A stretch of DNA of 64,000 bases. It comes from Nibribacter ruber (lineage in GTDB: Bacteria > Bacteroidota > Bacteroidia > Cytophagales > Hymenobacteraceae). Below are positions 1 to 64,000 of the stretch, in pieces; the first letter of the stretch is position 1; each line of letters begins with the position of its first letter. The notes below the pieces were generated by a model. The model had not been told where the DNA came from. It saw only the letters and a list, made by a program, of their open reading frames with translations, and made no database searches. The stretch covers positions 2,417,001 to 2,481,000 of the forward strand of contig NZ_CP047897.1 of NCBI RefSeq assembly GCF_009913235.1, written 5' to 3'. A program made the translations under genes and the position numbers.

Positions 1-1503
1 GAGGGCCATGGCCGTATCCTTCATCACGGTCACCCACTTCATGTGCTTCAGGAACCATCTCCGTTGCTTGGAGAGTAATCCCTTGGTGTAGTAGGCGTGC
101 AAGAACGGATGCACGTACAGCGTAATGTTTTTCTGATTCTGGCGGGTTAACAGATCTTCAATGGTCTGATCAATGTCATCCGTTACCAGAATGCTGGCCG
201 AGATCTTGCCGCTTCCCTGACAGGTGGGGCAGACTTCACCGGTTACAATGTTTTGCTCAGGCCGTACGCGCTGGCGGGTAATCTGCATGAGTCCGAATTT
301 GGAGATGGGCAGCACCGTGTACTTAGACCGGTCTTTTTTCATCTCTTCCTTTACTACATCCTGCACTTTTTGCCGGTTCTCGGCAGACTTCATATCAATA
401 AAGTCTACTACAATGATTCCGCCCAGGTCCCGGAGGCGCAGCTGACGCGCTACCTCTTTGGCCGCAGTAAGATTCACATTCAGAGCGGTGGCCTCCTGGT
501 CTGTCTCAGAGTTGGATTTGTTGCCGCTGTTCACATCTACCACGTGCAGGGCCTCTGTGTGTTCAATCACAAGGTAGCCGCCGCCTGGTATGCTCACTGT
601 CTTCCCAAACAGGGACTTCAGCTGCTTTTCAATGTTAAAGTGTTCAAAGGTTTTCACCTTGCCCGTGTAATGCTTCAGAATCTTCAGCTTATCCGGGGCG
701 ATGGTCTCAATGTAAGTTTTGATCTCGTCGTATAACTTGGCATCATCTACCACGATGTTGTCAAAACTTTCATTCAATATGTCTCTCAACATGGAGGAGG
801 AGCGTCCTAGCTCCCCAATCACTTTGTCGCGCTCTTTGGCGGTCTTCAAAGTGTTAATCCCTTCTTCCCAGGTGGCCACCATGCCACGCAGGTCCTTGTC
901 TAGTTCTGCTACTTCCCGGCCTTCGGCCACGGTCCTGATAATGACGCCAAAGTTCTCCGGCTTAATGGAGGTGATGAGGCGTTTCAGGCGGGTGCGTTCC
1001 TCTTTGCTGACAATCTTCTTAGACACGCTTACCGTGTTTGAGAAGGGTACCAGCACCAGGTAACGGCCGGCCAGGGAAATCTCACAAGAAAGACGCGGGC
1101 CTTTGGTGGAGATAGGCTCTTTGACAATCTGTACCAAGATCTGCTGTCCTTTTTTGAGGACGTCTGCCATCTTGCCCAGCTTTTCTATCTCGGGCTCAAA
1201 CTTGACTTGGTTTAGCTTGGCAGAGGCGTTTCTCTGGTTCTGCACCACTTTCACAAACTTGTTGAGAGTCTTAATGTTCTCTCCCAAATCATGGTAGTGC
1301 AGAAACGCGTCTTTGGAGTACCCAATGTCTACGAACGCTGCGTTCAGACCGGGCATTACCTTTTTGACGGTTCCCAGGAAAATATCTCCCACTGAGTAGT
1401 TGGTGTCATTTCTATCAAAATGATACTCTACCAGTCGCTTATCCTGCAGAAGGGCTATTCGTTCTCCATCTTGAGTAGAATTAATAATTAATTCGTTACT
1501 CAA
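1..1503 (-). CDS. rng: Ribonuclease E/G family protein (3' end outside window)
   Basis: Endoribonuclease of the RNase E/G family, acting in rRNA and mRNA processing. 501 codons are visible; the C-terminus runs off the left edge. An S1-like RNA-binding segment lies near residues 35-130. The catalytic metal-binding Asp pair sits in VVDVNSG (D323) and VVDFIDM (D367), matching D303/D346 of E. coli RNase E, and the zinc-link CPTC is at residues 425-428. The start is a TTG at 1503: the frame reads SNELIINSTQDGER directly after it, there is no in-frame ATG, and an in-frame stop lies 12 bases upstream. The basic mini-protein, TPR protein and HU gene follow on the same strand, a neighbourhood common in Bacteroidetes. 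Family assignment is secure; the name rng rather than rne is convention. Confidence 0.93.
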   Translation of the reverse strand, partial: MSNELIINSTQDGERIALLQDKRLVEYHFDRNDTNYSVGDIFLGTVKKVMPGLNAAFVDIGYSKDAFLHYHDLGENIKTLNKFVKVVQNQRNASAKLNQVKFEPEIEKLGKMADVLKKGQQILVQIVKEPISTKGPRLSCEISLAGRYLVLVPFSNTVSVSKKIVSKEERTRLKRLITSIKPENFGVIIRTVAEGREVAELDKDLRGMVATWEEGINTLKTAKERDKVIGELGRSSSMLRDILNESFDNIVVDDAKLYDEIKTYIETIAPDKLKILKHYTGKVKTFEHFNIEKQLKSLFGKTVSIPGGGYLVIEHTEALHVVDVNSGNKSNSETDQEATALNVNLTAAKEVARQLRLRDLGGIIVVDFIDMKSAENRQKVQDVVKEEMKKDRSKYTVLPISKFGLMQITRQRVRPEQNIVTGEVCPTCQGSGKISASILVTDDIDQTIEDLLTRQNQKNITLYVHPFLHAYYTKGLLSKQRRWFLKHMKWVTVMKDTAMAL

Positions 1504-1534
1504 TGTGTTTGATGCTTAGATGAAAGAATATACC

Positions 1535-1575
1535 AAAAGCCCATCATTACCAAATACTTGGCAATGTGGGCTTTT
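1535..1575 (-). terminator. Stem-loop between COX24-like gene and RNase G gene
   Basis: Inverted repeat AAAAGCCCA / TGGGCTTTT with a 23-base loop, flanked by A/T runs on both sides. It lies between the basic mini-protein stop and the RNase G start, so it could terminate or attenuate transcription entering rng. Confidence 0.5.
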
Positions 1576-1594
1576 AAGATCAAAGGACTATGCC

Positions 1595-1684
1595 TTATTT
1601 CTTCTTATGTCTGTTTTTGCGCAGACGCTTCTTTCTCTTGTGGGTAGCAATCTTATGTCTTTTTCTTTTTTTACCGCAAGGCAT
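1595..1684 (-). CDS. AURKAIP1/COX24-domain basic mini-protein (29 aa)
   Basis: A 29-residue protein, MPCGKKRKRHKIATHKRKKR then LRKNRHKKK, about 60% Lys/Arg/His. It belongs to the short Bacteroidetes proteins annotated with the COX24_C/AURKAIP1 domain; the mitochondrial relative (mS38) is a small-subunit ribosomal protein, so a ribosome-associated role is inferred, not shown here. Its position next to RNase G fits an RNA or ribosome function. Such a short, extremely basic reading frame with ATG and TAA is easily missed by gene callers. Confidence 0.85.
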   Translation of the reverse strand: MPCGKKRKRHKIATHKRKKRLRKNRHKKK

Positions 1685-1727
1685 AGTCTTGATCTTTTTA
1701 TAAGTGAAAAATATTTTAACTCTTGTG

Positions 1728-2624
1728 TTACTGGGCGTTGTTCATCTTCTGCAGATAGCTGTCTACAGAAGCCAACACCTCTGGGTCTTTGCTTAACTCC
1801 TTTACTCTGGCAAACGCCTTCTGGGCTTCTCCCTTCTGCTTGGTCTCTGCCAGCGACACGCCCAGGTAGAAATTGCCGTCTACGTGGCTAGGGTTCACCA
1901 TCACCAGCTCCCTGAAACGCTCCACCGCCTTGTCATATTGATTAGACTGCATGGAAAGTACGCCCAGGTTAAAGAGCGCCTTTTCGTTTTTAGGGTCTGT
2001 GGCAATCACTTCTCTCAGCAGCGTCACGCCTTTCATGGGGTTGTCGCTGGCGATGTAGGTCATAGCCGTGTTGGTCTTGGCGTCCAGGTTGGCAGGGTTG
2101 TTTTTCAAGACCTTCTCATAGAGCTCCCGCGCTTTCTGTCCCATGGTCTGGGATCTATCTTGCGTGGCAGCAAAGGTGAAGGCTTCAAAATACTGGTCTG
2201 CCGCTTTCTGGTAGCTTTTCTCACCAGGTCTGGCCAGCGCTGCCTGCTCAAAGAAGTAGCCGGCACTGTCATACTTGCTGATGTTGGCAAACTTTTCTCC
2301 CAGTTGGGTGGCCGTCTGGGCTTTTGCCTGGCTGTTGCTTTCGCGGTTAAACTTGGTGCGCAATTCTGCGATTTCCTTTAACTGGGCGGGCGTAGCGGCG
2401 GCGTGAGCCTCTGCCGGATTACCTGGCATAGGGGCCGCTGCCTCTTCTGCGTGGTCTTCATGGCCCGGGTGATTAGGGTCATGCTCCTGTGCAACGGGGG
2501 CGGCGGTACCATCGGCGGCAAAGGTACCTTTCTTGTCTTTGTTTATAATCACTTTTGGCAAAAGGGCCAGCACAACAACCAGTACAATGGCAGAAATGAC
2601 AAGCGCAACACGTCCTTTAGACAT
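1728..2624 (-). CDS. TPR-repeat protein with N-terminal membrane anchor
   Basis: 298 residues. A short cytoplasmic N-terminus is followed by one hydrophobic segment (about residues 7-26). Then comes a His/Glu/Ala/Pro-rich linker containing EHDPNHPGHEDHAEE, and tetratricopeptide repeats from about residue 110 to the end, with motifs such as ALFNLGVLSMQSNQYDKAV and HVDGNFYLGVSLAET. TPR proteins are protein-interaction scaffolds; the partner is unknown. The single anchor places the repeats in the periplasm or at the inner membrane face. It lies downstream of HU with only 61 bases between, but has its own TATCTTTG box there. Confidence 0.85.
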   Translation of the reverse strand: MSKGRVALVISAIVLVVVLALLPKVIINKDKKGTFAADGTAAPVAQEHDPNHPGHEDHAEEAAAPMPGNPAEAHAAATPAQLKEIAELRTKFNRESNSQAKAQTATQLGEKFANISKYDSAGYFFEQAALARPGEKSYQKAADQYFEAFTFAATQDRSQTMGQKARELYEKVLKNNPANLDAKTNTAMTYIASDNPMKGVTLLREVIATDPKNEKALFNLGVLSMQSNQYDKAVERFRELVMVNPSHVDGNFYLGVSLAETKQKGEAQKAFARVKELSKDPEVLASVDSYLQKMNNAQ

Positions 2625-2669
2625 AATTCTCAGACCAATAGGTAATTAAAAACTCAGGTTTTAAGGCTG

Positions 2670-2677
2670 CAAAGATA
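2670..2677 (-). promoter_or_regulatory. Bacteroidetes -7 box (TATCTTTG) for the TPR gene
   Basis: TATCTTTG on the minus strand fits the TAnnTTTG -7 consensus of Bacteroidetes sigma-A. A TTG core lies 16 bases further upstream at 2694-2696, inside the end of the HU gene. It sits 46 bases before the TPR start codon. Confidence 0.55.
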
Positions 2678-2685
2678 CAAAAAGC

Positions 2686-2991
2686 TTAGGAAACAACCGC
2701 CTCCTTGATTTTTTTGCTGTTTTTGATCTTAGCTACAAAGGTCTTAGACGGTTTGAAGCTAGGAATAAAGTGCTCGTCAATGATGATAGAGGTGTTCTTG
2801 GAGATGTTACGGGCTACTTTCTTGGCGCGCTTCTTATTCACAAAGCTTCCAAAGCCACGCACATAAATGTTATTGCCATCGGCCATAGAGTCCTTAACCA
2901 CTTTGAAGAACGCCTCTACGGTTGCCGTAACATCAGATTTCTCAATCCCTGTCTTGTCCGCAATTTCTGATATAACTTCTGCTTTAGTCAC
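2686..2991 (-). CDS. hup: HU/IHF-family DNA-binding protein
   Basis: 101 residues with the full HU/IHF fold: N-terminal helices (MTKAEVISEIADKTGIEKSD), then the dimerisation and beta-arm region with VRGFGSFVNKKRAKKVARN and a C-terminal FKPSKTF motif. It bends and compacts DNA as a dimer. A short basic tail (KNSKKIKEAVVS) extends beyond the usual 90 residues. It is divergent from mutY, with a 186-base gap holding its promoter. The subtype (HU versus IHF-like) cannot be settled from the sequence alone. Confidence 0.93.
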   Translation of the reverse strand: MTKAEVISEIADKTGIEKSDVTATVEAFFKVVKDSMADGNNIYVRGFGSFVNKKRAKKVARNISKNTSIIIDEHFIPSFKPSKTFVAKIKNSKKIKEAVVS

Positions 2992-3076
2992 TTGTTTAAA
3001 CGATTAGTATTTGAGTGAAGATGAATATGTTTGTTGCAACTTGGCTGCACTGCTGCAGCACTCCGAAATCGGGGCA

Positions 3077-3084
3077 CAAAGGTA
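3077..3084 (-). promoter_or_regulatory. Bacteroidetes -7 box (TACCTTTG) for the HU gene
   Basis: TACCTTTG on the minus strand matches TAnnTTTG, 85 bases upstream of the HU start, implying a leader of roughly 75-80 bases. No clear -33 TTTG was found at the expected spacing. Confidence 0.45.
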
Positions 3085-3177
3085 ACCGGCCTTTTTGGAA
3101 AGTAAAACATTTAATTAAAAAATAAACTGCGTTTTTATTCGCATAGTAACAGCAAACCAACACGTTAAAGACCGCAC

Positions 3178-4254
3178 ATGCCCGCTCCCACCCCCTCTTT
3201 CTTTAGTTCTGCGCTCATTCAATGGTACCACCGGCACCAGCGGGCCCTGCCCTGGCGCGAAACCCGTGACCCCTACGCTATCTGGCTGTCTGAGATCATC
3301 TTACAGCAAACCAGGGTAAAACAAGGCCTGCCGTACTACCTGCGGTTCATGGAACGGTTCCCCACGGTCTCTGACTTAGCAAACGCCCCGCAGGATGAAG
3401 TATTGCGCCTCTGGCAAGGTTTGGGCTATTACTCCCGGGCCCGCAACCTGCATTTCACGGCCAAACAGGTGGTAGAAGAATTTGGCGGTCAGTTCCCGGG
3501 CACGTACCAAGAGTTATTGAAGCTCAAGGGCGTAGGAAGTTATACTGCGGCGGCCATTGCGTCTTTTGCCTACAGAGAGCCGGTGGCCGTGCTGGACGGC
3601 AACGTGTACCGGGTGCTGGCGCGGGTGTTTGGCAAGTATGAGAACATTGCCGCGCCCGCCAGCAAGAAAGTGTTTGAAGAATTAGCCAACTCCCTCATTC
3701 CGCAAGACGAGCCTGACACGTTCAACCAGGCCATCATGGAGTTTGGCGCCATCCAGTGCACACCCGTGGCACCAGACTGCTTGTTTTGCCCTTTGCAGCA
3801 GACCTGTTTCGCGTTTTTGAATGGCTTGGTGAATGCCCTGCCGCTCAAGGAAAAGGCCAAAAGCAGCCGGCAAAGATTTTTCCAGTACCTGGTCCTGCAG
3901 GTGGGCGACCAGGTGTACATGAAAAAGCGCACGCAGAACGATATCTGGATGGGCCTGTATGACTTCTTTCTGGTAGAGTCTGAGGCGCCAGGTTTACCCG
4001 CACCTGAAGTAAAATCTCAGCTGGAACAAGCCCTTCAGGAAGCCGTGGCTGCATTTACCCCCGTTGACCAAACCTACAAGCATGTGCTGAGCCACCAAAA
4101 AATTATGGCGCAATTTTATCTGGTTTCGTTGCCAAACCGTTTAAGGAAAGAGGTTGAAGAATCAATAGGCCTGAGTCTATATAGTTTAGAAGCCATAGAG
4201 GAATTACCCAAAGCGGTCTTGATAAATTCGTTTTTGAAAGACCATTTATTTTAA
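3178..4254 (+). CDS. mutY: A/G-specific adenine DNA glycosylase MutY
   Basis: Base-excision repair enzyme removing adenine mispaired with 8-oxoguanine. 358 residues, normal for the family. Visible features: catalytic Glu39 in LSEIILQQTRV, helix-hairpin-helix LKGVGSYTAAAIASF, catalytic Asp140 in VLDGNVYRV, and the 4Fe-4S ligands C194, C201, C204 and C210 (spacing C-x6-C-x2-C-x5-C). The C-terminal third is NUDIX-like and would recognise 8-oxoG. The ATG at 3178 starts MPAPTPSFFSSALIQWYHRH. It is followed by ssb, gldE and gldD on the same strand, a conserved Bacteroidetes order. Confidence 0.96.
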   Translation: MPAPTPSFFSSALIQWYHRHQRALPWRETRDPYAIWLSEIILQQTRVKQGLPYYLRFMERFPTVSDLANAPQDEVLRLWQGLGYYSRARNLHFTAKQVVEEFGGQFPGTYQELLKLKGVGSYTAAAIASFAYREPVAVLDGNVYRVLARVFGKYENIAAPASKKVFEELANSLIPQDEPDTFNQAIMEFGAIQCTPVAPDCLFCPLQQTCFAFLNGLVNALPLKEKAKSSRQRFFQYLVLQVGDQVYMKKRTQNDIWMGLYDFFLVESEAPGLPAPEVKSQLEQALQEAVAAFTPVDQTYKHVLSHQKIMAQFYLVSLPNRLRKEVEESIGLSLYSLEAIEELPKAVLINSFLKDHLF

Positions 4255-4277
4255 GTATATTTAAAGTTACAGTTATA

Positions 4278-4285
4278 TATTTTTG
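4278..4285 (+). promoter_or_regulatory. Bacteroidetes -7 box (TATTTTTG) for ssb
   Basis: TATTTTTG fits TAnnTTTG and lies 19 bases before the ATG at 4304. Its presence inside the 5' extension of the longest reading frame supports the shorter ssb start. Confidence 0.5.
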
Positions 4286-4303
4286 CACTTTTTGAACCAA
4301 CAT

Positions 4304-4783
4304 ATGGCAAGCATTAACAAAGTAATTTTAATAGGAAACCTGGGCAAAGACCCAGAGGTGCGTCACTTAGAAGGCGGCGTGGCCGTGGCCCGTTTCCCGT
4401 TGGCTACTTCTGAGACGTTCAAAGACAAAAACGGCGAGCGCCAGGAGCGCACCGAGTGGCACAACATTGTGGTTTGGCGCGGTCTAGCCGAGGTAACGGA
4501 GAAGTACCTGAAGAAAGGCCAGTCTGTCTACATTGAAGGCAAGATCAGAACCAACAGCTACCAGGACAAAGAAGGCGTGCAACGCTACAGCACAGAGATT
4601 GTGGCAGACAACATGACCATGTTGGGCGGCCGCTCTGAAGGCGGTTCTGGTAACGGCAACGGCAGCAGCTATGAGCAAAGCAACAGCAGCGCCAACGCCC
4701 CGGCCAGCAGTGCCTCCACTTCTTCTAAAGGAAATACGTCTTCTTTCTCTGCAGAACAGGAGCCCGACGACCTTCCTTTCTAA
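4304..4783 (+). CDS. ssb: Single-stranded DNA-binding protein
   Basis: 159 residues. The N-terminal OB fold runs from [20 protein letters not shown] to about residue 110. A Gly/Ser/Asn-rich disordered linker follows, then the acidic tail ending DDLPF, the conserved docking peptide for replication and repair partners. The reading frame is open seven codons upstream from a TTG, but ATG 4304 gives the canonical [12 protein letters not shown] start and a promoter box lies within the extension. It lies between mutY and gldE. Confidence 0.96.
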
Positions 4784-4811
4784 ACCTTATTGTTGAACCA
4801 ATACCTTCATT

Positions 4812-6173
4812 TTGGAAAGTATACCATCCTTGGGAGAGCCCTCCAGTTGGGGCTCTCTTCTTCTCTTTTCCCCTGTCAGCTTCTGGTGGGCACCTTGGGC
4901 AGGCCCTTTGTCCCTGCTGCTCATCTTTCTGCCGGGCATCTTCTTCCTTACCGCGGCCCTGGCCGCTTTCCTAAGACAGCTTCAGTCTTACACCTCCGTA
5001 GATAAAAAATCAGCTGGGTTTAGCACCTCGGCAGAAAAGCTGTTGCAGCACCCTGACCGGGTATTGGGCGCCGGCACGCTTTTGTCTACCACCCTGCACC
5101 TGGTACTGGCCATGGTAGCCTACCGCGCGCTGGTACAACTCAGTGTTTCCTTTGCGCAACCATTAGCTGTTATTTGGGGCGGCTTTCTGGGCGCAGCCGT
5201 GGTTATGTTCCTGGTCAGAAGCCTGGCCCTGAAGTGGGGCAGACAGCTCCAGGCGACTGGGACCTACCTACCCCTGGCTCCAGTCTTGCGGCTTACCTGC
5301 GCACTAGGTACTCCCTTTGTGAAACTGCTACAGCCCCTGCAACAGATTACCGGCCATACGCGCAACGTGCTGGGCACCCCGTCAGCCACTGAAGAAGCTC
5401 ATAACTCTCTGGACAACTCCCCGGCCGAACCCGCTTCGCCGCAGGAAAAAGGACTTTTAAAAGCCATCATCAACTTCAGTTCCATCACGGTTAGGCAGAT
5501 TATGCGGGCCCGGGTAGACGTGGTGGGCATTCACAGAAAGATGCCCTATTCCGCCTTGATTAAGCAGATTCATCAGTGGGGCTACTCGCGCATGCCGGTG
5601 TACACAGAGGGCTTGGACAAAATTGACGGCGTGCTGTACGTGAAGGATTTGCTGCCGTATTTGGGCGCGCCCTCTGACTTTGTGTGGCAAAACCTCATCA
5701 GAACCCCTTACTTTGTACCTGAGACCAAGAAGATAGATGACCTGCTGCGCGATTTCCAGGAACGGCACGTGCACATGGCCATTGTAGTGGATGAATATGG
5801 CGAAACCACTGGCCTCCTCACCCTGGAAGATGTGATTGAGGAGATTGTAGGCGAGATTCATGATGAATTAGACGACGAAGAGGACCGCTACTACACGCAA
5901 TTAGACGAACATACGTTTCTGTTTGAGGGCCGGGCCTCATTGCATGACTTCTGCAAGATCATTGACCCGCCCACTGATCTGTTTAAAGAGGTACGGCACG
6001 AGGTAGAATCTGTGGCGGGGCTCATGCTCAGGTTGTTCTCCAGAATTCCGCACACCGGCGAAGAAATTTACCTGGGGCCCTACCAGTTTACCATTGAAGC
6101 GGCAGACAGTAAGAAAATTAAAAAAGTACGCGTGCATGAAACAGTGGCGCACTCAGAGAATGAAGAAGAATAA
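4812..6173 (+). CDS. gldE: Gliding motility-associated membrane protein GldE (CNNM/CorC-like)
   Basis: 453 residues. The N-terminus is hydrophobic (about residues 15-60, with further segments near 95-145), followed by a CBS-domain pair (about 215-340, including RVDVVGIHRKMPYSAL and LLTLEDVIEEIVGEI) and a CorC/HlyC C-terminal domain (about 350-440). This is the architecture of GldE, the hemolysin/CorC-like protein linked to GldD and to gliding/T9SS assembly in Bacteroidetes. The gldE stop overlaps the start of gldD by 14 bases, so they are translationally linked. Without other gld genes in the window, actual gliding cannot be inferred. Confidence 0.9.
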   Translation: MESIPSLGEPSSWGSLLLFSPVSFWWAPWAGPLSLLLIFLPGIFFLTAALAAFLRQLQSYTSVDKKSAGFSTSAEKLLQHPDRVLGAGTLLSTTLHLVLAMVAYRALVQLSVSFAQPLAVIWGGFLGAAVVMFLVRSLALKWGRQLQATGTYLPLAPVLRLTCALGTPFVKLLQPLQQITGHTRNVLGTPSATEEAHNSLDNSPAEPASPQEKGLLKAIINFSSITVRQIMRARVDVVGIHRKMPYSALIKQIHQWGYSRMPVYTEGLDKIDGVLYVKDLLPYLGAPSDFVWQNLIRTPYFVPETKKIDDLLRDFQERHVHMAIVVDEYGETTGLLTLEDVIEEIVGEIHDELDDEEDRYYTQLDEHTFLFEGRASLHDFCKIIDPPTDLFKEVRHEVESVAGLMLRLFSRIPHTGEEIYLGPYQFTIEAADSKKIKKVRVHETVAHSENEEE

Positions 6174-6762
6174 GCTCTTTTCACTAATTGCCGTTTTGGT
6201 GGCCATGGCCGGCTTTTCTGCCTGTGAGCCTGAATACACCCCCAAGCCGAAGGGCTACAACCGCATAGACCTTCCGCCAGCCAAATACACCGTGCTCAGC
6301 CAGCCGCACCCGTATGTATTTGAACATTCTGTGTATGCCAAGGTCCTCAAAGATTCTTCGCGCATTGCAGAGCCGCACTGGATAGACCTGTATTACCCAC
6401 AGTTTGACGCCAACATTCAGCTCACGTACAAAGACTTCAACCAGGATCCCAAGAAGTTCAATGAGTTGGTGGAAGATGCCCGTAGGCTCACCAGCCGGCA
6501 CCAGATCAAGGCCTACGCCATTGAAGAAAGCCAAATTAAAACGCCCACCGGCATCACGGCCAGCGTCTTTGAACTAGAAGGAGAAGTGCCCAGCCAGTTC
6601 CAGTTCTACCTCACTGACAGCACCAAGCACTTCTTCCGGGGGGCCTTGTATTTCAGGACCGCCACCGCCAATGACTCTCTGGCTCCGGTCATTGAGTACA
6701 TCAAGAAAGACGTGGTCCATTTGTTGAACACGCTTCATTGGTCTGACCAGATAAAAAAATAA
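6160..6762 (+). CDS. gldD: Gliding motility lipoprotein GldD
   Basis: 200 residues from ATG 6160. A lipoprotein signal (MKKNKLFSLIAVLVAMAGFS, then Cys in SACEP) and a body containing YTPKPKGYNRIDLP and IDLYYPQFDANIQLTYK are typical of GldD. GldD is required for gliding and is linked to stability of the T9SS motor components in Flavobacterium. The longer frame from 6094 would bury the signal peptide behind 22 residues overlapping gldE, so the internal ATG is preferred. It is the last gene of the mutY-ssb-gldE-gldD run and is followed by a dispersed palindrome copy. Confidence 0.9.
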   Translation: MKKNKLFSLIAVLVAMAGFSACEPEYTPKPKGYNRIDLPPAKYTVLSQPHPYVFEHSVYAKVLKDSSRIAEPHWIDLYYPQFDANIQLTYKDFNQDPKKFNELVEDARRLTSRHQIKAYAIEESQIKTPTGITASVFELEGEVPSQFQFYLTDSTKHFFRGALYFRTATANDSLAPVIEYIKKDVVHLLNTLHWSDQIKK

Positions 6763-6770
6763 AGCGCTTC

Positions 6771-6808
6771 CGTTTTTGGCCTGTTTTCTGTAAAAGAGGC
6801 TGAAAACG
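6771..6808. repeat. 38-bp dispersed palindrome, copy 1
   Basis: Left arm exact (CGTTTTTGGCCTGTTTT), right arm diverged. It starts 8 bases after the gldD stop. See the finding on the repeat family. Confidence 0.85.
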
Positions 6809-6846
6809 GGTTTGCGTATAGCCTCTAACTCTTCAGTTAGCCTTGC

Positions 6847-6890
6847 TAGCCGCGTTATTACGCGAGTATACTCGCGTAATAACGCGGCTA
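6847..6890. repeat. 44-bp perfect palindrome without spacer
   Basis: TAGCCGCGTTATTACGCGAG followed by TA, then the exact reverse complement: 22-base arms meeting with no loop. It is unrelated to the 38-bp family and not followed by a T-run. It lies between gldD and the cassette-like insert. Confidence 0.9.
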
Positions 6891-7021
6891 TGCGGTTTCC
6901 AGTGAAATCACTATCTATAAGAAAAATCACTATATCGTTAGTACAATGCCAATTAATTAGGGCTCTTTGTCGGCATGGAAGAAAATCTTACCTTTCCTGT
7001 ATACCATGCGCACCACATCAC

Positions 7022-7042
7022 CTCCGCACATAGTACAGATAA
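7022..7042. repeat. Motif shared by the 5' flanks of both cassette-like inserts (copy A)
   Basis: Contains CCGCACATAGTACAGATAA. Its full 21 bases match 40879-40899 at 19 positions. It ends 25 bases before the proposed cassette boundary G|TT at 7067/7068. Read on the minus strand it would encode an ICTxCG zinc-knuckle-like peptide, so it may be either a DNA site or a remnant of coding sequence. Confidence 0.6.
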
Positions 7043-7067
7043 GCGTATGTTTACGTTTATCCGGTAG

Positions 7068-7667
7068 TTATGTACAACTATAAAAAATTGAATGAAAAAA
7101 TTATTGATACTATTTCTCTTCGTTACTCTCCTAAGTTGCCAGCGAACGGATTCCCAAGATACTGCCGATAAAAAACAAGAAACTGTACAAGCTTCTTCAA
7201 TAGACCCTGCAAAAGCGGATTCTGAAAAAACCAGCGACACCTTAACTATCGACGGAAAAAGCGTTGTATTTTTTTCAATCTCGCAAACGGAGTACGACAA
7301 GATAATACAGGAAGAAGGTGAAGATTCTGGAATCAATGAAATTATCAGCGACTTCGAATACTATTCTTCAGAAGTAACCGACACTCTTAATAAAGCAGGA
7401 TTCAAAACAATATTGACGACTAGTAAAACCTTTGCAATCGTAAATAAGCAAGGCGACAAAAGGTTTATCAATAGAGACATCAAAGAAGGGAAAGTAGGTA
7501 TATTACTTTTCGACGGCACGAAAGAACCATTACTTGATTATGGTGTTGGGACGGACATTGATTATCTTTCCATAGTAGACGAATATTTCAAGAAGAAATA
7601 GCTGTACATAACACTGTGTAAAAAATATGCGTCGGCTGACGGCCTAGCACACTTTTTACACTAGCCG
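7068..7667 (+). mobile_element. Integron-cassette-like insert A (one gene plus attC-like site)
   Basis: A 600-base unit bounded by G|TTATGTAC (7067-7075) and G|TTACC (7667/7668). The first bases are the exact reverse complement of GTACATAAC at 7604-7612, the relation expected between a cassette's 5' end and the R'' box of its own attC. The ORF begins 24 bases inside the left boundary and ends just before the attC-like palindrome, as in integron cassettes. It is AT-richer than its neighbours. No integrase is in the window, so mobility is inferred only. Confidence 0.5.
7092..7601 (+). CDS. Orphan lipoprotein in cassette-like insert
   Basis: 169 residues with a lipoprotein signal (MKKLLILFLFVTLLSC), a Ser/Thr/Asp/Lys-rich linker and a folded part (about 50-169) that includes SISQTEYDKIIQEEG and DEYFKKK at the end. 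I do not recognise the family. The coding sequence is AT-rich and Lys-rich compared with the GC-rich neighbours, consistent with recent acquisition. It is likely secreted and membrane-anchored. The start ATG follows an AT-rich leader inside the insert. Confidence 0.75.
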   Translation: MKKLLILFLFVTLLSCQRTDSQDTADKKQETVQASSIDPAKADSEKTSDTLTIDGKSVVFFSISQTEYDKIIQEEGEDSGINEIISDFEYYSSEVTDTLNKAGFKTILTTSKTFAIVNKQGDKRFINRDIKEGKVGILLFDGTKEPLLDYGVGTDIDYLSIVDEYFKKK

Positions 7668-7671
7668 TTAC
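7604..7671 (+). other. attC-like imperfect palindrome A
   Basis: Outer boxes GTACATAAC and CCGTTACC; inner arms GTGTAAAAA (7616-7624) and TTTTTACAC (7653-7661); central hairpin CGTC-GGCT-GACG. The order R''-L''-centre-L'-R' with conserved AAC/GTT ends resembles integron attC sites. It shares AACAYTGTRTAA and TTTAYACKAG-CCGTTA with site B near 41350. Confidence 0.5.
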
Positions 7672-7764
7672 CAAACCTAGAACACCTCATGCATCCAACT
7701 TCCAGGATTCACGGCAATAAGCCAATCCTATGCGCAGTTATCATTATGGCAAAAGCATTCTTAC

Positions 7765-8685
7765 ATGAGACTTTCCAGGCGGTATAGCGCATTCCTTCTT
7801 TTCCTGCTCCCTACTTTCTGCTATGCCGCTGCCCAGGCAGATACCATCCAGATAAAGAACCACCTCACCACCATCACCAAAACCCCCAAGCCCCGAAACT
7901 ATCAGAACGTAGACCAGCTCAACCAAACGGCCAACTACCTGATAAGCGTCTTCAGCCAATACACTCCTAGCGTTTCTGTGCAGGAGTACACGGTAGACGG
8001 GCAGGTGTACAAGAACGTGATTGCCTCCTTCGGGATGGAGCATACCAAACGCATCATAGTCGGCGCGCATTATGACGTCTGCGGAAACCAGGAAGGCGCA
8101 GATGACAATGCCACCGGCGTAGTAGGCTTGCTGGAACTGGCCCGGCTCCTGAAAGGCCAGCAGCTGAACCACCGCATAGACCTGGTGGCCTACACCCTGG
8201 AAGAGCCGCCGTATTTCAGGACGGAGCACATGGGCAGTTATGTACACGCCAAGTCCTTGGCAGAGACTAAGGCAGACGTGTTTGGCATGGTGTCGTTGGA
8301 GATGATCGGGTACTTTAAAGAAGAGAAGAAATCGCAGACCTATCCGGTGGGCATCCTTTCCTGGTTTTATGGCAACAGAGGCAATTACATTACGCTGGTA
8401 AACAAGTTTGGAGCCGGTGCCTTCGCTAAGAGTTTCAGCAGAGAGTTCAAGGCCAGCAACCAGATTAAAACCAAGAAATTCACCGGTCCGCCGGCCCTGC
8501 CCGGTATTGACTTCTCAGACCACCTCAACTACTGGCAGTTTGGCTACAGCGCCCTGATGCTCACAGACACGTCCTTCTACCGGAACAAGAATTACCATGA
8601 GCCCACAGACACGCTGGAAACCCTGGACCTACCCAAAATGGCCTTGGTCTTAGACGGCGTTTACCAGGCCTTGCGCCAACTCTAG
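7765..8685 (+). CDS. Secreted M28-family metallopeptidase
   Basis: 306 residues. The signal peptide is MRLSRRYSAFLLFLLPTFCY, with cleavage likely after the AAAQA region. The M28 zinc ligands are visible in order: H102 in GAHYDV, the bridging Asp in GADDNATG, the Glu pair in TLEEPPY and the last His in NYHEPTDT. M28 enzymes are aminopeptidases or related amidases with two zinc ions; the substrate is unknown. It stands alone, downstream of the cassette-like insert and 32 bases before the GNAT gene. Confidence 0.88.
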   Translation: MRLSRRYSAFLLFLLPTFCYAAAQADTIQIKNHLTTITKTPKPRNYQNVDQLNQTANYLISVFSQYTPSVSVQEYTVDGQVYKNVIASFGMEHTKRIIVGAHYDVCGNQEGADDNATGVVGLLELARLLKGQQLNHRIDLVAYTLEEPPYFRTEHMGSYVHAKSLAETKADVFGMVSLEMIGYFKEEKKSQTYPVGILSWFYGNRGNYITLVNKFGAGAFAKSFSREFKASNQIKTKKFTGPPALPGIDFSDHLNYWQFGYSALMLTDTSFYRNKNYHEPTDTLETLDLPKMALVLDGVYQALRQL

Positions 8686-8717
8686 GCTTGTGTTGAAATC
8701 AATACCCTTCCGTAGTT

Positions 8718-9245
8718 ATGCCTCTTTCAACGTTCACCATCAGACCCGCCCTTCCCTCAGAATTCACGTCCTTGGGCCAGCTCATGGTGCAGGTGTATTC
8801 CCAACTAGACGGCTTCCCGACACCTTCTGAACAACCCGCCTATTACCACCTGCTGGCCAACATAGGCGATTTTACCCAGAAGCCCGGCGTAGAACTGCTG
8901 GTGGCCGTCTCTGAACAAGGAGAATTAGCCGGCGGCGTAGTGTATTTTAGTGACATGCAACACTATGGCTCTGGCGGAACGGCTACCCAAGAGAAAGACG
9001 CGGCGGGTTTCAGGTTTCTGGCCGTAGGTCCAAGTACCAGAGGCAAGGGCCTAGGCAAAGCCTTGACGCTGGCCTGCGTGAAGAAAGCAAAAGATGCCGG
9101 GCGCAGACAACTCATCCTTCACAGCACCAAAGCCATGCAAACGGCGTGGAAAATGTACGAGCAACTGGGCTTTCAAAGGGCGGAAGAGCTTGACTTTATG
9201 CAGGGAGAATTACCGGTCTTCGGGTTTAGGTTGTTTTTGACCTAA
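8718..9245 (+). CDS. GNAT-family N-acetyltransferase
   Basis: 175 residues. The acetyl-CoA binding motif A is visible in FRFLAVGPSTRGKGLGKALT (R/Q-x-x-G-x-G/A pattern), followed by LILHSTKAMQTAWKMYEQLG, the motif-B region typical of GNATs. It transfers an acetyl group from acetyl-CoA to an amine; the acceptor cannot be inferred. The ATG at 8718 gives a normal N-terminus (MPLSTFTIRPALPSE). Confidence 0.88.
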   Translation: MPLSTFTIRPALPSEFTSLGQLMVQVYSQLDGFPTPSEQPAYYHLLANIGDFTQKPGVELLVAVSEQGELAGGVVYFSDMQHYGSGGTATQEKDAAGFRFLAVGPSTRGKGLGKALTLACVKKAKDAGRRQLILHSTKAMQTAWKMYEQLGFQRAEELDFMQGELPVFGFRLFLT

Positions 9246-9301
9246 TTGGCAAGCTGTCCTAAAAATCAGCGCATTGCGTAAATACATCAAGGACCAGCTG
9301 C

Positions 9302-9339
9302 CGTTTTTGGCCTGTTTCCTGAAAAAGAAGCCAAAAACG
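9302..9339. repeat. 38-bp dispersed palindrome, copy 2
   Basis: Left arm nearly exact; right arm reads GAAGCCAAAAACG. It lies between the GNAT and metallophosphatase genes. Confidence 0.85.
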
Positions 9340-9439
9340 AACTGCCTACTTTGCTTCAGGTTAGGTCAACTGCTTTCCTGCTAATCGGGTAATTTTATGG
9401 ATATTGTCTCCTGAATGTACGCCATGCCCCTCCTTTTCT

Positions 9440-10738
9440 ATGCCAACCAGAATGCCAACGCAACCTTCTGCCAACATCTTTAAAACGTTCTTCAAATGGT
9501 CTTTGCTGGCTATAATTGGCTATTGGCCCGTTGCCACCCTGGTGTTTGGGCACAGCAGCATAGATGAGAGCAAAGGCATTTACACCTTCCACTGGTCGGG
9601 GCTGAACGCGCTGGTCAATGACGAAGAGTTTGGATTTGCCAATGGCGAGGAAGTGGCCACCAAGCTGGACGGGGCAGACGGGCCTTACGTCTTCGGGCAA
9701 GAGCAGTTCATTGTCACGGCAGACAACAAGATAATTAAGTCACAGATTGACCCGCGTTTGCCTATTAAGGTAAAAGCTGCCAATGAAGACCAGGACTCTT
9801 TTTACGTCACGTTAAAAACCACGTACCAACCCCAGCAAGACCAGTATGCGCTGCCGGCCAAGCTCATGGCCATCTCAGACATTGAGGGCAATTTTGACGC
9901 CTTCGCCAGCTTTCTCATTAAACACGGGGTCATGGACCGGCACTACAACTGGACGTTTGGCCAGGGGCACCTGGTCCTTAACGGTGACTTTGTGGACCGC
10001 GGCGAGAACGAACCCCAGGTGCTCTGGCTCATTTACCTACTGGAAGACAAGGCGGCGGCGCAGGGCGGCCAGGTGCATTACATTCTGGGCAACCATGAGG
10101 TCATGAAACTCTACGGCGACTATTCCTACACCGAGTACAAATACCGCGAGGTGGCCAAGCAGATCAGTGGCTTTTCTGACTGGGGCACCAGCGCTAAGTT
10201 TTTGTACGGCCCCACCTCTGAGCTGGGCAAATGGCTGAAGACCAAGAACGTGGTCCTCAAGATGGGGCCTTATTTGTTTGTGCACGCCGGCATCAATTCC
10301 AATCTTCTGGCCCACCAGCTTACGGTGTCTGAAATCAACCAGATTGCCCGCAAGTACTACGGGCAGGACGCCAAAGACAAGGTAACCGACCCCAAAGAAA
10401 AGACCGTGTTGAGCAAGTATGACAGCCCGTACTGGGACCGAAGCCTTTCCATGAACCTGGTTTACCGGATTATGTACCTGTTCAGAGACCCACTAGAAGC
10501 CAACTACCACAAAACTACCCAGGCCGAGCTAGAGCAGATTTTAGCTTTTTATGATGTCTCTCAACTGGTGGTGGGACACTCTGTGGTACAAGACATTACA
10601 ACGGATTACCAGGGAAAGGTAGTGAAGATTGACGTGCGGCACGGCCAGGAAAAGAACAGTGACAAGACAGAGGGCATTCTCATTGAGAACAACACCGTCT
10701 ACCGGATTGACGGCCAAGGTCACAAGGAGAAACTCTAA
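9440..10738 (+). CDS. Membrane-anchored metallophosphatase (calcineurin-like)
   Basis: 432 residues from ATG 9440; the open frame extends to a TTG at 9404 but the ATG is preferred. An N-terminal membrane segment (WSLLAIIGYWPVATLVFG) precedes a long insert. The phosphoesterase core follows with SDIEGNFDAF, GDFVDRGE, GNHEVMKL, FVHAGIN and VVGHS, the metal-binding motifs of PPP/Shewanella-like phosphatases. It probably hydrolyses phosphoesters or phosphoproteins at the membrane; whether inside or outside is uncertain. It is a single gene flanked by repeat copies 2 and 3. Confidence 0.88.
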   Translation: MPTRMPTQPSANIFKTFFKWSLLAIIGYWPVATLVFGHSSIDESKGIYTFHWSGLNALVNDEEFGFANGEEVATKLDGADGPYVFGQEQFIVTADNKIIKSQIDPRLPIKVKAANEDQDSFYVTLKTTYQPQQDQYALPAKLMAISDIEGNFDAFASFLIKHGVMDRHYNWTFGQGHLVLNGDFVDRGENEPQVLWLIYLLEDKAAAQGGQVHYILGNHEVMKLYGDYSYTEYKYREVAKQISGFSDWGTSAKFLYGPTSELGKWLKTKNVVLKMGPYLFVHAGINSNLLAHQLTVSEINQIARKYYGQDAKDKVTDPKEKTVLSKYDSPYWDRSLSMNLVYRIMYLFRDPLEANYHKTTQAELEQILAFYDVSQLVVGHSVVQDITTDYQGKVVKIDVRHGQEKNSDKTEGILIENNTVYRIDGQGHKEKL

Positions 10739-10867
10739 CTAGACCCTTTCGCCAGGCAAATCAAATCCTACTCATCATACTCCTGTGACCACTTTTTCTT
10801 GTGACTTCGCCCGGTGGAATCATTCTTGAAGAAACCGGCATTTACCAGCAGAGGATAAGCTCCGCTT

Positions 10868-10905
10868 CGTTTTTGGGCTGTTTCCCAGAAAATAAGCCAA
10901 AAACG
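10868..10905. repeat. 38-bp dispersed palindrome, copy 3
   Basis: Lies in the 233-base gap before the Crp-like regulator. Centre TTTCCCAGAAAA. Confidence 0.85.
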
Positions 10906-10971
10906 CCTTTGCGAAACAACTGCCGCGTCTAACGGTTAGAAGAGGATGACCCCTCACCACTTTCTTGCAGC

Positions 10972-11541
10972 ATGTACCAACGGTTAAGAGACTACCTCAC
11001 GGCCAGAATACCCACAGACGAGGCCACGCTAGAAAGCATCTGCGCCTGTTTCACGCCGCTCAAGACCAGACGAAACCAACTCCTGCTCCAGTACGGCGAA
11101 ACCTGCCAGCATTACTATTTCGTCAACCAGGGGTGCATCAGGTTATTTACTCTCAACAAAGACGGGTTGGAAACGTCACGGTTCTTTGCGTTTGAGGGGG
11201 GATTTTGCACCGCCCTGCCCAGCTTTATTGAAAACACGCCCGCCTTTGAATACATGCAGACCATTGAGAAGTCAGAGCTGCTGCAGATTTCCAGAACAGA
11301 CTTTTACCATCTAGTGGACACGGTGCCAGCCTTCGGGTTTATTTACCGCCAGATTCTGGAGCTGGGCTTTATCACGGCTCAGAAGCGCATCTATGGCTTT
11401 CAGGGGTATGATGCGCTGGAGAAGGTGCAATGGGTGATCCAGTACCAGCCAGACTTTCTGCTGCGCGTCTCTAACAAGATAGCAGCCTCGTACCTGGGTC
11501 TCTCTCCCAGCACCTTGAGCAGGGTAAAAGCCAGGCTCTGA
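10972..11541 (+). CDS. Crp/Fnr-family transcriptional regulator
   Basis: 189 residues. The N-terminal cyclic-nucleotide-binding-like fold carries LLQYGETCQHYYFVNQGCIR. The C-terminal DNA-binding part is short and ends in IAASYLGLSPSTLSRVKARL, which fits a winged helix-turn-helix of the small Bacteroidetes Crp type. The effector ligand and targets are unknown; the downstream GlcG-like and transthyretin-like genes are possible targets by proximity only, since a separate TACCTTTG promoter box precedes them. Confidence 0.88.
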   Translation: MYQRLRDYLTARIPTDEATLESICACFTPLKTRRNQLLLQYGETCQHYYFVNQGCIRLFTLNKDGLETSRFFAFEGGFCTALPSFIENTPAFEYMQTIEKSELLQISRTDFYHLVDTVPAFGFIYRQILELGFITAQKRIYGFQGYDALEKVQWVIQYQPDFLLRVSNKIAASYLGLSPSTLSRVKARL

Positions 11542-11582
11542 AAACGTTGCCTTAGGTCAATGTTTACGGGCGGGGCCTCATG

Positions 11583-11590
11583 TACCTTTG
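11583..11590 (+). promoter_or_regulatory. Bacteroidetes -7 box (TACCTTTG)
   Basis: TACCTTTG matches TAnnTTTG, 17 bases before the ATG at 11607. It overlaps the longer possible start at 11580, arguing for 11607. Confidence 0.5.
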
Positions 11591-11606
11591 TCAAAAGAAT
11601 AACAAA

Positions 11607-12164
11607 ATGAAAAACCGCCTCTTTCTATACCTGCCCCTGCTCCCCGGCTGGCTGTTTGCGCAAGGCACTTCGGCCACTAAAACTACCCGCAAATCCGTTG
11701 CCCAATCCACCATTGCCTTGGCTGGGAAAGAGCTGGTAACACCTACTTTTCAACTCACGCAACAAGCGGCCTTGCGCATGCACCAACAGGTCCTTGCCCA
11801 GGCGGCCGCCCTGCAAAAGAACGTCACTTTTGCGGTGGTAGACGCCTCGGGGCAGACCATTTTACTTATCAAAGGCGATGGCGTGGGTCCGCACAACACA
11901 GAAGCCGCCCGAAGAAAAGCCTTCACCGCCCTTTCCACCAAGACCAGCAGCCTGGTCCTGGGCAGAAACGCCAAAGCCAACCCAGACGCTCAGAACCTAG
12001 CCCACCTGCCAGAGCTTTTACTGCTGGGTGGCGGGGTACCCCTCTGGTACCAGGGCCAGGTAATTGGAGCGGTGGGCGTAGCCGGCGGCGGCGGTCCTGC
12101 ACAAGACGACCTGCTGGCCAAAGCCGCCGCCCTCCCAGAAGCCGGCATTACTGTTCACATTTAA
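11607..12164 (+). CDS. Secreted GlcG/HbpS-like heme-binding domain protein
   Basis: 185 residues. Signal peptide MKNRLFLYLPLLPGWLFAQ; the remainder is a GlcG/HbpS (DUF336) domain with VTFAVVDASGQTILLIKGDG, ARRKAFTA and the Gly-rich GAVGVAGGGGPAQDD. The family includes extracellular heme-binding proteins and cofactor-type proteins of unknown chemistry. It is followed after 14 bases by the transthyretin-like gene, so the two are probably co-transcribed and both exported. Confidence 0.85.
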   Translation: MKNRLFLYLPLLPGWLFAQGTSATKTTRKSVAQSTIALAGKELVTPTFQLTQQAALRMHQQVLAQAAALQKNVTFAVVDASGQTILLIKGDGVGPHNTEAARRKAFTALSTKTSSLVLGRNAKANPDAQNLAHLPELLLLGGGVPLWYQGQVIGAVGVAGGGGPAQDDLLAKAAALPEAGITVHI

Positions 12165-12178
12165 CTTACCACCAACTC

Positions 12179-12586
12179 ATGAAAAAGATTCTTTTTAGTT
12201 TCCTGCTGAGCGTGCTCACAATGAGCGCCTTTGCCCAGACGCAGACGCACCAACTTTCCAGCCACATTCTGGACATTTCCACGGGCAAGCCGGCCGTAGG
12301 AGTGCCCGTGAAGCTGGAAAAGCTCAACGAACAGACCAAAGCCTGGACGCAGCTAGACCTTAAAACCACCGACGCCAACGGCCGCATCAAAGACTTTCTG
12401 GACTACAAAAAATCAGAGCAAGGCATTTACCGCCTCACTTTTCTAACAGCTGATCATTTCAAGGCGCAGAAAGCAGACAGCTTCTACCCATTCATTGAAG
12501 TAGTGTTTCGGATTAAAGACAAGGACCATTACCATGTGCCCATCACCTTGTCTCCGTACGGCTACAGCACTTACCGCGGGAATTAA
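12179..12586 (+). CDS. uraH: Transthyretin-like 5-hydroxyisourate hydrolase, exported form
   Basis: 135 residues with a signal peptide (MKKILFSFLLSVLTMSAFAQ) and one transthyretin-like domain. The family motifs are visible: SSHILDISTGKPAVGVPVKL at the start and the C-terminal tetrapeptide YRGN (usually YRGS). HIU hydrolases act in purine (urate) breakdown; the C-terminal Ser-to-Asn change and the export signal make the substrate uncertain. It is paired with the GlcG-like gene and followed by a strong terminator. Confidence 0.82.
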   Translation: MKKILFSFLLSVLTMSAFAQTQTHQLSSHILDISTGKPAVGVPVKLEKLNEQTKAWTQLDLKTTDANGRIKDFLDYKKSEQGIYRLTFLTADHFKAQKADSFYPFIEVVFRIKDKDHYHVPITLSPYGYSTYRGN

Positions 12587-12606
12587 GACCGCTGATACGT
12601 ACTCAT

Positions 12607-12645
12607 AAAAAAGAGGAACCCGTAGATGGGTTCCTCTTTTTTTTT
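12607..12645 (+). terminator. Intrinsic terminator after the transthyretin-like gene
   Basis: Stem AAGAGGAACCC / GGGTTCCTCTT with a 6-base loop followed by eight or more T residues, 20 bases after the stop codon. Confidence 0.85.
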
Positions 12646-12668
12646 AGGGCTTGTATAAATTTGAATGC

Positions 12669-12706
12669 CGCTTTTAGCTTCTTTTCTGGAAAACAGCCCA
12701 AAAACG
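12669..12706. repeat. 38-bp dispersed palindrome, copy 4
   Basis: Starts CGCTTTTAGC; right arm AAAACAGCCCAAAAACG. It lies within the 533-base gap 12587-13119. That gap also holds a weak hairpin AAGCCCCGG/CCGAGGCTT near 12735-12760 and otherwise no recognisable gene. Confidence 0.8.
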
Positions 12707-13021
12707 GCCCTCATCAGATTGGCAAAAAAGAAAAGCCCCGGCGTAGACCGAGGCTTCCCAATTGCCACTCAATGGCTTAACGCTCGCCCAGCGTGAAGGT
12801 GCTTGCCGTTAACCCGTAACCGCCTAGCACAGATAGTATCTCCTTTCTTTAGTGAGTAGATGTTGATATATACGAACGGTCAAATATTTTGGTATGCGTT
12901 TAAATACTCTTTTTAGCGAGTAAATACCTGTATTTTTTCCACTAAAGAGCAGCGACATTACCAAACGACAGCCATCTTGGCAAACAGGCCAAGCACATTA
13001 GCCCGCCTCATGTCTTTTCTG

Positions 13022-13029
13022 TATTTTTG
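13022..13029 (+). promoter_or_regulatory. Bacteroidetes -7 box (TATTTTTG) for the YjdM gene
   Basis: TATTTTTG, 91 bases before the start codon. Repeat copy 5 would lie in the 5' untranslated leader of this transcript. Confidence 0.45.
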
Positions 13030-13046
13030 CAGGGCGGCCGGGCTGG

Positions 13047-13084
13047 CGTTTTTGGGGTGTTTTCCAGAAAACAGGCTAAAAACG
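13047..13084. repeat. 38-bp dispersed palindrome, copy 5
   Basis: Centre TTTTCCAGAAAA. Located between a probable promoter box and the YjdM start, so probably transcribed as part of a leader RNA. Confidence 0.85.
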
Positions 13085-13119
13085 CCACGCCGTCTTCGCT
13101 TCCATAAAATAGAAATACC

Positions 13120-13461
13120 ATGTCTGAAGAATTGAAACCTTGCCCCTCTTGCAGTTCACCGTACGGCTACGCCACCGGCCCTGACAGTTATGCCTGCCCA
13201 GAGTGCGCCCATGAGTGGACTGTAGCTGAAGGAAACGAGGAAACCGGACTGCAAATAAAAGACGCCAACGGAAACGTACTGCAAAACGGCGACTCGGTGG
13301 TGGTCATCAAAGACTTGCCCGTGAAAGGCGCCCCCAAACCGGTAAAGGCCGGCACCAAAGTGAAAAACATACGCCTCACAGACGGTGACCACAACATTGA
13401 CTGCAAGATTGAAGGCTTCGGGTCTATGGCGCTTAAGTCTGAGTTTGTTAGAAAAGCATAA
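13120..13461 (+). CDS. yjdM: YjdM/PhnA-type zinc-ribbon protein
   Basis: 113 residues. N-terminal zinc ribbon with CPSC (residues 8-11) and CPEC, then the conserved YjdM body with [19 protein letters not shown] and a C-terminal [12 protein letters not shown]. The family was once linked to alkylphosphonate uptake (phnA), but no phosphonate genes are nearby and its function is not established. Length and motifs match the family well. Confidence 0.92.
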
Positions 13462-13550
13462 GTTCTTGACCATGGGGCTGCGTTATTCTTCAACGACGGC
13501 GGTAGCCCCGCTCACCACTTTTTAGTAACTTTACAGAACGGCTTGGCTGG

Positions 13551-13588
13551 CGTTTTTGGGCTATTTTCCAGAAAACAGGCTAAAAACG
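13551..13588. repeat. 38-bp dispersed palindrome, copy 6
   Basis: Ends 18 bases before the recG GTG start. Centre TTTTCCAGAAAA, right arm ends GGCTAAAAACG. Confidence 0.85.
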
Positions 13589-13606
13589 GAGCTGTGTCTT
13601 GTATAA

Positions 13607-15703
13607 GTGTCTTCCGGCTTTTTCCATACCAAAATTGAGTTCTTGAAGGGCGTGGGCCCGCAACGTGCCAACCTGCTTCAATTGGAGCTGGGCATCTTCA
13701 CGTACGGCGACCTCATCCAGCACTACCCCTTCCGGTACATGGACCGTACACAGTTTCACGCCATTGCAGACCTCACCGAGGACATGCAGTACGTCCAGAT
13801 CAAAGGCCGCGTGCTGGAGAAGAACCTCTTGGGCGAAGGCCGGAAACAGCGCCTGTCCGCTATCATTCGGGACGCTTCTGGGGAGATTGAGTTGGTCTGG
13901 TTCAAGGGCGTGAAATGGATGAACGTCCAGCTGAAGGTGAACCAAGAGTACATCGCCTTCGGGAAGCCCAGCTTGTTCAACGGCAAGTTCAACATGGCCC
14001 ACCCAGACCTGGAAGAAGCCACCGAGGTGAAGCAGGAACAGACCTACCTGCAACCTGTTTATAACACCACCGACAAGCTCAAGAACCACCGCGTAGACAG
14101 CAAAGTCATCTCTAAGATGATGATGGAGCTGCTCAAGCTGGCGCCTACGCATTTGCCTGAGACGCTCACGCCAGAACTGGTAGACCAATACCGAATGGTG
14201 TCCAAGCGCGAGGCCATGATCCAGATTCACTTCCCCAAGAACTGGGACACCCTGCAGGCCGCGCGGTTCCGACTCAAGTTTGAAGAACTCTTTTATACTC
14301 AGCTCAAGCTCCTACGCACCCGCACCAAGCGCAAAGCAGAACTGGCCGGGCAGATTTTCAGCAAAACCCCCACTCTCACCGAGTTCTATAAAAACCACCT
14401 GCCCTTTGACCTTACCGGCGCCCAGAAACGCGTGGTGCGCGAGATTTACCAGGACGTGATTGCGGGTAAGCAGATGAACCGGCTGTTGCAGGGTGATGTG
14501 GGCAGCGGCAAGACCATTGTGGCCTTCGTGACCATGCTCCTGGCCACCGACAACGGCGCACAGGCCTGTATCATGGCCCCCACAGAAATCCTCGCCGACC
14601 AGCACTACCAAGGCTTAAAGCAGTTTGCAGACAAGCTGGGCATTGTGTTAGGCAAGCTCACTGGCTCCACTAAAAAGGCTGATAGAAGAATCCTGCATGA
14701 GCAATTGCGTAGTGGCGAGATGAAAATGATTGTGGGCACCCACGCCTTATTGGAAGATGAAGTGCAGTTTCAGAACCTGGGTCTTTGCATAGTAGACGAA
14801 CAGCACCGTTTTGGCGTGGCTCAGCGCTCCAAGCTCTGGCAGAAGAATCCACGGGTCATTCCTCATGTGCTGGTCATGACGGCCACGCCTATCCCCCGCA
14901 CACTGGCCATGACCTTGTACGGCGATCTGGAAGTGTCTGTGATTGACGAGATGCCCGCTGGCCGGAAAGAGATTATTACCGTGCACCGCTATGACAGCAA
15001 CCGCTTAAAAGTGTTTGGGTTTATACGTGAGCAGATAAAGCTGGGAAGGCAGATTTACATTGTCTACCCGCTTATTGAAGAATCTGAAGGCTTGGAGTAC
15101 AAAGACCTGATGGACGGTTATGAAAGCATCACCCGCGCATTCCCAGAATACCAGGTGAGCATGGTGCACGGCCGGTTAAAGCCCGCAGACAAAGACTATG
15201 AGATGCAGCGCTTTGTCAAGCATGAGACGCAGATCATGGTGGCTACCACCGTGATTGAAGTGGGCGTGAACGTGCCCAACGCCAGCGTGATGGTGATTGA
15301 GAACGCAGAACGATTTGGCTTGGCGCAGTTGCACCAATTAAGAGGACGCGTAGGCCGGGGCGCTGACCAGAGTTATTGTATCTTAATGACGGGTTATAAA
15401 CTCAGCAAAGAAGGCAAGACGCGCATTGAGACCATGGTGCGCACCAACAACGGCTTTGAGATTGCAGACATTGACTTGAAGCTGCGCGGTCCGGGAGACT
15501 TGATGGGCACCCAACAGAGCGGGGTTTTGGATTTGTTGATTGCGGATTTGGCCAAAGATGCCACCATTTTGAAAGAGAGCCGGGTGGCGGCCCTGGAGAT
15601 CATAGAAAAAGACCCTGACTTAAGTCTTCCGGAGCATGCCAACCTGTTGCGGCATATTCGGTCACTGAGTGCCAACGCCGTTAATTGGAGCCGGATCAGT
15701 TAG
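13607..15703 (+). CDS. recG: ATP-dependent DNA helicase RecG
   Basis: 698 residues. A wedge/OB region (about 20-250) precedes the helicase core: Walker A GDVGSGKT, motif II DEQH as usual in RecG, VMTATPIPRTL, then the C-terminal half with QLHQLRGRVGRGADQSYC. It remodels stalled forks and branched DNA. The start is GTG 13607, the first start codon after the palindrome; residues then read SSGFFHTKIEFLKGVGPQRA. Length is normal. Confidence 0.96.
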   Translation: MSSGFFHTKIEFLKGVGPQRANLLQLELGIFTYGDLIQHYPFRYMDRTQFHAIADLTEDMQYVQIKGRVLEKNLLGEGRKQRLSAIIRDASGEIELVWFKGVKWMNVQLKVNQEYIAFGKPSLFNGKFNMAHPDLEEATEVKQEQTYLQPVYNTTDKLKNHRVDSKVISKMMMELLKLAPTHLPETLTPELVDQYRMVSKREAMIQIHFPKNWDTLQAARFRLKFEELFYTQLKLLRTRTKRKAELAGQIFSKTPTLTEFYKNHLPFDLTGAQKRVVREIYQDVIAGKQMNRLLQGDVGSGKTIVAFVTMLLATDNGAQACIMAPTEILADQHYQGLKQFADKLGIVLGKLTGSTKKADRRILHEQLRSGEMKMIVGTHALLEDEVQFQNLGLCIVDEQHRFGVAQRSKLWQKNPRVIPHVLVMTATPIPRTLAMTLYGDLEVSVIDEMPAGRKEIITVHRYDSNRLKVFGFIREQIKLGRQIYIVYPLIEESEGLEYKDLMDGYESITRAFPEYQVSMVHGRLKPADKDYEMQRFVKHETQIMVATTVIEVGVNVPNASVMVIENAERFGLAQLHQLRGRVGRGADQSYCILMTGYKLSKEGKTRIETMVRTNNGFEIADIDLKLRGPGDLMGTQQSGVLDLLIADLAKDATILKESRVAALEIIEKDPDLSLPEHANLLRHIRSLSANAVNWSRIS

Positions 15704-15788
15704 ACTAAAGTTTGGGTCTTTCTGGGGGAGAGTGGGGGAAAATACGTTTAATCAGTAAAGTAAAGTTTTCTATCAGTTGGGGTTCTTT

Positions 15789-15977
15789 CTAATTACTAGG
15801 GTTAAACATGTAATTGGCCTGCTGTGTCATTACTTTAGGAGTGTTTTCCTTCATTGAATATACATCTGCAGACTTGGGGGATTTTTCAGTCACTACGGCA
15901 CTTGTGTTATCTTCTTTCAAAAACTTGCCAATGATTATAATCCCTACCAGCACAAAAATCTTAAAAATAAATTTCAT
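15789..15977 (-). CDS. Possible small membrane or secreted protein (62 aa)
   Basis: A short frame starting MKFIFKIFVLVGIIIIGKFL, one hydrophobic segment that could be an anchor or signal, followed by a polar tail ending NYMFNPSN. The region is AT-rich and otherwise empty (15704-16387). No homologue is recognised; the hydrophobic start is the only support. The rest of the gap (15978-16387) shows no gene, repeat copy or clear terminator. Confidence 0.4.
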   Translation of the reverse strand: MKFIFKIFVLVGIIIIGKFLKEDNTSAVVTEKSPKSADVYSMKENTPKVMTQQANYMFNPSN

Positions 15978-16387
15978 AGGCGAAAAGTTAACGTTGATCA
16001 TTCACTACAGTAAAGTACGGGTCCAGAAGGGGCTTAGATGTTGTCAGCTAATTACCTTTTTGTTAAGGATTGATTATTTCAGCTTTCCGGCCTCCCTCTG
16101 GAGAGAAGCCTACCTAGTTACGGGCGGACTCTGTTTGAGTTTTCGCTTTGCTGAAATAATTTTCCACAAACCAACACTTTATTGAATTAATGCTCTGCTT
16201 GCTTTGTTTATTGCCAACTCCGGCTAAGCGGGCTTTAAACACCCAAAGATACAACTTAAAATTCATAATTATTTAGTTGTGAATTATTTACGTTACAAAC
16301 AACATTCCAAACCGTATAAACCGCAAGGGCAATTCATAAGGAAACTGGCTTAAATCCTGCTATATTTACAGCTAAACCTTCTTTGCC

Positions 16388-17839
16388 ATGCTTAAAAAAA
16401 TTACAATTATTTTTTTAGCCGTGTGTTTTTTCATTTTTGGCAATACACAGGCTCAAAAAATTAAATCGGTAAATTTTTCACTTTTCTCAGAAACCACCCA
16501 AGATCATTATAATCAACCGCTTACCCAGAAGGCTTTTGCCCTCAACAGCACAGACTTTATCATCTTAAGCCAGAAGGCACTGGGCGCTTATCACGTAGAG
16601 CGCTTCGGGAAAGACTTAAAGGCGAAGTGGTCTACCAATCTGGCCCTACTTCCGCAAGAGACGGTAGAGGCCTTTGCCAGGCAGCAGGAGACGGCGCTGG
16701 TCATCACGCGCCGCGTAGATGAAGCACAAGGCAGCCAAGCGCTTCTTGCCCGGGTCTACAATCTGGCCACCGGCCAGGAACTGCAGCAAAAGAAACTGAT
16801 GGAGGCTCCCAGCCAAAGCCGCAAACTGGTGGTCTCGCTCTCTGAAGATGGGTCCAAATTGGTGACTCAACACTATTTACAGCAGGAAGACCGGCTGTTG
16901 GGCATTCAGGCAACGGTGTATGATGGCGCCTTGACCAAGATCAAGGACAGACGCTATGAGTTTCCGGTGCACACGGGCAGCCTTACGGCGCAGGTGCACG
17001 TGGACAACCACGGCAGCCAGTACCTTACCCTGCTCACCGAAAACGCCATGCGCCTGAGCGTGCGCCACTACAACAACCAGGACAATGAGATCAAGGTGAT
17101 GGAGGTGATGCTGGGCGGCATGTTCCAGCAAGAGAAGCAGTACGTTTTAGACTTGAAGTTTCAACTGCAACAGGACAGCACCCTGTTTGCCGCCGCACTA
17201 ATAGCCGATGAGAAAACCGGCGAGTACCGCAGCCTCAAGCTGGTACGCTTTGACTACCGCCTCAATGACATGCGCTTTGCCCAGGAGTTTCTGTTCACGC
17301 CAGACTTTCTGGCCCGCATCTCCCAAGCCAACAACCTGTCTACCACCGCCCAACTGGAAGACCTTTACTTGGCAGACATCATCATAAGCCAGGAGGGCCA
17401 GTTGCTGATCATGACAGAGAAGAAGTTTCTGGAGGCCGGCCCAGAGGGCAAGTACAAAGCTCAGGAACTAATGTTGTTTGCCTACAATGAGTACCTGCAG
17501 CCCAGCTGGCACTCCATGATCAAGAAAAACCAGGAAGCACCCGCCACCGCCGGCTTTTCTGGCATCTCGTACCGCTCACAGCTGTTTGGGAACCGCCTGC
17601 AACTGCTCACCCTGGAGACGCTCAATGGCAAGACAGATTTGTACGACCGCTCCGTCCACTTGGTGACCGGTGCTTCTTCAGAGCCTAAGGCGGCGGGACT
17701 CAAGATTGCAAACAACCAGAAAGAAGTCTATGACAAAAGCTTCACTATTTGGCTGGAGGAACGCACTTTTACCGCTGTCAGCAAGCCCGCCAAGGCAGCA
17801 AAAGGATTTAGGCTGAGCCGAGTGCGGCTAAAGAATTAA
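16388..17839 (+). CDS. Secreted hypothetical protein
   Basis: 483 residues. Signal peptide MLKKITIIFLAVCFFIFGN, cleaved probably after TQAQ. The body is rich in beta-type segments such as VVSLSEDGSKLVTQHYL and YLTLLTENAMRLSVRHY, which may be a propeller-like fold, but I recognise no family. The 3' end is unusual: its last codons and stop lie inside the left arm of the 70-base palindrome at 17829-17898. Likely periplasmic or surface-exposed. Confidence 0.8.
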   Translation: MLKKITIIFLAVCFFIFGNTQAQKIKSVNFSLFSETTQDHYNQPLTQKAFALNSTDFIILSQKALGAYHVERFGKDLKAKWSTNLALLPQETVEAFARQQETALVITRRVDEAQGSQALLARVYNLATGQELQQKKLMEAPSQSRKLVVSLSEDGSKLVTQHYLQQEDRLLGIQATVYDGALTKIKDRRYEFPVHTGSLTAQVHVDNHGSQYLTLLTENAMRLSVRHYNNQDNEIKVMEVMLGGMFQQEKQYVLDLKFQLQQDSTLFAAALIADEKTGEYRSLKLVRFDYRLNDMRFAQEFLFTPDFLARISQANNLSTTAQLEDLYLADIIISQEGQLLIMTEKKFLEAGPEGKYKAQELMLFAYNEYLQPSWHSMIKKNQEAPATAGFSGISYRSQLFGNRLQLLTLETLNGKTDLYDRSVHLVTGASSEPKAAGLKIANNQKEVYDKSFTIWLEERTFTAVSKPAKAAKGFRLSRVRLKN

Positions 17840-17898
17840 AAGGTCGTTTTTGGCCTGTTTTATCCAAAACAGGCCAAAAACGACCTTTTAATTCTTTA
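17829..17898. repeat. 38-bp dispersed palindrome, copy 7, inside a 70-base perfect inverted repeat
   Basis: The core 17845-17882 has both arms exact. The symmetry continues outward (TAAAGAATTAAAAGGT on the left, its complement on the right), giving 33-base perfect arms around the loop ATCC. The left arm includes the last codons and TAA of the preceding gene. Confidence 0.95.
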
Positions 17899-17951
17899 GA
17901 ACAGCGCCACATCTTTCCCCTTTCAGCTCGTCCAATCCTTCTCCTACATCT

Positions 17952-18584
17952 ATGCCAGAGCTCAGCTTCCCCCTGGAGTTTACTTTCAAGACGCCGTCCC
18001 TGGCCAATAAAATTACGGTAAAGGACACACAGGGGCTGGAGATATTCTCTGTACACCAGGTGCATTCTGATGTGCTGTCAGAGTCCTCGCTGCTCAACAT
18101 TGACCCATTTCTGGACGAAGCCTTTGTCTATACAGATGCTTCTGAGGCCCACCTGCGCTATTCCATCAAAGCCTACCAGTCCAAGGAATTCTACGCCTCT
18201 TTCATGTTTACTGACCATGAGAACCTGCTGTTCGGGCATATTGTCAGAAGGCACTGGGACTATGTGTTGAGAGCGCATTATTCCGTTTTTGACCAATACT
18301 GGCGCCCGGTCTTCACCATCAAGGAAGCCGATGTAATGACAAGGGTGCACGACACCATGCTGGGCAGAATTCCCTTCATCAGTTTGCTGACCGGCTATTT
18401 CTTTAATCCCTCTTACTACATTACCCGGCCAGACGGCAGTCACGTGGCCACCGTCACCAAAGAGAAGTCCTTCCTCTCCAGCCGGTTCACCCTCACCCAA
18501 GCGGGCCCATGTACGCCGCATGAACAGGAACGACTCTTGTTAAGCACGATGCTGTTGGTACTCCAGGAAAGACGCCGAGGATAA
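17952..18584 (+). CDS. LURP-one/scramblase-like domain protein (tentative)
   Basis: 210 residues, no signal peptide. The sequence alternates short beta strands (KITVKDTQGLEIFSVHQ, YYITRPDGSHVATVTKEKS) in a pattern like the LURP-one/phospholipid-scramblase barrel, but the assignment is by pattern only. It starts 53 bases after palindrome copy 7 and is followed by a bidirectional terminator. Function unknown. Confidence 0.65.
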   Translation: MPELSFPLEFTFKTPSLANKITVKDTQGLEIFSVHQVHSDVLSESSLLNIDPFLDEAFVYTDASEAHLRYSIKAYQSKEFYASFMFTDHENLLFGHIVRRHWDYVLRAHYSVFDQYWRPVFTIKEADVMTRVHDTMLGRIPFISLLTGYFFNPSYYITRPDGSHVATVTKEKSFLSSRFTLTQAGPCTPHEQERLLLSTMLLVLQERRRG

Positions 18585-18696
18585 ATTAGTAGTTGGCGCT
18601 CAGCTCATAGAACCTTCTCAGCGGACCTTATTCCAATGCTTCTAAATACATTCTTTAGGTGCATCTTAGAATTTATCACTTAGACGAACCCCTGCT

Positions 18697-18738
18697 AAAA
18701 ACGGTAAGCCCCACCAATTGGCGGGGCTTACCGTTTTT
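18697..18738. terminator. Bidirectional terminator fused to palindrome copy 8
   Basis: 16-base arms AAAAACGGTAAGCCCC and its complement around ACCAATTGGC. A-run on the left, T-run on the right, between convergent genes. The final CGTTTTT is also the first seven bases of repeat copy 8. Confidence 0.85.
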
Positions 18739-18769
18739 AAGCTACTTTGACCAAAACAGGTCAAAAACG
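18732..18769. repeat. 38-bp dispersed palindrome, copy 8
   Basis: Left arm degenerate (CGTTTTTAAGCTACTTT), right arm AAAACAGGTCAAAAACG. It overlaps the preceding terminator by 7 bases. Confidence 0.8.
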
Positions 18770-18778
18770 CTTTTATTA

Positions 18779-18815
18779 GATTCAAGAGACGTCTTGCGTC
18801 TTATGTCTTGAATCT
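18779..18815. repeat. AAGAC/GTCTT-type repeat tract
   Basis: Inverted arms GATTCAAGA (18779-18787) and TCTTGAATC (18806-18814) enclosing GTCTTGCGTCTTATGTC-type units. Related to the tracts flanking the four-helix-bundle gene at 20671-21042. Confidence 0.6.
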
Positions 18816-18826
18816 TGGGTATTTAA

Positions 18827-20623
18827 CTAGTACACGTAGTCGTTGGCTTTGATCATCTCAGCGGCAATGCGTCTGCGGGCTTCTTTGGTGTTGTACGGCT
18901 CCAGTTTGGTGAAACGTTTCAAGCCAATGAGCAACAGTTTCTGCTCATCACCCGGCTCAGACATGGCAGCCAACGCTTCTTTACCAGCTTTGTTGATACG
19001 ATCAGCGGCGTCATTGATGACCACACGGGCGATGTCCAGTTGACGAGATGTCGCTTCTTCACCATTTAGGCTTACCAGTTTCTCTACGCGTAGCAAAGTA
19101 GACTCAGCTATGTAGGTTTGAATGGCCATGTCGGCGATGTACATCAAGACTTCCTGCTCTTTGTCCAGGGTCATCATGAATTTCTGCACGGCGGTACCGG
19201 CGGTTAACAGGACAGCCTTCTTGAATTTCTCAACGGCCTTTTTCTCATAGGCGAACAGGCTGGTGTCCTCGTCCCCGAAATCTGGAATAGCCATTAACTC
19301 TTGCTGTACGGCGGCGGCAGGTCCCATCAAATCCAGCTCACCTTTCATAGCTTTCTTCAACACCATGTCCACAATGAGCATGCGGTTGATTTCATTGGTG
19401 CCTTCAAAGATGCGGTTGATACGGGCATCGCGGTACGCGCGGTCCATTGGATAATCCGCTGAGAAGCCATAGCCACCGTAGATCTGAACGCCTTCGTCTA
19501 CCACGTAATCCAATACCTCAGAACCATCCACTTTCAAAATGGCGGCCTCTACGGCAAATTCGCGGGCGGCTTCTAACACAGCCTCATTGTAGTTTTTACC
19601 AGCGGCCAGTAACTCTTGCTCTTTGTTGTAGATGTCGTTACCGCAACGGTAAATGGCCGACTCAACAGCGAAAATTCTAATGGCCTGCTCCGCCAGCTTA
19701 TGACGGATGGCTCCGAACTTAGAGATCGGAATTTTGAACTGGATACGCTCGTTGGCATACTTCACAGACAGTTCGGCAACGCTCTTACAAGCACCCAAAC
19801 AAGCCGCAGCCAATTTAATACGACCAATGTTCAAGATGTTGAAAGCGATCAAGTGGCCTTTGCCAATCTCGCCCAACACGTTTTCTTTTGGCACTTTGCA
19901 GTCGGTTAGGAACACCTGGCGGGTAGAAGAACCCTTGATACCCATCTTGTGCTCCTCATTGCCTAAGCTTAAGCCTTCATAGCCTTTCTCTACAATGAAG
20001 CCCGTGAACTTGTCACCGTCTACTTGCGCGAACACAATGAACACATCTGCAAAGCCCGCGTTGGTGATCCACATCTTCACGCCGTTCAAGATGTAGTTGT
20101 CGCCTTCTACGTCTAGCACCGCTTTGGTTTTGGCGGCCAAGGCATCTGACCCGGAACCTGGCTCTGTCAAGCAATAAGACGCTGCCCACTCACCGGTAGT
20201 CAGCTTGGGAATGTATTTGGCTTTCTGCTCTTCCGTACCGAAGTATAAAATAGGCAAGGTGCCAATACCCGTGTGCGCCGCGAAGGCCACTGGGAACGAG
20301 TGCCCCGCCCCTACCGATTCTGTTACCAATAGTGAGGAGTTGAAGTCCATGTTCAATCCGCCGTACTCCTCTGGAATAGCCACCCCGAACAAGCCCAATT
20401 CGCCCGCCTTCTTCATAAGGTTTTCCATCAGGCCTTCTTCGTGGTTGTCCAAGCGCTCCACCATGGGCATAACCTCGGCCTGCACAAATTGCTGGGCCGT
20501 CTCGGCCATCATGCGCTGTTCCTCAGAGAACTCCTCTGGGATGAAAATATCCTGGGCGCTGGTCTGCTTGATGATGAACTCACCGCCTTTAAGCGTTCTA
20601 GAAGCTGATTCTGTATTTGCCAT
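18827..20623 (-). CDS. Acyl-CoA dehydrogenase
   Basis: 598 residues, larger than the 380-residue core because of a C-terminal extension (about 430-598) common in Bacteroidetes beta-oxidation enzymes. FAD-binding and substrate regions are visible: CLTEPGSGSDA, KMWITNAGFAD, IYGGYGFSADYPMDRAYRD and FEGTNEINR, the last containing the catalytic Glu. It introduces the first double bond of fatty-acid oxidation, passing electrons to ETF. Downstream member of a fad block with thiolase and the HAD/hydratase fusion. Confidence 0.95.
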   Translation of the reverse strand: MANTESASRTLKGGEFIIKQTSAQDIFIPEEFSEEQRMMAETAQQFVQAEVMPMVERLDNHEEGLMENLMKKAGELGLFGVAIPEEYGGLNMDFNSSLLVTESVGAGHSFPVAFAAHTGIGTLPILYFGTEEQKAKYIPKLTTGEWAASYCLTEPGSGSDALAAKTKAVLDVEGDNYILNGVKMWITNAGFADVFIVFAQVDGDKFTGFIVEKGYEGLSLGNEEHKMGIKGSSTRQVFLTDCKVPKENVLGEIGKGHLIAFNILNIGRIKLAAACLGACKSVAELSVKYANERIQFKIPISKFGAIRHKLAEQAIRIFAVESAIYRCGNDIYNKEQELLAAGKNYNEAVLEAAREFAVEAAILKVDGSEVLDYVVDEGVQIYGGYGFSADYPMDRAYRDARINRIFEGTNEINRMLIVDMVLKKAMKGELDLMGPAAAVQQELMAIPDFGDEDTSLFAYEKKAVEKFKKAVLLTAGTAVQKFMMTLDKEQEVLMYIADMAIQTYIAESTLLRVEKLVSLNGEEATSRQLDIARVVINDAADRINKAGKEALAAMSEPGDEQKLLLIGLKRFTKLEPYNTKEARRRIAAEMIKANDYVY

Positions 20624-20643
20624 TTTGTTACTGTTTTATCTGT

Positions 20644-20677
20644 TAAGACATAAGACACAGGACGTAAGACTCAAGAC
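20644..20677. repeat. AAGAC-type tract, left flank of the S23 gene
   Basis: Units such as TAAGACATAAGACACAGGAC and GTAAGACTCAAGAC. It includes the TGA stop codon (20671-20673) of the four-helix-bundle gene. Inverted relative to 21047-21078. Confidence 0.7.
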
Positions 20678-21042
20678 TTTTCTTTTGCATTCTTGAGCAA
20701 TCTATCCTTAAAACCATTTATCATGCGTTGTACCAGACTTACCTGCTGGAGCAACTTCTGCAATCTTGCATCTTCTATAAACCCGAAACTCTGGGCCAAG
20801 AGCAATTGTGTTTCTAATTCAAAGGCAGAGCCTCTGGCAATAGTCAGGAACTGAATAAATTCCTTATCACCGCCTCTGCCTGCTCCTTCAGCAATATTGG
20901 AAGGAACAGACACCGCAGCTCTGTTTATTTGAGATGTAAGACCATACTTCTCATTTGCTGGAAATGAAGAAGAAGCTTCATACACCATCTTCGCCAGTGT
21001 CATCGCTTCTTGCCAAATCTTCAGTTCCTTAAAGTTGTGCAT
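20671..21042 (-). CDS. Four-helix-bundle (S23/IVS-type) protein
   Basis: 123 residues of four amphipathic helices, with the family signature from FKELKIWQEAMTLAKMVY, SQINRAAVSVPSNIAEG and FLTIARGSAFELETQLLLA. These proteins occur as orphans in Bacteroidetes and as relatives of the Avd accessory protein of diversity-generating retroelements; a function for the stand-alone ones is not known. It lies between acyl-CoA dehydrogenase and thiolase, breaking an otherwise metabolic block, and is bracketed by inverted AAGAC-rich tracts, one of which supplies its stop codon. This looks like an insertion rather than an original operon member. Confidence 0.9.
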   Translation of the reverse strand: MHNFKELKIWQEAMTLAKMVYEASSSFPANEKYGLTSQINRAAVSVPSNIAEGAGRGGDKEFIQFLTIARGSAFELETQLLLAQSFGFIEDARLQKLLQQVSLVQRMINGFKDRLLKNAKEKS

Positions 21043-21046
21043 GAGC

Positions 21047-21078
21047 GTCTTGAATCTTGTGTCTTACGTCTTGTGTCT
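21047..21078. repeat. GTCTT-type tract, right flank of the S23 gene
   Basis: GTCTTGAATCTTGTGTCTTA followed by CGTCTTGTGTCT, five bases upstream of the four-helix-bundle start codon. Reverse complement resembles the left tract. Confidence 0.7.
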
Positions 21079-21086
21079 GTTGCGCG

Positions 21087-22265
21087 CTAGCGCAACAACT
21101 CGTAGATACCGGCTACGCCTTGACCACCGCCTACGCAGGCAGTTACCATTCCGTATTTCTTGTTCTGACGACGAAGCTCGTTAAAAAGCTGAACGCTGAG
21201 TTTGGCACCCGAGCAACCCAGTGGGTGACCCAAGGCGATGGCGCCCCCGTTCGGGTTAACTTTCTCTGGGTCAATGCCTAATTCTCTGATGACGGCGATA
21301 GATTGAGAAGCGAAGGCCTCGTTTAGCTCAAACAAGTCCACGTCCTGCAAGCTCATGCCGGCGTTTTTCAAGGCCTTCGGTATGGCTTTCACGGGTCCCA
21401 TGCCCATGATGCGCGGGTCCACGCCTTCGGCGGCATAAGACACCAGGCGGGCGATTGGCTCCAGGTTCAGTTCTTTGACCATGCGCTCGCTCATCACAAT
21501 AGTAAAAGCGGCACCGTCTGAAGTCTGAGACGAGTTACCGGCCGTCACCGAACCATTCGTGGCAAACACCGGACGCAACTTGGCCAGTTTCTCCACAGAG
21601 GTATCAGCACGCGGGCCTTCATCTGTGTCTACCACATAGGAGCGGGTTTTCTTCTTGCCATTCTCATCCAGGAAAGTCTCTTCTACATTGATAGGCACAA
21701 TCTGGTCTTTGAACCGGCCTTCTTCAATGGCTCTGATAGCCTTCTGGTGCGAGGCGAATGCAAAAGCATCCTGGTCTTCGCGGCTCACTTTAAAGTCATT
21801 GGCCACGGCCTCTGCCGTTAAGCCCATGCTCAGGTAATACTCTGGGTGCTCTTTGGCAATCTTGTAGTTAGGAACGGTTTTCCAGCCTACTACGGGCACC
21901 ATGCTCATGGACTCGGCACCACCGGCTATGATACAGTCGGCCATGCCGGCTTGTATCTTGAAGGCGGCCGTGGCGATGGTCTCAATCCCAGACCCGCAGT
22001 AACGGTTCATGATGGCACCGGGCACGTTAATAGGCAAAGACAAGAGGGAAATCATACGCCCCATCTGCAGGCCTTGCTCAGCCTCGGGCACCGCGTTCCC
22101 TACCAAAAGGTCATCCACGCGGGCGGGGTCTAGTTGTGGCACCGATGCCAGCAAATGCTTGATTACATCGGCGGCCAAATCATCTGGCCGGGTGAAACGG
22201 AATACGCCGCGGGGCGCTTTCCCCACTGCACTTCTGAATCCGGCAACTATATAGGCAGTTTGCAT
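21087..22265 (-). CDS. fadA: Acetyl-CoA C-acyltransferase (thiolase)
   Basis: 392 residues, normal thiolase length. The nucleophilic Cys is in NRYCGSG, the catalytic His in GGAIALGHPLGCSGA, and the second Cys in TACVGGGQG. It cleaves 3-ketoacyl-CoA to acetyl-CoA in the last beta-oxidation step. Its partner, the HAD/enoyl-CoA hydratase fusion, lies upstream on the same strand, separated by palindrome copy 9. Confidence 0.95.
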   Translation of the reverse strand: MQTAYIVAGFRSAVGKAPRGVFRFTRPDDLAADVIKHLLASVPQLDPARVDDLLVGNAVPEAEQGLQMGRMISLLSLPINVPGAIMNRYCGSGIETIATAAFKIQAGMADCIIAGGAESMSMVPVVGWKTVPNYKIAKEHPEYYLSMGLTAEAVANDFKVSREDQDAFAFASHQKAIRAIEEGRFKDQIVPINVEETFLDENGKKKTRSYVVDTDEGPRADTSVEKLAKLRPVFATNGSVTAGNSSQTSDGAAFTIVMSERMVKELNLEPIARLVSYAAEGVDPRIMGMGPVKAIPKALKNAGMSLQDVDLFELNEAFASQSIAVIRELGIDPEKVNPNGGAIALGHPLGCSGAKLSVQLFNELRRQNKKYGMVTACVGGGQGVAGIYELLR

Positions 22266-22320
22266 TTTCTTTTCTGTTTGTTGGTAATGTGTTCACTCTT
22301 AATGTGCTGTTCTTAGCTTT

Positions 22321-22358
22321 CGTTTTTGGCTTATTTTCTGGAAAACAGGCCAAAAACG
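22321..22358. repeat. 38-bp dispersed palindrome, copy 9
   Basis: Right arm exact; left arm CGTTTTTGGCTTATTTT. It lies between two same-strand fad genes, so it is probably transcribed within the operon. Confidence 0.9.
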
Positions 22359-22395
22359 ACTAGCACATCAATCATTCAACACTTTTCATGATTCA

Positions 22396-24798
22396 TTAAT
22401 TGCGCAATGGCTTACCCGTGGTCAAGATGCTTTTGATACGCTCTAAGGTCTTGCGCTCACCCGTTAAACTCAAGAAGGCTTCGCGCTCCAAATCCAGCAG
22501 GTATTGTTCAGAGACTTCAGACGGCATAGACAAGTCACCACCGCACATCACGTAGGCTAACTTCTCAGAGATTTTGCGGTCATGGTCAGAGATGAAGCCC
22601 GCGACCTGCATGGCGTAAGCACCGGTCGTGAACATACCCAATCCACCACGGCCCTGCACCTTGATGTTGGTCTTAGGCGTCGGTTTGGTGTAACCAGCCT
22701 CAGCAAGGGCAATAGCGGCGGCTTTGGCCTCAGCTAATTGACGGTTGTTGTTGAGCGTGATGCCATCGCCGCGGCGCAGGAATTTCAAGTCATAGGCCTC
22801 AGCGGCCGAGGTTGAAACTTTGGCCGTACCTATGGTCATGAACGCGTTCCGGAGCGAGTTGAATTCGGTATCGCCTTCTTCATACTCAGCAGAGGTGCGC
22901 AAGGTCATTTCCTTAGTTCCGCCCCCGCCTGGGATTAAGCCCACGCCAAACTCTACCAAGCCAATGTAAGATTCAGCAGCGGCCTGTACGTGGTCGGCGT
23001 GCAAGCAAAGCTCACAGCCTCCGCCCAGGGTCAACCCGTGCGGCGCGGCCACAACTGGTATAGCCGAATAGCGCAAACGCATCATGGCATTCTGGAACTG
23101 ACGAATCATCAAATTCAACTCATCATACTCCTGGTCCAGCGCGTACATGAACACCAGACCCAGATTAGCACCCGCCGAGAAGTTGGCGGCCTCGTTGCCT
23201 ACTACCAGTCCTCTAAAGTCCTGTTCGGCTAAATCAACGCCTTTCATCAGGCCTTGAATCACCTCAGAACCCAAAGCATTCATCTTGGTATGGAATTCCA
23301 CATTCAGGATGCCGTCGCCTAAGTCAATGATGGACGCCCCAGCGTTCTTCCAAACCACGTTGGTACCGCGCAGCACATCCAACAGCACGAAGCTTTCGGT
23401 ACCCGGAATTACTTTATAAGTCTTAGACGAAATGTCATAATACTGACGCTGGTTGTTCTGGCTGCGGTAGAAGCTCTCATGGCCGCCTTCCAACATTTCA
23501 TACACCCAGTCGGCGGGTTTGTAGCCGGCGGTTTCCATAGCACTCACGGTCTCGCGCACGCCTAAGACGTCCCAAGTCTCAAACGGCCCTAACTCCCACC
23601 CGAAGCCGGCGCGCATAGCATCATCAATGCGGTACAGCTCGTCAGAGATTTCAGGGATGCGGTTGGTCACGTACTGGAACAAGCCGTACGATGTTTCTCT
23701 AAAGAAATCACCGGCTTTGTCCTGCGCTTGGCTGAAGGCCTTGAGACGCTTGCGCAAGTCTTCAATGGGCTTCAGGATTTCCATGCTCTGGAATTTGACC
23801 TTCTGCTTAGGCCCGTATTCCATGGTCTTGAGGTCCAGCGTCAGAATTTCGGTGCCACCTTGCTCGTTCTTGGTTTTCTTGTAGAAGCCCTGCTTGGTCT
23901 TATCGCCTAGCCAGTTCTTCTCTACCATCTGCTGAATGTACGCGGGCAACTGGAACAGGTCGCGCTTCTCATCGGTCTCGCCGGTTTGGTACAAGCCCTG
24001 CGCTACTTTGGCAAGCGTGTCTAAGCCTACCAGGTCAGAGGTTCTGAACGTAGCCGATTTTGGACGGCCTACCACCGGACCAGTGAGACGGTCTACTTCG
24101 TCCACGTTCAAGCCTAGTTTCTCCATCACGTGCAACACCTGCATGATGCCATAGATACCCACGCGGTTGGCAATGAACGCCGGCGTGTCTTTGGCTAGAA
24201 CGGTGGTTTTACCTAAGAACAGGTCACCGTACTTTAATAAGAAAGCAGTGATTTCTGGGTCGGTTTTGTCAGTGGGGATAATCTCCAACAACTTGAGATA
24301 GCGGGGCGGGTTGAAGAAGTGGGTACCGCAGAAGTGCTTCTGGAAATCCTCTGACCGTCCTTCCAACATCAAGTGGATAGGAATACCCGATGTGTTTGAG
24401 GTAATAAGCGTGCCCGGCTTTCTGAACTGCTCTACCTTCTCAAAGATAGACTGCTTGATTTTGAGGTTCTCCACCACCACTTCAATGGTCCAGTCACAGC
24501 TGGCGATGTCTTTCAAATCATCGTCAAAGTTACCGGTCTGAATGAGGCGCACGTCCTCTTTCTTGTACAAGGGTGACGGGTTGGAGGCAACCGCCGTTTG
24601 CAGGGCCGTGTTGACAATCCTGTTGCGCACCTGCTTGTTGTCCAGCGTCAGACCTTTGGCCTGTTCCTCGGGTAGCAGTTCGCGGGGTACCATGTCCAGA
24701 AGCAGGACCTGCACCCCAATGTTGGCGAAGTGGCAGGCAATGCGGGAACCCATGATTCCGGAGCCTAAGACTGCCACTTTCTTAATAATTCTTTTCAT
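22396..24798 (-). CDS. fadB: 3-hydroxyacyl-CoA dehydrogenase / enoyl-CoA hydratase fusion
   Basis: 800 residues with dehydrogenase first and hydratase last, the reverse of E. coli FadB. The N-terminal Rossmann motif is GSGIMGSRIA, with the HAD helical domain to about residue 440. The crotonase domain (about 470-700) has the oxyanion-hole segment NFSAGANLG and LTLGGGCELCLHAD, then GVGLIPGGGGTKEM with catalytic Glu candidates. It performs the hydration and second oxidation of beta-oxidation and works with the neighbouring thiolase. Confidence 0.94.
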   Translation of the reverse strand: MKRIIKKVAVLGSGIMGSRIACHFANIGVQVLLLDMVPRELLPEEQAKGLTLDNKQVRNRIVNTALQTAVASNPSPLYKKEDVRLIQTGNFDDDLKDIASCDWTIEVVVENLKIKQSIFEKVEQFRKPGTLITSNTSGIPIHLMLEGRSEDFQKHFCGTHFFNPPRYLKLLEIIPTDKTDPEITAFLLKYGDLFLGKTTVLAKDTPAFIANRVGIYGIMQVLHVMEKLGLNVDEVDRLTGPVVGRPKSATFRTSDLVGLDTLAKVAQGLYQTGETDEKRDLFQLPAYIQQMVEKNWLGDKTKQGFYKKTKNEQGGTEILTLDLKTMEYGPKQKVKFQSMEILKPIEDLRKRLKAFSQAQDKAGDFFRETSYGLFQYVTNRIPEISDELYRIDDAMRAGFGWELGPFETWDVLGVRETVSAMETAGYKPADWVYEMLEGGHESFYRSQNNQRQYYDISSKTYKVIPGTESFVLLDVLRGTNVVWKNAGASIIDLGDGILNVEFHTKMNALGSEVIQGLMKGVDLAEQDFRGLVVGNEAANFSAGANLGLVFMYALDQEYDELNLMIRQFQNAMMRLRYSAIPVVAAPHGLTLGGGCELCLHADHVQAAAESYIGLVEFGVGLIPGGGGTKEMTLRTSAEYEEGDTEFNSLRNAFMTIGTAKVSTSAAEAYDLKFLRRGDGITLNNNRQLAEAKAAAIALAEAGYTKPTPKTNIKVQGRGGLGMFTTGAYAMQVAGFISDHDRKISEKLAYVMCGGDLSMPSEVSEQYLLDLEREAFLSLTGERKTLERIKSILTTGKPLRN

Positions 24799-24842
24799 GT
24801 TTTATGATTGAGCTTACTAATAGATTACAAAACTGTACTAGC

Positions 24843-24880
24843 CGTTTTTAGCCTCTTTTCTGGAAATCAGGCCAAAAACG
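24843..24880. repeat. 38-bp dispersed palindrome, copy 10
   Basis: Left arm CGTTTTTAGCCTCTTTT, right arm AAATCAGGCCAAAAACG. It lies between the MarR gene and the fadB-type gene. Confidence 0.85.
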
Positions 24881-24903
24881 GAAACGGTATTATGTTATAA
24901 CAG

Positions 24904-25347
24904 CTAAAAGACTTTCTTGCTCTCAATGAGCTCATTAATCTGGCCCACCACCTGAAAGAAGACCTGCAACTGGCTTTCCGGGATCAACTCACGCACCTTT
25001 TTATTGAACTGACGCACGGTTATGCGGCTTACTTCGCGCTTCTCCAAGCCCAACTCCGTCAACAGAATACGCACCGACCGCTTGTCTACAGTGTCTCCTT
25101 GCTTGTAGATGAGGCGTTTCTCTTCCATGCTTTTGAGAATACGGGTCAGACTGCGGGCTTCCAAACCCAGTAAGGGAGCAATCTTGGTGGCGGGCGTTCC
25201 TTTCTCTGGGTCTATGTTCAAGAGCACGAACCCAATGGAGGTGGTGATGTCGTTCTTGGCCGCCTCTGTATTATACATACGGGCAATGGCGTGCCAGCAT
25301 ACCTTGATATTATAGTCAACCGTTTCAGATGCTTTCATGCTGCTCAT
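24904..25347 (-). CDS. MarR-family transcriptional regulator
   Basis: 147 residues. Winged helix-turn-helix with PATKIAPLLGLEARSLTRIL (recognition helix) and the wing DKRSVRILLTELG. First gene of the minus-strand fad block, so the likely targets are these beta-oxidation genes, with an acyl-CoA as plausible ligand; both are inference from position. Palindromes GTATACATAC and ATGCTTGCAT bracket its promoter box, suggesting autoregulation. Confidence 0.9.
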   Translation of the reverse strand: MSSMKASETVDYNIKVCWHAIARMYNTEAAKNDITTSIGFVLLNIDPEKGTPATKIAPLLGLEARSLTRILKSMEEKRLIYKQGDTVDKRSVRILLTELGLEKREVSRITVRQFNKKVRELIPESQLQVFFQVVGQINELIESKKVF

Positions 25348-25350
25348 TCA

Positions 25351-25390
25351 GTATACATACCAAATATAGAAAAATATGTTATGCTTGCAT
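25351..25390 (-). promoter_or_regulatory. MarR promoter (TATATTTG) with flanking palindromes
   Basis: The -7 box TATATTTG is at 25361-25368 on the minus strand. GTATACATAC (25351-25360) and ATGCTTGCAT (25381-25390) sit on each side, the spacing expected for operator half-sites covering a promoter. Confidence 0.5.
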
Positions 25391-25424
25391 ACTATAATTA
25401 AATAATTTTTCTCTCCCGTCTTGG

Positions 25425-25462
25425 CGTTTTCTACCTCTTTTACGGAAACTAAGCCAAAAACG
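25425..25462. repeat. 38-bp dispersed palindrome, copy 11
   Basis: Degenerate left half (CGTTTTCTACCTCTTTT), right end AAGCCAAAAACG conserved. Confidence 0.75.
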
Positions 25463-25470
25463 AAGGCAAT

Positions 25471-25500
25471 AAAAAAACCCCGCGGTGGGCGGGGCTTTCT
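25471..25500 (-). terminator. Terminator after the acyl-CoA ligase gene
   Basis: GC-rich stem AAACCCCGC / GCGGGGCTT with a T-run on the minus strand, 4 bases beyond the acyl-CoA ligase stop. Confidence 0.8.
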
Positions 25501-25504
25501 GATA

Positions 25505-27271
25505 TTAGGCAGACCTGTAAAGGCCTTCTATCAATGGGCGGTAGTTGTTGGTGATAATCTTCCGCTTGATGCTCAGCTTAGGCGTCATCTCACCAGTTTC
25601 TACACTCCAGAGCTTAGGTAAGAGTACAAACTTTTTGATTTTCTCCCACTGGGCCAACTGCTCATTGAGGCGGTCAATCTCTTTCTGGTATTTCTCCAGC
25701 ACCTCGGGCTTGGTAATCATGTCTGCGTCTGAGGTGTAGGGCATATTGTGGATTTTACACCAGTCCTTGAGACCTTCAAAAGCCGGCACAATCAGCGCAC
25801 CCGGGAATTTCTCCCCTTCGCCCACTACCATCACCTGCTCAATCACCAGAGACTCTTTGAGTTTGTTCTCAATTAACTGCGGCGCGATGTACTTACCGCC
25901 AGAGGTCTTGAACATCTCTTTCTTGCGGTCGGTGATTTTGAGGAACTTGCCTTCTACCAACTCGCCTATGTCACCGGTATGGAACCAGCCGTCTGGGTCA
26001 ATTACTTCGGCAGTGAGGTCTGGGCGTTTGTAGTAGCCCACCATCACGCTTTCAGAACGAGTCAGGATTTCGCCGTCCTCGGCAATTTTCACTTCTACGT
26101 TGTTAATCACAGGCCCTACGGTGCCAATCACGTTGTTTTCGGGCTCATAGCGGTTCACGGCAATTACCGGCGATGTCTCTGTCAAGCCATAGCCTTCCAT
26201 GATTCTAATGTTGGCTCCCCAGAAAACTCTGGCCAAACGCGGTTGCAAAGCAGCGCCACCAGACACGATCACTTTCACGTTGCCGCCCAACGCCTCTTGC
26301 CATTTAGAGAAGATAAGCTTGCGCGCCAGTTTCAATTGCAGGTCATACAAAATGCCTGGTGAGGTGCGGGTGTCGTATTTTTGCCCTAGGGCCAGCGCCC
26401 AGAAGAACAGGCCTTTCTTAGCACCCGTCAGCTCAGCGCCTTTGGCTACAATCTTGTCATAGACTTTCTCCAGCAAGCGCGGCACGGTCACAAAGATGTC
26501 TGGCTTTACTTCTTTCAGGTTATCGCCTACCTTTTCAATACTTTCAGCGAAGTAAATGGACACGCCCACCGAGAAGTAGATGCAGGACACCATGCGCTCA
26601 TAGATGTGGCAGAGCGGCAGGAAGCTTAGGGCACGGTGGTCTTTGTTGACCGGTACAAAAGGCTTCACGTTGGTAAAGTTGCTCACCAGGTTGTTATGGG
26701 ACAGCATTACGCCTTTGGGCGCACCAGTGGTACCAGACGTGTAGATGATGGATAGCAAGTCTGACGGCTGCACGGCGTCTTTGTAAGGCTGTAGCGTGCT
26801 TACGTCTTCGCCTTCGCCCATTTTCAAAAGCTCGGTCCAGTGCTTGGCGCCGTCCACGTGGTCAAAGGTGTAAATCTCTTGTATGCCTGGTATGTCACTG
26901 CAGGCTTCCTTTACTTTATTATATAGTTCCTCCGTAGACACAAAGATGAGCTTGGTCTCTGAGTCCTTTAAGATGTAGCGGTAATCTTCTACCGTGATGG
27001 TAGGGTACATGGGTACGCTCACCGCGCCAGTCTGCTGAATGCCGTAGTCGGCGAACATCCACTCTGGCCGGTTCATAGAGATCAGCGCGACCTTGTCATC
27101 CTTCTTGATGCCAGACTTGATCAAGGCCAGGCTGAGCTTGTTGGCGGTGTCCACCAAGTCCTGGGTGCTGTACTTCACCCACTCTCCGTTAATCTTGGCA
27201 GCCAGGCAGTCGGGCTGCGGAAAATCCTGTACCTGTTGCGTTAGAAGGTCAAAAACGCGGGTCACTTTCAT
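25505..27271 (-). CDS. fadD: Long-chain acyl-CoA synthetase (AMP-forming)
   Basis: 588 residues. ANL-superfamily motifs: IIYTSGTTGAPKGVMLSHNN (AMP-binding), GYGLTETSPV, WFHTGDIGE and ITDRKKEMFKTSGGKYI. It activates fatty acids to acyl-CoA for the beta-oxidation enzymes encoded downstream. It has its own terminator and lies upstream of the MarR regulator, so may be a separate unit within the fad region. Confidence 0.94.
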   Translation of the reverse strand: MKVTRVFDLLTQQVQDFPQPDCLAAKINGEWVKYSTQDLVDTANKLSLALIKSGIKKDDKVALISMNRPEWMFADYGIQQTGAVSVPMYPTITVEDYRYILKDSETKLIFVSTEELYNKVKEACSDIPGIQEIYTFDHVDGAKHWTELLKMGEGEDVSTLQPYKDAVQPSDLLSIIYTSGTTGAPKGVMLSHNNLVSNFTNVKPFVPVNKDHRALSFLPLCHIYERMVSCIYFSVGVSIYFAESIEKVGDNLKEVKPDIFVTVPRLLEKVYDKIVAKGAELTGAKKGLFFWALALGQKYDTRTSPGILYDLQLKLARKLIFSKWQEALGGNVKVIVSGGAALQPRLARVFWGANIRIMEGYGLTETSPVIAVNRYEPENNVIGTVGPVINNVEVKIAEDGEILTRSESVMVGYYKRPDLTAEVIDPDGWFHTGDIGELVEGKFLKITDRKKEMFKTSGGKYIAPQLIENKLKESLVIEQVMVVGEGEKFPGALIVPAFEGLKDWCKIHNMPYTSDADMITKPEVLEKYQKEIDRLNEQLAQWEKIKKFVLLPKLWSVETGEMTPKLSIKRKIITNNYRPLIEGLYRSA

Positions 27272-27394
27272 AAGGTCGTTTGTCTAGTTGGTTCAGTAAA
27301 TTAAACTAAATTATTATTAAAAAAAACTTACGTGCATTTATCCCCCTCGGCCTATTAAGATTAAAAAGGCCTGCTGCCCTGCGCAATAATTCTC

Positions 27395-27402
27395 TAAATT
27401 TG
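27395..27402 (+). promoter_or_regulatory. Bacteroidetes -7 box (TAAATTTG)
   Basis: TAAATTTG fits TAnnTTTG, 20 bases before the ATG of the ureohydrolase-family gene. Confidence 0.5.
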
Positions 27403-27422
27403 GTTTTTGGCCTTTACGAAAC

Positions 27423-28571
27423 ATGAACCTCTCCATCTTTTTTGAGCCCCTTCCAGAAGACGCCTTCGGTTATCCAGAAGATGTCAAGTCGGTGGGCGGG
27501 TATATTGCCCCGTTTCTGCATACGTTCCCAGACTGGCGCCAGGCCGAAGTGGTGTTGATTGGCCTACCCGAGTACCGGGGTGCCCACTCTCCCGCCGATG
27601 TGTCTTACCAAGGCCCCAACCTGATACGCGAGCAGCTTTATAAATTAAAGAAAGGCACCGGCTCCTGGCTTTTGATGGACCTGGGCAATCTGCTGCCCGG
27701 CATCTCCTTGGAGGATACCTACCTGCGCCTGAAGGAAGTGATTGAGATGGTGGTAGACGCGGGCAAGTTTCCCATTCTGCTGGGCGGTTCTCATGATTTG
27801 ACCTACGGCCAGTTTCTAGGCTATGAGTACCTGCACAAGAAGATTGGCGTGGTGCTAATAGACAGCCAGCTGGATATACAGGAAAACCCAGACGTAGCCC
27901 CCGAGGGAAGCCACCTGCACCGCCTGCTGCTGCACGAACCCAACTATCTGTTCAGCTTCAGCCATCTGGCGCACCAGTCCTACCTCACCGACAATGACAC
28001 CCTCATTGCGCTGGAGAAGCTGCATTTTGACTTGTTCAGGATTGGTCAGGTACGCCAGCAACTAAAAGAAATTGAGCCGGTGATTCGGCAAGCCGATATG
28101 CTCAGTTTTGACGTTTCCGCCATCCGGCACCAGGACGCGCCCGGCCAGCGCCAGGCCAACCCCTTCGGCCTCACCGGCGAAGAGGCCTGCCAGCTCTGCT
28201 GGTACGCCGGCCAGAACGACCAGCTGAGTTCACTGGGCTTGTACGGCTACCGGCCCGAGTTTGACCAGCGCTCATTGACAGCCATGACCGTGGCCACCAT
28301 GGCCTGGTACGCCATTGAAGGATTTTACCATCGCCAGCGCACCCTGGATTTTCAGAGCAATCATTTCCTGCGGTTTGCCGTGGGCTTCCATGACAACCCG
28401 CACAAGATGTTGTTCTATAAAAACCGCCACACAGAAAAATGGTGGATGGAGGTAGAGGATTTGGCCGGCGAGCGTCCTTCTCTCATTATTCCCTGCAGCT
28501 ACCAAGACTACCTCACCGCCGCCGACGGAGACGTACCCAGCCGATGGATACAGGTGCAGGCACGTATGTAA
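27423..28571 (+). CDS. Arginase/formimidoylglutamase-family protein
   Basis: 382 residues of the ureohydrolase fold, cleaving guanidino-type or formimino compounds in active members. The first metal motif is intact (LLGGSHDLTYGQ), but the usual DAHxD motif reads DSQLDIQ and the SxDxDxxDP motif reads SFDVSAIRHQDAPG, so several manganese ligands are altered. Such variants are common in Bacteroidetes and may bind differently or be non-catalytic. No histidine-degradation genes are nearby. Confidence 0.85.
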   Translation: MNLSIFFEPLPEDAFGYPEDVKSVGGYIAPFLHTFPDWRQAEVVLIGLPEYRGAHSPADVSYQGPNLIREQLYKLKKGTGSWLLMDLGNLLPGISLEDTYLRLKEVIEMVVDAGKFPILLGGSHDLTYGQFLGYEYLHKKIGVVLIDSQLDIQENPDVAPEGSHLHRLLLHEPNYLFSFSHLAHQSYLTDNDTLIALEKLHFDLFRIGQVRQQLKEIEPVIRQADMLSFDVSAIRHQDAPGQRQANPFGLTGEEACQLCWYAGQNDQLSSLGLYGYRPEFDQRSLTAMTVATMAWYAIEGFYHRQRTLDFQSNHFLRFAVGFHDNPHKMLFYKNRHTEKWWMEVEDLAGERPSLIIPCSYQDYLTAADGDVPSRWIQVQARM

Positions 28572-28582
28572 TGTGCTAATGG

Positions 28583-28615
28583 AGGACATAAGACACAAGA
28601 TATAAGATGCAGGAC
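28583..28615. repeat. AAGAC-type repeat tract
   Basis: ACATAAGACACAAGATATAA and following AGATGCAGGAC, just after the ureohydrolase gene. Same type as the tracts around the S23 gene, but no S23 gene is here. Confidence 0.55.
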
Positions 28616-28633
28616 TTTAAGGAATTTTCCTCT

Positions 28634-28790
28634 TTGTCAACCTGAAGGAATCTTGTGGGCGAACTGTAATAGCAATTGCTAAAAGAGCAAATGCCCTTGC
28701 CACCAAGAATCTATTTGTAAAAGATATAGAGCGTTTATTGCATAATGATGGTCTTTCTAGCTTGCCCACAAGGTCCTTTCAGGATGACAA
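28634..28790. mobile_element. MITE-like element 1 (157 bp, inverted ends)
   Basis: Left end TTGTCAACCTGAAGGAATCT, right end AGGTCCTTTCAGGATGACAA, which are imperfect inverted repeats extending to TTGTGGGC-AACT / AGCTTGCCCACAA. No coding capacity. Same ends as 47495-47582. Lies in the 386-base gap 28572-28957. Confidence 0.6.
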
Positions 28791-28851
28791 CTGGAGGGAA
28801 GCAAACAATCAAGCCCATGATATTGAAAGGCGAGACCCAAATGAATGAAGG

Positions 28852-28889
28852 TGTTTTTGGCCTATTTCCTAGAAAACAGACCAAAAACG
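28852..28889. repeat. 38-bp dispersed palindrome, copy 12
   Basis: First base T instead of C; right arm AAAACAGACCAAAAACG. Confidence 0.85.
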
Positions 28890-28957
28890 AATTAGAAAAA
28901 TTAATTAGCACATCAGCACATTATTCTTTAGCACATTAGACATCATTCAATCGCTCA

Positions 28958-29191
28958 ATGCAAAAAGAATACACTAAACATCAGCTAGCCCTCAGGAACG
29001 GGCAGGACCGGGATGAGATTTGGGTGGCGTATCTGGGAGTGATCTATGATGTGACCAAGTCCCGGCTCTGGCGGAAAGGAAATCATTATGAGCATTGGGC
29101 GGGCCAGGACTTAACCGAAGAACTCAAAGACGCCCCGCATACTGACTATGTCTTTGACAAGTTTGACGTGATTGGCGTATTGAAAAAATAA
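28958..29191 (+). CDS. Cytochrome b5-like heme/steroid-binding domain protein
   Basis: 77 residues forming one cytochrome b5-like domain: YTKHQLALRNGQDRDEIWVA, VIYDVTKSRLWRKGNHYEHW and AGQDLTEELKDAPHTDYVFD. The His residues in NHYEHW and APHTDYV are the likely heme ligands. No signal peptide is present, so it is probably cytoplasmic. Redox partner unknown. Confidence 0.9.
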   Translation: MQKEYTKHQLALRNGQDRDEIWVAYLGVIYDVTKSRLWRKGNHYEHWAGQDLTEELKDAPHTDYVFDKFDVIGVLKK

Positions 29192-29241
29192 GCAGGCACA
29201 CCGTCTCATCGTTTACTTAAAAATCACCTTACAATCCCCGC

Positions 29242-30090
29242 ATGATCCTTATTGCAGACAGTGGCTCTACTAAAACAGCTTGGCGGCAGATAACCAAAGA
29301 TGGCGTGCTGGCAGAAACCAAGACGGCGGGCATCAACCCGTATTATCAAAGCTCAGAAGAGATTGCCCAGATGCTGGAGCAAAGCCTGCTGGAGCAGTGG
29401 CCGGACATAACACCCAAAGAAGTCTACTTTTACGGAGCCGGCTGCAGCGCGCCAGATAAGAAGGCCATGGTAGAAGCCGCCCTCCAGCAAGCATTCCCAG
29501 CAAGCAAGATAGAGATACACCATGACCTGGAAGCGGCGGCTAGAGCCCTCTGCGGCGAAGAACCCGGTATTGCCTGCATTCTGGGCACCGGTTCCAATTC
29601 CTGTCTGTATAACGGCCACCAGATTGTGCACAACCTCCCAAACCTGGGCTTCATTCTAGGCGATGAGGGCAGTGGCGGTTACATGGGCAAACGACTGGTC
29701 CAGACCTTTCTCAATAATGAACTACCGGCAGACCTGCACCAGGCGTTCCAGCAACGGTACCACCTCACCCGGGATGAGGTGGTAGACAACGTGTACAGAA
29801 AACCTTACCCTAACCGGTACATGGCTACGTTTGCCAAATTTCTGTTTGACCATCGGCAGCATCCGTTCATCTACCAGATGATTTATCAGAGCTTTTCAGA
29901 CTTCTTTGAGAAGACAATCGTCAAATACCCAGACTACCAGCAATACAATGTGCATTTTGTGGGGTCCATTGCCTTCCACTTTAGTGACATTCTGCGTAAA
30001 GTAGCCCAGCAGTACGCTGTACGGGTACAACATATTTTAGAGAACCCCATGGCAGGCCTGAGCTTGTACCACCAACAAAAGATAGCCTAA
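29242..30090 (+). CDS. BadF/BadG-type N-acetylhexosamine kinase
   Basis: 282 residues of the ASKHA fold. Phosphate-1 loop IADSGSTKTAWRQI, then CILGTGSNSCLYNG and FILGDEGSGGYMGKRL, which match GlcNAc/MurNAc kinases. It overlaps murQ by one base, strongly suggesting it supplies MurNAc-6-phosphate or recycles the GlcNAc product. Specificity is inferred from this pairing. Confidence 0.88.
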   Translation: MILIADSGSTKTAWRQITKDGVLAETKTAGINPYYQSSEEIAQMLEQSLLEQWPDITPKEVYFYGAGCSAPDKKAMVEAALQQAFPASKIEIHHDLEAAARALCGEEPGIACILGTGSNSCLYNGHQIVHNLPNLGFILGDEGSGGYMGKRLVQTFLNNELPADLHQAFQQRYHLTRDEVVDNVYRKPYPNRYMATFAKFLFDHRQHPFIYQMIYQSFSDFFEKTIVKYPDYQQYNVHFVGSIAFHFSDILRKVAQQYAVRVQHILENPMAGLSLYHQQKIA

Positions 30091-30896
30091 TGAGCACCAC
30101 AGAAACCCCCTCGCACTATGACCATCTGGAGCAGATGAGCGTGCATGAGTTACTGACCAACATCAACAAAGAAGACAAGACCGTTCCGCTGGCCGTGGAA
30201 AAAGCCATTCCGCAGTTGGAGAAGCTGGTGGAGGTGACCGTGGCCAGGATGAAGGAAGGCGGCCGCCTGTTCTACATAGGCGCAGGCACCAGCGGCCGTC
30301 TGGGCGTGGTAGACGCGTCTGAGTGCCCGCCCACCTATGGCGTACCTTTTGACATGGTCATTGGCATCATGGCCGGCGGCGACACCGCCATCAGAAAAGC
30401 CGTGGAGTTTGCCGAGGATGATTTTGAGCAGGCCATCAAAGACATGAACGCTTATGGCCTCAACGAGAAAGACGTGGTGGTGGGCATTGCCGCATCGGGC
30501 CGTACGCCGTACGTGATTGGCGGTCTGGAAGCCTGCAACGCGCGCGGCATCACCACGGGTTGTATTGTCTGCAACGCCCACAGCAAAGTAGCAGAAGTTG
30601 CCAAGTTCCCGGTGGAAGTAGTGACCGGTCCCGAGTTCCTGACTGGCAGCACCCGCATGAAAGCCGGTACCGGACAGAAGCTGGCCCTCAATATGCTCAC
30701 CACCTCTGTCATGATTCAACTGGGCCGCGTGAAGGGCAACAAGATGGTAGACATGCAGCTCACCAACCACAAGCTGGTAGACCGCGGCACGCGCATGATC
30801 ATGGAAGAACTCAACATTTCAGAAGAGAAGGCCCGTGAACTCCTGGATTTACATGGCAGCGTACGCGCCGCCATTACCGGCGCTCAAAGTCATTAG
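30090..30896 (+). CDS. murQ: N-acetylmuramic acid 6-phosphate etherase
   Basis: 268 residues, one SIS domain. The family signature FYIGAGTSGRLGVVDASECP is intact, as are AASGRTPYVIGGL and the GSTRMKAGTGQKLALN region with catalytic Glu and phosphate contacts. It converts MurNAc-6-P to GlcNAc-6-P and lactate in cell-wall recycling. The start ATG overlaps the stop of the upstream kinase gene (TAATG). Confidence 0.94.
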   Translation: MSTTETPSHYDHLEQMSVHELLTNINKEDKTVPLAVEKAIPQLEKLVEVTVARMKEGGRLFYIGAGTSGRLGVVDASECPPTYGVPFDMVIGIMAGGDTAIRKAVEFAEDDFEQAIKDMNAYGLNEKDVVVGIAASGRTPYVIGGLEACNARGITTGCIVCNAHSKVAEVAKFPVEVVTGPEFLTGSTRMKAGTGQKLALNMLTTSVMIQLGRVKGNKMVDMQLTNHKLVDRGTRMIMEELNISEEKARELLDLHGSVRAAITGAQSH

Positions 30897-30901
30897 AAAT
30901 T

Positions 30902-30939
30902 CGTTTTTGGCGTATTTCCCAGAAAAGAAGCTAAAAACG
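30902..30939. repeat. 38-bp dispersed palindrome, copy 13
   Basis: Starts 6 bases after the murQ stop and is directly followed by a terminator. Confidence 0.85.
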
Positions 30940-30946
30940 ACAGAAA

Positions 30947-30978
30947 GGATTCGCTCTCATCTAGGGCGAATCTTTTTT
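30947..30978 (+). terminator. Intrinsic terminator after murQ
   Basis: Stem GATTCGC / GCGAATC followed by TTTTTT. Confidence 0.8.
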
Positions 30979-31043
30979 ATGCATTTGGGTGACCTTGCCG
31001 CAGGTTTCTTCGTTAGCTTTCAAGCATCTTTTTCTTTTGAACC

Positions 31044-31613
31044 ATGCATACCATTGAGCCTTTTTATAACTGGATAGAAGCCTACAGCGCCTCAGAAGAT
31101 CCGCGGTCGCCGCTGTACGGGGCAGAGAACAGCGAGCTGGAATACATTGACACCATCTACGGCTACTACATCCATCCGCAGTGGGACAACATAGAGTCAG
31201 AGACGCTCTTTTTGAAGATTCTGTATGTGGACTACGTGGAGGAATATGCCATCCTTGAGTTCATTGGCGAGTGGAACGATGCCATCAACAATGACATCAT
31301 GACCCTTAAGCGCAACATCCTGGATCTGATGGTGGGCGAAGGCATCCGTCACTTCATTCTGGTAGGCGAGAACGTCTTCAACTTCCATGGGTCAGATGAC
31401 GCGTACTATGAAGAGTGGTTTGAGGACGTGGAAGACGGCTGGATTGCAGGCATTGGCTTCCAGGACTTCGTGTTGCAGGAAATGCAGCAGTTTCACGTAG
31501 ACTATTACATCAATTTTGGCGGTCCGCTAGACAAGATTCCGTGGCGTACCTTGACTCCGCCGCAACTGTTTAGAGTCGTGGACCAGCTTATCCAGAAACG
31601 GCTGGGCATGTAG
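31044..31613 (+). CDS. Conserved acidic hypothetical protein
   Basis: 189 residues, acidic and aromatic-rich, with YNWIEAYSASEDPRSPLYG near the N-terminus and FILVGENVFNFHGSDDAYYE in the middle. No signal peptide or membrane segment. I recognise it only as a Bacteroidetes-type conserved protein without known function. Followed by a strong terminator. Confidence 0.82.
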   Translation: MHTIEPFYNWIEAYSASEDPRSPLYGAENSELEYIDTIYGYYIHPQWDNIESETLFLKILYVDYVEEYAILEFIGEWNDAINNDIMTLKRNILDLMVGEGIRHFILVGENVFNFHGSDDAYYEEWFEDVEDGWIAGIGFQDFVLQEMQQFHVDYYINFGGPLDKIPWRTLTPPQLFRVVDQLIQKRLGM

Positions 31614-31644
31614 TCCCAGTTTTGTTTTCATATAGCGTTTACAT

Positions 31645-31682
31645 AAAAAGAGAGGCCACCTTGCATGGTGGCCTCTCTTTTT
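31645..31682. terminator. Bidirectional terminator
   Basis: Arms AAAAAGAGAGGCCACC and GGTGGCCTCTCTTTTT around TTGCAT, between the plus-strand hypothetical gene and the minus-strand lipoprotein gene. Confidence 0.88.
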
Positions 31683-31703
31683 ATGATCTATGTGGTTGAT
31701 CGC

Positions 31704-31901
31704 TTATTGCGGGTCAACAGTATCAGCGCTGTCAGACATGTCTTCGGCGGCATCTTCAGCAGCTGGGTTGTCTGCATCATCAGCGGCATCTTCCATTTGC
31801 TCAGCGTTTTCTTCGATTTGGTTTTCTTTCTTAGAATCACAAGAAGAAGCGAAGGCGGTCATCCCGACAGCCAAAGCCATCATTAAAAATGTCTTTTTCA
31901 T
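31704..31901 (-). CDS. Small acidic lipoprotein
   Basis: 65 residues. Lipoprotein signal MKKTFLMMALAVGMTAFASS then Cys, followed by an Asp/Glu/Ala-rich tail (AEQMEDAADDADNPAAEDAA). No function recognised. A second, Thr/Ser-rich lipoprotein gene of similar size lies just upstream, suggesting a related pair. Confidence 0.75.
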   Translation of the reverse strand: MKKTFLMMALAVGMTAFASSCDSKKENQIEENAEQMEDAADDADNPAAEDAAEDMSDSADTVDPQ

Positions 31902-32072
31902 AGTTTTATTTTGTAGGTGATATTGGTTCTATTTCTTCCTCTATTCCTTGCCTGACAAAAGAGCAGAACAAGGGTTTTGAGTAATATTACTGCTTTTACG
32001 CAAGTATGGCAGAATAGATATATCTTTTTCTCCACATACATGAATAATGCAATCATATTCTTTTCTGGGCAT

Positions 32073-32108
32073 AAAAAAGGCCCGGCGTTTACTGCGCCGG
32101 ACCTTCTT
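32073..32108 (-). terminator. Terminator after the second small lipoprotein gene
   Basis: Stem AAGGTCCGGCGC / GCGCCGGGCCTT-like on the minus strand with a following T-run; one mismatch in the stem. Confidence 0.75.
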
Positions 32109-32139
32109 GTACATATCTGCCCAAAGACAAGGAAACAGG

Positions 32140-32361
32140 CTAGTTTCCGGTGGTGGTCTGCGCGGTAGTGTCTGACGTTGAGGAAGTAGTATCTGCAACG
32201 GCAGCCGCTGAATCCACAGAAGTAGAAATAGTCTCAGAAACGTCAGTCGCGTCTGTATTTTCCACTGTGTCAGCTGTGGTTGCCTCCTCTGTCTTCTTTG
32301 CATCACAAGATGCTACTGAGAACATGCCGGCCACAAATAAAAACGCTAATACTTTCTTCAT
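32140..32361 (-). CDS. Small Thr/Ser/Ala-rich lipoprotein
   Basis: 73 residues from the ATG at 32361. Lipoprotein signal MKKVLAFLFVAGMFSVASC; the tail is a low-complexity Thr/Ser/Ala/Asp stretch (SAAAVADTTSSTSDTTAQ). The longer frame from 32424 would put 21 residues before the signal, so it is rejected; a promoter box also lies upstream of 32361. Confidence 0.78.
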   Translation of the reverse strand: MKKVLAFLFVAGMFSVASCDAKKTEEATTADTVENTDATDVSETISTSVDSAAAVADTTSSTSDTTAQTTTGN

Positions 32362-32395
32362 GGTAATAAAGGGGTTGGTAAGGTTGGAGTACCTA

Positions 32396-32403
32396 CAAAA
32401 ATA
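32396..32403 (-). promoter_or_regulatory. Bacteroidetes -7 box (TATTTTTG)
   Basis: TATTTTTG on the minus strand, 35 bases before the small lipoprotein start at 32361. Confidence 0.5.
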
Positions 32404-32435
32404 GAACTTTCTCCTAGTTACCACCCAATAAATTA

Positions 32436-33746
32436 TTATTTTTTACGATAAAGAATATTCACCGGCACGCCCTCAAACCCGAAGTTCTCTCTAATGCGCT
32501 TCTCCAGCCAGCGGGAATACTGATCTTTGATGTACTGCGGCAGGTTGCAGAAGAACGCAAACGTAGGCGTGTTGGTAGGCAGCTGCGTCACGTACTTGAT
32601 TTTGATGAACTTGCCTTTGATGGCCGGCGGCGGATAACGCTCAATCTCGGCTAGCAATACTTCATTCAGCTTAGAGGTAGGAATCTTGGTCTTCTTGTTT
32701 TCATAGACCTCAATGGCTTTCTCCATGGCTTTGTGCACGCGCTGTTTGGTGAGCACAGAAATGAAGATGATAGGTGGGTAGGCGATAGGCGCAATACGCT
32801 CTCTAATGGCGTCTTCCAGCATTTTCATGGTGTTGGTTTCCTTCTCCACCAAGTCCCATTTGTTCACCAGAATCACCAGGCCTTTGCGGTTCTTGTCTGC
32901 CAGGCCAATGATGTTCAAGTCTTGTGACTCAATACCACGGGTGGCATCCAGCATCACAACCACTACATCACTTTCCTCTAAGGCTCTGATGGAACGCAAC
33001 ACCGAGTAGAACTCAATGTCCTCGTGCACTTTCGCCTTGCGGCGAAGTCCGGCGGTGTCTACCAAGATAAACTCCTTGCCATACGCGTTGTAGTGCGAGT
33101 GGATGGAGTCACGGGTGGTACCGGCTATGTCAGTTACTATGTTTCTGTCTTCACCCAAAAGCAAATTCACGAACGAAGATTTACCCACGTTAGGTCTACC
33201 CACCACGGCAATGCGCGGAATGCCCTGGTCTGGGTTTTCAATGCCTTCTTCTTTGAAGTGCTTTACTACTTCATCCAACAACTCGCCCGTACCCGAGCCG
33301 TTCTGGCTGGAAACCGGGAAAATCTCTGACTCAAAGCCCAAAGCGTAGAACTCACCGGCCATGTGGCCTCTGGCGTGCGTGTCTGCTTTGTTGGCTACAA
33401 TGTAAATGGGTTTGTCTGTGCGGCGCAACACATCCGCGAACTCCTGGTCCAAACCAGTCAGGCCTGCGTCAACGTCTACCATGAACAGAATCACGTCTGC
33501 TTCTTTGATAGCCAGTTCTACCTGCTTGCGTATTTCGCCTTCAAAAATATCTTCAGAGCCGTGCACGTATCCACCAGTGTCAATCACGGTGAAGAATTTT
33601 TCGCACCAGTCTCCGTAGCCATAATGACGGTCGCGGGTTACACCGCTCTCGTTGTCCATGATGGCTTTGCGTTCTCCCACCAAGCGGTTGAACAAGGTTG
33701 ATTTGCCCACATTTGGGCGTCCTACAATGGCGATGGTATTTGCCAT
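32436..33746 (-). CDS. der: GTPase Der (EngA), ribosome assembly
   Basis: 436 residues with two tandem GTPase domains, each with [16 protein letters not shown] and NK(A/W)D motifs, and a C-terminal KH-like domain from about residue 350. Required for 50S subunit maturation. Start taken at 33746 ([19 protein letters not shown]); two more codons upstream are open. It is next to era, another ribosome-assembly GTPase, on the same strand. Confidence 0.97.
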
Positions 33747-33764
33747 AATCAATAAATAAATGTG

Positions 33765-33802
33765 CGTTTTTAGCCTCCTTTAGCAGAATCTAGCCAAAAA
33801 CG
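33765..33802. repeat. 38-bp dispersed palindrome, copy 14
   Basis: Degenerate centre (CCTTTAGCAGAATCT); outer arms CGTTTTTAGCC and GCCAAAAACG kept. Between era and der. Confidence 0.75.
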
Positions 33803-33865
33803 CGTGTGATGCTCCCGCGGTATCGCCGTCGTGGCGCCACTAGGAGTACTAGGGTGTTTATTTTT

Positions 33866-33943
33866 GTTAGATGTTAGTATCTAGATCTTAGATATTAGAC
33901 TTACTAAAAGAGTCTAGTGTCTAACTACTAATATCTAGCGTCT
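33866..33943. repeat. TTAGA/TCTAG-type repeat tract
   Basis: Degenerate units such as GTTAGTATCTAGATCTTAGA and AGTCTAGTGTCTAACTACTA, partly inverted around TTACTAAAAGA. Similar in style to the AAGAC tracts. It ends just before the era stop. Confidence 0.5.
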
Positions 33944-33945
33944 TT

Positions 33946-34836
33946 CTATAAGCTATTATACCCGAACCTGTCCAGCAAGCGCTTGTCGGCGCGCCAGTTT
34001 TCGTTGACGCGTACGTACAGGTCCAGGAATACTTTCTTCCCGAAGAACTCTTCCATGTCCAGGCGGGCTTGGGTACCAACTTTCTTCAAAGCGGCGCCTT
34101 TGTCGCCTATCACAATGCCCTTTTGGGATTTGCGTTCCACGGATATTTCGGCGCGCATTCTGATAATGGTGTCGTCTTCCTTGAACTCCTCAATCACCAC
34201 TTCACAGCTGTAAGGAATCTCTTTTTTGTAGTTGAGGAAGATTTTCTCGCGTATCATCTCAGCCGCAAAGAAACGCTCGGGCTTGTCGGTTAGTTCATCT
34301 TTGGGGTAATAGGCGGGATGCTCAGGCAACAGGTCCAGAATCTTCTGGAAGACGCCGGGCGTGCCCTGGCTGTGCAACGCAGAGATAGCCATGTATTCTT
34401 GGGCCGGCAACTGCTCTTTCCAGTATTCTACTTTGGCTACTACCTCTTCTTGTGTGGCTTGGTCAATCTTGTTGATGAGCAACAGAATGGGCGCTTTGGC
34501 TTTGCGCAGACGCTCCACCACTTCGCTCTCATCATGCTTCTCGTAGATGTCCGTGACAAACAGAATCACGTCTGCATCTTCTAAGGACGCATGCACAAAC
34601 CGCATCATGGACTCATGCAGTTCATACTGGGGTTGGATGATGCCGGGCGTATCTGAGTAGACAATCTGGAAATCGTCACTGTTCAAGATACCCATGATGC
34701 GGTGACGGGTGGTCTGGGCTTTGGAGGTGATAATGGAAAGCTTCTCCCCTACCATCACGTTCATCAACGTTGACTTGCCTACGTTGGGCTTGCCTATGAT
34801 GCTTACAAAACCTGCTTTGTGCGGCTGCTCTGCCAT
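33946..34836 (-). CDS. era: GTPase Era, 16S rRNA maturation
   Basis: 296 residues. GTPase motifs GKPNVGKST, DTPG and NKID, with a C-terminal KH domain containing VIGDKGAALKKVG that binds the 3' end of 16S rRNA. Starts MAEQPHKAGFVSIIGKPN. Same strand as der, separated by palindrome copy 14 and the TTAGA-type tract. Confidence 0.97.
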   Translation of the reverse strand: MAEQPHKAGFVSIIGKPNVGKSTLMNVMVGEKLSIITSKAQTTRHRIMGILNSDDFQIVYSDTPGIIQPQYELHESMMRFVHASLEDADVILFVTDIYEKHDESEVVERLRKAKAPILLLINKIDQATQEEVVAKVEYWKEQLPAQEYMAISALHSQGTPGVFQKILDLLPEHPAYYPKDELTDKPERFFAAEMIREKIFLNYKKEIPYSCEVVIEEFKEDDTIIRMRAEISVERKSQKGIVIGDKGAALKKVGTQARLDMEEFFGKKVFLDLYVRVNENWRADKRLLDRFGYNSL

Positions 34837-34862
34837 TTTTACCTCGCTTTTTAAATAATCTG

Positions 34863-34870
34863 CAAAGGTA
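34863..34870 (-). promoter_or_regulatory. Bacteroidetes -7 box (TACCTTTG) for era
   Basis: TACCTTTG on the minus strand, 27 bases before the era start. Confidence 0.5.
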
Positions 34871-34995
34871 AGGCTTTTAAATGAGTTCTGAGTCTATCCT
34901 CCTGGGTCCTGTGTTTTTTAAATCTTGTAAATGAGCAGACTAGCCATTCATTGGCTAGCTTTTCTACCTGAAAGAGAGAATTCACAACCCTTCGC

Positions 34996-35033
34996 TGTTT
35001 TTGGTCACTTTTCTGGAAAACAAGCCAAAAACG
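34996..35033. repeat. 38-bp dispersed palindrome, copy 15
   Basis: First base T; centre CTTTTCTGGAAAAC. Located in the 412-base divergent gap between era and hemH, which otherwise holds only the two promoter boxes. Confidence 0.85.
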
Positions 35034-35222
35034 ACGACAATCCCCTTCTAGCCAACCTCCTTCTGGGCGATTCTTATGTGGGCATGAAACCAACCAGCAG
35101 GTAAACAATTGGCAGCGGCGGCTGTTGCATGCTCAAAGCACCAAAAAAAGACCATGCTTACACCTGCCCCTGGACATGACGTATATCATTTGGTAAACCT
35201 GAAGGATGTATTGTTCTATCCG

Positions 35223-35230
35223 TATCTTTG
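35223..35230 (+). promoter_or_regulatory. Bacteroidetes -7 box (TATCTTTG) for hemH
   Basis: TATCTTTG, 18 bases before the hemH ATG. No TTTG at the usual -33 distance. Confidence 0.5.
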
Positions 35231-35248
35231 CACTTCAATTGAACACCT

Positions 35249-36280
35249 ATGAAAAGTGGAGCCAACTCTGGTAAGACAGGGGTTTTGTTAGTCAATCTGG
35301 GTACGCCAGACACACCCAGCGTGCCGCACGTACGTAAATACCTGCGCGAATTCTTACTAGACAAGCGTGTGCTGGACATTGCCGCTCCCAGCCGTTTCAT
35401 GCTGGTGAATGGCGTCATCGCCCCGTTCAGAGCCCCAAAATCGGCTAAGATTTATGCCGAGCTGTGGACCGAGCGTGGCTCGCCGTTGTTGTTCCATGGC
35501 CTGGATTTACAGAAGCTGGTGCAGGAGAAACTGGGCAAGAACTACCTTGTGGCCTTTGGCATGCGCTACCAGAGCCCTAGCATTGCCGCCGCTTTGCAGG
35601 AATTAAAAGACAAGGTGGTAGATCGCATCATCGTGTTGCCCTTGTTTCCGCAGTACGCGTCTGCCAGCACAGGCTCTGTGCAGGAGAAAGTAATGGAACT
35701 GGTGAGCAAATGGGAGATTATTCCAGACATTAAATTCATCAGCACGTTCTGCAACCACCCGGGCTTTATACAGGCGTTTACAGAGATTGCCAGCGCCCAC
35801 ATGGCAAAGCGCGACTATGACCACGTAGTGTTCAGCTACCATGGTCTGCCTGAGCGCCAGATCCTCAAAGGAAGCACCAAAGGCTACTGTAAACTGGGCG
35901 CCTGCTGCAACACCTACCATTCTCATAACCGCTACTGCTACCGCGCGCAATGTTTTGAGACGTCCAGACAACTGGCCGCGGCTTTGAACATACCAGAAGA
36001 CAAGTACACGGTATCCTTCCAGTCACGCCTGGGCAAAGATCCTTGGCTACAGCCTTACACCGACTTCATTTTGAAGGACCTGGCCGCGGCCGGCGTGAAA
36101 AACGTGCTGGCCTTCAGCCCGGCGTTTGTGGCCGACTGCCTGGAAACCACCATTGAAGTAGGCAAGGAATTCAAGGAAGAGTTTGAAGCCGCCGGTGGTG
36201 AGCATTGGCAATTAGTAGAAAGTTTGAACACGCATCCTACCTGGGTGCAGGCCGTGGTAGACATGGTCTCTGAGGCATAA
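35249..36280 (+). CDS. hemH: Ferrochelatase
   Basis: 343 residues. Inserts ferrous iron into protoporphyrin IX. Visible: LLVNLGTPDTPSVPHVRKYL at the N-terminus, the catalytic His in VFSYHGLPERQ and the Glu in ADCLETTIEVG. A Cys-rich insert, KLGACCNTYHSHNRYCYRAQ, could hold a metal site or cluster, a feature seen in some ferrochelatases. Single gene bounded by a strong terminator. Confidence 0.96.
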   Translation: MKSGANSGKTGVLLVNLGTPDTPSVPHVRKYLREFLLDKRVLDIAAPSRFMLVNGVIAPFRAPKSAKIYAELWTERGSPLLFHGLDLQKLVQEKLGKNYLVAFGMRYQSPSIAAALQELKDKVVDRIIVLPLFPQYASASTGSVQEKVMELVSKWEIIPDIKFISTFCNHPGFIQAFTEIASAHMAKRDYDHVVFSYHGLPERQILKGSTKGYCKLGACCNTYHSHNRYCYRAQCFETSRQLAAALNIPEDKYTVSFQSRLGKDPWLQPYTDFILKDLAAAGVKNVLAFSPAFVADCLETTIEVGKEFKEEFEAAGGEHWQLVESLNTHPTWVQAVVDMVSEA

Positions 36281-36295
36281 ATCCTTCTCATATTT

Positions 36296-36344
36296 ATGAT
36301 AAAGCAAGAAGCCACGGCAGCACCGTGGCTTCTTGCTTTATCAT
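36296..36344. terminator. Bidirectional terminator between hemH and the S41-like gene
   Basis: Perfect 22-base arms (ATGATAAAGCAAGAAGCCAC.. and complement) with loop CAGCA, between convergent genes. Confidence 0.88.
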
Positions 36345-36362
36345 AGTTTTTGTTACTGTACC

Positions 36363-37403
36363 TCAGCTTTTCTTCTTTGAGGATTTCTTCAGCCACTGCA
36401 ATGCGGCGGTTACTTTCTTATCTTTCCTCCAATCCAGGAAGTTATCACCGCCTATGATCTCCACCTGGGGCTGCACATGCTCTTTGTAGAGGACTCCGGT
36501 GCGGTCGGCTTCATAGAGCACGGCCAGGTTAATGGCTGAATTCTTATCCAACACAAACCCTTGGTTGGCGGTGGTTAACCCAAAAGTGGTTTCGCCAAAA
36601 AAGCGAGTGGCTGGTCTGCCTTGTAAACTGATGGCCACGGCCTCGCCGGCGCTGGCCGTCATGTTGCTCAGGAGCACCGCCACAGGCAGGCCCGGCGCCA
36701 CCTCCCCACCACTAGTCAGATGCGTAGCTTGGGCCTGGTTCACGAAGAAGTTACCGCCCTGTATGCTCCACTGTTCATCTGGCTGGCCTTCGGCGGTCAT
36801 GAAACTGCCCACAGGTCCGTTGCCAATGATTTCGGCCAGGCCGCCTAGCATGGGGTACATATTGCCGCCAGTGTTCAATCTAAGGTCAATGATCCAGCCC
36901 TTGATTTTAGCTGGGTTGATTCTGCTGATGGAGTCCCGGATGGCTTGGGCGTTTCGGTCTATGTTCTTCATGCCAAAATCACTGTTGCCTGGAATCAGAA
37001 TATAGCCGATGCCGTTCTTAAGCACTTTCACCTGCACGCCCGGCTTGTTTTTGAGTGCCTCCTGTACCGCTGCATTCTTGGCCTGCCGGCTTTTCTTGCC
37101 CCAGTGATAGGGTTTGCCTTTGTAGGTGAGCCAACCATGGTAATCATTCAGCTGTTCAAACAAGAAAGGATAGACTGGCAGCACTTCTTCATAGGTCTGA
37201 GCGCCTTTGGCTTTGGCGTACGCAGCCTGACGCAAGTCCTGCCAGTTTACTTGCTGGCGGTTGAGGGCGTTCTGCTGCAAGACGTCCAGGCCTTTGTCAA
37301 GGTACGCTTTTACGCTGTCTGCCATGCCGTACGGATTGTTTTGACTGAACCCCAGCGTACTAAAAAGGAGAAGGAAAAAAAGGAGGAGGACGTGCTTTTT
37401 CAT
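36363..37403 (-). CDS. Secreted S41-family peptidase-like protein
   Basis: 346 residues. Signal peptide MKKHVLLLFFLLLFSTLGFS. The S41 core is recognisable from GWIIDLRLNTGGNMYPMLGG and the nucleophile region SNMTASAGEAVAISL. The Lys-containing motif seen in C-terminal processing peptidases (GEKTFGKG) is instead GETTFGLTT, so the catalytic mechanism may follow the Lys-less S41 subgroup. Periplasmic or outer-membrane-associated; substrate unknown. Confidence 0.83.
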   Translation of the reverse strand: MKKHVLLLFFLLLFSTLGFSQNNPYGMADSVKAYLDKGLDVLQQNALNRQQVNWQDLRQAAYAKAKGAQTYEEVLPVYPFLFEQLNDYHGWLTYKGKPYHWGKKSRQAKNAAVQEALKNKPGVQVKVLKNGIGYILIPGNSDFGMKNIDRNAQAIRDSISRINPAKIKGWIIDLRLNTGGNMYPMLGGLAEIIGNGPVGSFMTAEGQPDEQWSIQGGNFFVNQAQATHLTSGGEVAPGLPVAVLLSNMTASAGEAVAISLQGRPATRFFGETTFGLTTANQGFVLDKNSAINLAVLYEADRTGVLYKEHVQPQVEIIGGDNFLDWRKDKKVTAALQWLKKSSKKKS

Positions 37404-37483
37404 AAGGGAACAGAGGTTAGTCTATTCACCAGATGCCCAGAGTACCCATTTGGTTGCCTGATGTCCTACTAAAATTCAGTAGC

Positions 37484-37521
37484 CGTTTTTGGCTTGTTTT
37501 CCAGCAAACAGGCCAAAAACG
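37484..37521. repeat. 38-bp dispersed palindrome, copy 16
   Basis: Left arm CGTTTTTGGCTTGTTTT, right arm CAAACAGGCCAAAAACG. Between two minus-strand genes. Confidence 0.88.
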
Positions 37522-37579
37522 GCAGACTCCATTAAATAGCATTATCCTGAAAATTCACTAGATCCAGTAAATCCTGTTT

Positions 37580-38161
37580 TTAGATTCGTTTTGTGTCTAC
37601 CCATTTCTGCGTTAGGATGGGCGCATGGTGCAGGAGTTGGTCCAGCAGTTTTTCTGGCTCGCTTTCTACAATCAGATTGATGCGGTTCTCTTCTTTCAAG
37701 AAGCCTTCTGCCACGCTGTGGTCCAGCATCTGCAGAAACGCGTTGTAATACCCGTACACATTGTACAAGGCGGCAGGCTTTTGGATGATGCGGAGCTGGT
37801 TCCAGGTGACAATCTCACAGAACTCGTCAAACGTCCCGAAACCGCCGGGCATGGCCACAAACGCATCTGACTCCTCGGCCATCAGGGCTTTGCGCTCATG
37901 CATGGTCTGCACCACGTGTAGTTCTGTGAGGCCCATGTGCGCCACTTCCATGTCCACCAGACTCTGCGGAATCACGCCTAGCACGTCTCCACCGTGGGCC
38001 AGAACGGCATCGGCGATCACGCCCATGAGACCCACCTTTCCGCCGCCGTACACCAATCGTATGCCTTGCTGTGCAAACAAAACGCCCAGTTGGTGAGCAG
38101 CTTGCTGGTACACTGGATTGTGGCCGCTGCTGGCCCCGCAAAATATGGCTATGCTCTTCAT
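37580..38161 (-). CDS. LOG-family (TIGR00730) nucleotide 5'-monophosphate phosphoribohydrolase-like protein
   Basis: 193 residues, Rossmann-like. Motifs YGGGKVGLMGVIADA and the phosphoribohydrolase signature PGGFGTFDE are intact. Relatives release free bases from nucleoside monophosphates (cytokinin activation in plants and bacteria), but the bacterial substrate here is unknown. Starts MKSIAIFCGASSGHNPVYQQ. Confidence 0.93.
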   Translation of the reverse strand: MKSIAIFCGASSGHNPVYQQAAHQLGVLFAQQGIRLVYGGGKVGLMGVIADAVLAHGGDVLGVIPQSLVDMEVAHMGLTELHVVQTMHERKALMAEESDAFVAMPGGFGTFDEFCEIVTWNQLRIIQKPAALYNVYGYYNAFLQMLDHSVAEGFLKEENRINLIVESEPEKLLDQLLHHAPILTQKWVDTKRI

Positions 38162-38185
38162 GGAAATGGCTGGTTAAATGCGCTG

Positions 38186-38193
38186 CAAAAATA
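38186..38193 (-). promoter_or_regulatory. Bacteroidetes -7 box (TATTTTTG)
   Basis: TATTTTTG on the minus strand, 25 bases before the LOG gene start. Confidence 0.5.
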
Positions 38194-38311
38194 AGAAAAG
38201 GATTCTGGAAGAAGTCGCAGTTTTATGGTCGGGCTCTTTTAGGCAGCAGTGCGCAGTACGCACCTTTTAAACTTCATCAGGCCTCATGGATTTTCTACTG
38301 TGACTTATCCG

Positions 38312-38349
38312 CGTTTTTGGGCTCTTTTCCAGAAAACAGGCCAAAAACG
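38312..38349. repeat. 38-bp dispersed palindrome, copy 17
   Basis: Right arm exact; left arm CGTTTTTGGGCTCTTTT. It lies between divergent genes; the antiporter reading frame runs open through it. Confidence 0.88.
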
Positions 38350-38488
38350 ACCTGCCTTACCCTCTCATGATTTCACTGGCAATCTTATTCCTCTGCCACG
38401 ACACACCTGCCAGAACTGCGTATGCATAAAAGTCACCTGGCGGAGCCCGCTGGGCGGCGCATGTTTTCAGTCTCAACCCACCACCCAG

Positions 38489-40726
38489 ATGGCAGACGTT
38501 ACGGCCACCCATCTTCCGGCGCTCATCACAGACCTGGCCTTTATTCTGGGCACGGCAGGCATCACTACGCTCATCTTTAAGAAACTGAAACAGCCCTTAG
38601 TGCTGGGCTACATTCTGACGGGTCTGCTGGTAGGTCCCAACTTTGACTTCATGCCCACCATCACCGATGGAAAAACCATCAGCATCTGGGGCGAGATTGG
38701 GGTAATTTTCCTGCTGTTCAGCCTGGGGCTGGAGTTCAGTTTCAAGAAGCTGGCCAGGGTGGGCGGCACCGCATCGGTCACGGCCATGACCGAACTCCTG
38801 GGCATGATGACGCTGGGCTACGTGACCGGCCAGCTCCTGGGCTGGGACACCATCAACAGCTTGTTTTTGGGCGGCATCATGGCCATTTCCTCCACCACCA
38901 TCATTCTTAGGGCCTTTGACGAGCTGGGCGTAAAAACCCAGAAGTTTACGGGCGTTGTCTTCGGGGTTCTGGTGGTGGAAGACTTGGTGGCCGTCTTGCT
39001 GCTGGTGCTTTTGTCTACGGTGGCCGTGAGCCAGCAGTTTGGCGGCGAGGCCTTGATGCTGGCCATGCTCAAGCTGGGCTTCTTTTTATCCATCTGGTTT
39101 CTGGGGGGCATTTACCTGGTACCGTCCTTTTTGCGCCGGGCCAGAAAACTCATGAGCGAAGAGACGCTGCTCATCATCTCGGTGGCCTTGTGTCTGCTCA
39201 TGGTGGTACTGGCCTCTGAGGCCGGGTTTTCGCCGGCGCTGGGTGCCTTCATCATGGGTTCCATTCTGGCAGAGACGGTGTTCAACGAGAAGATTGAGCA
39301 CCTCACCCGGTCTGTGAAGGATTTGTTTGGGGCCGTCTTCTTTGTGTCTGTGGGCATGCTCATCAACTTGTCTACCCTGGCAGAGCATCTAGGGCCGGTG
39401 CTGCTCATTTCCTGTATGCTCATTCTGGGCAAATTCACGTTCAGCACGCTGGGCGCGCTGGCTTCTGGGCAACCGCTCAAACAGGCCGTTCAGGTGGGGG
39501 TGAGCTTAACCCAGATTGGGGAGTTCTCCTTCATCATTGCCACGCTGGGCGTTACCTTGCAGGTCACCAGCCATTACCTGTATCCCATTGCGGTGGCGGT
39601 TTCTGCCCTCACTACCTTTACCACTCCGTTCCTGATCAGGTCTGCCGAGCCCCTGTATCATTTCCTGGAAAAGCACCTGCCCAGCCACTGGCAGAATAGA
39701 CTGGACACCTACAGCTCCAGCGCCCAGTCCATCAGCCACGCCAGCGACTGGCAGTTGGTGCTGCGCGCGTTTGCCCAGATCATGATCACTAACTCAGTGG
39801 TATTGATTGGTATTATTCTACTCAACATCCAGTACCTGGGACCATTGGTGGCAGATACCTTTCCGGGGCTCTGGGGCAACCTCCTGACGGTGTTTCTGGC
39901 GCTGGTGCTCATGTCTCCGTTTATCTATGCCTTGTCCATCAGGCGCATTGGCTCACGCGCCTATTCCCGGCTCTGGCGCGACAAGAAATACGCCCGCGGC
40001 CCGCTGCTGGGGCTGGAGATCTGCCGGATTGTGCTGGCGCTTCTGTTTGTAGGGCTGTTGCTGGATCAGTTATTCTCCATCCAGGTGGCGCTTTTGATTG
40101 CGGCCCTTCTCATAGGCATCATTTTCCCGTTGCTCACGCACCGTCTGCGCAAAACCTATGACCGCATTGAACGCCGGTTCCTGACCAATCTCAACGAACG
40201 CGAGTTGGAGAATGAGTCGCCGGTGAAGAAGATTCTGCCCTGGGATGCCCACTTAGCTGAGTTCAGGGTGAGCCCGGACTCTTACTTTGCGGGCAGAACC
40301 CTGCTGGACCTGGCCCTGCGCGAGCGTTTTGGGGTGAACATTGCCCGCATAGAGCGCGGCAGTCGGGTCATTCCCGTCCCCCGGGGCACCGAGTGGCTCT
40401 ACCCCGCAGACAAAATCACGGTCATCGGCACGGATGAGCAGCTAGCCCAGTTCAAACCCCACGTAGAGATTGACACCTCTGTCATGGACCTGGCCATGGA
40501 CCAACCCGACATCTCACTGAGGCAAGTGGTGGTAGACAGCAAGTTTCCCTTTCTGCATCAGAGCATCCGAGACTCCGGCATCCGGGAAAAAACCAACGGC
40601 TTGATTGTAGGCATAGAACGACACGGCCACCGCATCTTAAACCCAGAGCCCAGCACCGTTTTTCAGACAGAGGACATTGTCTGGCTGGCCGGTGACACCC
40701 GCCTGATCAAATCCATTGATGGGTAA
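38489..40726 (+). CDS. Kef/CPA2-type monovalent cation:proton antiporter with two TrkA-C domains
   Basis: 745 residues from ATG 38489. About 12 membrane segments, with KKLKQPLVLGYILTGLLVGP, LLFSLGLEFSFKKLARVG and VVFGVLVVEDLVAVLLLVLL typical of CPA2 exchangers. The soluble tail has two RCK_C/TrkA-C domains (about 585-665 and 680-745) that bind regulatory ligands. Exchanges K+ or Na+ for H+. The frame is open to 38249, but that extension translates palindrome copy 17 (RFWALFQKTGQKR) and is rejected. Confidence 0.9.
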   Translation: MADVTATHLPALITDLAFILGTAGITTLIFKKLKQPLVLGYILTGLLVGPNFDFMPTITDGKTISIWGEIGVIFLLFSLGLEFSFKKLARVGGTASVTAMTELLGMMTLGYVTGQLLGWDTINSLFLGGIMAISSTTIILRAFDELGVKTQKFTGVVFGVLVVEDLVAVLLLVLLSTVAVSQQFGGEALMLAMLKLGFFLSIWFLGGIYLVPSFLRRARKLMSEETLLIISVALCLLMVVLASEAGFSPALGAFIMGSILAETVFNEKIEHLTRSVKDLFGAVFFVSVGMLINLSTLAEHLGPVLLISCMLILGKFTFSTLGALASGQPLKQAVQVGVSLTQIGEFSFIIATLGVTLQVTSHYLYPIAVAVSALTTFTTPFLIRSAEPLYHFLEKHLPSHWQNRLDTYSSSAQSISHASDWQLVLRAFAQIMITNSVVLIGIILLNIQYLGPLVADTFPGLWGNLLTVFLALVLMSPFIYALSIRRIGSRAYSRLWRDKKYARGPLLGLEICRIVLALLFVGLLLDQLFSIQVALLIAALLIGIIFPLLTHRLRKTYDRIERRFLTNLNERELENESPVKKILPWDAHLAEFRVSPDSYFAGRTLLDLALRERFGVNIARIERGSRVIPVPRGTEWLYPADKITVIGTDEQLAQFKPHVEIDTSVMDLAMDQPDISLRQVVVDSKFPFLHQSIRDSGIREKTNGLIVGIERHGHRILNPEPSTVFQTEDIVWLAGDTRLIKSIDG

Positions 40727-40878
40727 GTTGAACGCCTGTCTTTTGGGTGGCCCTTTGCTTTGAGATCGTTGGTTTTCAGCGGGTGGAATATATAGCCAAG
40801 ACTATATTTTTAACGTCATTTATCTTATATTCGATGACCTCTGGCAGGTTTAGGTTTTTGGCACAAAGAGATGTTTTA

Positions 40879-40899
40879 CTCCGCACTTAGTGCAGATAA
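40879..40899. repeat. Motif shared by the 5' flanks of both cassette-like inserts (copy B)
   Basis: Contains CCGCACTTAGTGCAGATAA and matches 7022-7042 at 19 of 21 bases. It ends 26 bases before G|TTGGAC at 40925/40926. Adjacent short hairpins GCACTTAGTGC and TCTGCTTAGCAGA. Confidence 0.6.
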
Positions 40900-40925
40900 A
40901 TTGAATAGTTCTGCTTAGCAGATAG

Positions 40926-41403
40926 TTGGACAAAATTGATAAGATTAAAAATTTAAGGGATTGGAAACTGAATTCTTGATTACCTGCAGAGAGCTTTTCT
41001 TTAAAAAGACACATCCATTCGACTTTGAGAAAAGCACATTGGACGACTACCAAAAAGCAATAACATTAGGAAAAAGTATAATAGAAGAAAAAGGACTTCA
41101 TAGTTTCCTGTACTTTCAAATGGAATGACAATACAGAGTCAACCTTTGGACAGCATTAATCGGACTTGAGTATATAAATCCAAACGAATCTCTAAAAGTA
41201 CCAGAAAAGTTAATCGACGAGCTTTTAAATTCTGTTAAAGCTGGAGAAATAGCAGAGCTTCCAGAAACAACCACGAGAAACAGGCACAACTGGGTTAAAG
41301 AGCAAGAAATTAGGTTCGGCAAGAATGAGTAAAAACAACTTTCCTCAACATTGTATAACCGTCAGCTAGGCCGACGGCCGTCTCCGTGGTTTATACGAGA
41401 CCG
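40926..41403 (+). mobile_element. Integron-cassette-like insert B (decayed gene plus attC-like site)
   Basis: Bounded by G|TTGGAC (fits GTTRRRY) on the left and G|TTAGAC (fits GTTRRRY) on the right. Contains a pseudogene starting 35 bases inside and an attC-like palindrome at the 3' end. The cassette start and R'' match only partly (AAC plus one base), weaker than insert A. The rest of the 832-base gap 40727-41558 holds no intact gene. Confidence 0.42.
40961..41332 (+). pseudogene. Hypothetical gene interrupted by an in-frame TGA
   Basis: A 124-codon frame beginning at TTG 40961 (ETEFLITCRELFFKKTHPFD) and ending at TAA 41330. One internal stop, TGA at 41126-41128, falls between FLYFQME and QYRVNLWTALIGLEYINP; a change from TGG (Trp) would explain it. 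Both halves look like real protein in the same frame. No ATG start is present, so the 5' end may also be damaged. AT-rich, unlike neighbours. Family not recognised. Confidence 0.6.
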
Positions 41404-41409
41404 TTAGAC
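41347..41409 (+). other. attC-like imperfect palindrome B
   Basis: AACATTGTATAACC and GGTTTATACGAGACCGTTAG ends; inner arms GTATAACC (41353-41360) and GGTTTATAC (41388-41396, with one unpaired T), centre GACGGCCGTC (41373-41382). The extra unpaired base recalls the extrahelical bases of attC sites. Right box GTTAGAC fits GTTRRRY. Confidence 0.5.
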
Positions 41410-41435
41410 ATAACATTCAGAATGGAGTTAAAAAC

Positions 41436-41473
41436 CGTTTTTAGCCTGTTTCCCAGAAAATAGCCCAAAAACG
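41436..41473. repeat. 38-bp dispersed palindrome, copy 18
   Basis: Left arm CGTTTTTAGCCTGTTTC, right arm GAAAATAGCCCAAAAACG, directly followed by a terminator. Confidence 0.85.
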
Positions 41474-41508
41474 AAAAGCGGAAGCTGTTGTCACAACTTC
41501 CGCTTTTC
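41473..41508. terminator. Terminator downstream of proS
   Basis: Stem GAAAAGCGGAAG / CTTCCGCTTTTC around CTGTTGTCACAA, 50 bases beyond the proS stop; shares its first base with repeat copy 18. Confidence 0.78.
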
Positions 41509-41558
41509 TATGAATGACCGGAGACATTTTCACATCTCCTCATTTCCAAATCTTCAAA

Positions 41559-43037
41559 TTAATACGCTCTGGCAAAGTATACGCGGCGCTTAGACGGCTG
41601 ACCGGTGACCATGTCTACGCCGTCTTCCTCAGGCGTATCCAAGGCAATGCAACGAATAGTGGCCTTGGTTTCTTCCTTGATGCGTTCTTCGGTTTCTGGC
41701 GTGCCGTCCCAGTGCGCCAGGATGAAGCCCGGCTTCTCGTCTAGCAAACGCTTGAACTCCTCATAAGAATCTACCTTGGTGGTATTGGCTTCTCTAAAGT
41801 CAAAGGCGCGTTGGTAGATGTTGGCCTGAATCTCATCTAGTAAAGCCGGAATCAAATTCACCAGATCATCAAATTGCTGAGAGCTTTTCTCTTTGGTATC
41901 ACGACGGGCAACCTCAGCGGTGCCATTTTCCAGGTCACGACCACCAATGGCGATGCGCACGGGTACGCCTTTCAGTTCCCACTCGGCAAACTTAAAGCCT
42001 GGGCGTTCGGTGTCACGGTCGTCAAACTTAACCGAGATGCCTTTGGCTTCCAGTTGTTTTTTCAGGGCCAAGACCTTTTCAGAAATCTGGGCCAGTTGCT
42101 CTTCGCCTTTGTAGATAGGCACAATCACTACCTGGATAGGTGCCAACTTTGGTGGCAATACCAGACCTTCATCATCTGAGTGGGCCATCACCAAGGCACC
42201 CATCAAACGCGTACTCACGCCCCAAGACGTTCCCCATACATATTCCAAGCCGCCTTCTTTGGTGGCGTATTTCACATCAAAGGCCTCGGCGAAGTTCTGC
42301 CCCAAAAAGTGAGACGTACCAGCCTGCAAGGCTTTGCCGTCTTGCATCAAACCTTCAATGCAATAAGTATCCAAAGCACCGGCAAAGCGCTCATTAGGCG
42401 TTTTCTTTCCGCGCACTACTGGCAATGCCAGGAAGTTCTCAGCGAAGTCAGCGTACACGTGCAGCATGCGCTCAGTTTCCTCTACGGCTTCTTGCGCGGT
42501 GGCGTGAGCAGTGTGGCCTTCTTGCCACAGGAACTCGGCGGTGCGCAGGAACAGGCGGGTGCGCATTTCCCAGCGCACTACGTTCGCCCATTGGTTGATG
42601 AGCAACGGCAAGTCGCGGTAGCTTTGAATCCATCCTTTGTAGGTGCTCCAGATGATGGCTTCTGAGGTAGGGCGCACAATCAGCTCTTCCTCCAGTTTGG
42701 CATTGGGGTCTACGCGCAGTTTTCCTTTTTTGTCGGGGTCGTTCTGCAGGCGGTAGTGGGTCACTACGGCGCATTCCTTGGCGAAGCCTTCGGCGTTCTG
42801 CTCTTCGGCCTCAAACAAACTTTTGGGTACAAATAGGGGGAAGTAGGCGTTGGAGTGTCCTGTAGCTTTAAACATGTCATCCAGGACGCGCTGCATTTTC
42901 TCCCAGATGGCGTAGCCGTACGGTTTAATGACCATACAGCCGCGCACGGCAGAATTCTCAGCCAGTCCGGCCTTTTTTACCAACTCATTGTACCAGAGGG
43001 AATAATCCTCACTGCGCTTAGGCAACCCTTTGCTCAT
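41559..43037 (-). CDS. proS: Prolyl-tRNA synthetase (archaeal/eukaryotic type)
   Basis: 492 residues, the short form without the bacterial editing insertion. Class II motifs are visible ([18 protein letters not shown], including the motif-2 loop region), and the protein ends RRVYFARAY as is usual for this type. Starts [20 protein letters not shown]. Charges tRNA-Pro. Single-gene unit. Confidence 0.96.
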
Positions 43038-43248
43038 TTTATGTATCTTTACTAGTGTGAATTATATAGCAATAATCTAATCTTCGGCATGGAATTTGCT
43101 TATTTATTCTTGAGCGCGTCCATACCTTTTCGGCTCAAAAATACGTTAATATATTATAATAGAAACGTTGGCGAACCGGATAGTAGTGATACCTGGCTTC
43201 GTGTTGAATAAAGTGTCCTTACCCAACTACTCTTATACCTGTACCATA

Positions 43249-44340
43249 ATGAACCAGTTTACAAATAAAGTCCTGTTACTCCCCTTGCTTGGTTTCCTGG
43301 CGGCGGGCTGTAGCACGTCTTCTAACTTGCAGACCAGTGAGACAGATGACGTATATTTTTCCTCTAAAGACAAAGTCACGTACGTAGAGCCCACCTATGA
43401 GGAACGCTCCAACCAGGGAGCCTACGCAGAGGACGAAGGTTCTTCTGAGGACATCACGGAACGGGTAAGCGACCCAGAGACGTACGCGCAGGAACGCCGC
43501 TCTTCGCGCAACAATGACCCATACCAGTACTCGTACTATGATGCGCCGTTCGGCAACCCGTACTACGCGTACTCTCCTTATTATTCACCGTCCAGGTATT
43601 ATGCCCGCGGGGCCATGTATGACCCGTGGTATGATCCTTTCTATGACCCGTTCTACAGACCTGTGGTCATGTATGATCCGTTCTGGCCGCGCCCTGTGTA
43701 TGGTGGCGTAATGGTTTCCATTGGGCTGGGCTGGGGCAACCCCTGGGGCTACGGCTATGGCTACAGCCCTTATCGCTATGGCTATTACAACCCGTACCGC
43801 TACGGCGGCGGCTATTATGACGGTTACTACAGAGGCGATGTGTATGCCCGCAAAGTAAACTATGGCCCGCGCCATGACCGGTCTTCCAACGTTGGGAGCG
43901 CCGCTGCCACCAGAGCAGGTATTAGAGACAGCAGAGGTTCTGTGGTGGCGCCTAACAGCCGAAGCCGCTCTGCCAGTACGGCTCCAGATGGCGTAATCAG
44001 GTCTAGCCGCAGTTCAGACGCTTCTAGCTATCCGGCTACCAGAAGAAGAACCACCACGCGCCAATCTGAAGATGTGCAACCCGTGAACCGCAGCCGTTCT
44101 TCTGAGGTACAACAGCAGGAGCGTCCGGTACGCCGCAGAGAAAACGCGCCGTCCTCCCAAGGGCAGACGGAAACCCGCACCCGCGAAAGAACCCAGTCGC
44201 GGACTTCTTATGAACCAAGCCGTTCTTCTGAGCCTTCCCGCTCCTACGAACCTTCCCGTTCTTCTTCCTCCTCTTCTGGCAGCAGTGGCAGTTCTTCCGG
44301 AGGATCAAGTTCAGGATCAAGCCGAAGAGGCAGAAACTAA
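43249..44340 (+). CDS. Tyr/Pro- and Ser/Arg-rich lipoprotein
   Basis: 363 residues from ATG 43249. Lipoprotein signal with lipobox FLAAGC. The middle (about 110-220) is a Tyr/Pro/Gly-rich repeat-like stretch (YDPWYDPFYDPFYRPVVMYD), and the C-terminal third is a low-complexity Ser/Arg region ending SGSSRRGRN. Probably outer-membrane anchored; function unknown. The frame opens 27 codons earlier, but that would displace the signal. Next gene is an outer-membrane protein 24 bases downstream. Confidence 0.82.
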   Translation: MNQFTNKVLLLPLLGFLAAGCSTSSNLQTSETDDVYFSSKDKVTYVEPTYEERSNQGAYAEDEGSSEDITERVSDPETYAQERRSSRNNDPYQYSYYDAPFGNPYYAYSPYYSPSRYYARGAMYDPWYDPFYDPFYRPVVMYDPFWPRPVYGGVMVSIGLGWGNPWGYGYGYSPYRYGYYNPYRYGGGYYDGYYRGDVYARKVNYGPRHDRSSNVGSAAATRAGIRDSRGSVVAPNSRSRSASTAPDGVIRSSRSSDASSYPATRRRTTTRQSEDVQPVNRSRSSEVQQQERPVRRRENAPSSQGQTETRTRERTQSRTSYEPSRSSEPSRSYEPSRSSSSSSGSSGSSSGGSSSGSSRRGRN

Positions 44341-44364
44341 TTTCTTCTTTTCTAACCCACGTAC

Positions 44365-45864
44365 ATGAAACGATACCGCTTTCTTCTGGCCTGCCTGGCG
44401 TTGCTAGGTAGTGCCGGGAAGGGCTTTGCTCAAAACGAAGCAGACGTCCTTAGATTCTCCCGCACTGATTTTGGCGGCACTGCCCGCACCTTAGGTCTTT
44501 CTGGCGCCAACGTGGCCCTGGGCGGCGATGCTGGCACATTGCTAGCCAACCCGGCTGGCCTGGGCCTGTTCAGACGTTCTGAAGTGACCGTCTCGGCGGG
44601 TCTTAACTTCAATGAGAACAACAGCACAGTCTACGGCACCTCGGCCTTGGATAACCGCAACAACCTGAACTTACCCCAGGTAGGCCTGGTCATTTCTACC
44701 CGCAAGGCAGATGACGAAGAGGGCGACTGGCGTTCTGGGGCGTTTGGTATTGGTTTTACCCGCATCAACAACTTCAACCAACGTCTGGCCTACAACGGCA
44801 CCAGCCCGGCCTCTGCCATGAAGTTTGGCGAGTATGCCGCCCAACAGGCCAATGCCAACGGATTGAGTCCGTCTGGCTCCAACCCTTTCTCCCTGCAGGA
44901 TCTGGCTTTTGACACCTATTTGATTGATGAGGATGCCCAAGGTTTCTTCGCGCCTAATCTCAATGATGTGAACCAATTCTCTGAAACCATCCAGACCAGC
45001 GGCTCACAGAACCAGTGGGACCTGTCTTACGGGGCCAGTTTTAGAGACAAGCTCTTCTTAGGGGCGTCTGTGGGCATTACCTCGCTGCGCTACAAACGCA
45101 CCAGAACCTATTCAGAGCAGGACCCGGCTACAGACATCACCAGCCTCACGCTGCGCGATGAACTGCTTACCGAAGGTTCTGGCGTGATGCTGAAAGTGGG
45201 GGCTATCTTTAAACCAAGTGATGCTGTGCGCTTTGGGGTTACTGTGCAGACGCCTACCTGGTACACCTTGCGCGATGCCTACAATACCAGTCTGGAGGTA
45301 AACTATAAAAATGAGCCTGCGGCGGGCGTTAGCCTGAACCAATATGCGTACACAGACCCGGGCGAGTTTGAATACAACCTGACCACGCCCTTTAGAGCAA
45401 GCGGAGGAGCCGCCGTCTTCCTGGGTAAGAATGGATTCATCACCGCAGACGTAGAATATGTTGATTACAGCAACGGCCGTTTAAGCGCTGACGACTATTC
45501 TTTCAGTGAGGCCAACCAAGCCACTCGTTCTGCTTACAAAAGCGCAGTGAACTACCGACTGGGTGCCGAGGGACGCTTTGACGTCTTCAGAGTAAGAGCT
45601 GGTTACGGCCTTTACGGTGATCCATTCAAAGACAGTGACATTGACCAGTCTAAGACCTTCTTCAGCGGAGGCGTTGGTTTGAGACAAAACAACTACTTCA
45701 TAGATGCGGCCTACGTGCACAGCCAATACAAGAGCCTGTATGCGCCCTACACCAACGTAGACGTGAACAACTCCAGCTCTGAGTACTTTGGCTTGGAGAC
45801 GCCTTTGGTGACCACTGAAAACAAGAACCATAACTTCGTGCTCACCTTCGGCTGGAATTTCTAA
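44365..45864 (+). CDS. FadL/OmpP1/TodX-like outer-membrane protein
   Basis: 499 residues. Signal peptide MKRYRFLLACLALLGSAGKG; the mature start contains TDFGGTARTLGLSGANVALG and LLANPAGLGLFRRSEV, typical of the FadL/TodX barrel family. The C-terminus ends in Phe (TFGWNF), the usual outer-membrane barrel signal. Likely takes up hydrophobic substrates. Co-directional with the preceding lipoprotein, so they may form an envelope operon. Confidence 0.87.
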   Translation: MKRYRFLLACLALLGSAGKGFAQNEADVLRFSRTDFGGTARTLGLSGANVALGGDAGTLLANPAGLGLFRRSEVTVSAGLNFNENNSTVYGTSALDNRNNLNLPQVGLVISTRKADDEEGDWRSGAFGIGFTRINNFNQRLAYNGTSPASAMKFGEYAAQQANANGLSPSGSNPFSLQDLAFDTYLIDEDAQGFFAPNLNDVNQFSETIQTSGSQNQWDLSYGASFRDKLFLGASVGITSLRYKRTRTYSEQDPATDITSLTLRDELLTEGSGVMLKVGAIFKPSDAVRFGVTVQTPTWYTLRDAYNTSLEVNYKNEPAAGVSLNQYAYTDPGEFEYNLTTPFRASGGAAVFLGKNGFITADVEYVDYSNGRLSADDYSFSEANQATRSAYKSAVNYRLGAEGRFDVFRVRAGYGLYGDPFKDSDIDQSKTFFSGGVGLRQNNYFIDAAYVHSQYKSLYAPYTNVDVNNSSSEYFGLETPLVTTENKNHNFVLTFGWNF

Positions 45865-45868
45865 ACCC

Positions 45869-45906
45869 CGTTTTTGGGCTGTTTCCTGGAAAACAGGCCA
45901 AAAACG
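45869..45906. repeat. 38-bp dispersed palindrome, copy 19
   Basis: Right arm exact, left arm CGTTTTTGGGCTGTTTC. Starts 4 bases after the FadL-like stop. Confidence 0.9.
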
Positions 45907-45908
45907 AC

Positions 45909-45958
45909 ATAAAAGAGAAGGCCTCTCCTGAATCATCAGGGGAGGCCTTCTCTTTTAT
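45909..45958. terminator. Bidirectional terminator between the FadL-like gene and lpdA
   Basis: 23-base arms (ATAAAAGAGAAGGCCTCTCC and complement, one mismatch) around ATCA, between convergent genes. Confidence 0.87.
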
Positions 45959-45975
45959 AAGCTATCTGGTATGAA

Positions 45976-47379
45976 TTAGATATGAATCGCTCTGTTCTCA
46001 GTAGCGGCTAGACAGGCTTCTTTCATGGCCTCGGTGTAGGTTGGGTGCGCGTGGCTCATGCGCGCGATGTCCTCAGCGGACGCTCTGAACTCCATGGCCA
46101 CTACGGCCTCAGCGATCATATCTGCGGCGCGTGGCCCAATCATGTGCACACCCAAAATCTCATCTGTCTGCGCATCTGCCAACACCTTCACAAAACCGTC
46201 TGTGTCCATAGACGCTTTGGCACGTCCCGATGCTTTGAACGGGAAGGAACCCGCTTTGTAAGCACGGCCCTGTTCTTTCAATTGCTCCTCATTCAAACCA
46301 ACACCAGCTACTTCTGGCCACGTATAGACTACACCCGGGATTAGGTTATAATTGATGTGCGGCTTTTGACCTACAATCTGCTCGGCAACTAGTACACCTT
46401 CTTCTTCGGCTTTGTGGGCCAGCATGGCACCGCGTACTACGTCCCCAATGGCGTAAATGCCCGGTACGTTGGTTTGCAAATGGTCATCTACGGCGATCAT
46501 ACCACGTTCTGCCATCTGAACACCAGCATTCTCCAAGCCCAGGCCCTCAGTGTACGGCTTACGGCCCACAGACACCAGGCAATAGTCGCCTTCCATGGTG
46601 ATGGTTTCTCCTTTAGGGGTTTCGGCAGTTACCTTTACCACATCGCCTTCTACCTGCGCACCCGTCACTTTATGCCCGAAGAAGAACTGGAAGCCCAATG
46701 TCTTCTTTAACACGCGCTGTAGTTCTTTACCCAAGGCACGGTCCATAGTTGGAATCAAGGCGTCTGTGTATTCAACCACAGAAACTTTCGCGCCCAGACG
46801 CGCATAAACAGAACCTAGCTCCAAACCAATCACGCCGCCGCCAATCACAATCATGTGCTTAGGCACCTCTTTCAAGGTCAAAGCCTCGGTAGACGTGATG
46901 ATGCGGTTTTTGTCAATGGGCAAGAATGGCAAATTCACCGGCTTAGAACCAGTCGCGATGATGGTTTTATCGGTTTCAATTTGCTGTTCGGCGCCGTCCT
47001 GACCGGTGATTTTAACGGTGTTTTTGTTCACGAAAGAGCCAAGACCGTTGTACACGTCAATCTTGTTCTTCTTCATGAGGTAGGCAATCCCGTCGTTGTT
47101 GGACTTCACCACGCCGCTTTTGCGGGTAATCATCTGCTCCAAATTCACCTGCAGGTTCTCCAAGTCAATGCCGTGCTCCTTAAAGGTGTGCGCGGCGTTG
47201 TGATAATGCTCAGACGAATCCAACAATGCCTTAGACGGAATACAGCCTACGTTTAAGCAAGTACCACCTAAAACCGAATATTTCTCAATGATGGCTGTTT
47301 TCAGACCCAACTGCGCACAGCGAATAGCGGCTACATAGCCTCCCGGACCTGAACCAATGACCGTTACATCGTATTTCAT
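45976..47379 (-). CDS. lpdA: Dihydrolipoyl dehydrogenase (E3)
   Basis: 467 residues. FAD motif GSGPGGYVAAIRCAQLG, redox pair in GGTCLNVGCIPSK, NAD motif IGGGVIGLELGSVYARLGAK and the C-terminal HAHPTYTE with catalytic His-Glu. Reoxidises lipoamide of the 2-oxoglutarate (and pyruvate) dehydrogenase complexes. The E2 and E1 genes lie upstream on the same strand. Confidence 0.96.
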   Translation of the reverse strand: MKYDVTVIGSGPGGYVAAIRCAQLGLKTAIIEKYSVLGGTCLNVGCIPSKALLDSSEHYHNAAHTFKEHGIDLENLQVNLEQMITRKSGVVKSNNDGIAYLMKKNKIDVYNGLGSFVNKNTVKITGQDGAEQQIETDKTIIATGSKPVNLPFLPIDKNRIITSTEALTLKEVPKHMIVIGGGVIGLELGSVYARLGAKVSVVEYTDALIPTMDRALGKELQRVLKKTLGFQFFFGHKVTGAQVEGDVVKVTAETPKGETITMEGDYCLVSVGRKPYTEGLGLENAGVQMAERGMIAVDDHLQTNVPGIYAIGDVVRGAMLAHKAEEEGVLVAEQIVGQKPHINYNLIPGVVYTWPEVAGVGLNEEQLKEQGRAYKAGSFPFKASGRAKASMDTDGFVKVLADAQTDEILGVHMIGPRAADMIAEAVVAMEFRASAEDIARMSHAHPTYTEAMKEACLAATENRAIHI

Positions 47380-47449
47380 GTTCTTTCTTTTTTAAAGAGG
47401 AAGAATTCCTCGTTCTCAAAAATTTATGCAACAGAGTAAACTCTATAAC

Positions 47450-47487
47450 TGTTTTTGGCTTCTTTTCGTGAAAACAAGCCAAAAACG
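47450..47487. repeat. 38-bp dispersed palindrome, copy 20
   Basis: First base T; centre TTTTCGTGAAAA. Next to MITE-like element 2. Confidence 0.85.
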
Positions 47488-47494
47488 CCCATCC

Positions 47495-47582
47495 TGTCAT
47501 CCTGAAAGGATCTCGTGAGCAAGCTAGATAGGCACTTACTAAATGCCTTTACAGTTCCCACCAAGATCCTTTCAGGAAGACA
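47495..47582. mobile_element. MITE-like element 2 (88 bp, inverted ends)
   Basis: Left end TGTCATCCTGAAAGGATCTC, right end CCAAGATCCTTTCAGGAAGACA. Same ends as 28634-28790 but shorter inside. No coding capacity. Between lpdA and the E2 gene. Confidence 0.6.
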
Positions 47583-47680
47583 AAGGGGGAAGAGATAACT
47601 AGCAATCTTTGCTTCTGTCGCTTATCAAAATAATGGAGGAGCAAACCCTTCGTTCACTCCTCCATCATTGAATCTATTTA

Positions 47681-49327
47681 TTAAACACCTAAAAGCAGTC
47701 TCATTGGGTCTTCCAGCAATTCTTTCACGCGCACCAAGAAGCTTACCGACTCACGACCGTCAATAATGCGGTGGTCATACGATAGCGCCAGGTACATCAT
47801 TGGTCTGATTTCCACTTGGTTGTTGATGGCTACCGGACGGTTCACGATGTTGTGCATACCCAGGATAGCTGACTGCGGTGCGTTGATGATAGGCGTTGAC
47901 ATCATAGACCCGAACACACCCCCGTTGGTGATAGTGAAGGTACCGCCGGTCATCTCGTCAATACCCAGTTTGTTCTCGCGGGCACGCTTGGCCAGACGCA
48001 CTACCTCTTTCTCAATACCGTCCAGGCTCAGGCCTTCGGCGTTGCGGATAACCGGAACCACCAGACCTTTAGGCGCAGACACGGCAATAGAAATATCGCA
48101 GAAGTCGTTGAAGATCATTTCACCACCATCAATCTGGGCGTTTACCGCTGGCCATTCTTTAAGAGCTACGGTACAGGCTTTGATGAAGAAGGACATGAAG
48201 CCTAAACCTACCTCGTGCTTTTCTTTAAACGTCTCTTTGTACTTGGCTCTGATGTCCATGATTGGTTTCATGTCTACCTCATTGAAAGTAGTCAACATGG
48301 CCGTCTCATTTTTCACAGACACCAATCTGCGGGCCACCGTCTTGCGCAACGAGGTCATTTTCTCACGGCGTGAGTTTCTTGAACCCGCCACCGCTGGAGC
48401 TGATGCTTGAGAAGTAGCCGGGGCAGAAGCTGCGGCTGGTTGAGCGGCAGGAGCTGCCGGACGAGTCTGTGCGTTCTGCGCGTCTTCCTTGGTGATGCGT
48501 CCGTCACGGCCAGAACCGCTTACATCAGAAGCGGAGATGCCTTTCTCAGAAAGGATTTTACCCGCCGCTGGTGATGGAGTTCCGCTGGCGTAGGTAGATG
48601 CACCGCCTGCTAGAGCAGAAGCCGCTTGCGCTGGCTGTGCCGCTGGAGCACTTGCCTTAGGAGCCGAAGCGCCTGAACCAGCACCCACCTCAATACGGCA
48701 TATGGTAGCGCCAATTTCTACGGTTTCGCCTTCCTGGGCTACAATACGCAATACGCCGGCGGCCTCAGCGGGTAACTCAAACGTGGCTTTGTCAGATTCT
48801 AGCTCGCATAGCACTTCGTCCATGTTCACTTGGTCACCGTCGGCTTTTACCCATTTGGCAATGGTTACTTCGGTGATAGATTCGCCTACGGTCGGGATTT
48901 TGATATCAATGGTTTGACCGGTCCCGGTACTCGCCTGCCCTGCGCTTCCGCCTTCTGTAGGTTGGTTCTGGGCATCGCGGCTAGGAACCTGCTCGGCTAC
49001 CGGAGTGCTTTGCGGGTCAGAAACGGTTTTAGTTTCTACCATGCCTTCTTGCGTAGTGGCAGCGGCTGGTTTTGGAGCCGAAGCGCCAGCGCCTGAACCT
49101 TCAATCACGCAGATAACCGCGCCTACTGGAATAGTGTCTCCTTCTTGCGCTTGAATACGAAGTACACCAGCGGCTTCAGCGGGCAGTTCAAAGGTGGCCT
49201 TGTCAGATTCCAGCTCACAGATGATTTCATCCATGGCCACTTGGTCACCGTCATGCTTCAACCATTTGGCAACGGTTACTTCGGTGATGGATTCGCCGAC
49301 TACCGGCACTTTCACTTCTAATGACAT
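47681..49327 (-). CDS. sucB: 2-oxoglutarate dehydrogenase E2 (dihydrolipoyl succinyltransferase), two lipoyl domains
   Basis: 548 residues. Two near-identical lipoyl domains (about 1-76 and 145-220), each with [13 protein letters not shown], where the Lys carries lipoate. A peripheral-subunit-binding domain (about 253-290, [19 protein letters not shown]) and the catalytic domain with [12 protein letters not shown] (HxxxDG) follow. Ala/Pro linkers separate them. Most E2o proteins carry one lipoyl domain, so the doubling is notable, though known in Bacteroidetes. Downstream of E1. Confidence 0.95.
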
Positions 49328-49360
49328 ATCTTTTTGATTAAGATGAACTTAATACGCTTC

Positions 49361-49398
49361 CGTTTTTGGGCTATTTCCTGAAAAGTAGCACAAAAACG
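49361..49398. repeat. 38-bp dispersed palindrome, copy 21
   Basis: Right arm degenerate (AAAGTAGCACAAAAACG). Between the E1 stop and E2 start, so within the probable operon. Confidence 0.82.
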
Positions 49399-49411
49399 GA
49401 AGCTTTCTTAG

Positions 49412-52168
49412 TTAAATGGAAAAGGCTTTTTCTACAATGGCACGTTGCTCTTTCTGGTGCACTTTGTTGTAACCAGTAGCCGGCGACGAGCTTGATTTAC
49501 GGGAAACCACGTCTACTACCGCATTGCGCATAGTGCTTAAAATGTACGTCCAAGCACCCATGTTATAAGGTTCTTCTTGTACCCAATAAATTTGGGCGTT
49601 CGGGTATTTGGCCAGCTCTGCCTGCAACTGCACTTTAGGGAACGGATGCAACTGCTCTAGACGAACAATGGCTACATCCGTACGGCCTGTCTTCTGCTGT
49701 TCCTCCAGAAGGTCATAGTATACTTTACCAGTACACAGCAACACTTTGGTTACAGCGTTCGCATCGGCAAAGCCGTCGCCAATCACTTCTTGGAACGAGC
49801 CTTGGGTGAAGTCTTCAATGGGAGACATCACTGCCTGGTGGCGCAACATAGACTTAGGCGACATGTGAATACACGGCTTTCTAAACGGCGTAGCCAACTG
49901 GCGACGCAGCATATGGAAGAAGTTAGCCGGCGTGGTACAGGTGGTCACATACATGTTGTACTCGGCGGCCAGCTGCAAGAAGCGCTCTGGGCGGGCATTG
50001 GAGTGCTCGGGTCCCTGGCCTTCATACCCGTGCGGCAATAACATCACCACGCCGTTCATGCGTTGCCACTTAGACTCTGTAGAAGAGATGAACTGGTCAA
50101 TCATGACCTGCGCACCGTTGGCAAAATCCCCAAACTGGGCTTCCCAAATCACCAAGGCATTCGGGTTGGCCATGGCGTAACCAAACTCATATCCTAACAC
50201 GCCATACTCAGAAAGCAGGGAGTTGTAGATATGCAGTTGTTGCTGGCCTTCGGCGATGTGATTCAAGTTGGTATAGGCGGCGCTGGTGTTGGCGTCATGC
50301 AACACCGCGTGGCGGTGTGAGAACGTACCCCGTTGCACGTCCTGTCCAGACATACGCACAATCTTGCCTTCCAGAAGAATAGAACCATAGGCTAACAATT
50401 CAGCCGAGGCCCAGTTCAACGAGCGGTTGTTGAAGAACATGTCCTGGCGCTCTTTGGTCAACTTCTCAATCTGCTTGAGCGGTTTGAAGTTTTCTGGCAG
50501 GGTGGTCAAAGCCTTTCCTACCTTCTCAATCGCCTCAATAGAAATGCCCGTCTCAGGTGATTGGTCAAAATCCTCTGGCGTTGAGCGGCGCAGTTCTTGC
50601 CATTCTTTCTCCAAGTTTTGGTAGTTGTAAGGCAAAGGCTTCTGCTTGACCATGTCCAGACGGTCTTGCAGCATGTTTCTAAACTGCTTGTCCATCTCCT
50701 CGGCCACCTGCGCGTCTACATCACCGCGGCTCACCAGGGTTTTGTTGTAAATCTCGCGGGGGTTCTGGTGCTTAGAGATTAAGTTATACAACTGCGGCTG
50801 CGTGAACTTAGGCTCATCTGCTTCATTGTGGCCATGACGTCTATAACACACCATGTCAATGAAGATGTCATTCTTGAATTTCTGACGATATTCTGTAGCC
50901 AGGCGTACGGCAAATACCACTGCCTCTGGATCATCTCCATTCACGTGCAGTACCGGTGCGTCAATGACTTTAGCCAAATCTGTGCAGTAGATAGACGTAC
51001 GGGCGTCTTCAAAATCTGTGGTGAAACCAACCTGGTTGTTGATCACAAAGTGAACGGTACCGCCGGTGCTGTAGCCTTCCAGCTTCGCCATTTGAATCAC
51101 CTCATAGCCAATGCCCTGACCGGCTACGGCCGCGTCACCGTGTATTAAGATAGGCAGGATTTTAGAAGAATCTTTGCCGTACATAGTGTCAATCTTGGCG
51201 CGCACGAAGCCTTCTACCACTGGGTTCACCGCTTCTAAGTGCGATGGGTTGGGTGCGAGTTTCAAGTTCACTTTATGGCCAGACGGCGTCTCTACCTCGC
51301 TGGAATAGCCCATGTGGTATTTCACATCGCCATCGCCCATGGTCAAATCCGGCACGGCCGTTCCCTCAAACTCAGAGAAGATCTGCTCATAGGTTTTGCC
51401 CATGATGTTGGCCAGCACGTTCAAACGACCGCGGTGCGCCATGCCAATCACCACTTCCTCCACGCCCAGTTCAGAGCCTTTGTCAATGATGGCATCTAAG
51501 GCCGGGATAGTGGTTTCTCCACCTTCCAGAGAGAAGCGTTTCTGCCCCAAGAATTTAGTGTGCAGGAAGTTCTCAAACACCACTGCCTCGTTCAGCTTGG
51601 AAAGAATGCGCTTCTTATATTCTATTGACGGATTAAACGCCAGAGAATCTTTCTCTACTTTCTTTTTAAACCAATCCAGCACCTCTGGGTCCCGGATGTA
51701 CATGTATTCAAACCCGATGGAATCCTCATAAATGCTCTGCAGGGCGTTGATGATGTCCCGCAACTTGGCGTTGCCTAATCCAAGTTCAGTGCCAGACTGG
51801 AAGGATGTGTCCAGGTCTGCGTCAGAAAGGCCAAACTCCTGAATGTCAAGGCGGGCTTTTCTGTCTTTTCTGGGTCTAACCGGATTGGTTTTGGCTCTCA
51901 GGTGAGCCCGCGAACGGTACGCATGTATTAAATTACGTACCTGGATTTCTTTCTCCACTGCCCCGGCAGATGCACCAGCACCAGGCACTGAGGCGGGAGC
52001 AGAAGTAGCGCCGGCTCCGTTTTCCCCTGGGTAGGTATCAGAGAACTCATAACCTTCAAAAAACTTACGCCATCCAAATTCAACTGATTCTGGATCTGCC
52101 TTGAATTGCTTGTAAAGCTCATCTATGTAAGCTCCGTGGGCATTGGCGATATAAGAGTATTTATCCAT
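49412..52168 (-). CDS. sucA: 2-oxoglutarate dehydrogenase E1
   Basis: 918 residues from ATG 52168 (MDKYSYIANAHGAYIDELYK); 11 more codons are open upstream but this start is conserved. N-terminal E2-binding segment, then TPP domain with GMAHRGRLNVLANIMGKTYE, VINNQVGFTTDFEDARTS and YRRHGHNEADEP, then the transketolase-like second half (HRHAVLHDANTSAAY, LPHGYEGQGPEHSNAR). Decarboxylates 2-oxoglutarate and acylates the E2 lipoate. With E2 and LpdA it gives the complete complex in one region. Confidence 0.96.
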   Translation of the reverse strand: MDKYSYIANAHGAYIDELYKQFKADPESVEFGWRKFFEGYEFSDTYPGENGAGATSAPASVPGAGASAGAVEKEIQVRNLIHAYRSRAHLRAKTNPVRPRKDRKARLDIQEFGLSDADLDTSFQSGTELGLGNAKLRDIINALQSIYEDSIGFEYMYIRDPEVLDWFKKKVEKDSLAFNPSIEYKKRILSKLNEAVVFENFLHTKFLGQKRFSLEGGETTIPALDAIIDKGSELGVEEVVIGMAHRGRLNVLANIMGKTYEQIFSEFEGTAVPDLTMGDGDVKYHMGYSSEVETPSGHKVNLKLAPNPSHLEAVNPVVEGFVRAKIDTMYGKDSSKILPILIHGDAAVAGQGIGYEVIQMAKLEGYSTGGTVHFVINNQVGFTTDFEDARTSIYCTDLAKVIDAPVLHVNGDDPEAVVFAVRLATEYRQKFKNDIFIDMVCYRRHGHNEADEPKFTQPQLYNLISKHQNPREIYNKTLVSRGDVDAQVAEEMDKQFRNMLQDRLDMVKQKPLPYNYQNLEKEWQELRRSTPEDFDQSPETGISIEAIEKVGKALTTLPENFKPLKQIEKLTKERQDMFFNNRSLNWASAELLAYGSILLEGKIVRMSGQDVQRGTFSHRHAVLHDANTSAAYTNLNHIAEGQQQLHIYNSLLSEYGVLGYEFGYAMANPNALVIWEAQFGDFANGAQVMIDQFISSTESKWQRMNGVVMLLPHGYEGQGPEHSNARPERFLQLAAEYNMYVTTCTTPANFFHMLRRQLATPFRKPCIHMSPKSMLRHQAVMSPIEDFTQGSFQEVIGDGFADANAVTKVLLCTGKVYYDLLEEQQKTGRTDVAIVRLEQLHPFPKVQLQAELAKYPNAQIYWVQEEPYNMGAWTYILSTMRNAVVDVVSRKSSSSPATGYNKVHQKEQRAIVEKAFSI

Positions 52169-52247
52169 AAGTGTGTGTTCTTCTTTACTCAACAATGCCA
52201 AAGTAAAGAAAGGTTTTTAAATTGATGTCCCTTTTATTCGCATAAGC

Positions 52248-52255
52248 AAATATAG
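52248..52255 (-). promoter_or_regulatory. Bacteroidetes -7 box (TATATTTG) for the OGDH operon
   Basis: TATATTTG on the minus strand, 80 bases before the sucA start. Confidence 0.5.
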
Positions 52256-52387
52256 ATGATTATCAAATGATAGCTGACATGGCCGCAATATCTATAACCC
52301 TCTAAAGAGACGCACCATTTCTGTACGCAATACTAAAGGAAAAGATAAATTCCCATGGAAAGAGCTTCCTCAGAATGCAAGGGCCCT

Positions 52388-53992
52388 TTATTTATCTCTG
52401 AACCTAATGAGCGTTTCAATTTTTCCTTCAGATAATTGAACGTCTGTCTCCTCGCTTTTAGCCACTTTCACGTTGGCTTTACCATCAATGACCACCGTTT
52501 TCTTTCGCCAGCCTTCTACAGAAGAATTATCCGTTACCACGTCAACGCCTTTGCCTCCATACACATACAAGGTAGAGCCCACCAGCACATCGCCTTTTAT
52601 ATCAAAGACGTCATCACCGCCCAGGCCGTGCAATTCTATTTTACTTGTCTCACTGGCGAAAAACGTTCTGCTGTAGTTCTTACTCGCATTGACGCCGTTT
52701 TCATTCAATCTATAGACCTCTACCACGGTCCTGCCCTGCGCAAGACGCTGCACCAGAAAGCGCTCTGGCTCATCTGAGCCGGCCACTATCACTTGTTTGG
52801 CCAGGATATGGTAATACTCATCTGCCACCTTGGCAAGTTGCTGGCGCCTGATTCTAAGGGTTTCATACGTTTCCTGCCCTACCAAATCATACACAGACGG
52901 CGGAAGCTGGCGTACGGCGGTCTGCAGCACAGAATCTGTGAGCGACATCTGCAGCTCGCGGGCTATCCGCCTGAAATCTGCCAAGGAGACCTCTGAGAGC
53001 GCGCGGGCATCCAGAAAAGAAGCGTTGATGGTCAGCCCAAACACGTCTCTGAACGCGGGATGGAAAGACTCAAACTTACGGGCGGCAAACTTGCGCGTGG
53101 CCAGCCAGGGCAGCAACCCGTCATCATACCAGCAGAGGGCCTGGTCACGGTCTTTGGGAATGGGTTTGTACCAGGTCTCGGTGCCTTGCTTGTACTCGGC
53201 CCAGTCCCATTGTCCCTCATGCCGATCCCAGTCGCTCACCAGCAGGTCTAGCAGGCGCGCACGGGCAAAGGCCCACTGGTCTATCTTATGGTGCGGAGAC
53301 GCATAACGGCGCTGCAACACATCTTCGGTTTCCACCAGGTCTGTGGCTGCCCCAAATTTCTTGGTGAGAGATGCCTTGGACGTATACTTTTCCTCTATTA
53401 AAAAAAGGCGGTTGCTGAACAGCTCTGAATATTGTTTGAAACTCTTGTCTGAAGGCAGCACGAACACCAACCTGGGCGTAGGGTGAAAAATGCCGAGGGC
53501 CTCGGCCAGCGGGGCCACCACCAGCGCCGCGTACGGATTGGTGGCAGACACCTGGTCCCGCACGAAGCTGCCCACAAAGGTCTTGCGCCAGAAAGGAGAC
53601 AACACGCTAATAGGGTCTTTGTCCAAGGACCGGAGGGCCCAGCGGTGGCCGGTAGAATCTGTGAGGGTGAGGCTGGTGGTCTGCATGCCGCCGCCCAGTT
53701 TCTCTATGCGCAGGCCGCCAGCCATTTCATCCATATGAAACACCTTGGCCTTTACTTGGGCCGCCCAAACAGGCCGGTAATGCTTGCCTAGAAAGAATTC
53801 GCCTATTTTACTGGTCTGGTAATGCGCGCCGGCGCTGGCAATCACGCTGTCTGGCATGGCCTGCAAATGGCGGTTTTCTCCAAAGAAATCACCAGACTGC
53901 AGCACGCTGGGTGCAGACTCGTGGGCAAAGAAGTAGCTGGCCACCCCAAAAAGTAAGATCAAGAATACTAGGGCCAGAAAAAGCTTCCTCAT
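52388..53992 (-). CDS. Exported protein with DWDRH/KDRD kinase-like domain
   Basis: 534 residues from ATG 53992 (another ATG lies 3 codons upstream). N-terminal anchor MRKLFLALVFLILLFGVASY. The rest closely parallels residues 370-800 of the 1188-residue protein at 56386: KGGLKV-like GGLRIEKLGGGMQTTSL, LRSLDKDP, DWDRH at 254-258 and PIPKDRDQ with D281/D283. Arrangement (Lys, then DRH, then Asp) recalls HipA/FAM20-like kinases, but that is inference. It lacks the phosphoesterase and barrel parts of its relative. Confidence 0.8.
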   Translation of the reverse strand: MRKLFLALVFLILLFGVASYFFAHESAPSVLQSGDFFGENRHLQAMPDSVIASAGAHYQTSKIGEFFLGKHYRPVWAAQVKAKVFHMDEMAGGLRIEKLGGGMQTTSLTLTDSTGHRWALRSLDKDPISVLSPFWRKTFVGSFVRDQVSATNPYAALVVAPLAEALGIFHPTPRLVFVLPSDKSFKQYSELFSNRLFLIEEKYTSKASLTKKFGAATDLVETEDVLQRRYASPHHKIDQWAFARARLLDLLVSDWDRHEGQWDWAEYKQGTETWYKPIPKDRDQALCWYDDGLLPWLATRKFAARKFESFHPAFRDVFGLTINASFLDARALSEVSLADFRRIARELQMSLTDSVLQTAVRQLPPSVYDLVGQETYETLRIRRQQLAKVADEYYHILAKQVIVAGSDEPERFLVQRLAQGRTVVEVYRLNENGVNASKNYSRTFFASETSKIELHGLGGDDVFDIKGDVLVGSTLYVYGGKGVDVVTDNSSVEGWRKKTVVIDGKANVKVAKSEETDVQLSEGKIETLIRFRDK

Positions 53993-54062
53993 GGTAAACA
54001 CTTCATACGTAATTGAACCGCTTTACCTTAAAAATACCTCAAAGGTTAGCAGAAGTACGGAG

Positions 54063-54100
54063 CGTTTTTGGCTTCTTTTTCAGAAAATAGCCTAAAAACG
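54063..54100. repeat. 38-bp dispersed palindrome, copy 22
   Basis: Left arm CGTTTTTGGCTTCTTTT, right arm GAAAATAGCCTAAAAACG. In the divergent gap between the kinase-like gene and the next plus-strand gene. Confidence 0.85.
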
Positions 54101-54186
54101 CTATCTTTAACCAATCGGCGCGGGCACTAACCTTGTAGCAAAATCCTGCGTTTACATTGTTCCAATCCATTTAAAAAACTGATACC

Positions 54187-54459
54187 ATGGCAAATAGCGC
54201 TACTTACACCGGAATCACCCCTGAACTATACAACAACCTGCGCAGCAAACTGGGCGCCGCCGGCATTGAGCTGCAAGGCACCAACGGAAGAGTTTCTAAA
54301 CAAGGCGTCACCGCTGACTATGCCTATGAAGAGGGAGCCCAGACGCTGCACATCAACAATGTGGGGGTGAGTTTCCCGGCCAGCATGATGTTCAGCCCAG
54401 ACAAGATCATTGAGAAAATCAACGAAGCCGTGCGTTCTGCGGGTGGCCAGGTGGCATAA
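54187..54459 (+). CDS. Small conserved hypothetical protein (90 aa)
   Basis: 90 residues, MANSATYTGITPELYNNLRS and SFPASMMFSPDKIIEKINEA at the end. Soluble, no signal. It reads like a compact alpha/beta domain but I recognise no family. Followed by another small gene on the same strand. Confidence 0.72.
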   Translation: MANSATYTGITPELYNNLRSKLGAAGIELQGTNGRVSKQGVTADYAYEEGAQTLHINNVGVSFPASMMFSPDKIIEKINEAVRSAGGQVA

Positions 54460-54572
54460 TCTGTTTTTGCCTCATCCAAGCTGACGCGTTTGCGTATAAA
54501 AGTCCTGGCCCGCGCCCTTTCAGGTGCATAGGCCGGGACTTCTTTATTCACGCAAACTCAGAAACTACCATC

Positions 54573-54839
54573 ATGGAACAATCAACTAACACCTCTTCTG
54601 CCTTGGTGCAGCCTAAAGACCTGGCTCGCACGGTTGAATCTATCATGCACGTGTACCAGGGCAAGCACGACGTCTTGCCAGAACTGCTTTCAGACGCTGG
54701 CAAGCTGCTCTTGAGAACCAGACAGAAAATGAGCCCGATGCAGATGATCCTGGCCGTGGCGGCTGTGGCCATTGGGGCCATTGTGCTGGTCAACTACTCT
54801 GGTCATCAGTTTGCAGACGCAGAGGAAATACACGACTAA
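54573..54839 (+). CDS. Small protein with C-terminal membrane segment (88 aa)
   Basis: 88 residues. An amphipathic N-terminal half (PKDLARTVESIMHVYQGKHD, LPELLSDAGKLLLRTRQ) precedes one membrane segment (MQMILAVAAVAIGAIVLVNY). Looks like a tail-anchored membrane protein. Function unknown. Ends just before a strong terminator. Confidence 0.72.
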   Translation: MEQSTNTSSALVQPKDLARTVESIMHVYQGKHDVLPELLSDAGKLLLRTRQKMSPMQMILAVAAVAIGAIVLVNYSGHQFADAEEIHD

Positions 54840-54854
54840 GCGTAGGCTTCTCAC

Positions 54855-54902
54855 AAAAACAGAAGGCCCCGTTTGCTTGAGCAAACGGGGCCTTCTGTTT
54901 TT
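54855..54902 (+). terminator. Intrinsic terminator fused to palindrome copy 23
   Basis: Long stem AAAACAGAAGGCCCCGTTTG and its complement around CTTGAG; the closing TGTTTTT is also the start of repeat copy 23. Confidence 0.87.
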
Positions 54903-54933
54903 GGCCTTTTTCCTAGAAAATAGGCCAAAAACG
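54896..54933. repeat. 38-bp dispersed palindrome, copy 23
   Basis: First base T; right arm AAAATAGGCCAAAAACG. Overlaps the preceding terminator by 7 bases. Confidence 0.85.
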
Positions 54934-55009
54934 ACAAAAGCGTCAATTTTGATGGCTAATCGGGCACTCTCTACGCGTGGCAGGGGTTTACTTCTTACCG
55001 CTCCTTATT

Positions 55010-55495
55010 ATGCAGAAGCCCCGTAAAAAGAAAAAGAAATACCGCCTGCCCGCCACGCCTCCCTTAACGGCCCAAGAGCGTGTGAGCAAGAACATGCGGG
55101 CCAACAAAAGCAAAAATACCCAGCCTGAGGTTACCTTACGAAAAGCTTTGTGGCAAGCGGGTCTGCGCGGCTATAGACTGCACTGGAAACACGCTCCCGG
55201 CAAGCCGGACATCTGTTACCCCGGCCGCCAACTGGCCATTTACGTGCACGGCTGTTTCTGGCACCGCTGTCCGCACTGTCAGCCCGCTTTACCTAAATCC
55301 AACACCACTTTCTGGGAAGAGAAATTTGCCAAAAACCAAGCAAGAGACCAGAGGCATCGCGCTCAACTAAAAGCCGCTAACTGGCAGGTACTGGTTATCT
55401 GGGAATGCCAACTACAACAAGACTTGGCCGGCTGCCTGTTTGCGATTAAGGCCTTGCATGAAGGCGTACCAGATAGTTATTCCTGGGCAGCATAG
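55010..55495 (+). CDS. vsr: Very short patch repair endonuclease Vsr
   Basis: 161 residues from ATG 55010 (the open frame begins 11 codons earlier). Vsr motifs: SKNMRANKSKNTQPEVTLRK, RLHWKHAPGKPDICYPGRQL with the catalytic Asp, and VHGCFWHRCPHCQPALPKS with zinc-binding and catalytic His/Cys. It nicks T:G mismatches left by deamination of 5-methylcytosine. No cytosine methyltransferase is in the window, so its partner must be elsewhere or absent. Confidence 0.9.
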   Translation: MQKPRKKKKKYRLPATPPLTAQERVSKNMRANKSKNTQPEVTLRKALWQAGLRGYRLHWKHAPGKPDICYPGRQLAIYVHGCFWHRCPHCQPALPKSNTTFWEEKFAKNQARDQRHRAQLKAANWQVLVIWECQLQQDLAGCLFAIKALHEGVPDSYSWAA

Positions 55496-55564
55496 ATTAG
55501 TCTTTCCAGCAAATATGCCAAGGTCGGGTAAAACCAGTTCAATTGTAAACTATCCCACCTGACC

Positions 55565-56116
55565 TCATTTCCACCTAACCGGCAGTCCCAGCTTTCTAGC
55601 CGCATAACCCGCCGCTGAATTGTGCAGTAAAGGCAACACTGCATTTACCTCGTCCTCAAACTCTACGTGCAGGTCTTCATGCAGCTTGGCTAGCTTCTGT
55701 ACAACTTCCTCTGCGCGCTTGGCCAGGAACTGTCCCAGCGCTTCATTGGCGCCGCTCAGTGTATGCAAGTGTTCTTTCTGATAGGTCAACGTCTCCTGTA
55801 GCAACTGCAGCAACAACCAAATTTCACCTTCCAGGTCATCCGTGATTTTTACATGATGGGCCAGCAGCGGGCAGACTTGTCTCAGGCAAATTAAAAGCTC
55901 AGAGGCGTTGTAGTAAAAGCCTTTGGTGTGGGTTTGAATGTGGGCCTGCAAGGCGGCACGCCGGGTAGCCATTGCGTCTTCGCCTTCCAGCAGCTCAAAG
56001 GCCATTTGTTCCTGTAGAATGGGGTTGCCGGAAAGCAGTTGCAAGAGCAATTTGTCTTTTCTGGAAGCGGGTAGTTCTACCACGGCTCTCCTAAGGGTTT
56101 TCTCTAGTACGGGCAT
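55565..56116 (-). CDS. Helical hypothetical protein
   Basis: 183 residues, almost entirely helical by eye (KDKLLLQLLSGNPILQEQMA, LLLQLLQETLTYQKEHLHTL), no signal peptide. No family recognised. Convergent with vsr. Confidence 0.72.
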   Translation of the reverse strand: MPVLEKTLRRAVVELPASRKDKLLLQLLSGNPILQEQMAFELLEGEDAMATRRAALQAHIQTHTKGFYYNASELLICLRQVCPLLAHHVKITDDLEGEIWLLLQLLQETLTYQKEHLHTLSGANEALGQFLAKRAEEVVQKLAKLHEDLHVEFEDEVNAVLPLLHNSAAGYAARKLGLPVRWK

Positions 56117-56313
56117 AGGGTACGGTTACCGATACAGAACACGCAAAAGCCTGTAAATATTCCCTTTACCGCGCCGCATTTCCCAATTCCGTGCCTCACC
56201 TCTACCGCATCTGGCCCAGCGTTCTGTGATTATCCAACCCAAAGCCCCCCAACCTGCGTAAACACGGCAAATATGGCCGGTAAGGCCTTCAAAATTTGGG
56301 TTCGGGGCAGAGG

Positions 56314-56351
56314 CGTTTTTGCCAGATTTTCCAGAAAACAGCCTAAAAACG
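56314..56351. repeat. 38-bp dispersed palindrome, copy 24
   Basis: Left arm CGTTTTTGCCAGATTTT, right arm AAAACAGCCTAAAAACG. 34 bases before the start of the large fusion gene. Confidence 0.83.
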
Positions 56352-56385
56352 ACACGCCAACCCTAGAACCAGAACCATCCTGATT

Positions 56386-59300
56386 ATGAGAATACACTTA
56401 CCCCGCTGGGTAGTCCGATTATCGATTGTCACGTGCACCCTGCTTCCAGTGAGAGGTTGGGCACAAACGCCTTCCCTGCCTTCCTCTGAGGTAACGCATA
56501 CCGTGCTTCTGGCCGGCCGATGGGCTCCCAACCAGACCTCTGCTGCGCCTTTGCCACTACTACAAACGCAACTGCAACAAGCAGGCAAAAAAAGTACGCT
56601 GGTATTCATTGGCAATCCCTTTCAGCCGGCTACGCTGCCTGGTGTGGCTGCGCCAGACAGACCTGTCCTGGAAGAAAAGTTGCGCGCGCAGCTCCAGTAC
56701 CTGCAGGGTTTTGAAGGCAAAGTGGTAGTAATGCCCGGCGAACATGATGCCAAGGGCAAGGTAGTGCAGGAAGTGAGAAACCAGGAGCGCTATCTGTCTC
56801 AGGTGCTGGGCAACGACAAACTAATCCTACCAGAGAACGCCTGCCCCGGCCCTACAGAACTGGCCGTCACCGATGACGTGCACCTGCTGCTATTGGACAC
56901 CCAGTGGCTTATGCCCAACCGCCGCATGGATGACAAAGAGGAGATGCGGGGCTGTGAGACTGTGGGCGGCACCGCCACCATGGCTGCCGTAGATGACGTC
57001 TTGCGCAGCAATGAAGAAAAGAACCTGTTGGTGATCATGAGCGTTTCGCCGGAGATGAAGGGGCTGGAGTACAAGCTCATGCACCGGCAGTTAGCCCAGA
57101 TGTACACAGAGCATGCCGGCCTCATTCACGCCGAAGGCAACTCGCCGGCGCTCCAGCACCGCACCAAGGACAGCATTCATTACGTGAGCACCGGCCTGGG
57201 CGCCTCTAACATGAAACCGGTAAAGGATACCCACCCAGCGTATGCTTCCAACACGCCCGGCTTCGCTAAAATCTTGTATCTGGCCAACGGAGAAACCTGG
57301 CTGGAGATTTGGACTGCCTCAGACGTGAACAGTGCCCAGGGACAGGTAGCCTACAGAGCCAAACTGTCACAGAAACCCACCACCAAGCAGCTGCAGGAGA
57401 AGATTCAAAACATGAACCTGAGCTTTACGGGTAAGACTGCTACGCTGCCGGCCAGCCAGGTGTACAAAGCCAGCAAGTTCAGGGAATGGCTGCTGGGCAC
57501 TAACTATCGGCCCGAGTGGAGCACGCCCGTTACGTTGCCGCTTTTTGATATTGGCGCACAGAAAGGCGGATTAAAGGTGGTACAGCGCGGGGGTGGTTTC
57601 CAGACCGTTTCTTTGCGCCTGGAAGACAGCACCGGCCGCCAGTACGTGCTGCGTTCCGTAGAAAAATACCCAGATGCGGCCCTGCCGGCGGTGTTCAGAA
57701 AAACCATTGCCGCCGATGTGGTGAAGGACCAGATCTCGGCTTCACATCCGTATGGTTCTCTGGTAGTGACGCCTTTGGCAGACGCCGCGGGCGTATACCA
57801 TACCAATCCGCAGTACTTCGCCATACCCAATGATCCGCGCTTTGGCCGCTACCTGAAAGGGTTTGCCAACACCATAGGCCTGTTTGAAGAACGCCCCGAC
57901 GAGGACATGTCTGACGTGGCCAGCATGGGCAACGCCAAGAACGTGGTGGGTACAGACAAAGTTCTGGAGAACACCCGTGAGGACCAAAATGACCAGGTAG
58001 ACCAGATGAGCCTCTTGCGGGCGCGCCTGTTTGACTTCTTCATCGCTGACTGGGACCGCCATGACGACCAGTGGCGCTGGGCCGAGTTCAAGAAAGACGG
58101 CAAAGGCAAAGTCTACAAAGCCATCCCAAGGGACCGCGACCAGGCCTTCTTCGTGAACCAGGGCGTGATTCCTAACATTGCCAGCCGGAAATGGATTCTC
58201 CCCAAGGTGCAGGGTTTTGACGAGAGCCTAAGAGACATTGAGGGCTTCAACTTCAACAACCGCAATTTTGACCGCAGTTTTCTGACAGGATTGGAGCGTG
58301 CTGACTGGATAGCCATGGCAGACAGTGTAAAGGCTTCCTTCACAGATGAGGCCATTGACAATGCCGTGCGCCAGCTGCCCGATAACATCTATAAAATCTC
58401 AGGCCAGAGATTAGCCAGCACCTTGAAAGCCCGCCGCGCTTACATTAGAAGAGACGCCGAGGACTACTATGAATTCCTGGCCAAGCAGGTAGACGTGGCC
58501 GGCACAGATGAGGCCGAGTTCTTTGAAGTACAGCGCCAGCAAGACGGTACCACCGTTGTCTCTGTGTTCAAGAAAGACTCTGCCACTACCGCCTATTCTC
58601 CCAAGGACAGAATCTACCAGCGTCGTTTTCTCCCCGCAGAAACAGACGAGGTGCGTCTGTACGGTTTGGGCGGCAATGACCATTTTGTGGTGAAAGGTCA
58701 GGGCCAGGAGGGCATTAGGGTGCGTATTATTGGCGGCAACGGCCAGGACCAGGTCATAGACAGTTCCAACGTAGAAGGCCTGCGCCGGCTCACCTACATC
58801 TATGACCAGCCAGACGGCATCACTATTCAGGCGGGCACCGAAGCCAGAAACCTCACCCGGCACCGCCCAACGCCTACCTATGACCGCCTTAGCTACAAGT
58901 ATGATTATTTGGGTCCGCTGGCCTCTTTCCAGTTTAACCGAGACGATGGTTTCTTATTAGGCGGCGGAGTTCTGCTGGAGAAACAGGGCTTTCAGAAGCA
59001 GCCTTTTGCCATGCGCCACCGTCTGGTGGGCAGCTACGCGTTTGCCACCCGGTCCTTTTTGGTGGATTATGCGGGGCATTTCACACGCGTGCGCTTAGGC
59101 TTGGACTTAAAGCTGAACGTCAACTTTAAGTCGCCGGGCTTCTCAGACAACTTCTTTGGCTTCAGCAATGAGAGCGAATACAATCCAGACATTGACATTG
59201 AGTATTACCGCTACCGCTCTTCTCAGTTGTACGTGAATGCCTTGGCGGGCCGAAAGTTAGGAGAACACGCCACGTTCTTTGCCGGACCTGCCTATCAGGC

Positions 59301-59952
59301 GGTGAATGTTGAGCGCACGCCAGAGCGTTTCCTTTCTACGCTGACCACCTCAGACAAACGGTACACAGACTACAATGACCCTAAAGCCTATGCGGGCGCC
59401 CGACTGGAATATGAACTGGACTCTAGAGACGTGGCAGCCCTGCCGGCCAAAGGCATGCACTGGGTCATTGGCGCAGACCTCATGAAAGGAACCAAGGCCA
59501 CGTCTCAGGACTTCGGGCGCATTAACTCAGAGCTGTCTTTGTACCAGACCGTGCGCATTCCTTTCAAGCTGACCTTGGCCACGCGTTTTGGCGGCGGGCA
59601 TACCTTCGGGGATGATTTTGAGTTCTTCCAGGGCCAGCACTTGGACGGCTTGAACACTTTGCGTGGCTATAGAAGAACCAGGTTCACCGGTCAGACGTCT
59701 TTTTACAACAACACAGAGGCCCGTTTGCGGTTGTTCACCTTTACCACGTACCTGTTCCCGGCCACGGTGGGCGTGTTCGGGTTCCATGACGTGGGCCGCG
59801 TGTGGGTAGACGGCGAGAACTCCAAAGATTGGCACACGGGATATGGCGGTGGCGTTTGGTTTGCCCCGGTCAACCAAGTAGTCATCTCCCTGGGCTACAC
59901 CGTCTCAGAGGAAGACAAACTACCTTTAATCAAAGCCGGCTTCTTCTTTTAA
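56386..59952 (+). CDS. Phosphoesterase-like / kinase-like / outer-membrane barrel fusion
   Basis: 1188 residues. Signal sequence (MRIHLPRWVVRLSIVTCTLL, cut near RGWAQ). Residues about 40-330 resemble a calcineurin-like phosphoesterase, but key metal motifs look altered (FIGNPFQPA where GD is usual; PGEHDAKG instead of GNHD). Residues about 370-800 carry GGLKVVQRGGGFQTVSLRLE, Lys427 in LRSVEKYP, DWDRH (555-559) and IPRDRDQAF (D583, D585). The C-terminal 370 residues form a surface-antigen/BamA-like beta-barrel ending GFFF. Outer-membrane location inferred. Related to the gene at 52388. Confidence 0.82.
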   Translation: MRIHLPRWVVRLSIVTCTLLPVRGWAQTPSLPSSEVTHTVLLAGRWAPNQTSAAPLPLLQTQLQQAGKKSTLVFIGNPFQPATLPGVAAPDRPVLEEKLRAQLQYLQGFEGKVVVMPGEHDAKGKVVQEVRNQERYLSQVLGNDKLILPENACPGPTELAVTDDVHLLLLDTQWLMPNRRMDDKEEMRGCETVGGTATMAAVDDVLRSNEEKNLLVIMSVSPEMKGLEYKLMHRQLAQMYTEHAGLIHAEGNSPALQHRTKDSIHYVSTGLGASNMKPVKDTHPAYASNTPGFAKILYLANGETWLEIWTASDVNSAQGQVAYRAKLSQKPTTKQLQEKIQNMNLSFTGKTATLPASQVYKASKFREWLLGTNYRPEWSTPVTLPLFDIGAQKGGLKVVQRGGGFQTVSLRLEDSTGRQYVLRSVEKYPDAALPAVFRKTIAADVVKDQISASHPYGSLVVTPLADAAGVYHTNPQYFAIPNDPRFGRYLKGFANTIGLFEERPDEDMSDVASMGNAKNVVGTDKVLENTREDQNDQVDQMSLLRARLFDFFIADWDRHDDQWRWAEFKKDGKGKVYKAIPRDRDQAFFVNQGVIPNIASRKWILPKVQGFDESLRDIEGFNFNNRNFDRSFLTGLERADWIAMADSVKASFTDEAIDNAVRQLPDNIYKISGQRLASTLKARRAYIRRDAEDYYEFLAKQVDVAGTDEAEFFEVQRQQDGTTVVSVFKKDSATTAYSPKDRIYQRRFLPAETDEVRLYGLGGNDHFVVKGQGQEGIRVRIIGGNGQDQVIDSSNVEGLRRLTYIYDQPDGITIQAGTEARNLTRHRPTPTYDRLSYKYDYLGPLASFQFNRDDGFLLGGGVLLEKQGFQKQPFAMRHRLVGSYAFATRSFLVDYAGHFTRVRLGLDLKLNVNFKSPGFSDNFFGFSNESEYNPDIDIEYYRYRSSQLYVNALAGRKLGEHATFFAGPAYQAVNVERTPERFLSTLTTSDKRYTDYNDPKAYAGARLEYELDSRDVAALPAKGMHWVIGADLMKGTKATSQDFGRINSELSLYQTVRIPFKLTLATRFGGGHTFGDDFEFFQGQHLDGLNTLRGYRRTRFTGQTSFYNNTEARLRLFTFTTYLFPATVGVFGFHDVGRVWVDGENSKDWHTGYGGGVWFAPVNQVVISLGYTVSEEDKLPLIKAGFFF

Positions 59953-59964
59953 GCCGCTACTCCA

Positions 59965-60012
59965 TAAAAAAAACGGAAGGGGCTGACCAATGTGGTCAGC
60001 CCCTTCCGTTTT
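59965..60012 (+). terminator. Intrinsic terminator fused to palindrome copy 25
   Basis: Stem AAACGGAAGGGGCTGACCA and its complement, loop ATG-like; A-run before, T-run after. CGTTTTT at the end is shared with repeat copy 25. Confidence 0.88.
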
Positions 60013-60044
60013 TGGGGTATTTCCTGGAAAACAGGCTAAAAACG
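60007..60044. repeat. 38-bp dispersed palindrome, copy 25
   Basis: Left arm CGTTTTTGGGGTATTTC, right arm AAAACAGGCTAAAAACG. Ends 2 bases before the stop of the next minus-strand gene. Confidence 0.87.
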
Positions 60045-60045
60045 C

Positions 60046-60306
60046 CTAGTTCAGGAACACAGAGAACAACTCAAAGCGGTTAGAGGAGAAGCTCCAGTGT
60101 GAGGGGCTAGGGTGAATCTCATCGCCAGACTCATCAATGATGGTCACGGCCATGCCCTCTTCCTGGTTTAAAGGCTCTGTAAAATGCTTAACGGTGTAAA
60201 TATGCCCTTCCTCAATCCATTCCTCTGGATCAAAGGCGGGCGGTGTAGCATCTATGCATTTCGCATAAACGGCCATATAGCTGGGTGGATAGATCAAATT
60301 TACCAT
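60046..60306 (-). CDS. Small hypothetical protein (86 aa)
   Basis: 86 residues, acidic: YPPSYMAVYAKCIDATPPAF and EEWIEEGHIYTVKHF, ending ELFSVFLN. Soluble, no signal. No family recognised. The 254-base region upstream (60307-60560) holds no other feature. Confidence 0.68.
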   Translation of the reverse strand: MVNLIYPPSYMAVYAKCIDATPPAFDPEEWIEEGHIYTVKHFTEPLNQEEGMAVTIIDESGDEIHPSPSHWSFSSNRFELFSVFLN

Positions 60307-60560
60307 GACGTATAAACGGTGAACAGGTGTAAAAAATTCCGGCAGGTCACTCGCCCCCTACTCTTTCTCTTGCAAAATCCTCGCCAAGTTTAGGGGCTGC
60401 CTTTTGGTTATAACAAGTCTATAATACGAACTGTTTTCCAACTTCCAAAACGCGGCGGTACAAATTATCTTATTCCGGGGCACCCTCTTTTTTTCAGGAA
60501 CGTACATTTAAATCTGGCTTAGCCAGTTACGTGTACAATACTCACCTTATCCATAAAACG

Positions 60561-60821
60561 ATGGCACAAGAAGAGAACAAAGCCCAGAACCTGAATCTGG
60601 ACGATAAACTGCCCAGAGGCAACTCCTCACAGCAGGACATGAAGCAGAACAAAAACGAGGAGCCCGGCGCGGGCGCCAAAGACAACGCCAGCGCCCAGCA
60701 GGGCGGTCAGCAACCGGGCAACAGCCAGGGCGGCCAAGGCGGAAAGTCAACCGACGGCGACGCCAACTCCCGCCATGACACCCATGATGAGCAAAGTGTA
60801 TTTGGCCGGCTAGACAGCTGA
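60561..60821 (+). CDS. Gln/Gly/Asn-rich disordered protein (86 aa)
   Basis: 86 residues from ATG 60561; ten more codons are open upstream. Low complexity and charged: QEENKAQNLNLDDKLPRGNS and QQGGQQPGNSQGGQGGKSTD, no hydrophobic core. Resembles small hydrophilic stress-type proteins, but no function is claimed. The MBL gene follows after 23 bases and may be co-transcribed. Confidence 0.68.
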   Translation: MAQEENKAQNLNLDDKLPRGNSSQQDMKQNKNEEPGAGAKDNASAQQGGQQPGNSQGGQGGKSTDGDANSRHDTHDEQSVFGRLDS

Positions 60822-60844
60822 TTTCTCACCTAAACCAGACGTCT

Positions 60845-61945
60845 ATGCAAGATCAGATTCAGCAAGTACTACAGCAGAAACAGCAGTCTACCTTTCCGGT
60901 GGCCCCAGGCATCATGGGCATGGAGATTGTCTTTGTGAACCTCTATTTTGTGGAGAACCCAGACGGCTCCTGGGTGTTGGTAGACGCAGGCTTGTACGCC
61001 TCGGCAGACCGCATCAGAAAAGCCGCCGAAGAAAAGTTTGGCAAGTCCAACCCGCCCAAGGCCATTTTGCTCACGCACGGGCACTTTGACCACGTGGGCG
61101 CCCTGCAGACCTTGGCAGACTATTGGAACGTGCCGGTGTTCACGCACCCGCTAGAGCTGCCGTATTTGACCGGTTTGTCCAGCTACCCTCCGCCAGACTC
61201 CAGCGTGGGCGGCGGCGGCATGGCCTATATGTCGTTCATGTATCCCAAGAAACCCATTACGTTCCATGGCAGGCTGGAGACGCTTCCGCCGGATGGTTCC
61301 GTGCCGTTTGCCCCAGAATGGAAATGGCTGGAAACGCCGGGCCACTCACCAGGACACGTTTCTTTCTTCAGGGAGCGGGACCGCGTGCTATTGGTAGGCG
61401 ATGCCTTTGTGACCCGTAAACCAGAGTCTGCCATGGCGGTGCTCACCCAGAAGAAAGAAGTCTGTGGACCGCCAGCGTATTTTACGCCAGACTGGGATGC
61501 CGCCCGCGCCTCTGTACAGAAATTAGCCGGCTTGCGCCCTTTGGTGGCGGCCAGCGGACACGGTTTGCCCATGCAAGGCGAGCAGCTAGAACGGGAATTG
61601 TCTGACCTGGCGCGTTTGTTTGACCAACTGGCCGTTCCTAGCCAAGGGCGCTACGTGGGCAACCCCGCCATCACAGATGAGCGGGGCGTGGTAGAACTGC
61701 CGCCAACGGTTAAGAACACCGTGCCCAAAGTGCTGGCCACCGCGGGGCTGGTTGCCTTGGCCGGCATGGCCGCGTATTCTTTGGCCAAGAACCGCCGCAA
61801 CGGGCGGGTGTCCAGGCAGCGGAAACGCTGGCCGGCCCAACCACATTTCCAGCACCAACCTGGCACCAATGCAACGGTAGGCCATCTGTACCATCCCTCT
61901 GCCAGTTACCTGGACATGCCAGACGCCACCAACAACTATCCGTAA
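60845..61945 (+). CDS. Metallo-beta-lactamase-fold hydrolase with C-terminal tail
   Basis: 366 residues. Zinc-binding THGHFDHVGAL (HxHxDH), then GHSPGHVSF and LLVGDAFVTR with the third and fourth ligand regions; a later His is in ASGHGLP. The hydrolase ends near residue 270. A membrane-like segment follows (VLATAGLVALAGMAAYSLA), then a basic tail, so the enzyme may be tail-anchored, which is unusual for this family. Substrate unknown. Confidence 0.85.
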   Translation: MQDQIQQVLQQKQQSTFPVAPGIMGMEIVFVNLYFVENPDGSWVLVDAGLYASADRIRKAAEEKFGKSNPPKAILLTHGHFDHVGALQTLADYWNVPVFTHPLELPYLTGLSSYPPPDSSVGGGGMAYMSFMYPKKPITFHGRLETLPPDGSVPFAPEWKWLETPGHSPGHVSFFRERDRVLLVGDAFVTRKPESAMAVLTQKKEVCGPPAYFTPDWDAARASVQKLAGLRPLVAASGHGLPMQGEQLERELSDLARLFDQLAVPSQGRYVGNPAITDERGVVELPPTVKNTVPKVLATAGLVALAGMAAYSLAKNRRNGRVSRQRKRWPAQPHFQHQPGTNATVGHLYHPSASYLDMPDATNNYP

Positions 61946-61963
61946 TCATGTTGAGAAGCATAT

Positions 61964-62005
61964 AAAAAGAAGAAGGCGAACCAGATGGTTCGCCTTCTTC
62001 TTTTT
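61964..62005. terminator. Bidirectional terminator fused to degenerate palindrome copy 26
   Basis: Stem AAAAAGAAGAAGGCGAACCA and complement around GA, with T-run leading into CGTTTTT of the repeat. Between convergent genes. Confidence 0.86.
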
Positions 62006-62041
62006 CGTTTTTGGGCAGTTTTCCCCAGATCAGGGCAAAAC
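62006..62041. repeat. 38-bp dispersed palindrome, copy 26 (degenerate)
   Basis: CGTTTTTGGGCAGTTTTCCC kept, but the right end reads CAGGGCAAAAC and then the stop codon of the next minus-strand gene; truncated copy. Confidence 0.65.
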
Positions 62042-62781
62042 TAGTACAAGCCTAGGGCTTTCCTTTTAAGAGCCGTGAACTCGTCATGGTTGATGGTGCC
62101 TTCATCCAGCATGCGCTTGAGGCGCTCAATGGTGGCAATGTCACCGTCAATGGCGCTGTTGCCCGCCATGCCCGCTGAAGAAGGAGAACCCATGTTTGAC
62201 GAAGAGCCCACATTTGAATGCCTATCATGGTTCATGTCTGCATTGGTTGAGGAGCTTCTCTGGTCTAGGTAGTCATCTTGGTGGCGGCGTGTCTGGTAGA
62301 AACGGCTGTCGTCAAAAGACTCATGCTCATAGAAGTCATCATCTGGCGGCGTAGTGTGCGAAGACGTAGTCATGAACGAGGTGGTAGGACTGGTCACCGC
62401 GTGCAGCACGCGGTATTCATAGTCTGGCGTCACCTCGCCGCCCCGGTAAAAAGGATAGCGTGACAAGCCGGCCAGTTCCAGGCCGGTTACCCGCACCTCA
62501 TCGGCAGACTCGTCTAGGTGGGCCGCGCCAATGGGCACCAGGATATGGCGGTCATCAGTGTCAGGCAGCAGCAGGTTGGGGTCTACGTCTACGTCCAGGT
62601 AGCGCACTTTCATGAGGGTCTGGTCCACGATGAGGTCGTCTACTTTGCCAATGCGGCGTCCGTCTGACCCAATCACCTCCCAGCCGCGCACGTCCAGGTT
62701 GTTGTCTGCTACTTTAAAGTTGCTCAGTTTATGCAAAGGGCGCAGGCGCACTCCCTTTGAGTAGTCATTATTCGTTGCCAT
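62041..62781 (-). CDS. PRC-barrel and SHOCT domain protein
   Basis: 246 residues. The N-terminal PRC-barrel (about 15-105) has WEVIGSDGRRIGKVDDLIVD and KVRYLDVDVDP; the middle is acidic and disordered; the C-terminus IERLKRMLDEGTINHDEFTA is a SHOCT helix pair. PRC-barrels occur in RNA-processing and photosynthetic-complex proteins and in stress-type proteins; the role here is unknown. The small membrane protein gene lies upstream on the same strand. Confidence 0.87.
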   Translation of the reverse strand: MATNNDYSKGVRLRPLHKLSNFKVADNNLDVRGWEVIGSDGRRIGKVDDLIVDQTLMKVRYLDVDVDPNLLLPDTDDRHILVPIGAAHLDESADEVRVTGLELAGLSRYPFYRGGEVTPDYEYRVLHAVTSPTTSFMTTSSHTTPPDDDFYEHESFDDSRFYQTRRHQDDYLDQRSSSTNADMNHDRHSNVGSSSNMGSPSSAGMAGNSAIDGDIATIERLKRMLDEGTINHDEFTALKRKALGLY

Positions 62782-62807
62782 GTCTCTTTCTTTTCTAGGT
62801 GAGAAGA

Positions 62808-62996
62808 TTAAACACTGCCATTGTAGTAAGGTGACAGAGGCAGCACGAAAGAGGTGGGCGCGCCGTTGTACTCAGCGGTGTTGTTCTCTTCGTTGAGGTA
62901 TTTGTAGAGCGCGTAGCCAATGATTGCCAACACCAGCAGAATGATCAGCCACATCCAGCCAGAGCGCTTTTTCCGTTCAACATTAATTTCAGCCAT
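62808..62996 (-). CDS. Small single-pass membrane protein (62 aa)
   Basis: 62 residues. A basic N-terminus (MAEINVERKKRSGWM) is followed by one membrane segment (WLIILLVLAIIGYALYKYL) and a short polar tail. Upstream of the PRC-barrel gene with 26 bases between, so probably the same operon. Confidence 0.75.
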   Translation of the reverse strand: MAEINVERKKRSGWMWLIILLVLAIIGYALYKYLNEENNTAEYNGAPTSFVLPLSPYYNGSV

Positions 62997-63133
62997 AGTT
63001 TTATTAGTTTAGGTTAGAAAGGCCACAAGGCCACTCCCTTGAGTACGCAGGTCTGGTAGAGAGGTTTGTTCTCAAGAACTTACTGCGGCGCTTTCCTAAA
63101 CCAGATGGCTTTGCGCCTAAAAAGAAATGCGGT

Positions 63134-63171
63134 CGTTTTTGGCCTGTTTCTGAGAAAACAAGCCAAAAACG
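63134..63171. repeat. 38-bp dispersed palindrome, copy 27
   Basis: Left arm nearly exact, right arm GAAAACAAGCCAAAAACG; symmetry extends outward by GCGGT / ACCGC. Confidence 0.88.
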
Positions 63172-63214
63172 ACCGCAGACAGGGAAAGATGTCTCCCGTC
63201 AGGCCAATGCCTTC

Positions 63215-64000
63215 TTACTTCTGTTCTGGTATCTCTGGGAATTCTATGAACTCGCCGGCGGGCGTAAAGAGCATGCTCATGGGGGCCTCAGTGTCTTTGA
63301 GGATGTCTTGCTGGGTCACGCCCCAGCGGGCCCAGGAAAGCGCCAGCATCTTGGCATAGGCGCTGTTCTCCCAAGGGTTGAAGATCACATCCGTAATATC
63401 ATCAATCAAGGAGTCCATGACCACCACTTCGTCCTGGGGTTTTACGGGGCGCGGCAGGTAATCTGGAATGACGTTGAGCAGGTAGGCACCGTAGAAGACG
63501 CGGGCACTGAACTCGGCGGCCTGGATGGGTTGTAGCTTTCTGGGCTCCACCTCGGCCCAGACGCGGCGCATGGCCCGCTTGAGCAGCTCATTGTCCAGCA
63601 GGCAGCAGACAATGAGCGCGTTGTCCAGCCGCAGACTGATCATCATGGTGGTGAGGTCGTCCCTGAACTCAAAGCGGCTGGGCTCTGCGGCGGCGTCTAC
63701 CTCCACTACAAAGATGGAGCCGGGCAGAAAATCTGCAAATGTCATGGGCACTCTAATGGACTGCAGCACCCTGAAGAACGCCTGAAACTTCATGAGCATC
63801 TTGGGCTGCTCGCTCACGGCGTATTCTGGCTTGATGAGCGGGTCCTGTTCCTTGATGAGTTCATTGATGAGCGTGCCGTAGAACATCTTGCCCAGCCACT
63901 GGAACAGCAGGGCCGGGTCCAGGGCGCGCAAGCCGGCCACGCCTCTTTGGGCGGCTTCCTGCACCTGGTCCTCCAGGGGCTGCACGTACTGGGTCTGGCA
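63215..64000 (-). CDS. Hypothetical protein, 5' end outside window
   Basis: At least 262 codons remain open to the right edge (CQTQYVQPLEDQVQEAAQ...), so the start is beyond the window. Helix-rich, with MKFQAFFRVLQSIRVPMTFA and NVIPDYLPRPVKPQDEVVVM. No signal or membrane segment in the visible part. I do not recognise the family. Confidence 0.75.
   Translation of the reverse strand, partial: CQTQYVQPLEDQVQEAAQRGVAGLRALDPALLFQWLGKMFYGTLINELIKEQDPLIKPEYAVSEQPKMLMKFQAFFRVLQSIRVPMTFADFLPGSIFVVEVDAAAEPSRFEFRDDLTTMMISLRLDNALIVCCLLDNELLKRAMRRVWAEVEPRKLQPIQAAEFSARVFYGAYLLNVIPDYLPRPVKPQDEVVVMDSLIDDITDVIFNPWENSAYAKMLALSWARWGVTQQDILKDTEAPMSMLFTPAGEFIEFPEIPEQK

What the first reader, a model, noticed from the sequence alone, without database searches (positions are those of the whole stretch)
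6771..63171. A 38-bp imperfect palindrome present 27 times, only between genes
The unit is CGTTTTTGGCCTGTTTT, a 4-base centre, then AAAACAGGCCAAAAACG. Copies lie about every 2.4 kb from 6771 to 63171, in divergent, convergent and same-strand gaps, and none inside a gene body (copies 7 and 26 touch stop codons). The outer CGTTTTT/AAAAACG and the centre are best kept; the middle of one arm varies, and reverse-complementing copies 2 and 27 makes them resemble the others, so the element seems to have an orientation. The polarity (U-rich first, A-rich last) is the opposite of an intrinsic terminator. It could be a REP/MITE-like family moved by an unlinked enzyme, a nucleoid or regulator site, or an RNA hairpin affecting mRNA ends. 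If the density holds, a 5-Mb genome would carry around 2000 copies.
Basis: seen in the sequence. Interest (0 to 1): 0.82.

Follow-up and report, generated by a model that had tools for sequence, protein, structure and literature searches.

The report
Rufibacter gene-end DNA palindromes with dialects
A Rufibacter bacterium carries roughly 1,500 copies of a 38-letter DNA palindrome between its genes, mostly just behind gene ends; its relatives keep matching palindromes in many of the same places but spell them in their own dialect, which suggests an unknown DNA-reading factor rather than a jumping element or an RNA hairpin.

Summary
All 27 copies are real; the genome (a Rufibacter, 4.35 Mb) carries about 1,540 (95% 1,370-1,730), and 4 of 292 sampled sites lie inside confidently called genes. 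Sites favour gene 3' ends, usually one per gap. All 16 Rufibacter genomes searched have the family; other genera almost none. Relatives hold palindromes of the same 17+4+17 geometry at many of the same gap positions, several with a species-specific spelling ("dialect"). In two sister species 116 sites pair by position, 85% identical, flanks about 50%. Against the obvious readings: mismatches show no G-T over A-C excess on the mRNA strand (289 v 293), so not RNA hairpins; no target-site duplications, 149 distinct sequences in 150 copies and one site in an 89-kb apparent island speak against present movement (one candidate gain seen); RAYT transposase genes have fewer sites beside them than other genes. 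Best reading: two-fold symmetric DNA sites kept by selection for an unidentified, co-evolving sequence-specific factor, probably acting at transcription-unit ends. The factor and the function are inferred; how the sites first spread is open. Closest known kinds are REP/BIME palindromes and DNA-uptake-sequence dialects; each fails a tested defining feature.

The parts
6771..6808 (+). 38-bp palindromic site 1
   Evidence: profile scan; matching site in sister G007
9302..9339 (+). 38-bp palindromic site 2
10868..10905 (-). 38-bp palindromic site 3
12669..12706 (+). 38-bp palindromic site 4
13047..13084 (-). 38-bp palindromic site 5, inside an 86-nt segment repeated at 13503-13588
13551..13588 (-). 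38-bp palindromic site 6 (same repeated segment)
17845..17882 (+). 38-bp palindromic site 7; the palindrome extends at least 15 bp further into unique flanks on both sides; G007 keeps only a half-site remnant
18732..18769 (-). 38-bp palindromic site 8, shares the T-run of a terminator
22321..22358 (+). 38-bp palindromic site 9; site in the same gap in 8 of 13 genomes
24843..24880 (+). 38-bp palindromic site 10; site in the same gap in 12 of 15 genomes
25425..25462 (-). 38-bp palindromic site 11; site in the same gap in 10 of 15 genomes
28852..28889 (-). 38-bp palindromic site 12; site in the same gap in 7 of 15 genomes
30902..30939 (-). 38-bp palindromic site 13; site in the same gap in 10 of 15 genomes, 5-8 bp behind the stop codon in 9 of them
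33765..33802 (-). 38-bp palindromic site 14; at offset 18 in 14 of 16 genomes
34996..35033 (+). 38-bp palindromic site 15
37484..37521 (-). 38-bp palindromic site 16
38312..38349 (-). 38-bp palindromic site 17
41436..41473 (-). 38-bp palindromic site 18, abuts terminator-like hairpin 41473-41508
45869..45906 (+). 38-bp palindromic site 19, beside terminator 45909-45958; same arrangement in G005 and G006, a similar pair in G004
47450..47487 (-). 38-bp palindromic site 20
49361..49398 (+). 38-bp palindromic site 21, between sucA and the next gene; site in the same gap in 12 of 16 genomes, with compensatory changes
54063..54100 (-). 38-bp palindromic site 22; intact in 5 of 16 genomes, degraded look-alikes at the same place in several others
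54896..54933 (+). 38-bp palindromic site 23, shares the T-run of terminator 54854-54903
56314..56351 (-). 38-bp palindromic site 24 in a divergent gap; site in the same gap in 9 of 12 genomes
60007..60044 (+). 38-bp palindromic site 25, shares the T-run of terminator 59969-60013
62006..62043 (-). weakest copy (site 26), overlaps the stop codon of 62041-62781; follows terminator 61964-62005
63134..63171 (-). 38-bp palindromic site 27
18696..18739 (.). ordinary bidirectional intrinsic terminator beside site 8
41473..41508 (.). terminator-like hairpin beside site 18
45909..45958 (.). ordinary bidirectional intrinsic terminator beside site 19
54854..54903 (.). ordinary bidirectional intrinsic terminator beside site 23
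59969..60013 (.). ordinary bidirectional intrinsic terminator beside site 25
61964..62005 (.). ordinary bidirectional intrinsic terminator beside site 26

Best explanation
Each copy is a two-fold symmetric double-stranded DNA recognition site: two inverted half-sites (C)GTTTTTGGCCTGTTT(T) around a CYRG centre. An unidentified sequence-specific DNA-binding factor reads it, probably as a dimer. The sites are old: many were already at their present gap positions in the Rufibacter ancestor. Selection on the DNA sequence keeps them, and in several lineages the whole set drifted together into a dialect as the factor's preference changed. Their place behind stop codons, between convergent genes and beside intrinsic terminators suggests that the bound factor acts at transcription-unit ends, as a two-way roadblock or insulator against read-through, or as a supercoiling or nucleoid anchor. 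Shown: copy number, location bias, positional conservation, dialects, position-specific constraint, a DNA-level rather than RNA-level signal, little sign of present mobility. Inferred: ancestral presence, the protein, its dimeric binding, and the function.
For: Positions T4-T6 and T15-T16 of the half-site are at or near 100% in 300 half-sites, position 13 about 50% (sites above a score cut). The two arms are unlinked (no cross-arm pair outside the centre above z=2.9) and 150 copies give 149 distinct sequences. Lone half-sites: 1, against 265 in palindromes. Sister species: of 126 orthologous gaps with a site in either, 114 have one in both; 116 positional pairs, 85% identity, flanks 47-59% ungapped, T4-T6 99-100% (pairs needed a profile hit in both, which favours the core); a gapped count conditioned on G000 only gave 87% v 72% for 30-bp flanks. 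Same offset across the genus, e.g. 14 of 16 genomes. Dialects: within-species identity .83 and .83 against ortholog .72 for G000-G005. Rare letters match orthologs at .246 v .131 (G000).248 v .119 (G007) and .362 v .102 (G005), so these dialects arose in place. 3'-end bias: nearer the upstream stop in 125 of 171 same-strand cases, P=1.2e-9; convergent > same > divergent occupancy. Gaps with two or more sites: 20 v 32.8 simulated. Sense-strand G-T v A-C mismatches 289 v 293.
Against: No cognate protein was found; HU-type proteins are not genus-specific. A specificity change would break about 1,500 sites at once, which is hard to picture for an ordinary regulator. Within a half-site some positions are linked (10-13 z=6.5, 8-10 z=4.5, 11-14 z=4.3). 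In G001, G006, G008 and G010 pair 7 covaries (96 of 163 v 42.6 expected), and pairs 6 and 8-10 less so; at one locus 10 of 17 pairs show two-sided changes; a plain half-site model does not predict this. G013 shows no retention of ortholog letters (.152 v .204), which fits wholesale replacement. 27 of 509 sites extend 6 or more bp into unique flanks as perfect palindromes (1.9 expected), unexplained by protein binding. About half of divergent gaps of 260-800 bp hold sites (24 of 50). Detected terminators favour sites only modestly in same-strand gaps (22 of 35 with v 62 of 142 without) and not in convergent ones (20 of 29 v 12 of 17). Overall spacing is less even than simulated (CV 1.78 v 1.37), largely through the site-poor island. 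One candidate recent gain exists (G000 2,571,148).
Confidence: 0.5

Rival explanations
1. REP/MITE-like mobile palindromes: the copies are non-autonomous elements spread by a RAYT/TnpA-REP or another transposase and are now mostly fixed.
For: The family is in all 16 Rufibacter genomes and virtually absent from other genera, so it must have spread on the stem lineage. Intergenic 3'-end placement is REP-like. RAYTs are in 15 of 16 genomes. A 38-mer or a look-alike lies just upstream of the gene in five loci of one RAYT clade and in a sixth, more distant one (by eye; scores 22-35), and in G000 copies flank that RAYT on both sides. A consensus-perfect extra copy in G000 (2,571,148) lies in a segment missing from G007 that also holds a RAYT-type short palindrome. 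G001 shows sub-types whose arms match.
Against: RAYT loci have fewer sites than ordinary genes of the same genomes: 6 of 45 upstream v 13.7 expected, 9 of 45 downstream v 25.1. Several RAYTs are flanked by their own shorter palindromes; one such type occurs 8 times in 464 kb of G000 and not at all in 480 kb of G007, which has no RAYT but as many 38-mers (170 v 171). No target-site duplications. One site in an 89-kb apparent island v about 32 expected. 149 distinct sequences in 150 copies and unlinked arms. No GTAG/GGAG foot in the consensus.
Confidence: 0.22
2. DNA-uptake-like self-recognition: the sites mark own DNA for natural transformation and are kept by biased uptake and recombination, which would also explain dialects and decay in some species.
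For: Species dialects on conserved positions, scarcity in an apparently acquired island, few pattern matches in G009 and G015 (37 and 39). Neisserial DUS have species dialects and inverted pairs linked to terminators (passages of PMC3630211).
Against: Uptake sequences are short and common inside genes (recalled), whereas 4 of 292 sites here lie in confidently called genes. A lone half-site almost never occurs. One-per-gap placement is not a feature of DUS that I know. Competence was not tested.
Confidence: 0.12
3. Mutational product: replication template switching between the arms keeps making and perfecting palindromes without selection on a site.
For: Perfect palindromic extension into unique flanks in 27 of 509 sites, 1.9 expected. 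Arm covariation in four species and at one locus. Template switching homogenises inverted-repeat arms (abstract of PMC8604942).
Against: It cannot explain the shared motif, its fixed T positions, the gap-end placement or the genus limit. In the sister pair there is little excess of two-sided changes (70 v 57.3) and no excess of inverted centres (.118 v .139). It can only be a helper.
Confidence: 0.09
4. RNA hairpins at mRNA 3' ends (stability or termination).
For: Location behind stop codons, pairing potential, covariation at one intra-operon locus.
Against: Sense-strand G-T v A-C mismatches 289 v 293 over 16 genomes and 92 v 93 in G000. Orientation unrelated to gene strand. Copies also in 35 of 97 divergent gaps. 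Opposite polarity to terminators, which are present separately. In G000 pairs 10 and 13 do not covary.
Confidence: 0.05

Closest known systems
REP/BIME palindromes with RAYT (TnpA-REP), including TnpAY1 subclass 2.6 of Bacteroidetes with 'atypical' palindromes (PMC6006769; passages, and sections 12, 13 and 25 read)
   Same: Short palindrome, over 1,000 mostly intergenic copies, placed behind genes, species-specific variants, RAYT genes in 15 of 16 of the genomes.
   Different: No GT[AG]G foot, much more symmetric, positions conserved across a genus, no enrichment beside RAYT genes, little sign of current movement.
GTAG- and CGTC-tagged palindromic repeats (PMC3733652, passages read)
   Same: Dispersed small palindromes; CGTC types occur in Bacteroidetes and seem to lack a dedicated transposase.
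   Different: Those carry an unpaired tetranucleotide tag and a short unpaired tail and often form dimers; here CGTTT pairs with AAACG and copies are usually single.
DNA uptake sequence dialects of Neisseriaceae (PMC3630211, passages read)
   Same: Motif with thousands of copies and species dialects on a shared core; inverted pairs suggestive of terminators.
   Different: 38-bp obligate palindrome, rarely in genes, no known competence link.
Intrinsic terminators
   Same: Palindrome behind genes, between convergent genes.
   Different: T-rich first and A-rich last; true terminators sit beside some copies; no RNA-strand signature.

Membership tests
REP/RAYT system | GT[AG]G tetranucleotide at the foot of the hairpin | tested here: not met
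   Consensus CGTTTTTGGCCTGTTTTCYRG... has none
REP/RAYT system | cognate RAYT gene flanked by the repeat | tested here: not met
   45 RAYT loci: 6 upstream v 13.7 expected, 9 downstream v 25.1 (two loci read on the wrong strand there score 0 on both sides when corrected, so the counts stand). One clade and a further locus do have copies or look-alikes upstream
REP/RAYT system | over 100 intergenic copies per genome | tested here: met
   about 1,540 copies, 4 of 292 in confidently called genes
MITE | target-site duplications | tested here: not met
   4 bp or more: 3 observed v 3.7 in flank shuffles, 509 sites
MITE | near-identical recent copies / empty sites | tested here: inconclusive
   149 distinct sequences in 150 copies. 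39 sites of the sister pair lack a positional partner; 1 of these 39 has a gap-length difference of 30-60 bp, and there the shorter sister keeps a half-site remnant, so a loss. One consensus-perfect copy looks like a gain in a larger segment. 5 of the gaps were printed as alignments
Intrinsic terminator | GC stem followed by T-run on the transcript | tested here: not met
   polarity reversed; no strand signature
DNA uptake sequence | species dialects on a shared core | tested here: met
DNA uptake sequence | common inside coding sequence | tested here: not met
   4 of 292
DNA uptake sequence | raises uptake or transformation | not testable with these tools
   needs a transformation assay
HU/IHF-type nucleoid protein sites | genus-specific HU-family protein | tested here: not met
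   one strong HU match (E below 1e-17) in most of the 35 genomes inside and outside the genus, two in G041; a strong HU-HIG match only in G013

The most novel reading that the evidence does not exclude
A genus-wide chromosomal code: about 1,500 two-fold symmetric DNA sites marking transcription-unit boundaries, read by an undiscovered factor whose specificity has shifted repeatedly, so that the sites of a species moved together to a new dialect while staying in place. That would be a new kind of chromosome-wide boundary element in bacteria, with site-reader co-evolution visible at thousands of loci.
Probability: 0.33. Interest if true: 0.85.

Novelty: new variant of a known kind. Interest (0 to 1): 0.63.

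Why it matters
Dispersed bacterial palindromes are usually explained as mobile REP elements or RNA hairpins. This set fits neither well: it keeps its positions across a genus, is constrained as DNA, changes spelling in concert in several species, and is almost missing from an apparently acquired island. It gives a natural experiment, with 16 genomes and hundreds of matched sites, for asking how a genome-wide set of binding sites and its reader evolve together, and whether bacteria use DNA-level boundary elements at transcription ends.

Tried and rejected
RNA hairpin: rejected by the wobble test. RAYT-moved REP: I first leaned to this because G000's best RAYT lies between two copies; the genus-wide comparison went the other way. 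Classical transposition: no target-site duplications. Autonomous parent element with half-site ends: one lone half-site in 464 kb. HU/IHF paralogue as reader: not genus-specific. Spacer inversion by template switching: not seen in the sister pair. Rfam: no match in the window. Plasmid collection: no match to the 38-mer. Scan of named genomes for the exact dialect: nothing; records near the window's genome may be left out there. A rooted tree failed because the other genera covered too few of the genes and were dropped by my 40% rule. In one search my open-reading-frame parser read only 25 of 49 RAYT loci, so neighbourhoods were recounted by match coordinates; two of its 45 loci were taken on the wrong strand by my heuristic, and one search showed that this changes no count. 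Weak points: the gene caller is my own; site thresholds (profile score, or motif plus pairing) were set by me; 'strong' and 'weak' species are named after the fact; one search repeats the covariation test without pairing in the selection; the looser pattern's reversed control matched once in one of 296 genomes.
Full report
1. The observation. The window lies in a single-contig 4.35-Mb genome. In 824 kb of it I count 292 sites, i.e. 1,542 per genome (95% 1,370-1,730); 4 of 292 fall inside confidently called genes although 74% of the sequence is coding (own gene caller; with a laxer threshold 9 of 166).

2. Where they sit. Occupancy is highest between convergent genes (17 of 36 gaps of 45-120 bp, 15 of 19 of 120-260 bp, 19 of 22 of 260-800 bp), lower in same-strand gaps (17 of 84, 62 of 116, 53 of 90) and lowest in divergent gaps (0 of 3, 6 of 31, 24 of 50). 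In same-strand gaps 125 of 171 sites are nearer the upstream stop than the downstream start; 76 lie within 40 bp of the stop, 20 within 40 bp of the start. Gaps with two or more sites are fewer than simulated (20 v 32.8), but overall spacing is less even than simulated (CV 1.78 v 1.37). Six of the window's 27 sites touch or share the T-run of a terminator-like hairpin. Over the sample the association with detected terminators is modest in same-strand gaps (22 of 35 with, 62 of 142 without) and absent in convergent ones (20 of 29, 12 of 17).

3. Who has them. A pattern for the G000 dialect matches 16 of 59 genomes, exactly the 16 of the genus, some with one to three hits. A looser pattern that keeps GTTT..CT..TTT and its mirror matches all 16 (37 to 1,245 sites), 5 of 184 genomes of other genera of the family (1-2 sites each), and none of 295 other genomes drawn from the phylum (the reversed control matched in one genome, none). 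The genus is Rufibacter: the G003 contig carrying sucA has the length and match position of Rufibacter latericius NZ_RJJD01000015.1. Around sucA, nine genomes of other genera (seven of the family) show ordinary terminators and no such family, apart from two isolated palindromes of this polarity.

4. Dialects at fixed positions. Relatives carry palindromes of the same 17+4+17 geometry, several with their own consensus. They sit in the same gaps, often at the same offset: 14 of 16 genomes in one gap, 12 of 16 between sucA and the next gene, 12 of 15, 10 of 15 and 9 of 12 in others; 16 of the 44 surveyed gaps have none in any species. Degraded look-alikes lie at the same place in some species. 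Pooled identity is .756 for orthologous sites (626 comparisons).758 within species and .716 between unmatched sites. Between G000 and G005 matched sites are no more alike (.72) than unmatched ones (.72), while within each species they are .83; in weaker species the order is reversed (e.g. G003-G012, five gaps.85 v .71 and .66). The dialect did not come by simple overwriting in G000, G007 and G005: letters that are rare in the species match the orthologous site at .246.248 and .362 against .131.119 and .102 expected (500 permutations never reached this); G013 is an exception (.152 v .204).

5. Constraint. Between the sisters G000 and G007 (median protein identity 90%), 114 of 126 orthologous gaps with a site in either species have one in both, and 116 sites pair by position while 39 do not. 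Paired sites are 85% identical, their flanks 47-59% by ungapped comparison; T4-T6 and T15-T16 are 98-100% kept, positions 8 and 13 only 69% (both sites had to pass the profile, which favours the core). A gapped comparison over the 16 window gaps with a site, conditioned on G000 only, gave 87% for sites, 72% for 30-bp flanks and 78% for other gap sequence.

6. DNA or RNA. In same-strand gaps, mismatched pairs that would be G-U in the mRNA are as frequent as those that would be A-C: 92 v 93 in G000 and 289 v 293 over 16 genomes. Site orientation is unrelated to gene strand (47 v 48). This argues strongly against selection on an RNA hairpin. In G000 pairs 10 and 13 do not covary, the arms are unlinked although some positions within a half-site are linked, and 150 copies give 149 distinct sequences: the profile of a binding site read by a two-fold symmetric protein.

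7. What does not fit neatly. In G001, G006, G008 and G010 pair 7 covaries strongly (96 of 163 v 42.6) and pairs 6 and 8-10 less so, and at the sucA locus 10 of 17 pairs show changes on both sides across ten species (covariation score .461 v .183 shuffled; ten of the twelve intact sites were given). 27 of 509 sites continue as perfect palindromes 6 bp or more into unique flanks (1.9 expected), seven of them by 10 bp or more, while target-site duplications are absent. Arm-templated repair during replication could add to this, but the sister pair shows little of it (two-sided changes 70 v 57.3; inverted centres .118 v .139).

8. Mobility. An 89-kb stretch (genome 2,628-2,717 kb) with patchy G+C, RND efflux genes, a serine recombinase beside a tRNA-Met gene, and weak (below cut-off) STAND-NTPase and SMC matches among ten proteins examined, looks acquired and holds one site where about 32 are expected: sites do not readily enter new DNA. 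RAYT genes, the known movers of REPs, are in 15 of 16 genomes but not found in G007. Those seen carry motifs like those given for TnpAY1 subclass 2.6 (NHxH, WQ, YIHxNP; PMC6006769), which that paper says is flanked by atypical palindromes. Here several RAYTs are flanked by other, shorter palindromes; one such type occurs 8 times in 464 kb of G000 and never in 480 kb of RAYT-less G007, where the 38-mers are as many (170 v 171). 45 RAYT loci have fewer 38-mers nearby than ordinary genes (6 v 13.7 upstream, 9 v 25.1 downstream). Against this stand a 38-mer or look-alike just upstream in five loci of one RAYT clade and one further locus, and one candidate gain: a consensus-perfect copy at G000 2,571,148, in a segment absent from G007 that also holds a RAYT-type short palindrome.

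9. Reading. I take the copies to be old, mostly fixed, DNA-level recognition sites for an unidentified sequence-specific factor, acting at transcription-unit ends (confidence 0.5). How they spread in the Rufibacter ancestor is unknown; a REP-like episode is possible. The parallel with DNA-uptake-sequence dialects (PMC3630211, passages) is instructive, but the sites avoid genes. HU-family proteins are not genus-specific. A search for Rufibacter plus palindrom gave two papers whose listings do not concern this, and three related searches listed none on it; the library holds open-licence papers only and I saw listings, not full texts.

Noticed in passing
G000 2,628-2,717 kb (L162-L166): An 89-kb apparent island with RND efflux genes, a serine recombinase next to tRNA-Met and weak STAND-NTPase and SMC matches, nearly free of the palindromes.
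   Followed up: partly
L053, L077-L080 (RAYT loci): RAYT genes with their own short palindromes GAGTCTNNAGACTC; another set (L090, L101, L110, L113-L115) with CTTCCGGATT...AATCCGGAAG and/or GTTCGGGATT...AATCCCGAAC; L121 with GGTCTGTC...GACAGACC.
   Followed up: partly
window 33765-33802 and its orthologs: This copy is nearly unchanged and off-consensus (CTCC...GAATC) in most species, 18 bp from a called start codon; G000 and G007 moved toward their dialect. It may have an extra role.
   Followed up: partly
window 6847-6890: A perfect 44-bp palindrome with 20-bp arms of unrelated sequence right behind site 1.
   Followed up: no
window 48690-49312: A 212-nt direct repeat (75%) inside the gene after sucA, perhaps a duplicated domain.
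   Followed up: no
G000 sample tiles: On the plus strand G-T mismatches exceed A-C in tiles with positive GC skew (92 v 63) and not in negative ones (33 v 42); probably strand-biased mutation.
   Followed up: no
window 12999-13084 and 13503-13588: An 86-nt segment repeated at 81% identity that carries a palindrome in each copy: a local duplication multiplied the site.
   Followed up: no
G007:C1:1085589-1088372: The sucA match in the sister species is reported with one internal TAA although the open frame is 933 aa; not examined.
   Followed up: no
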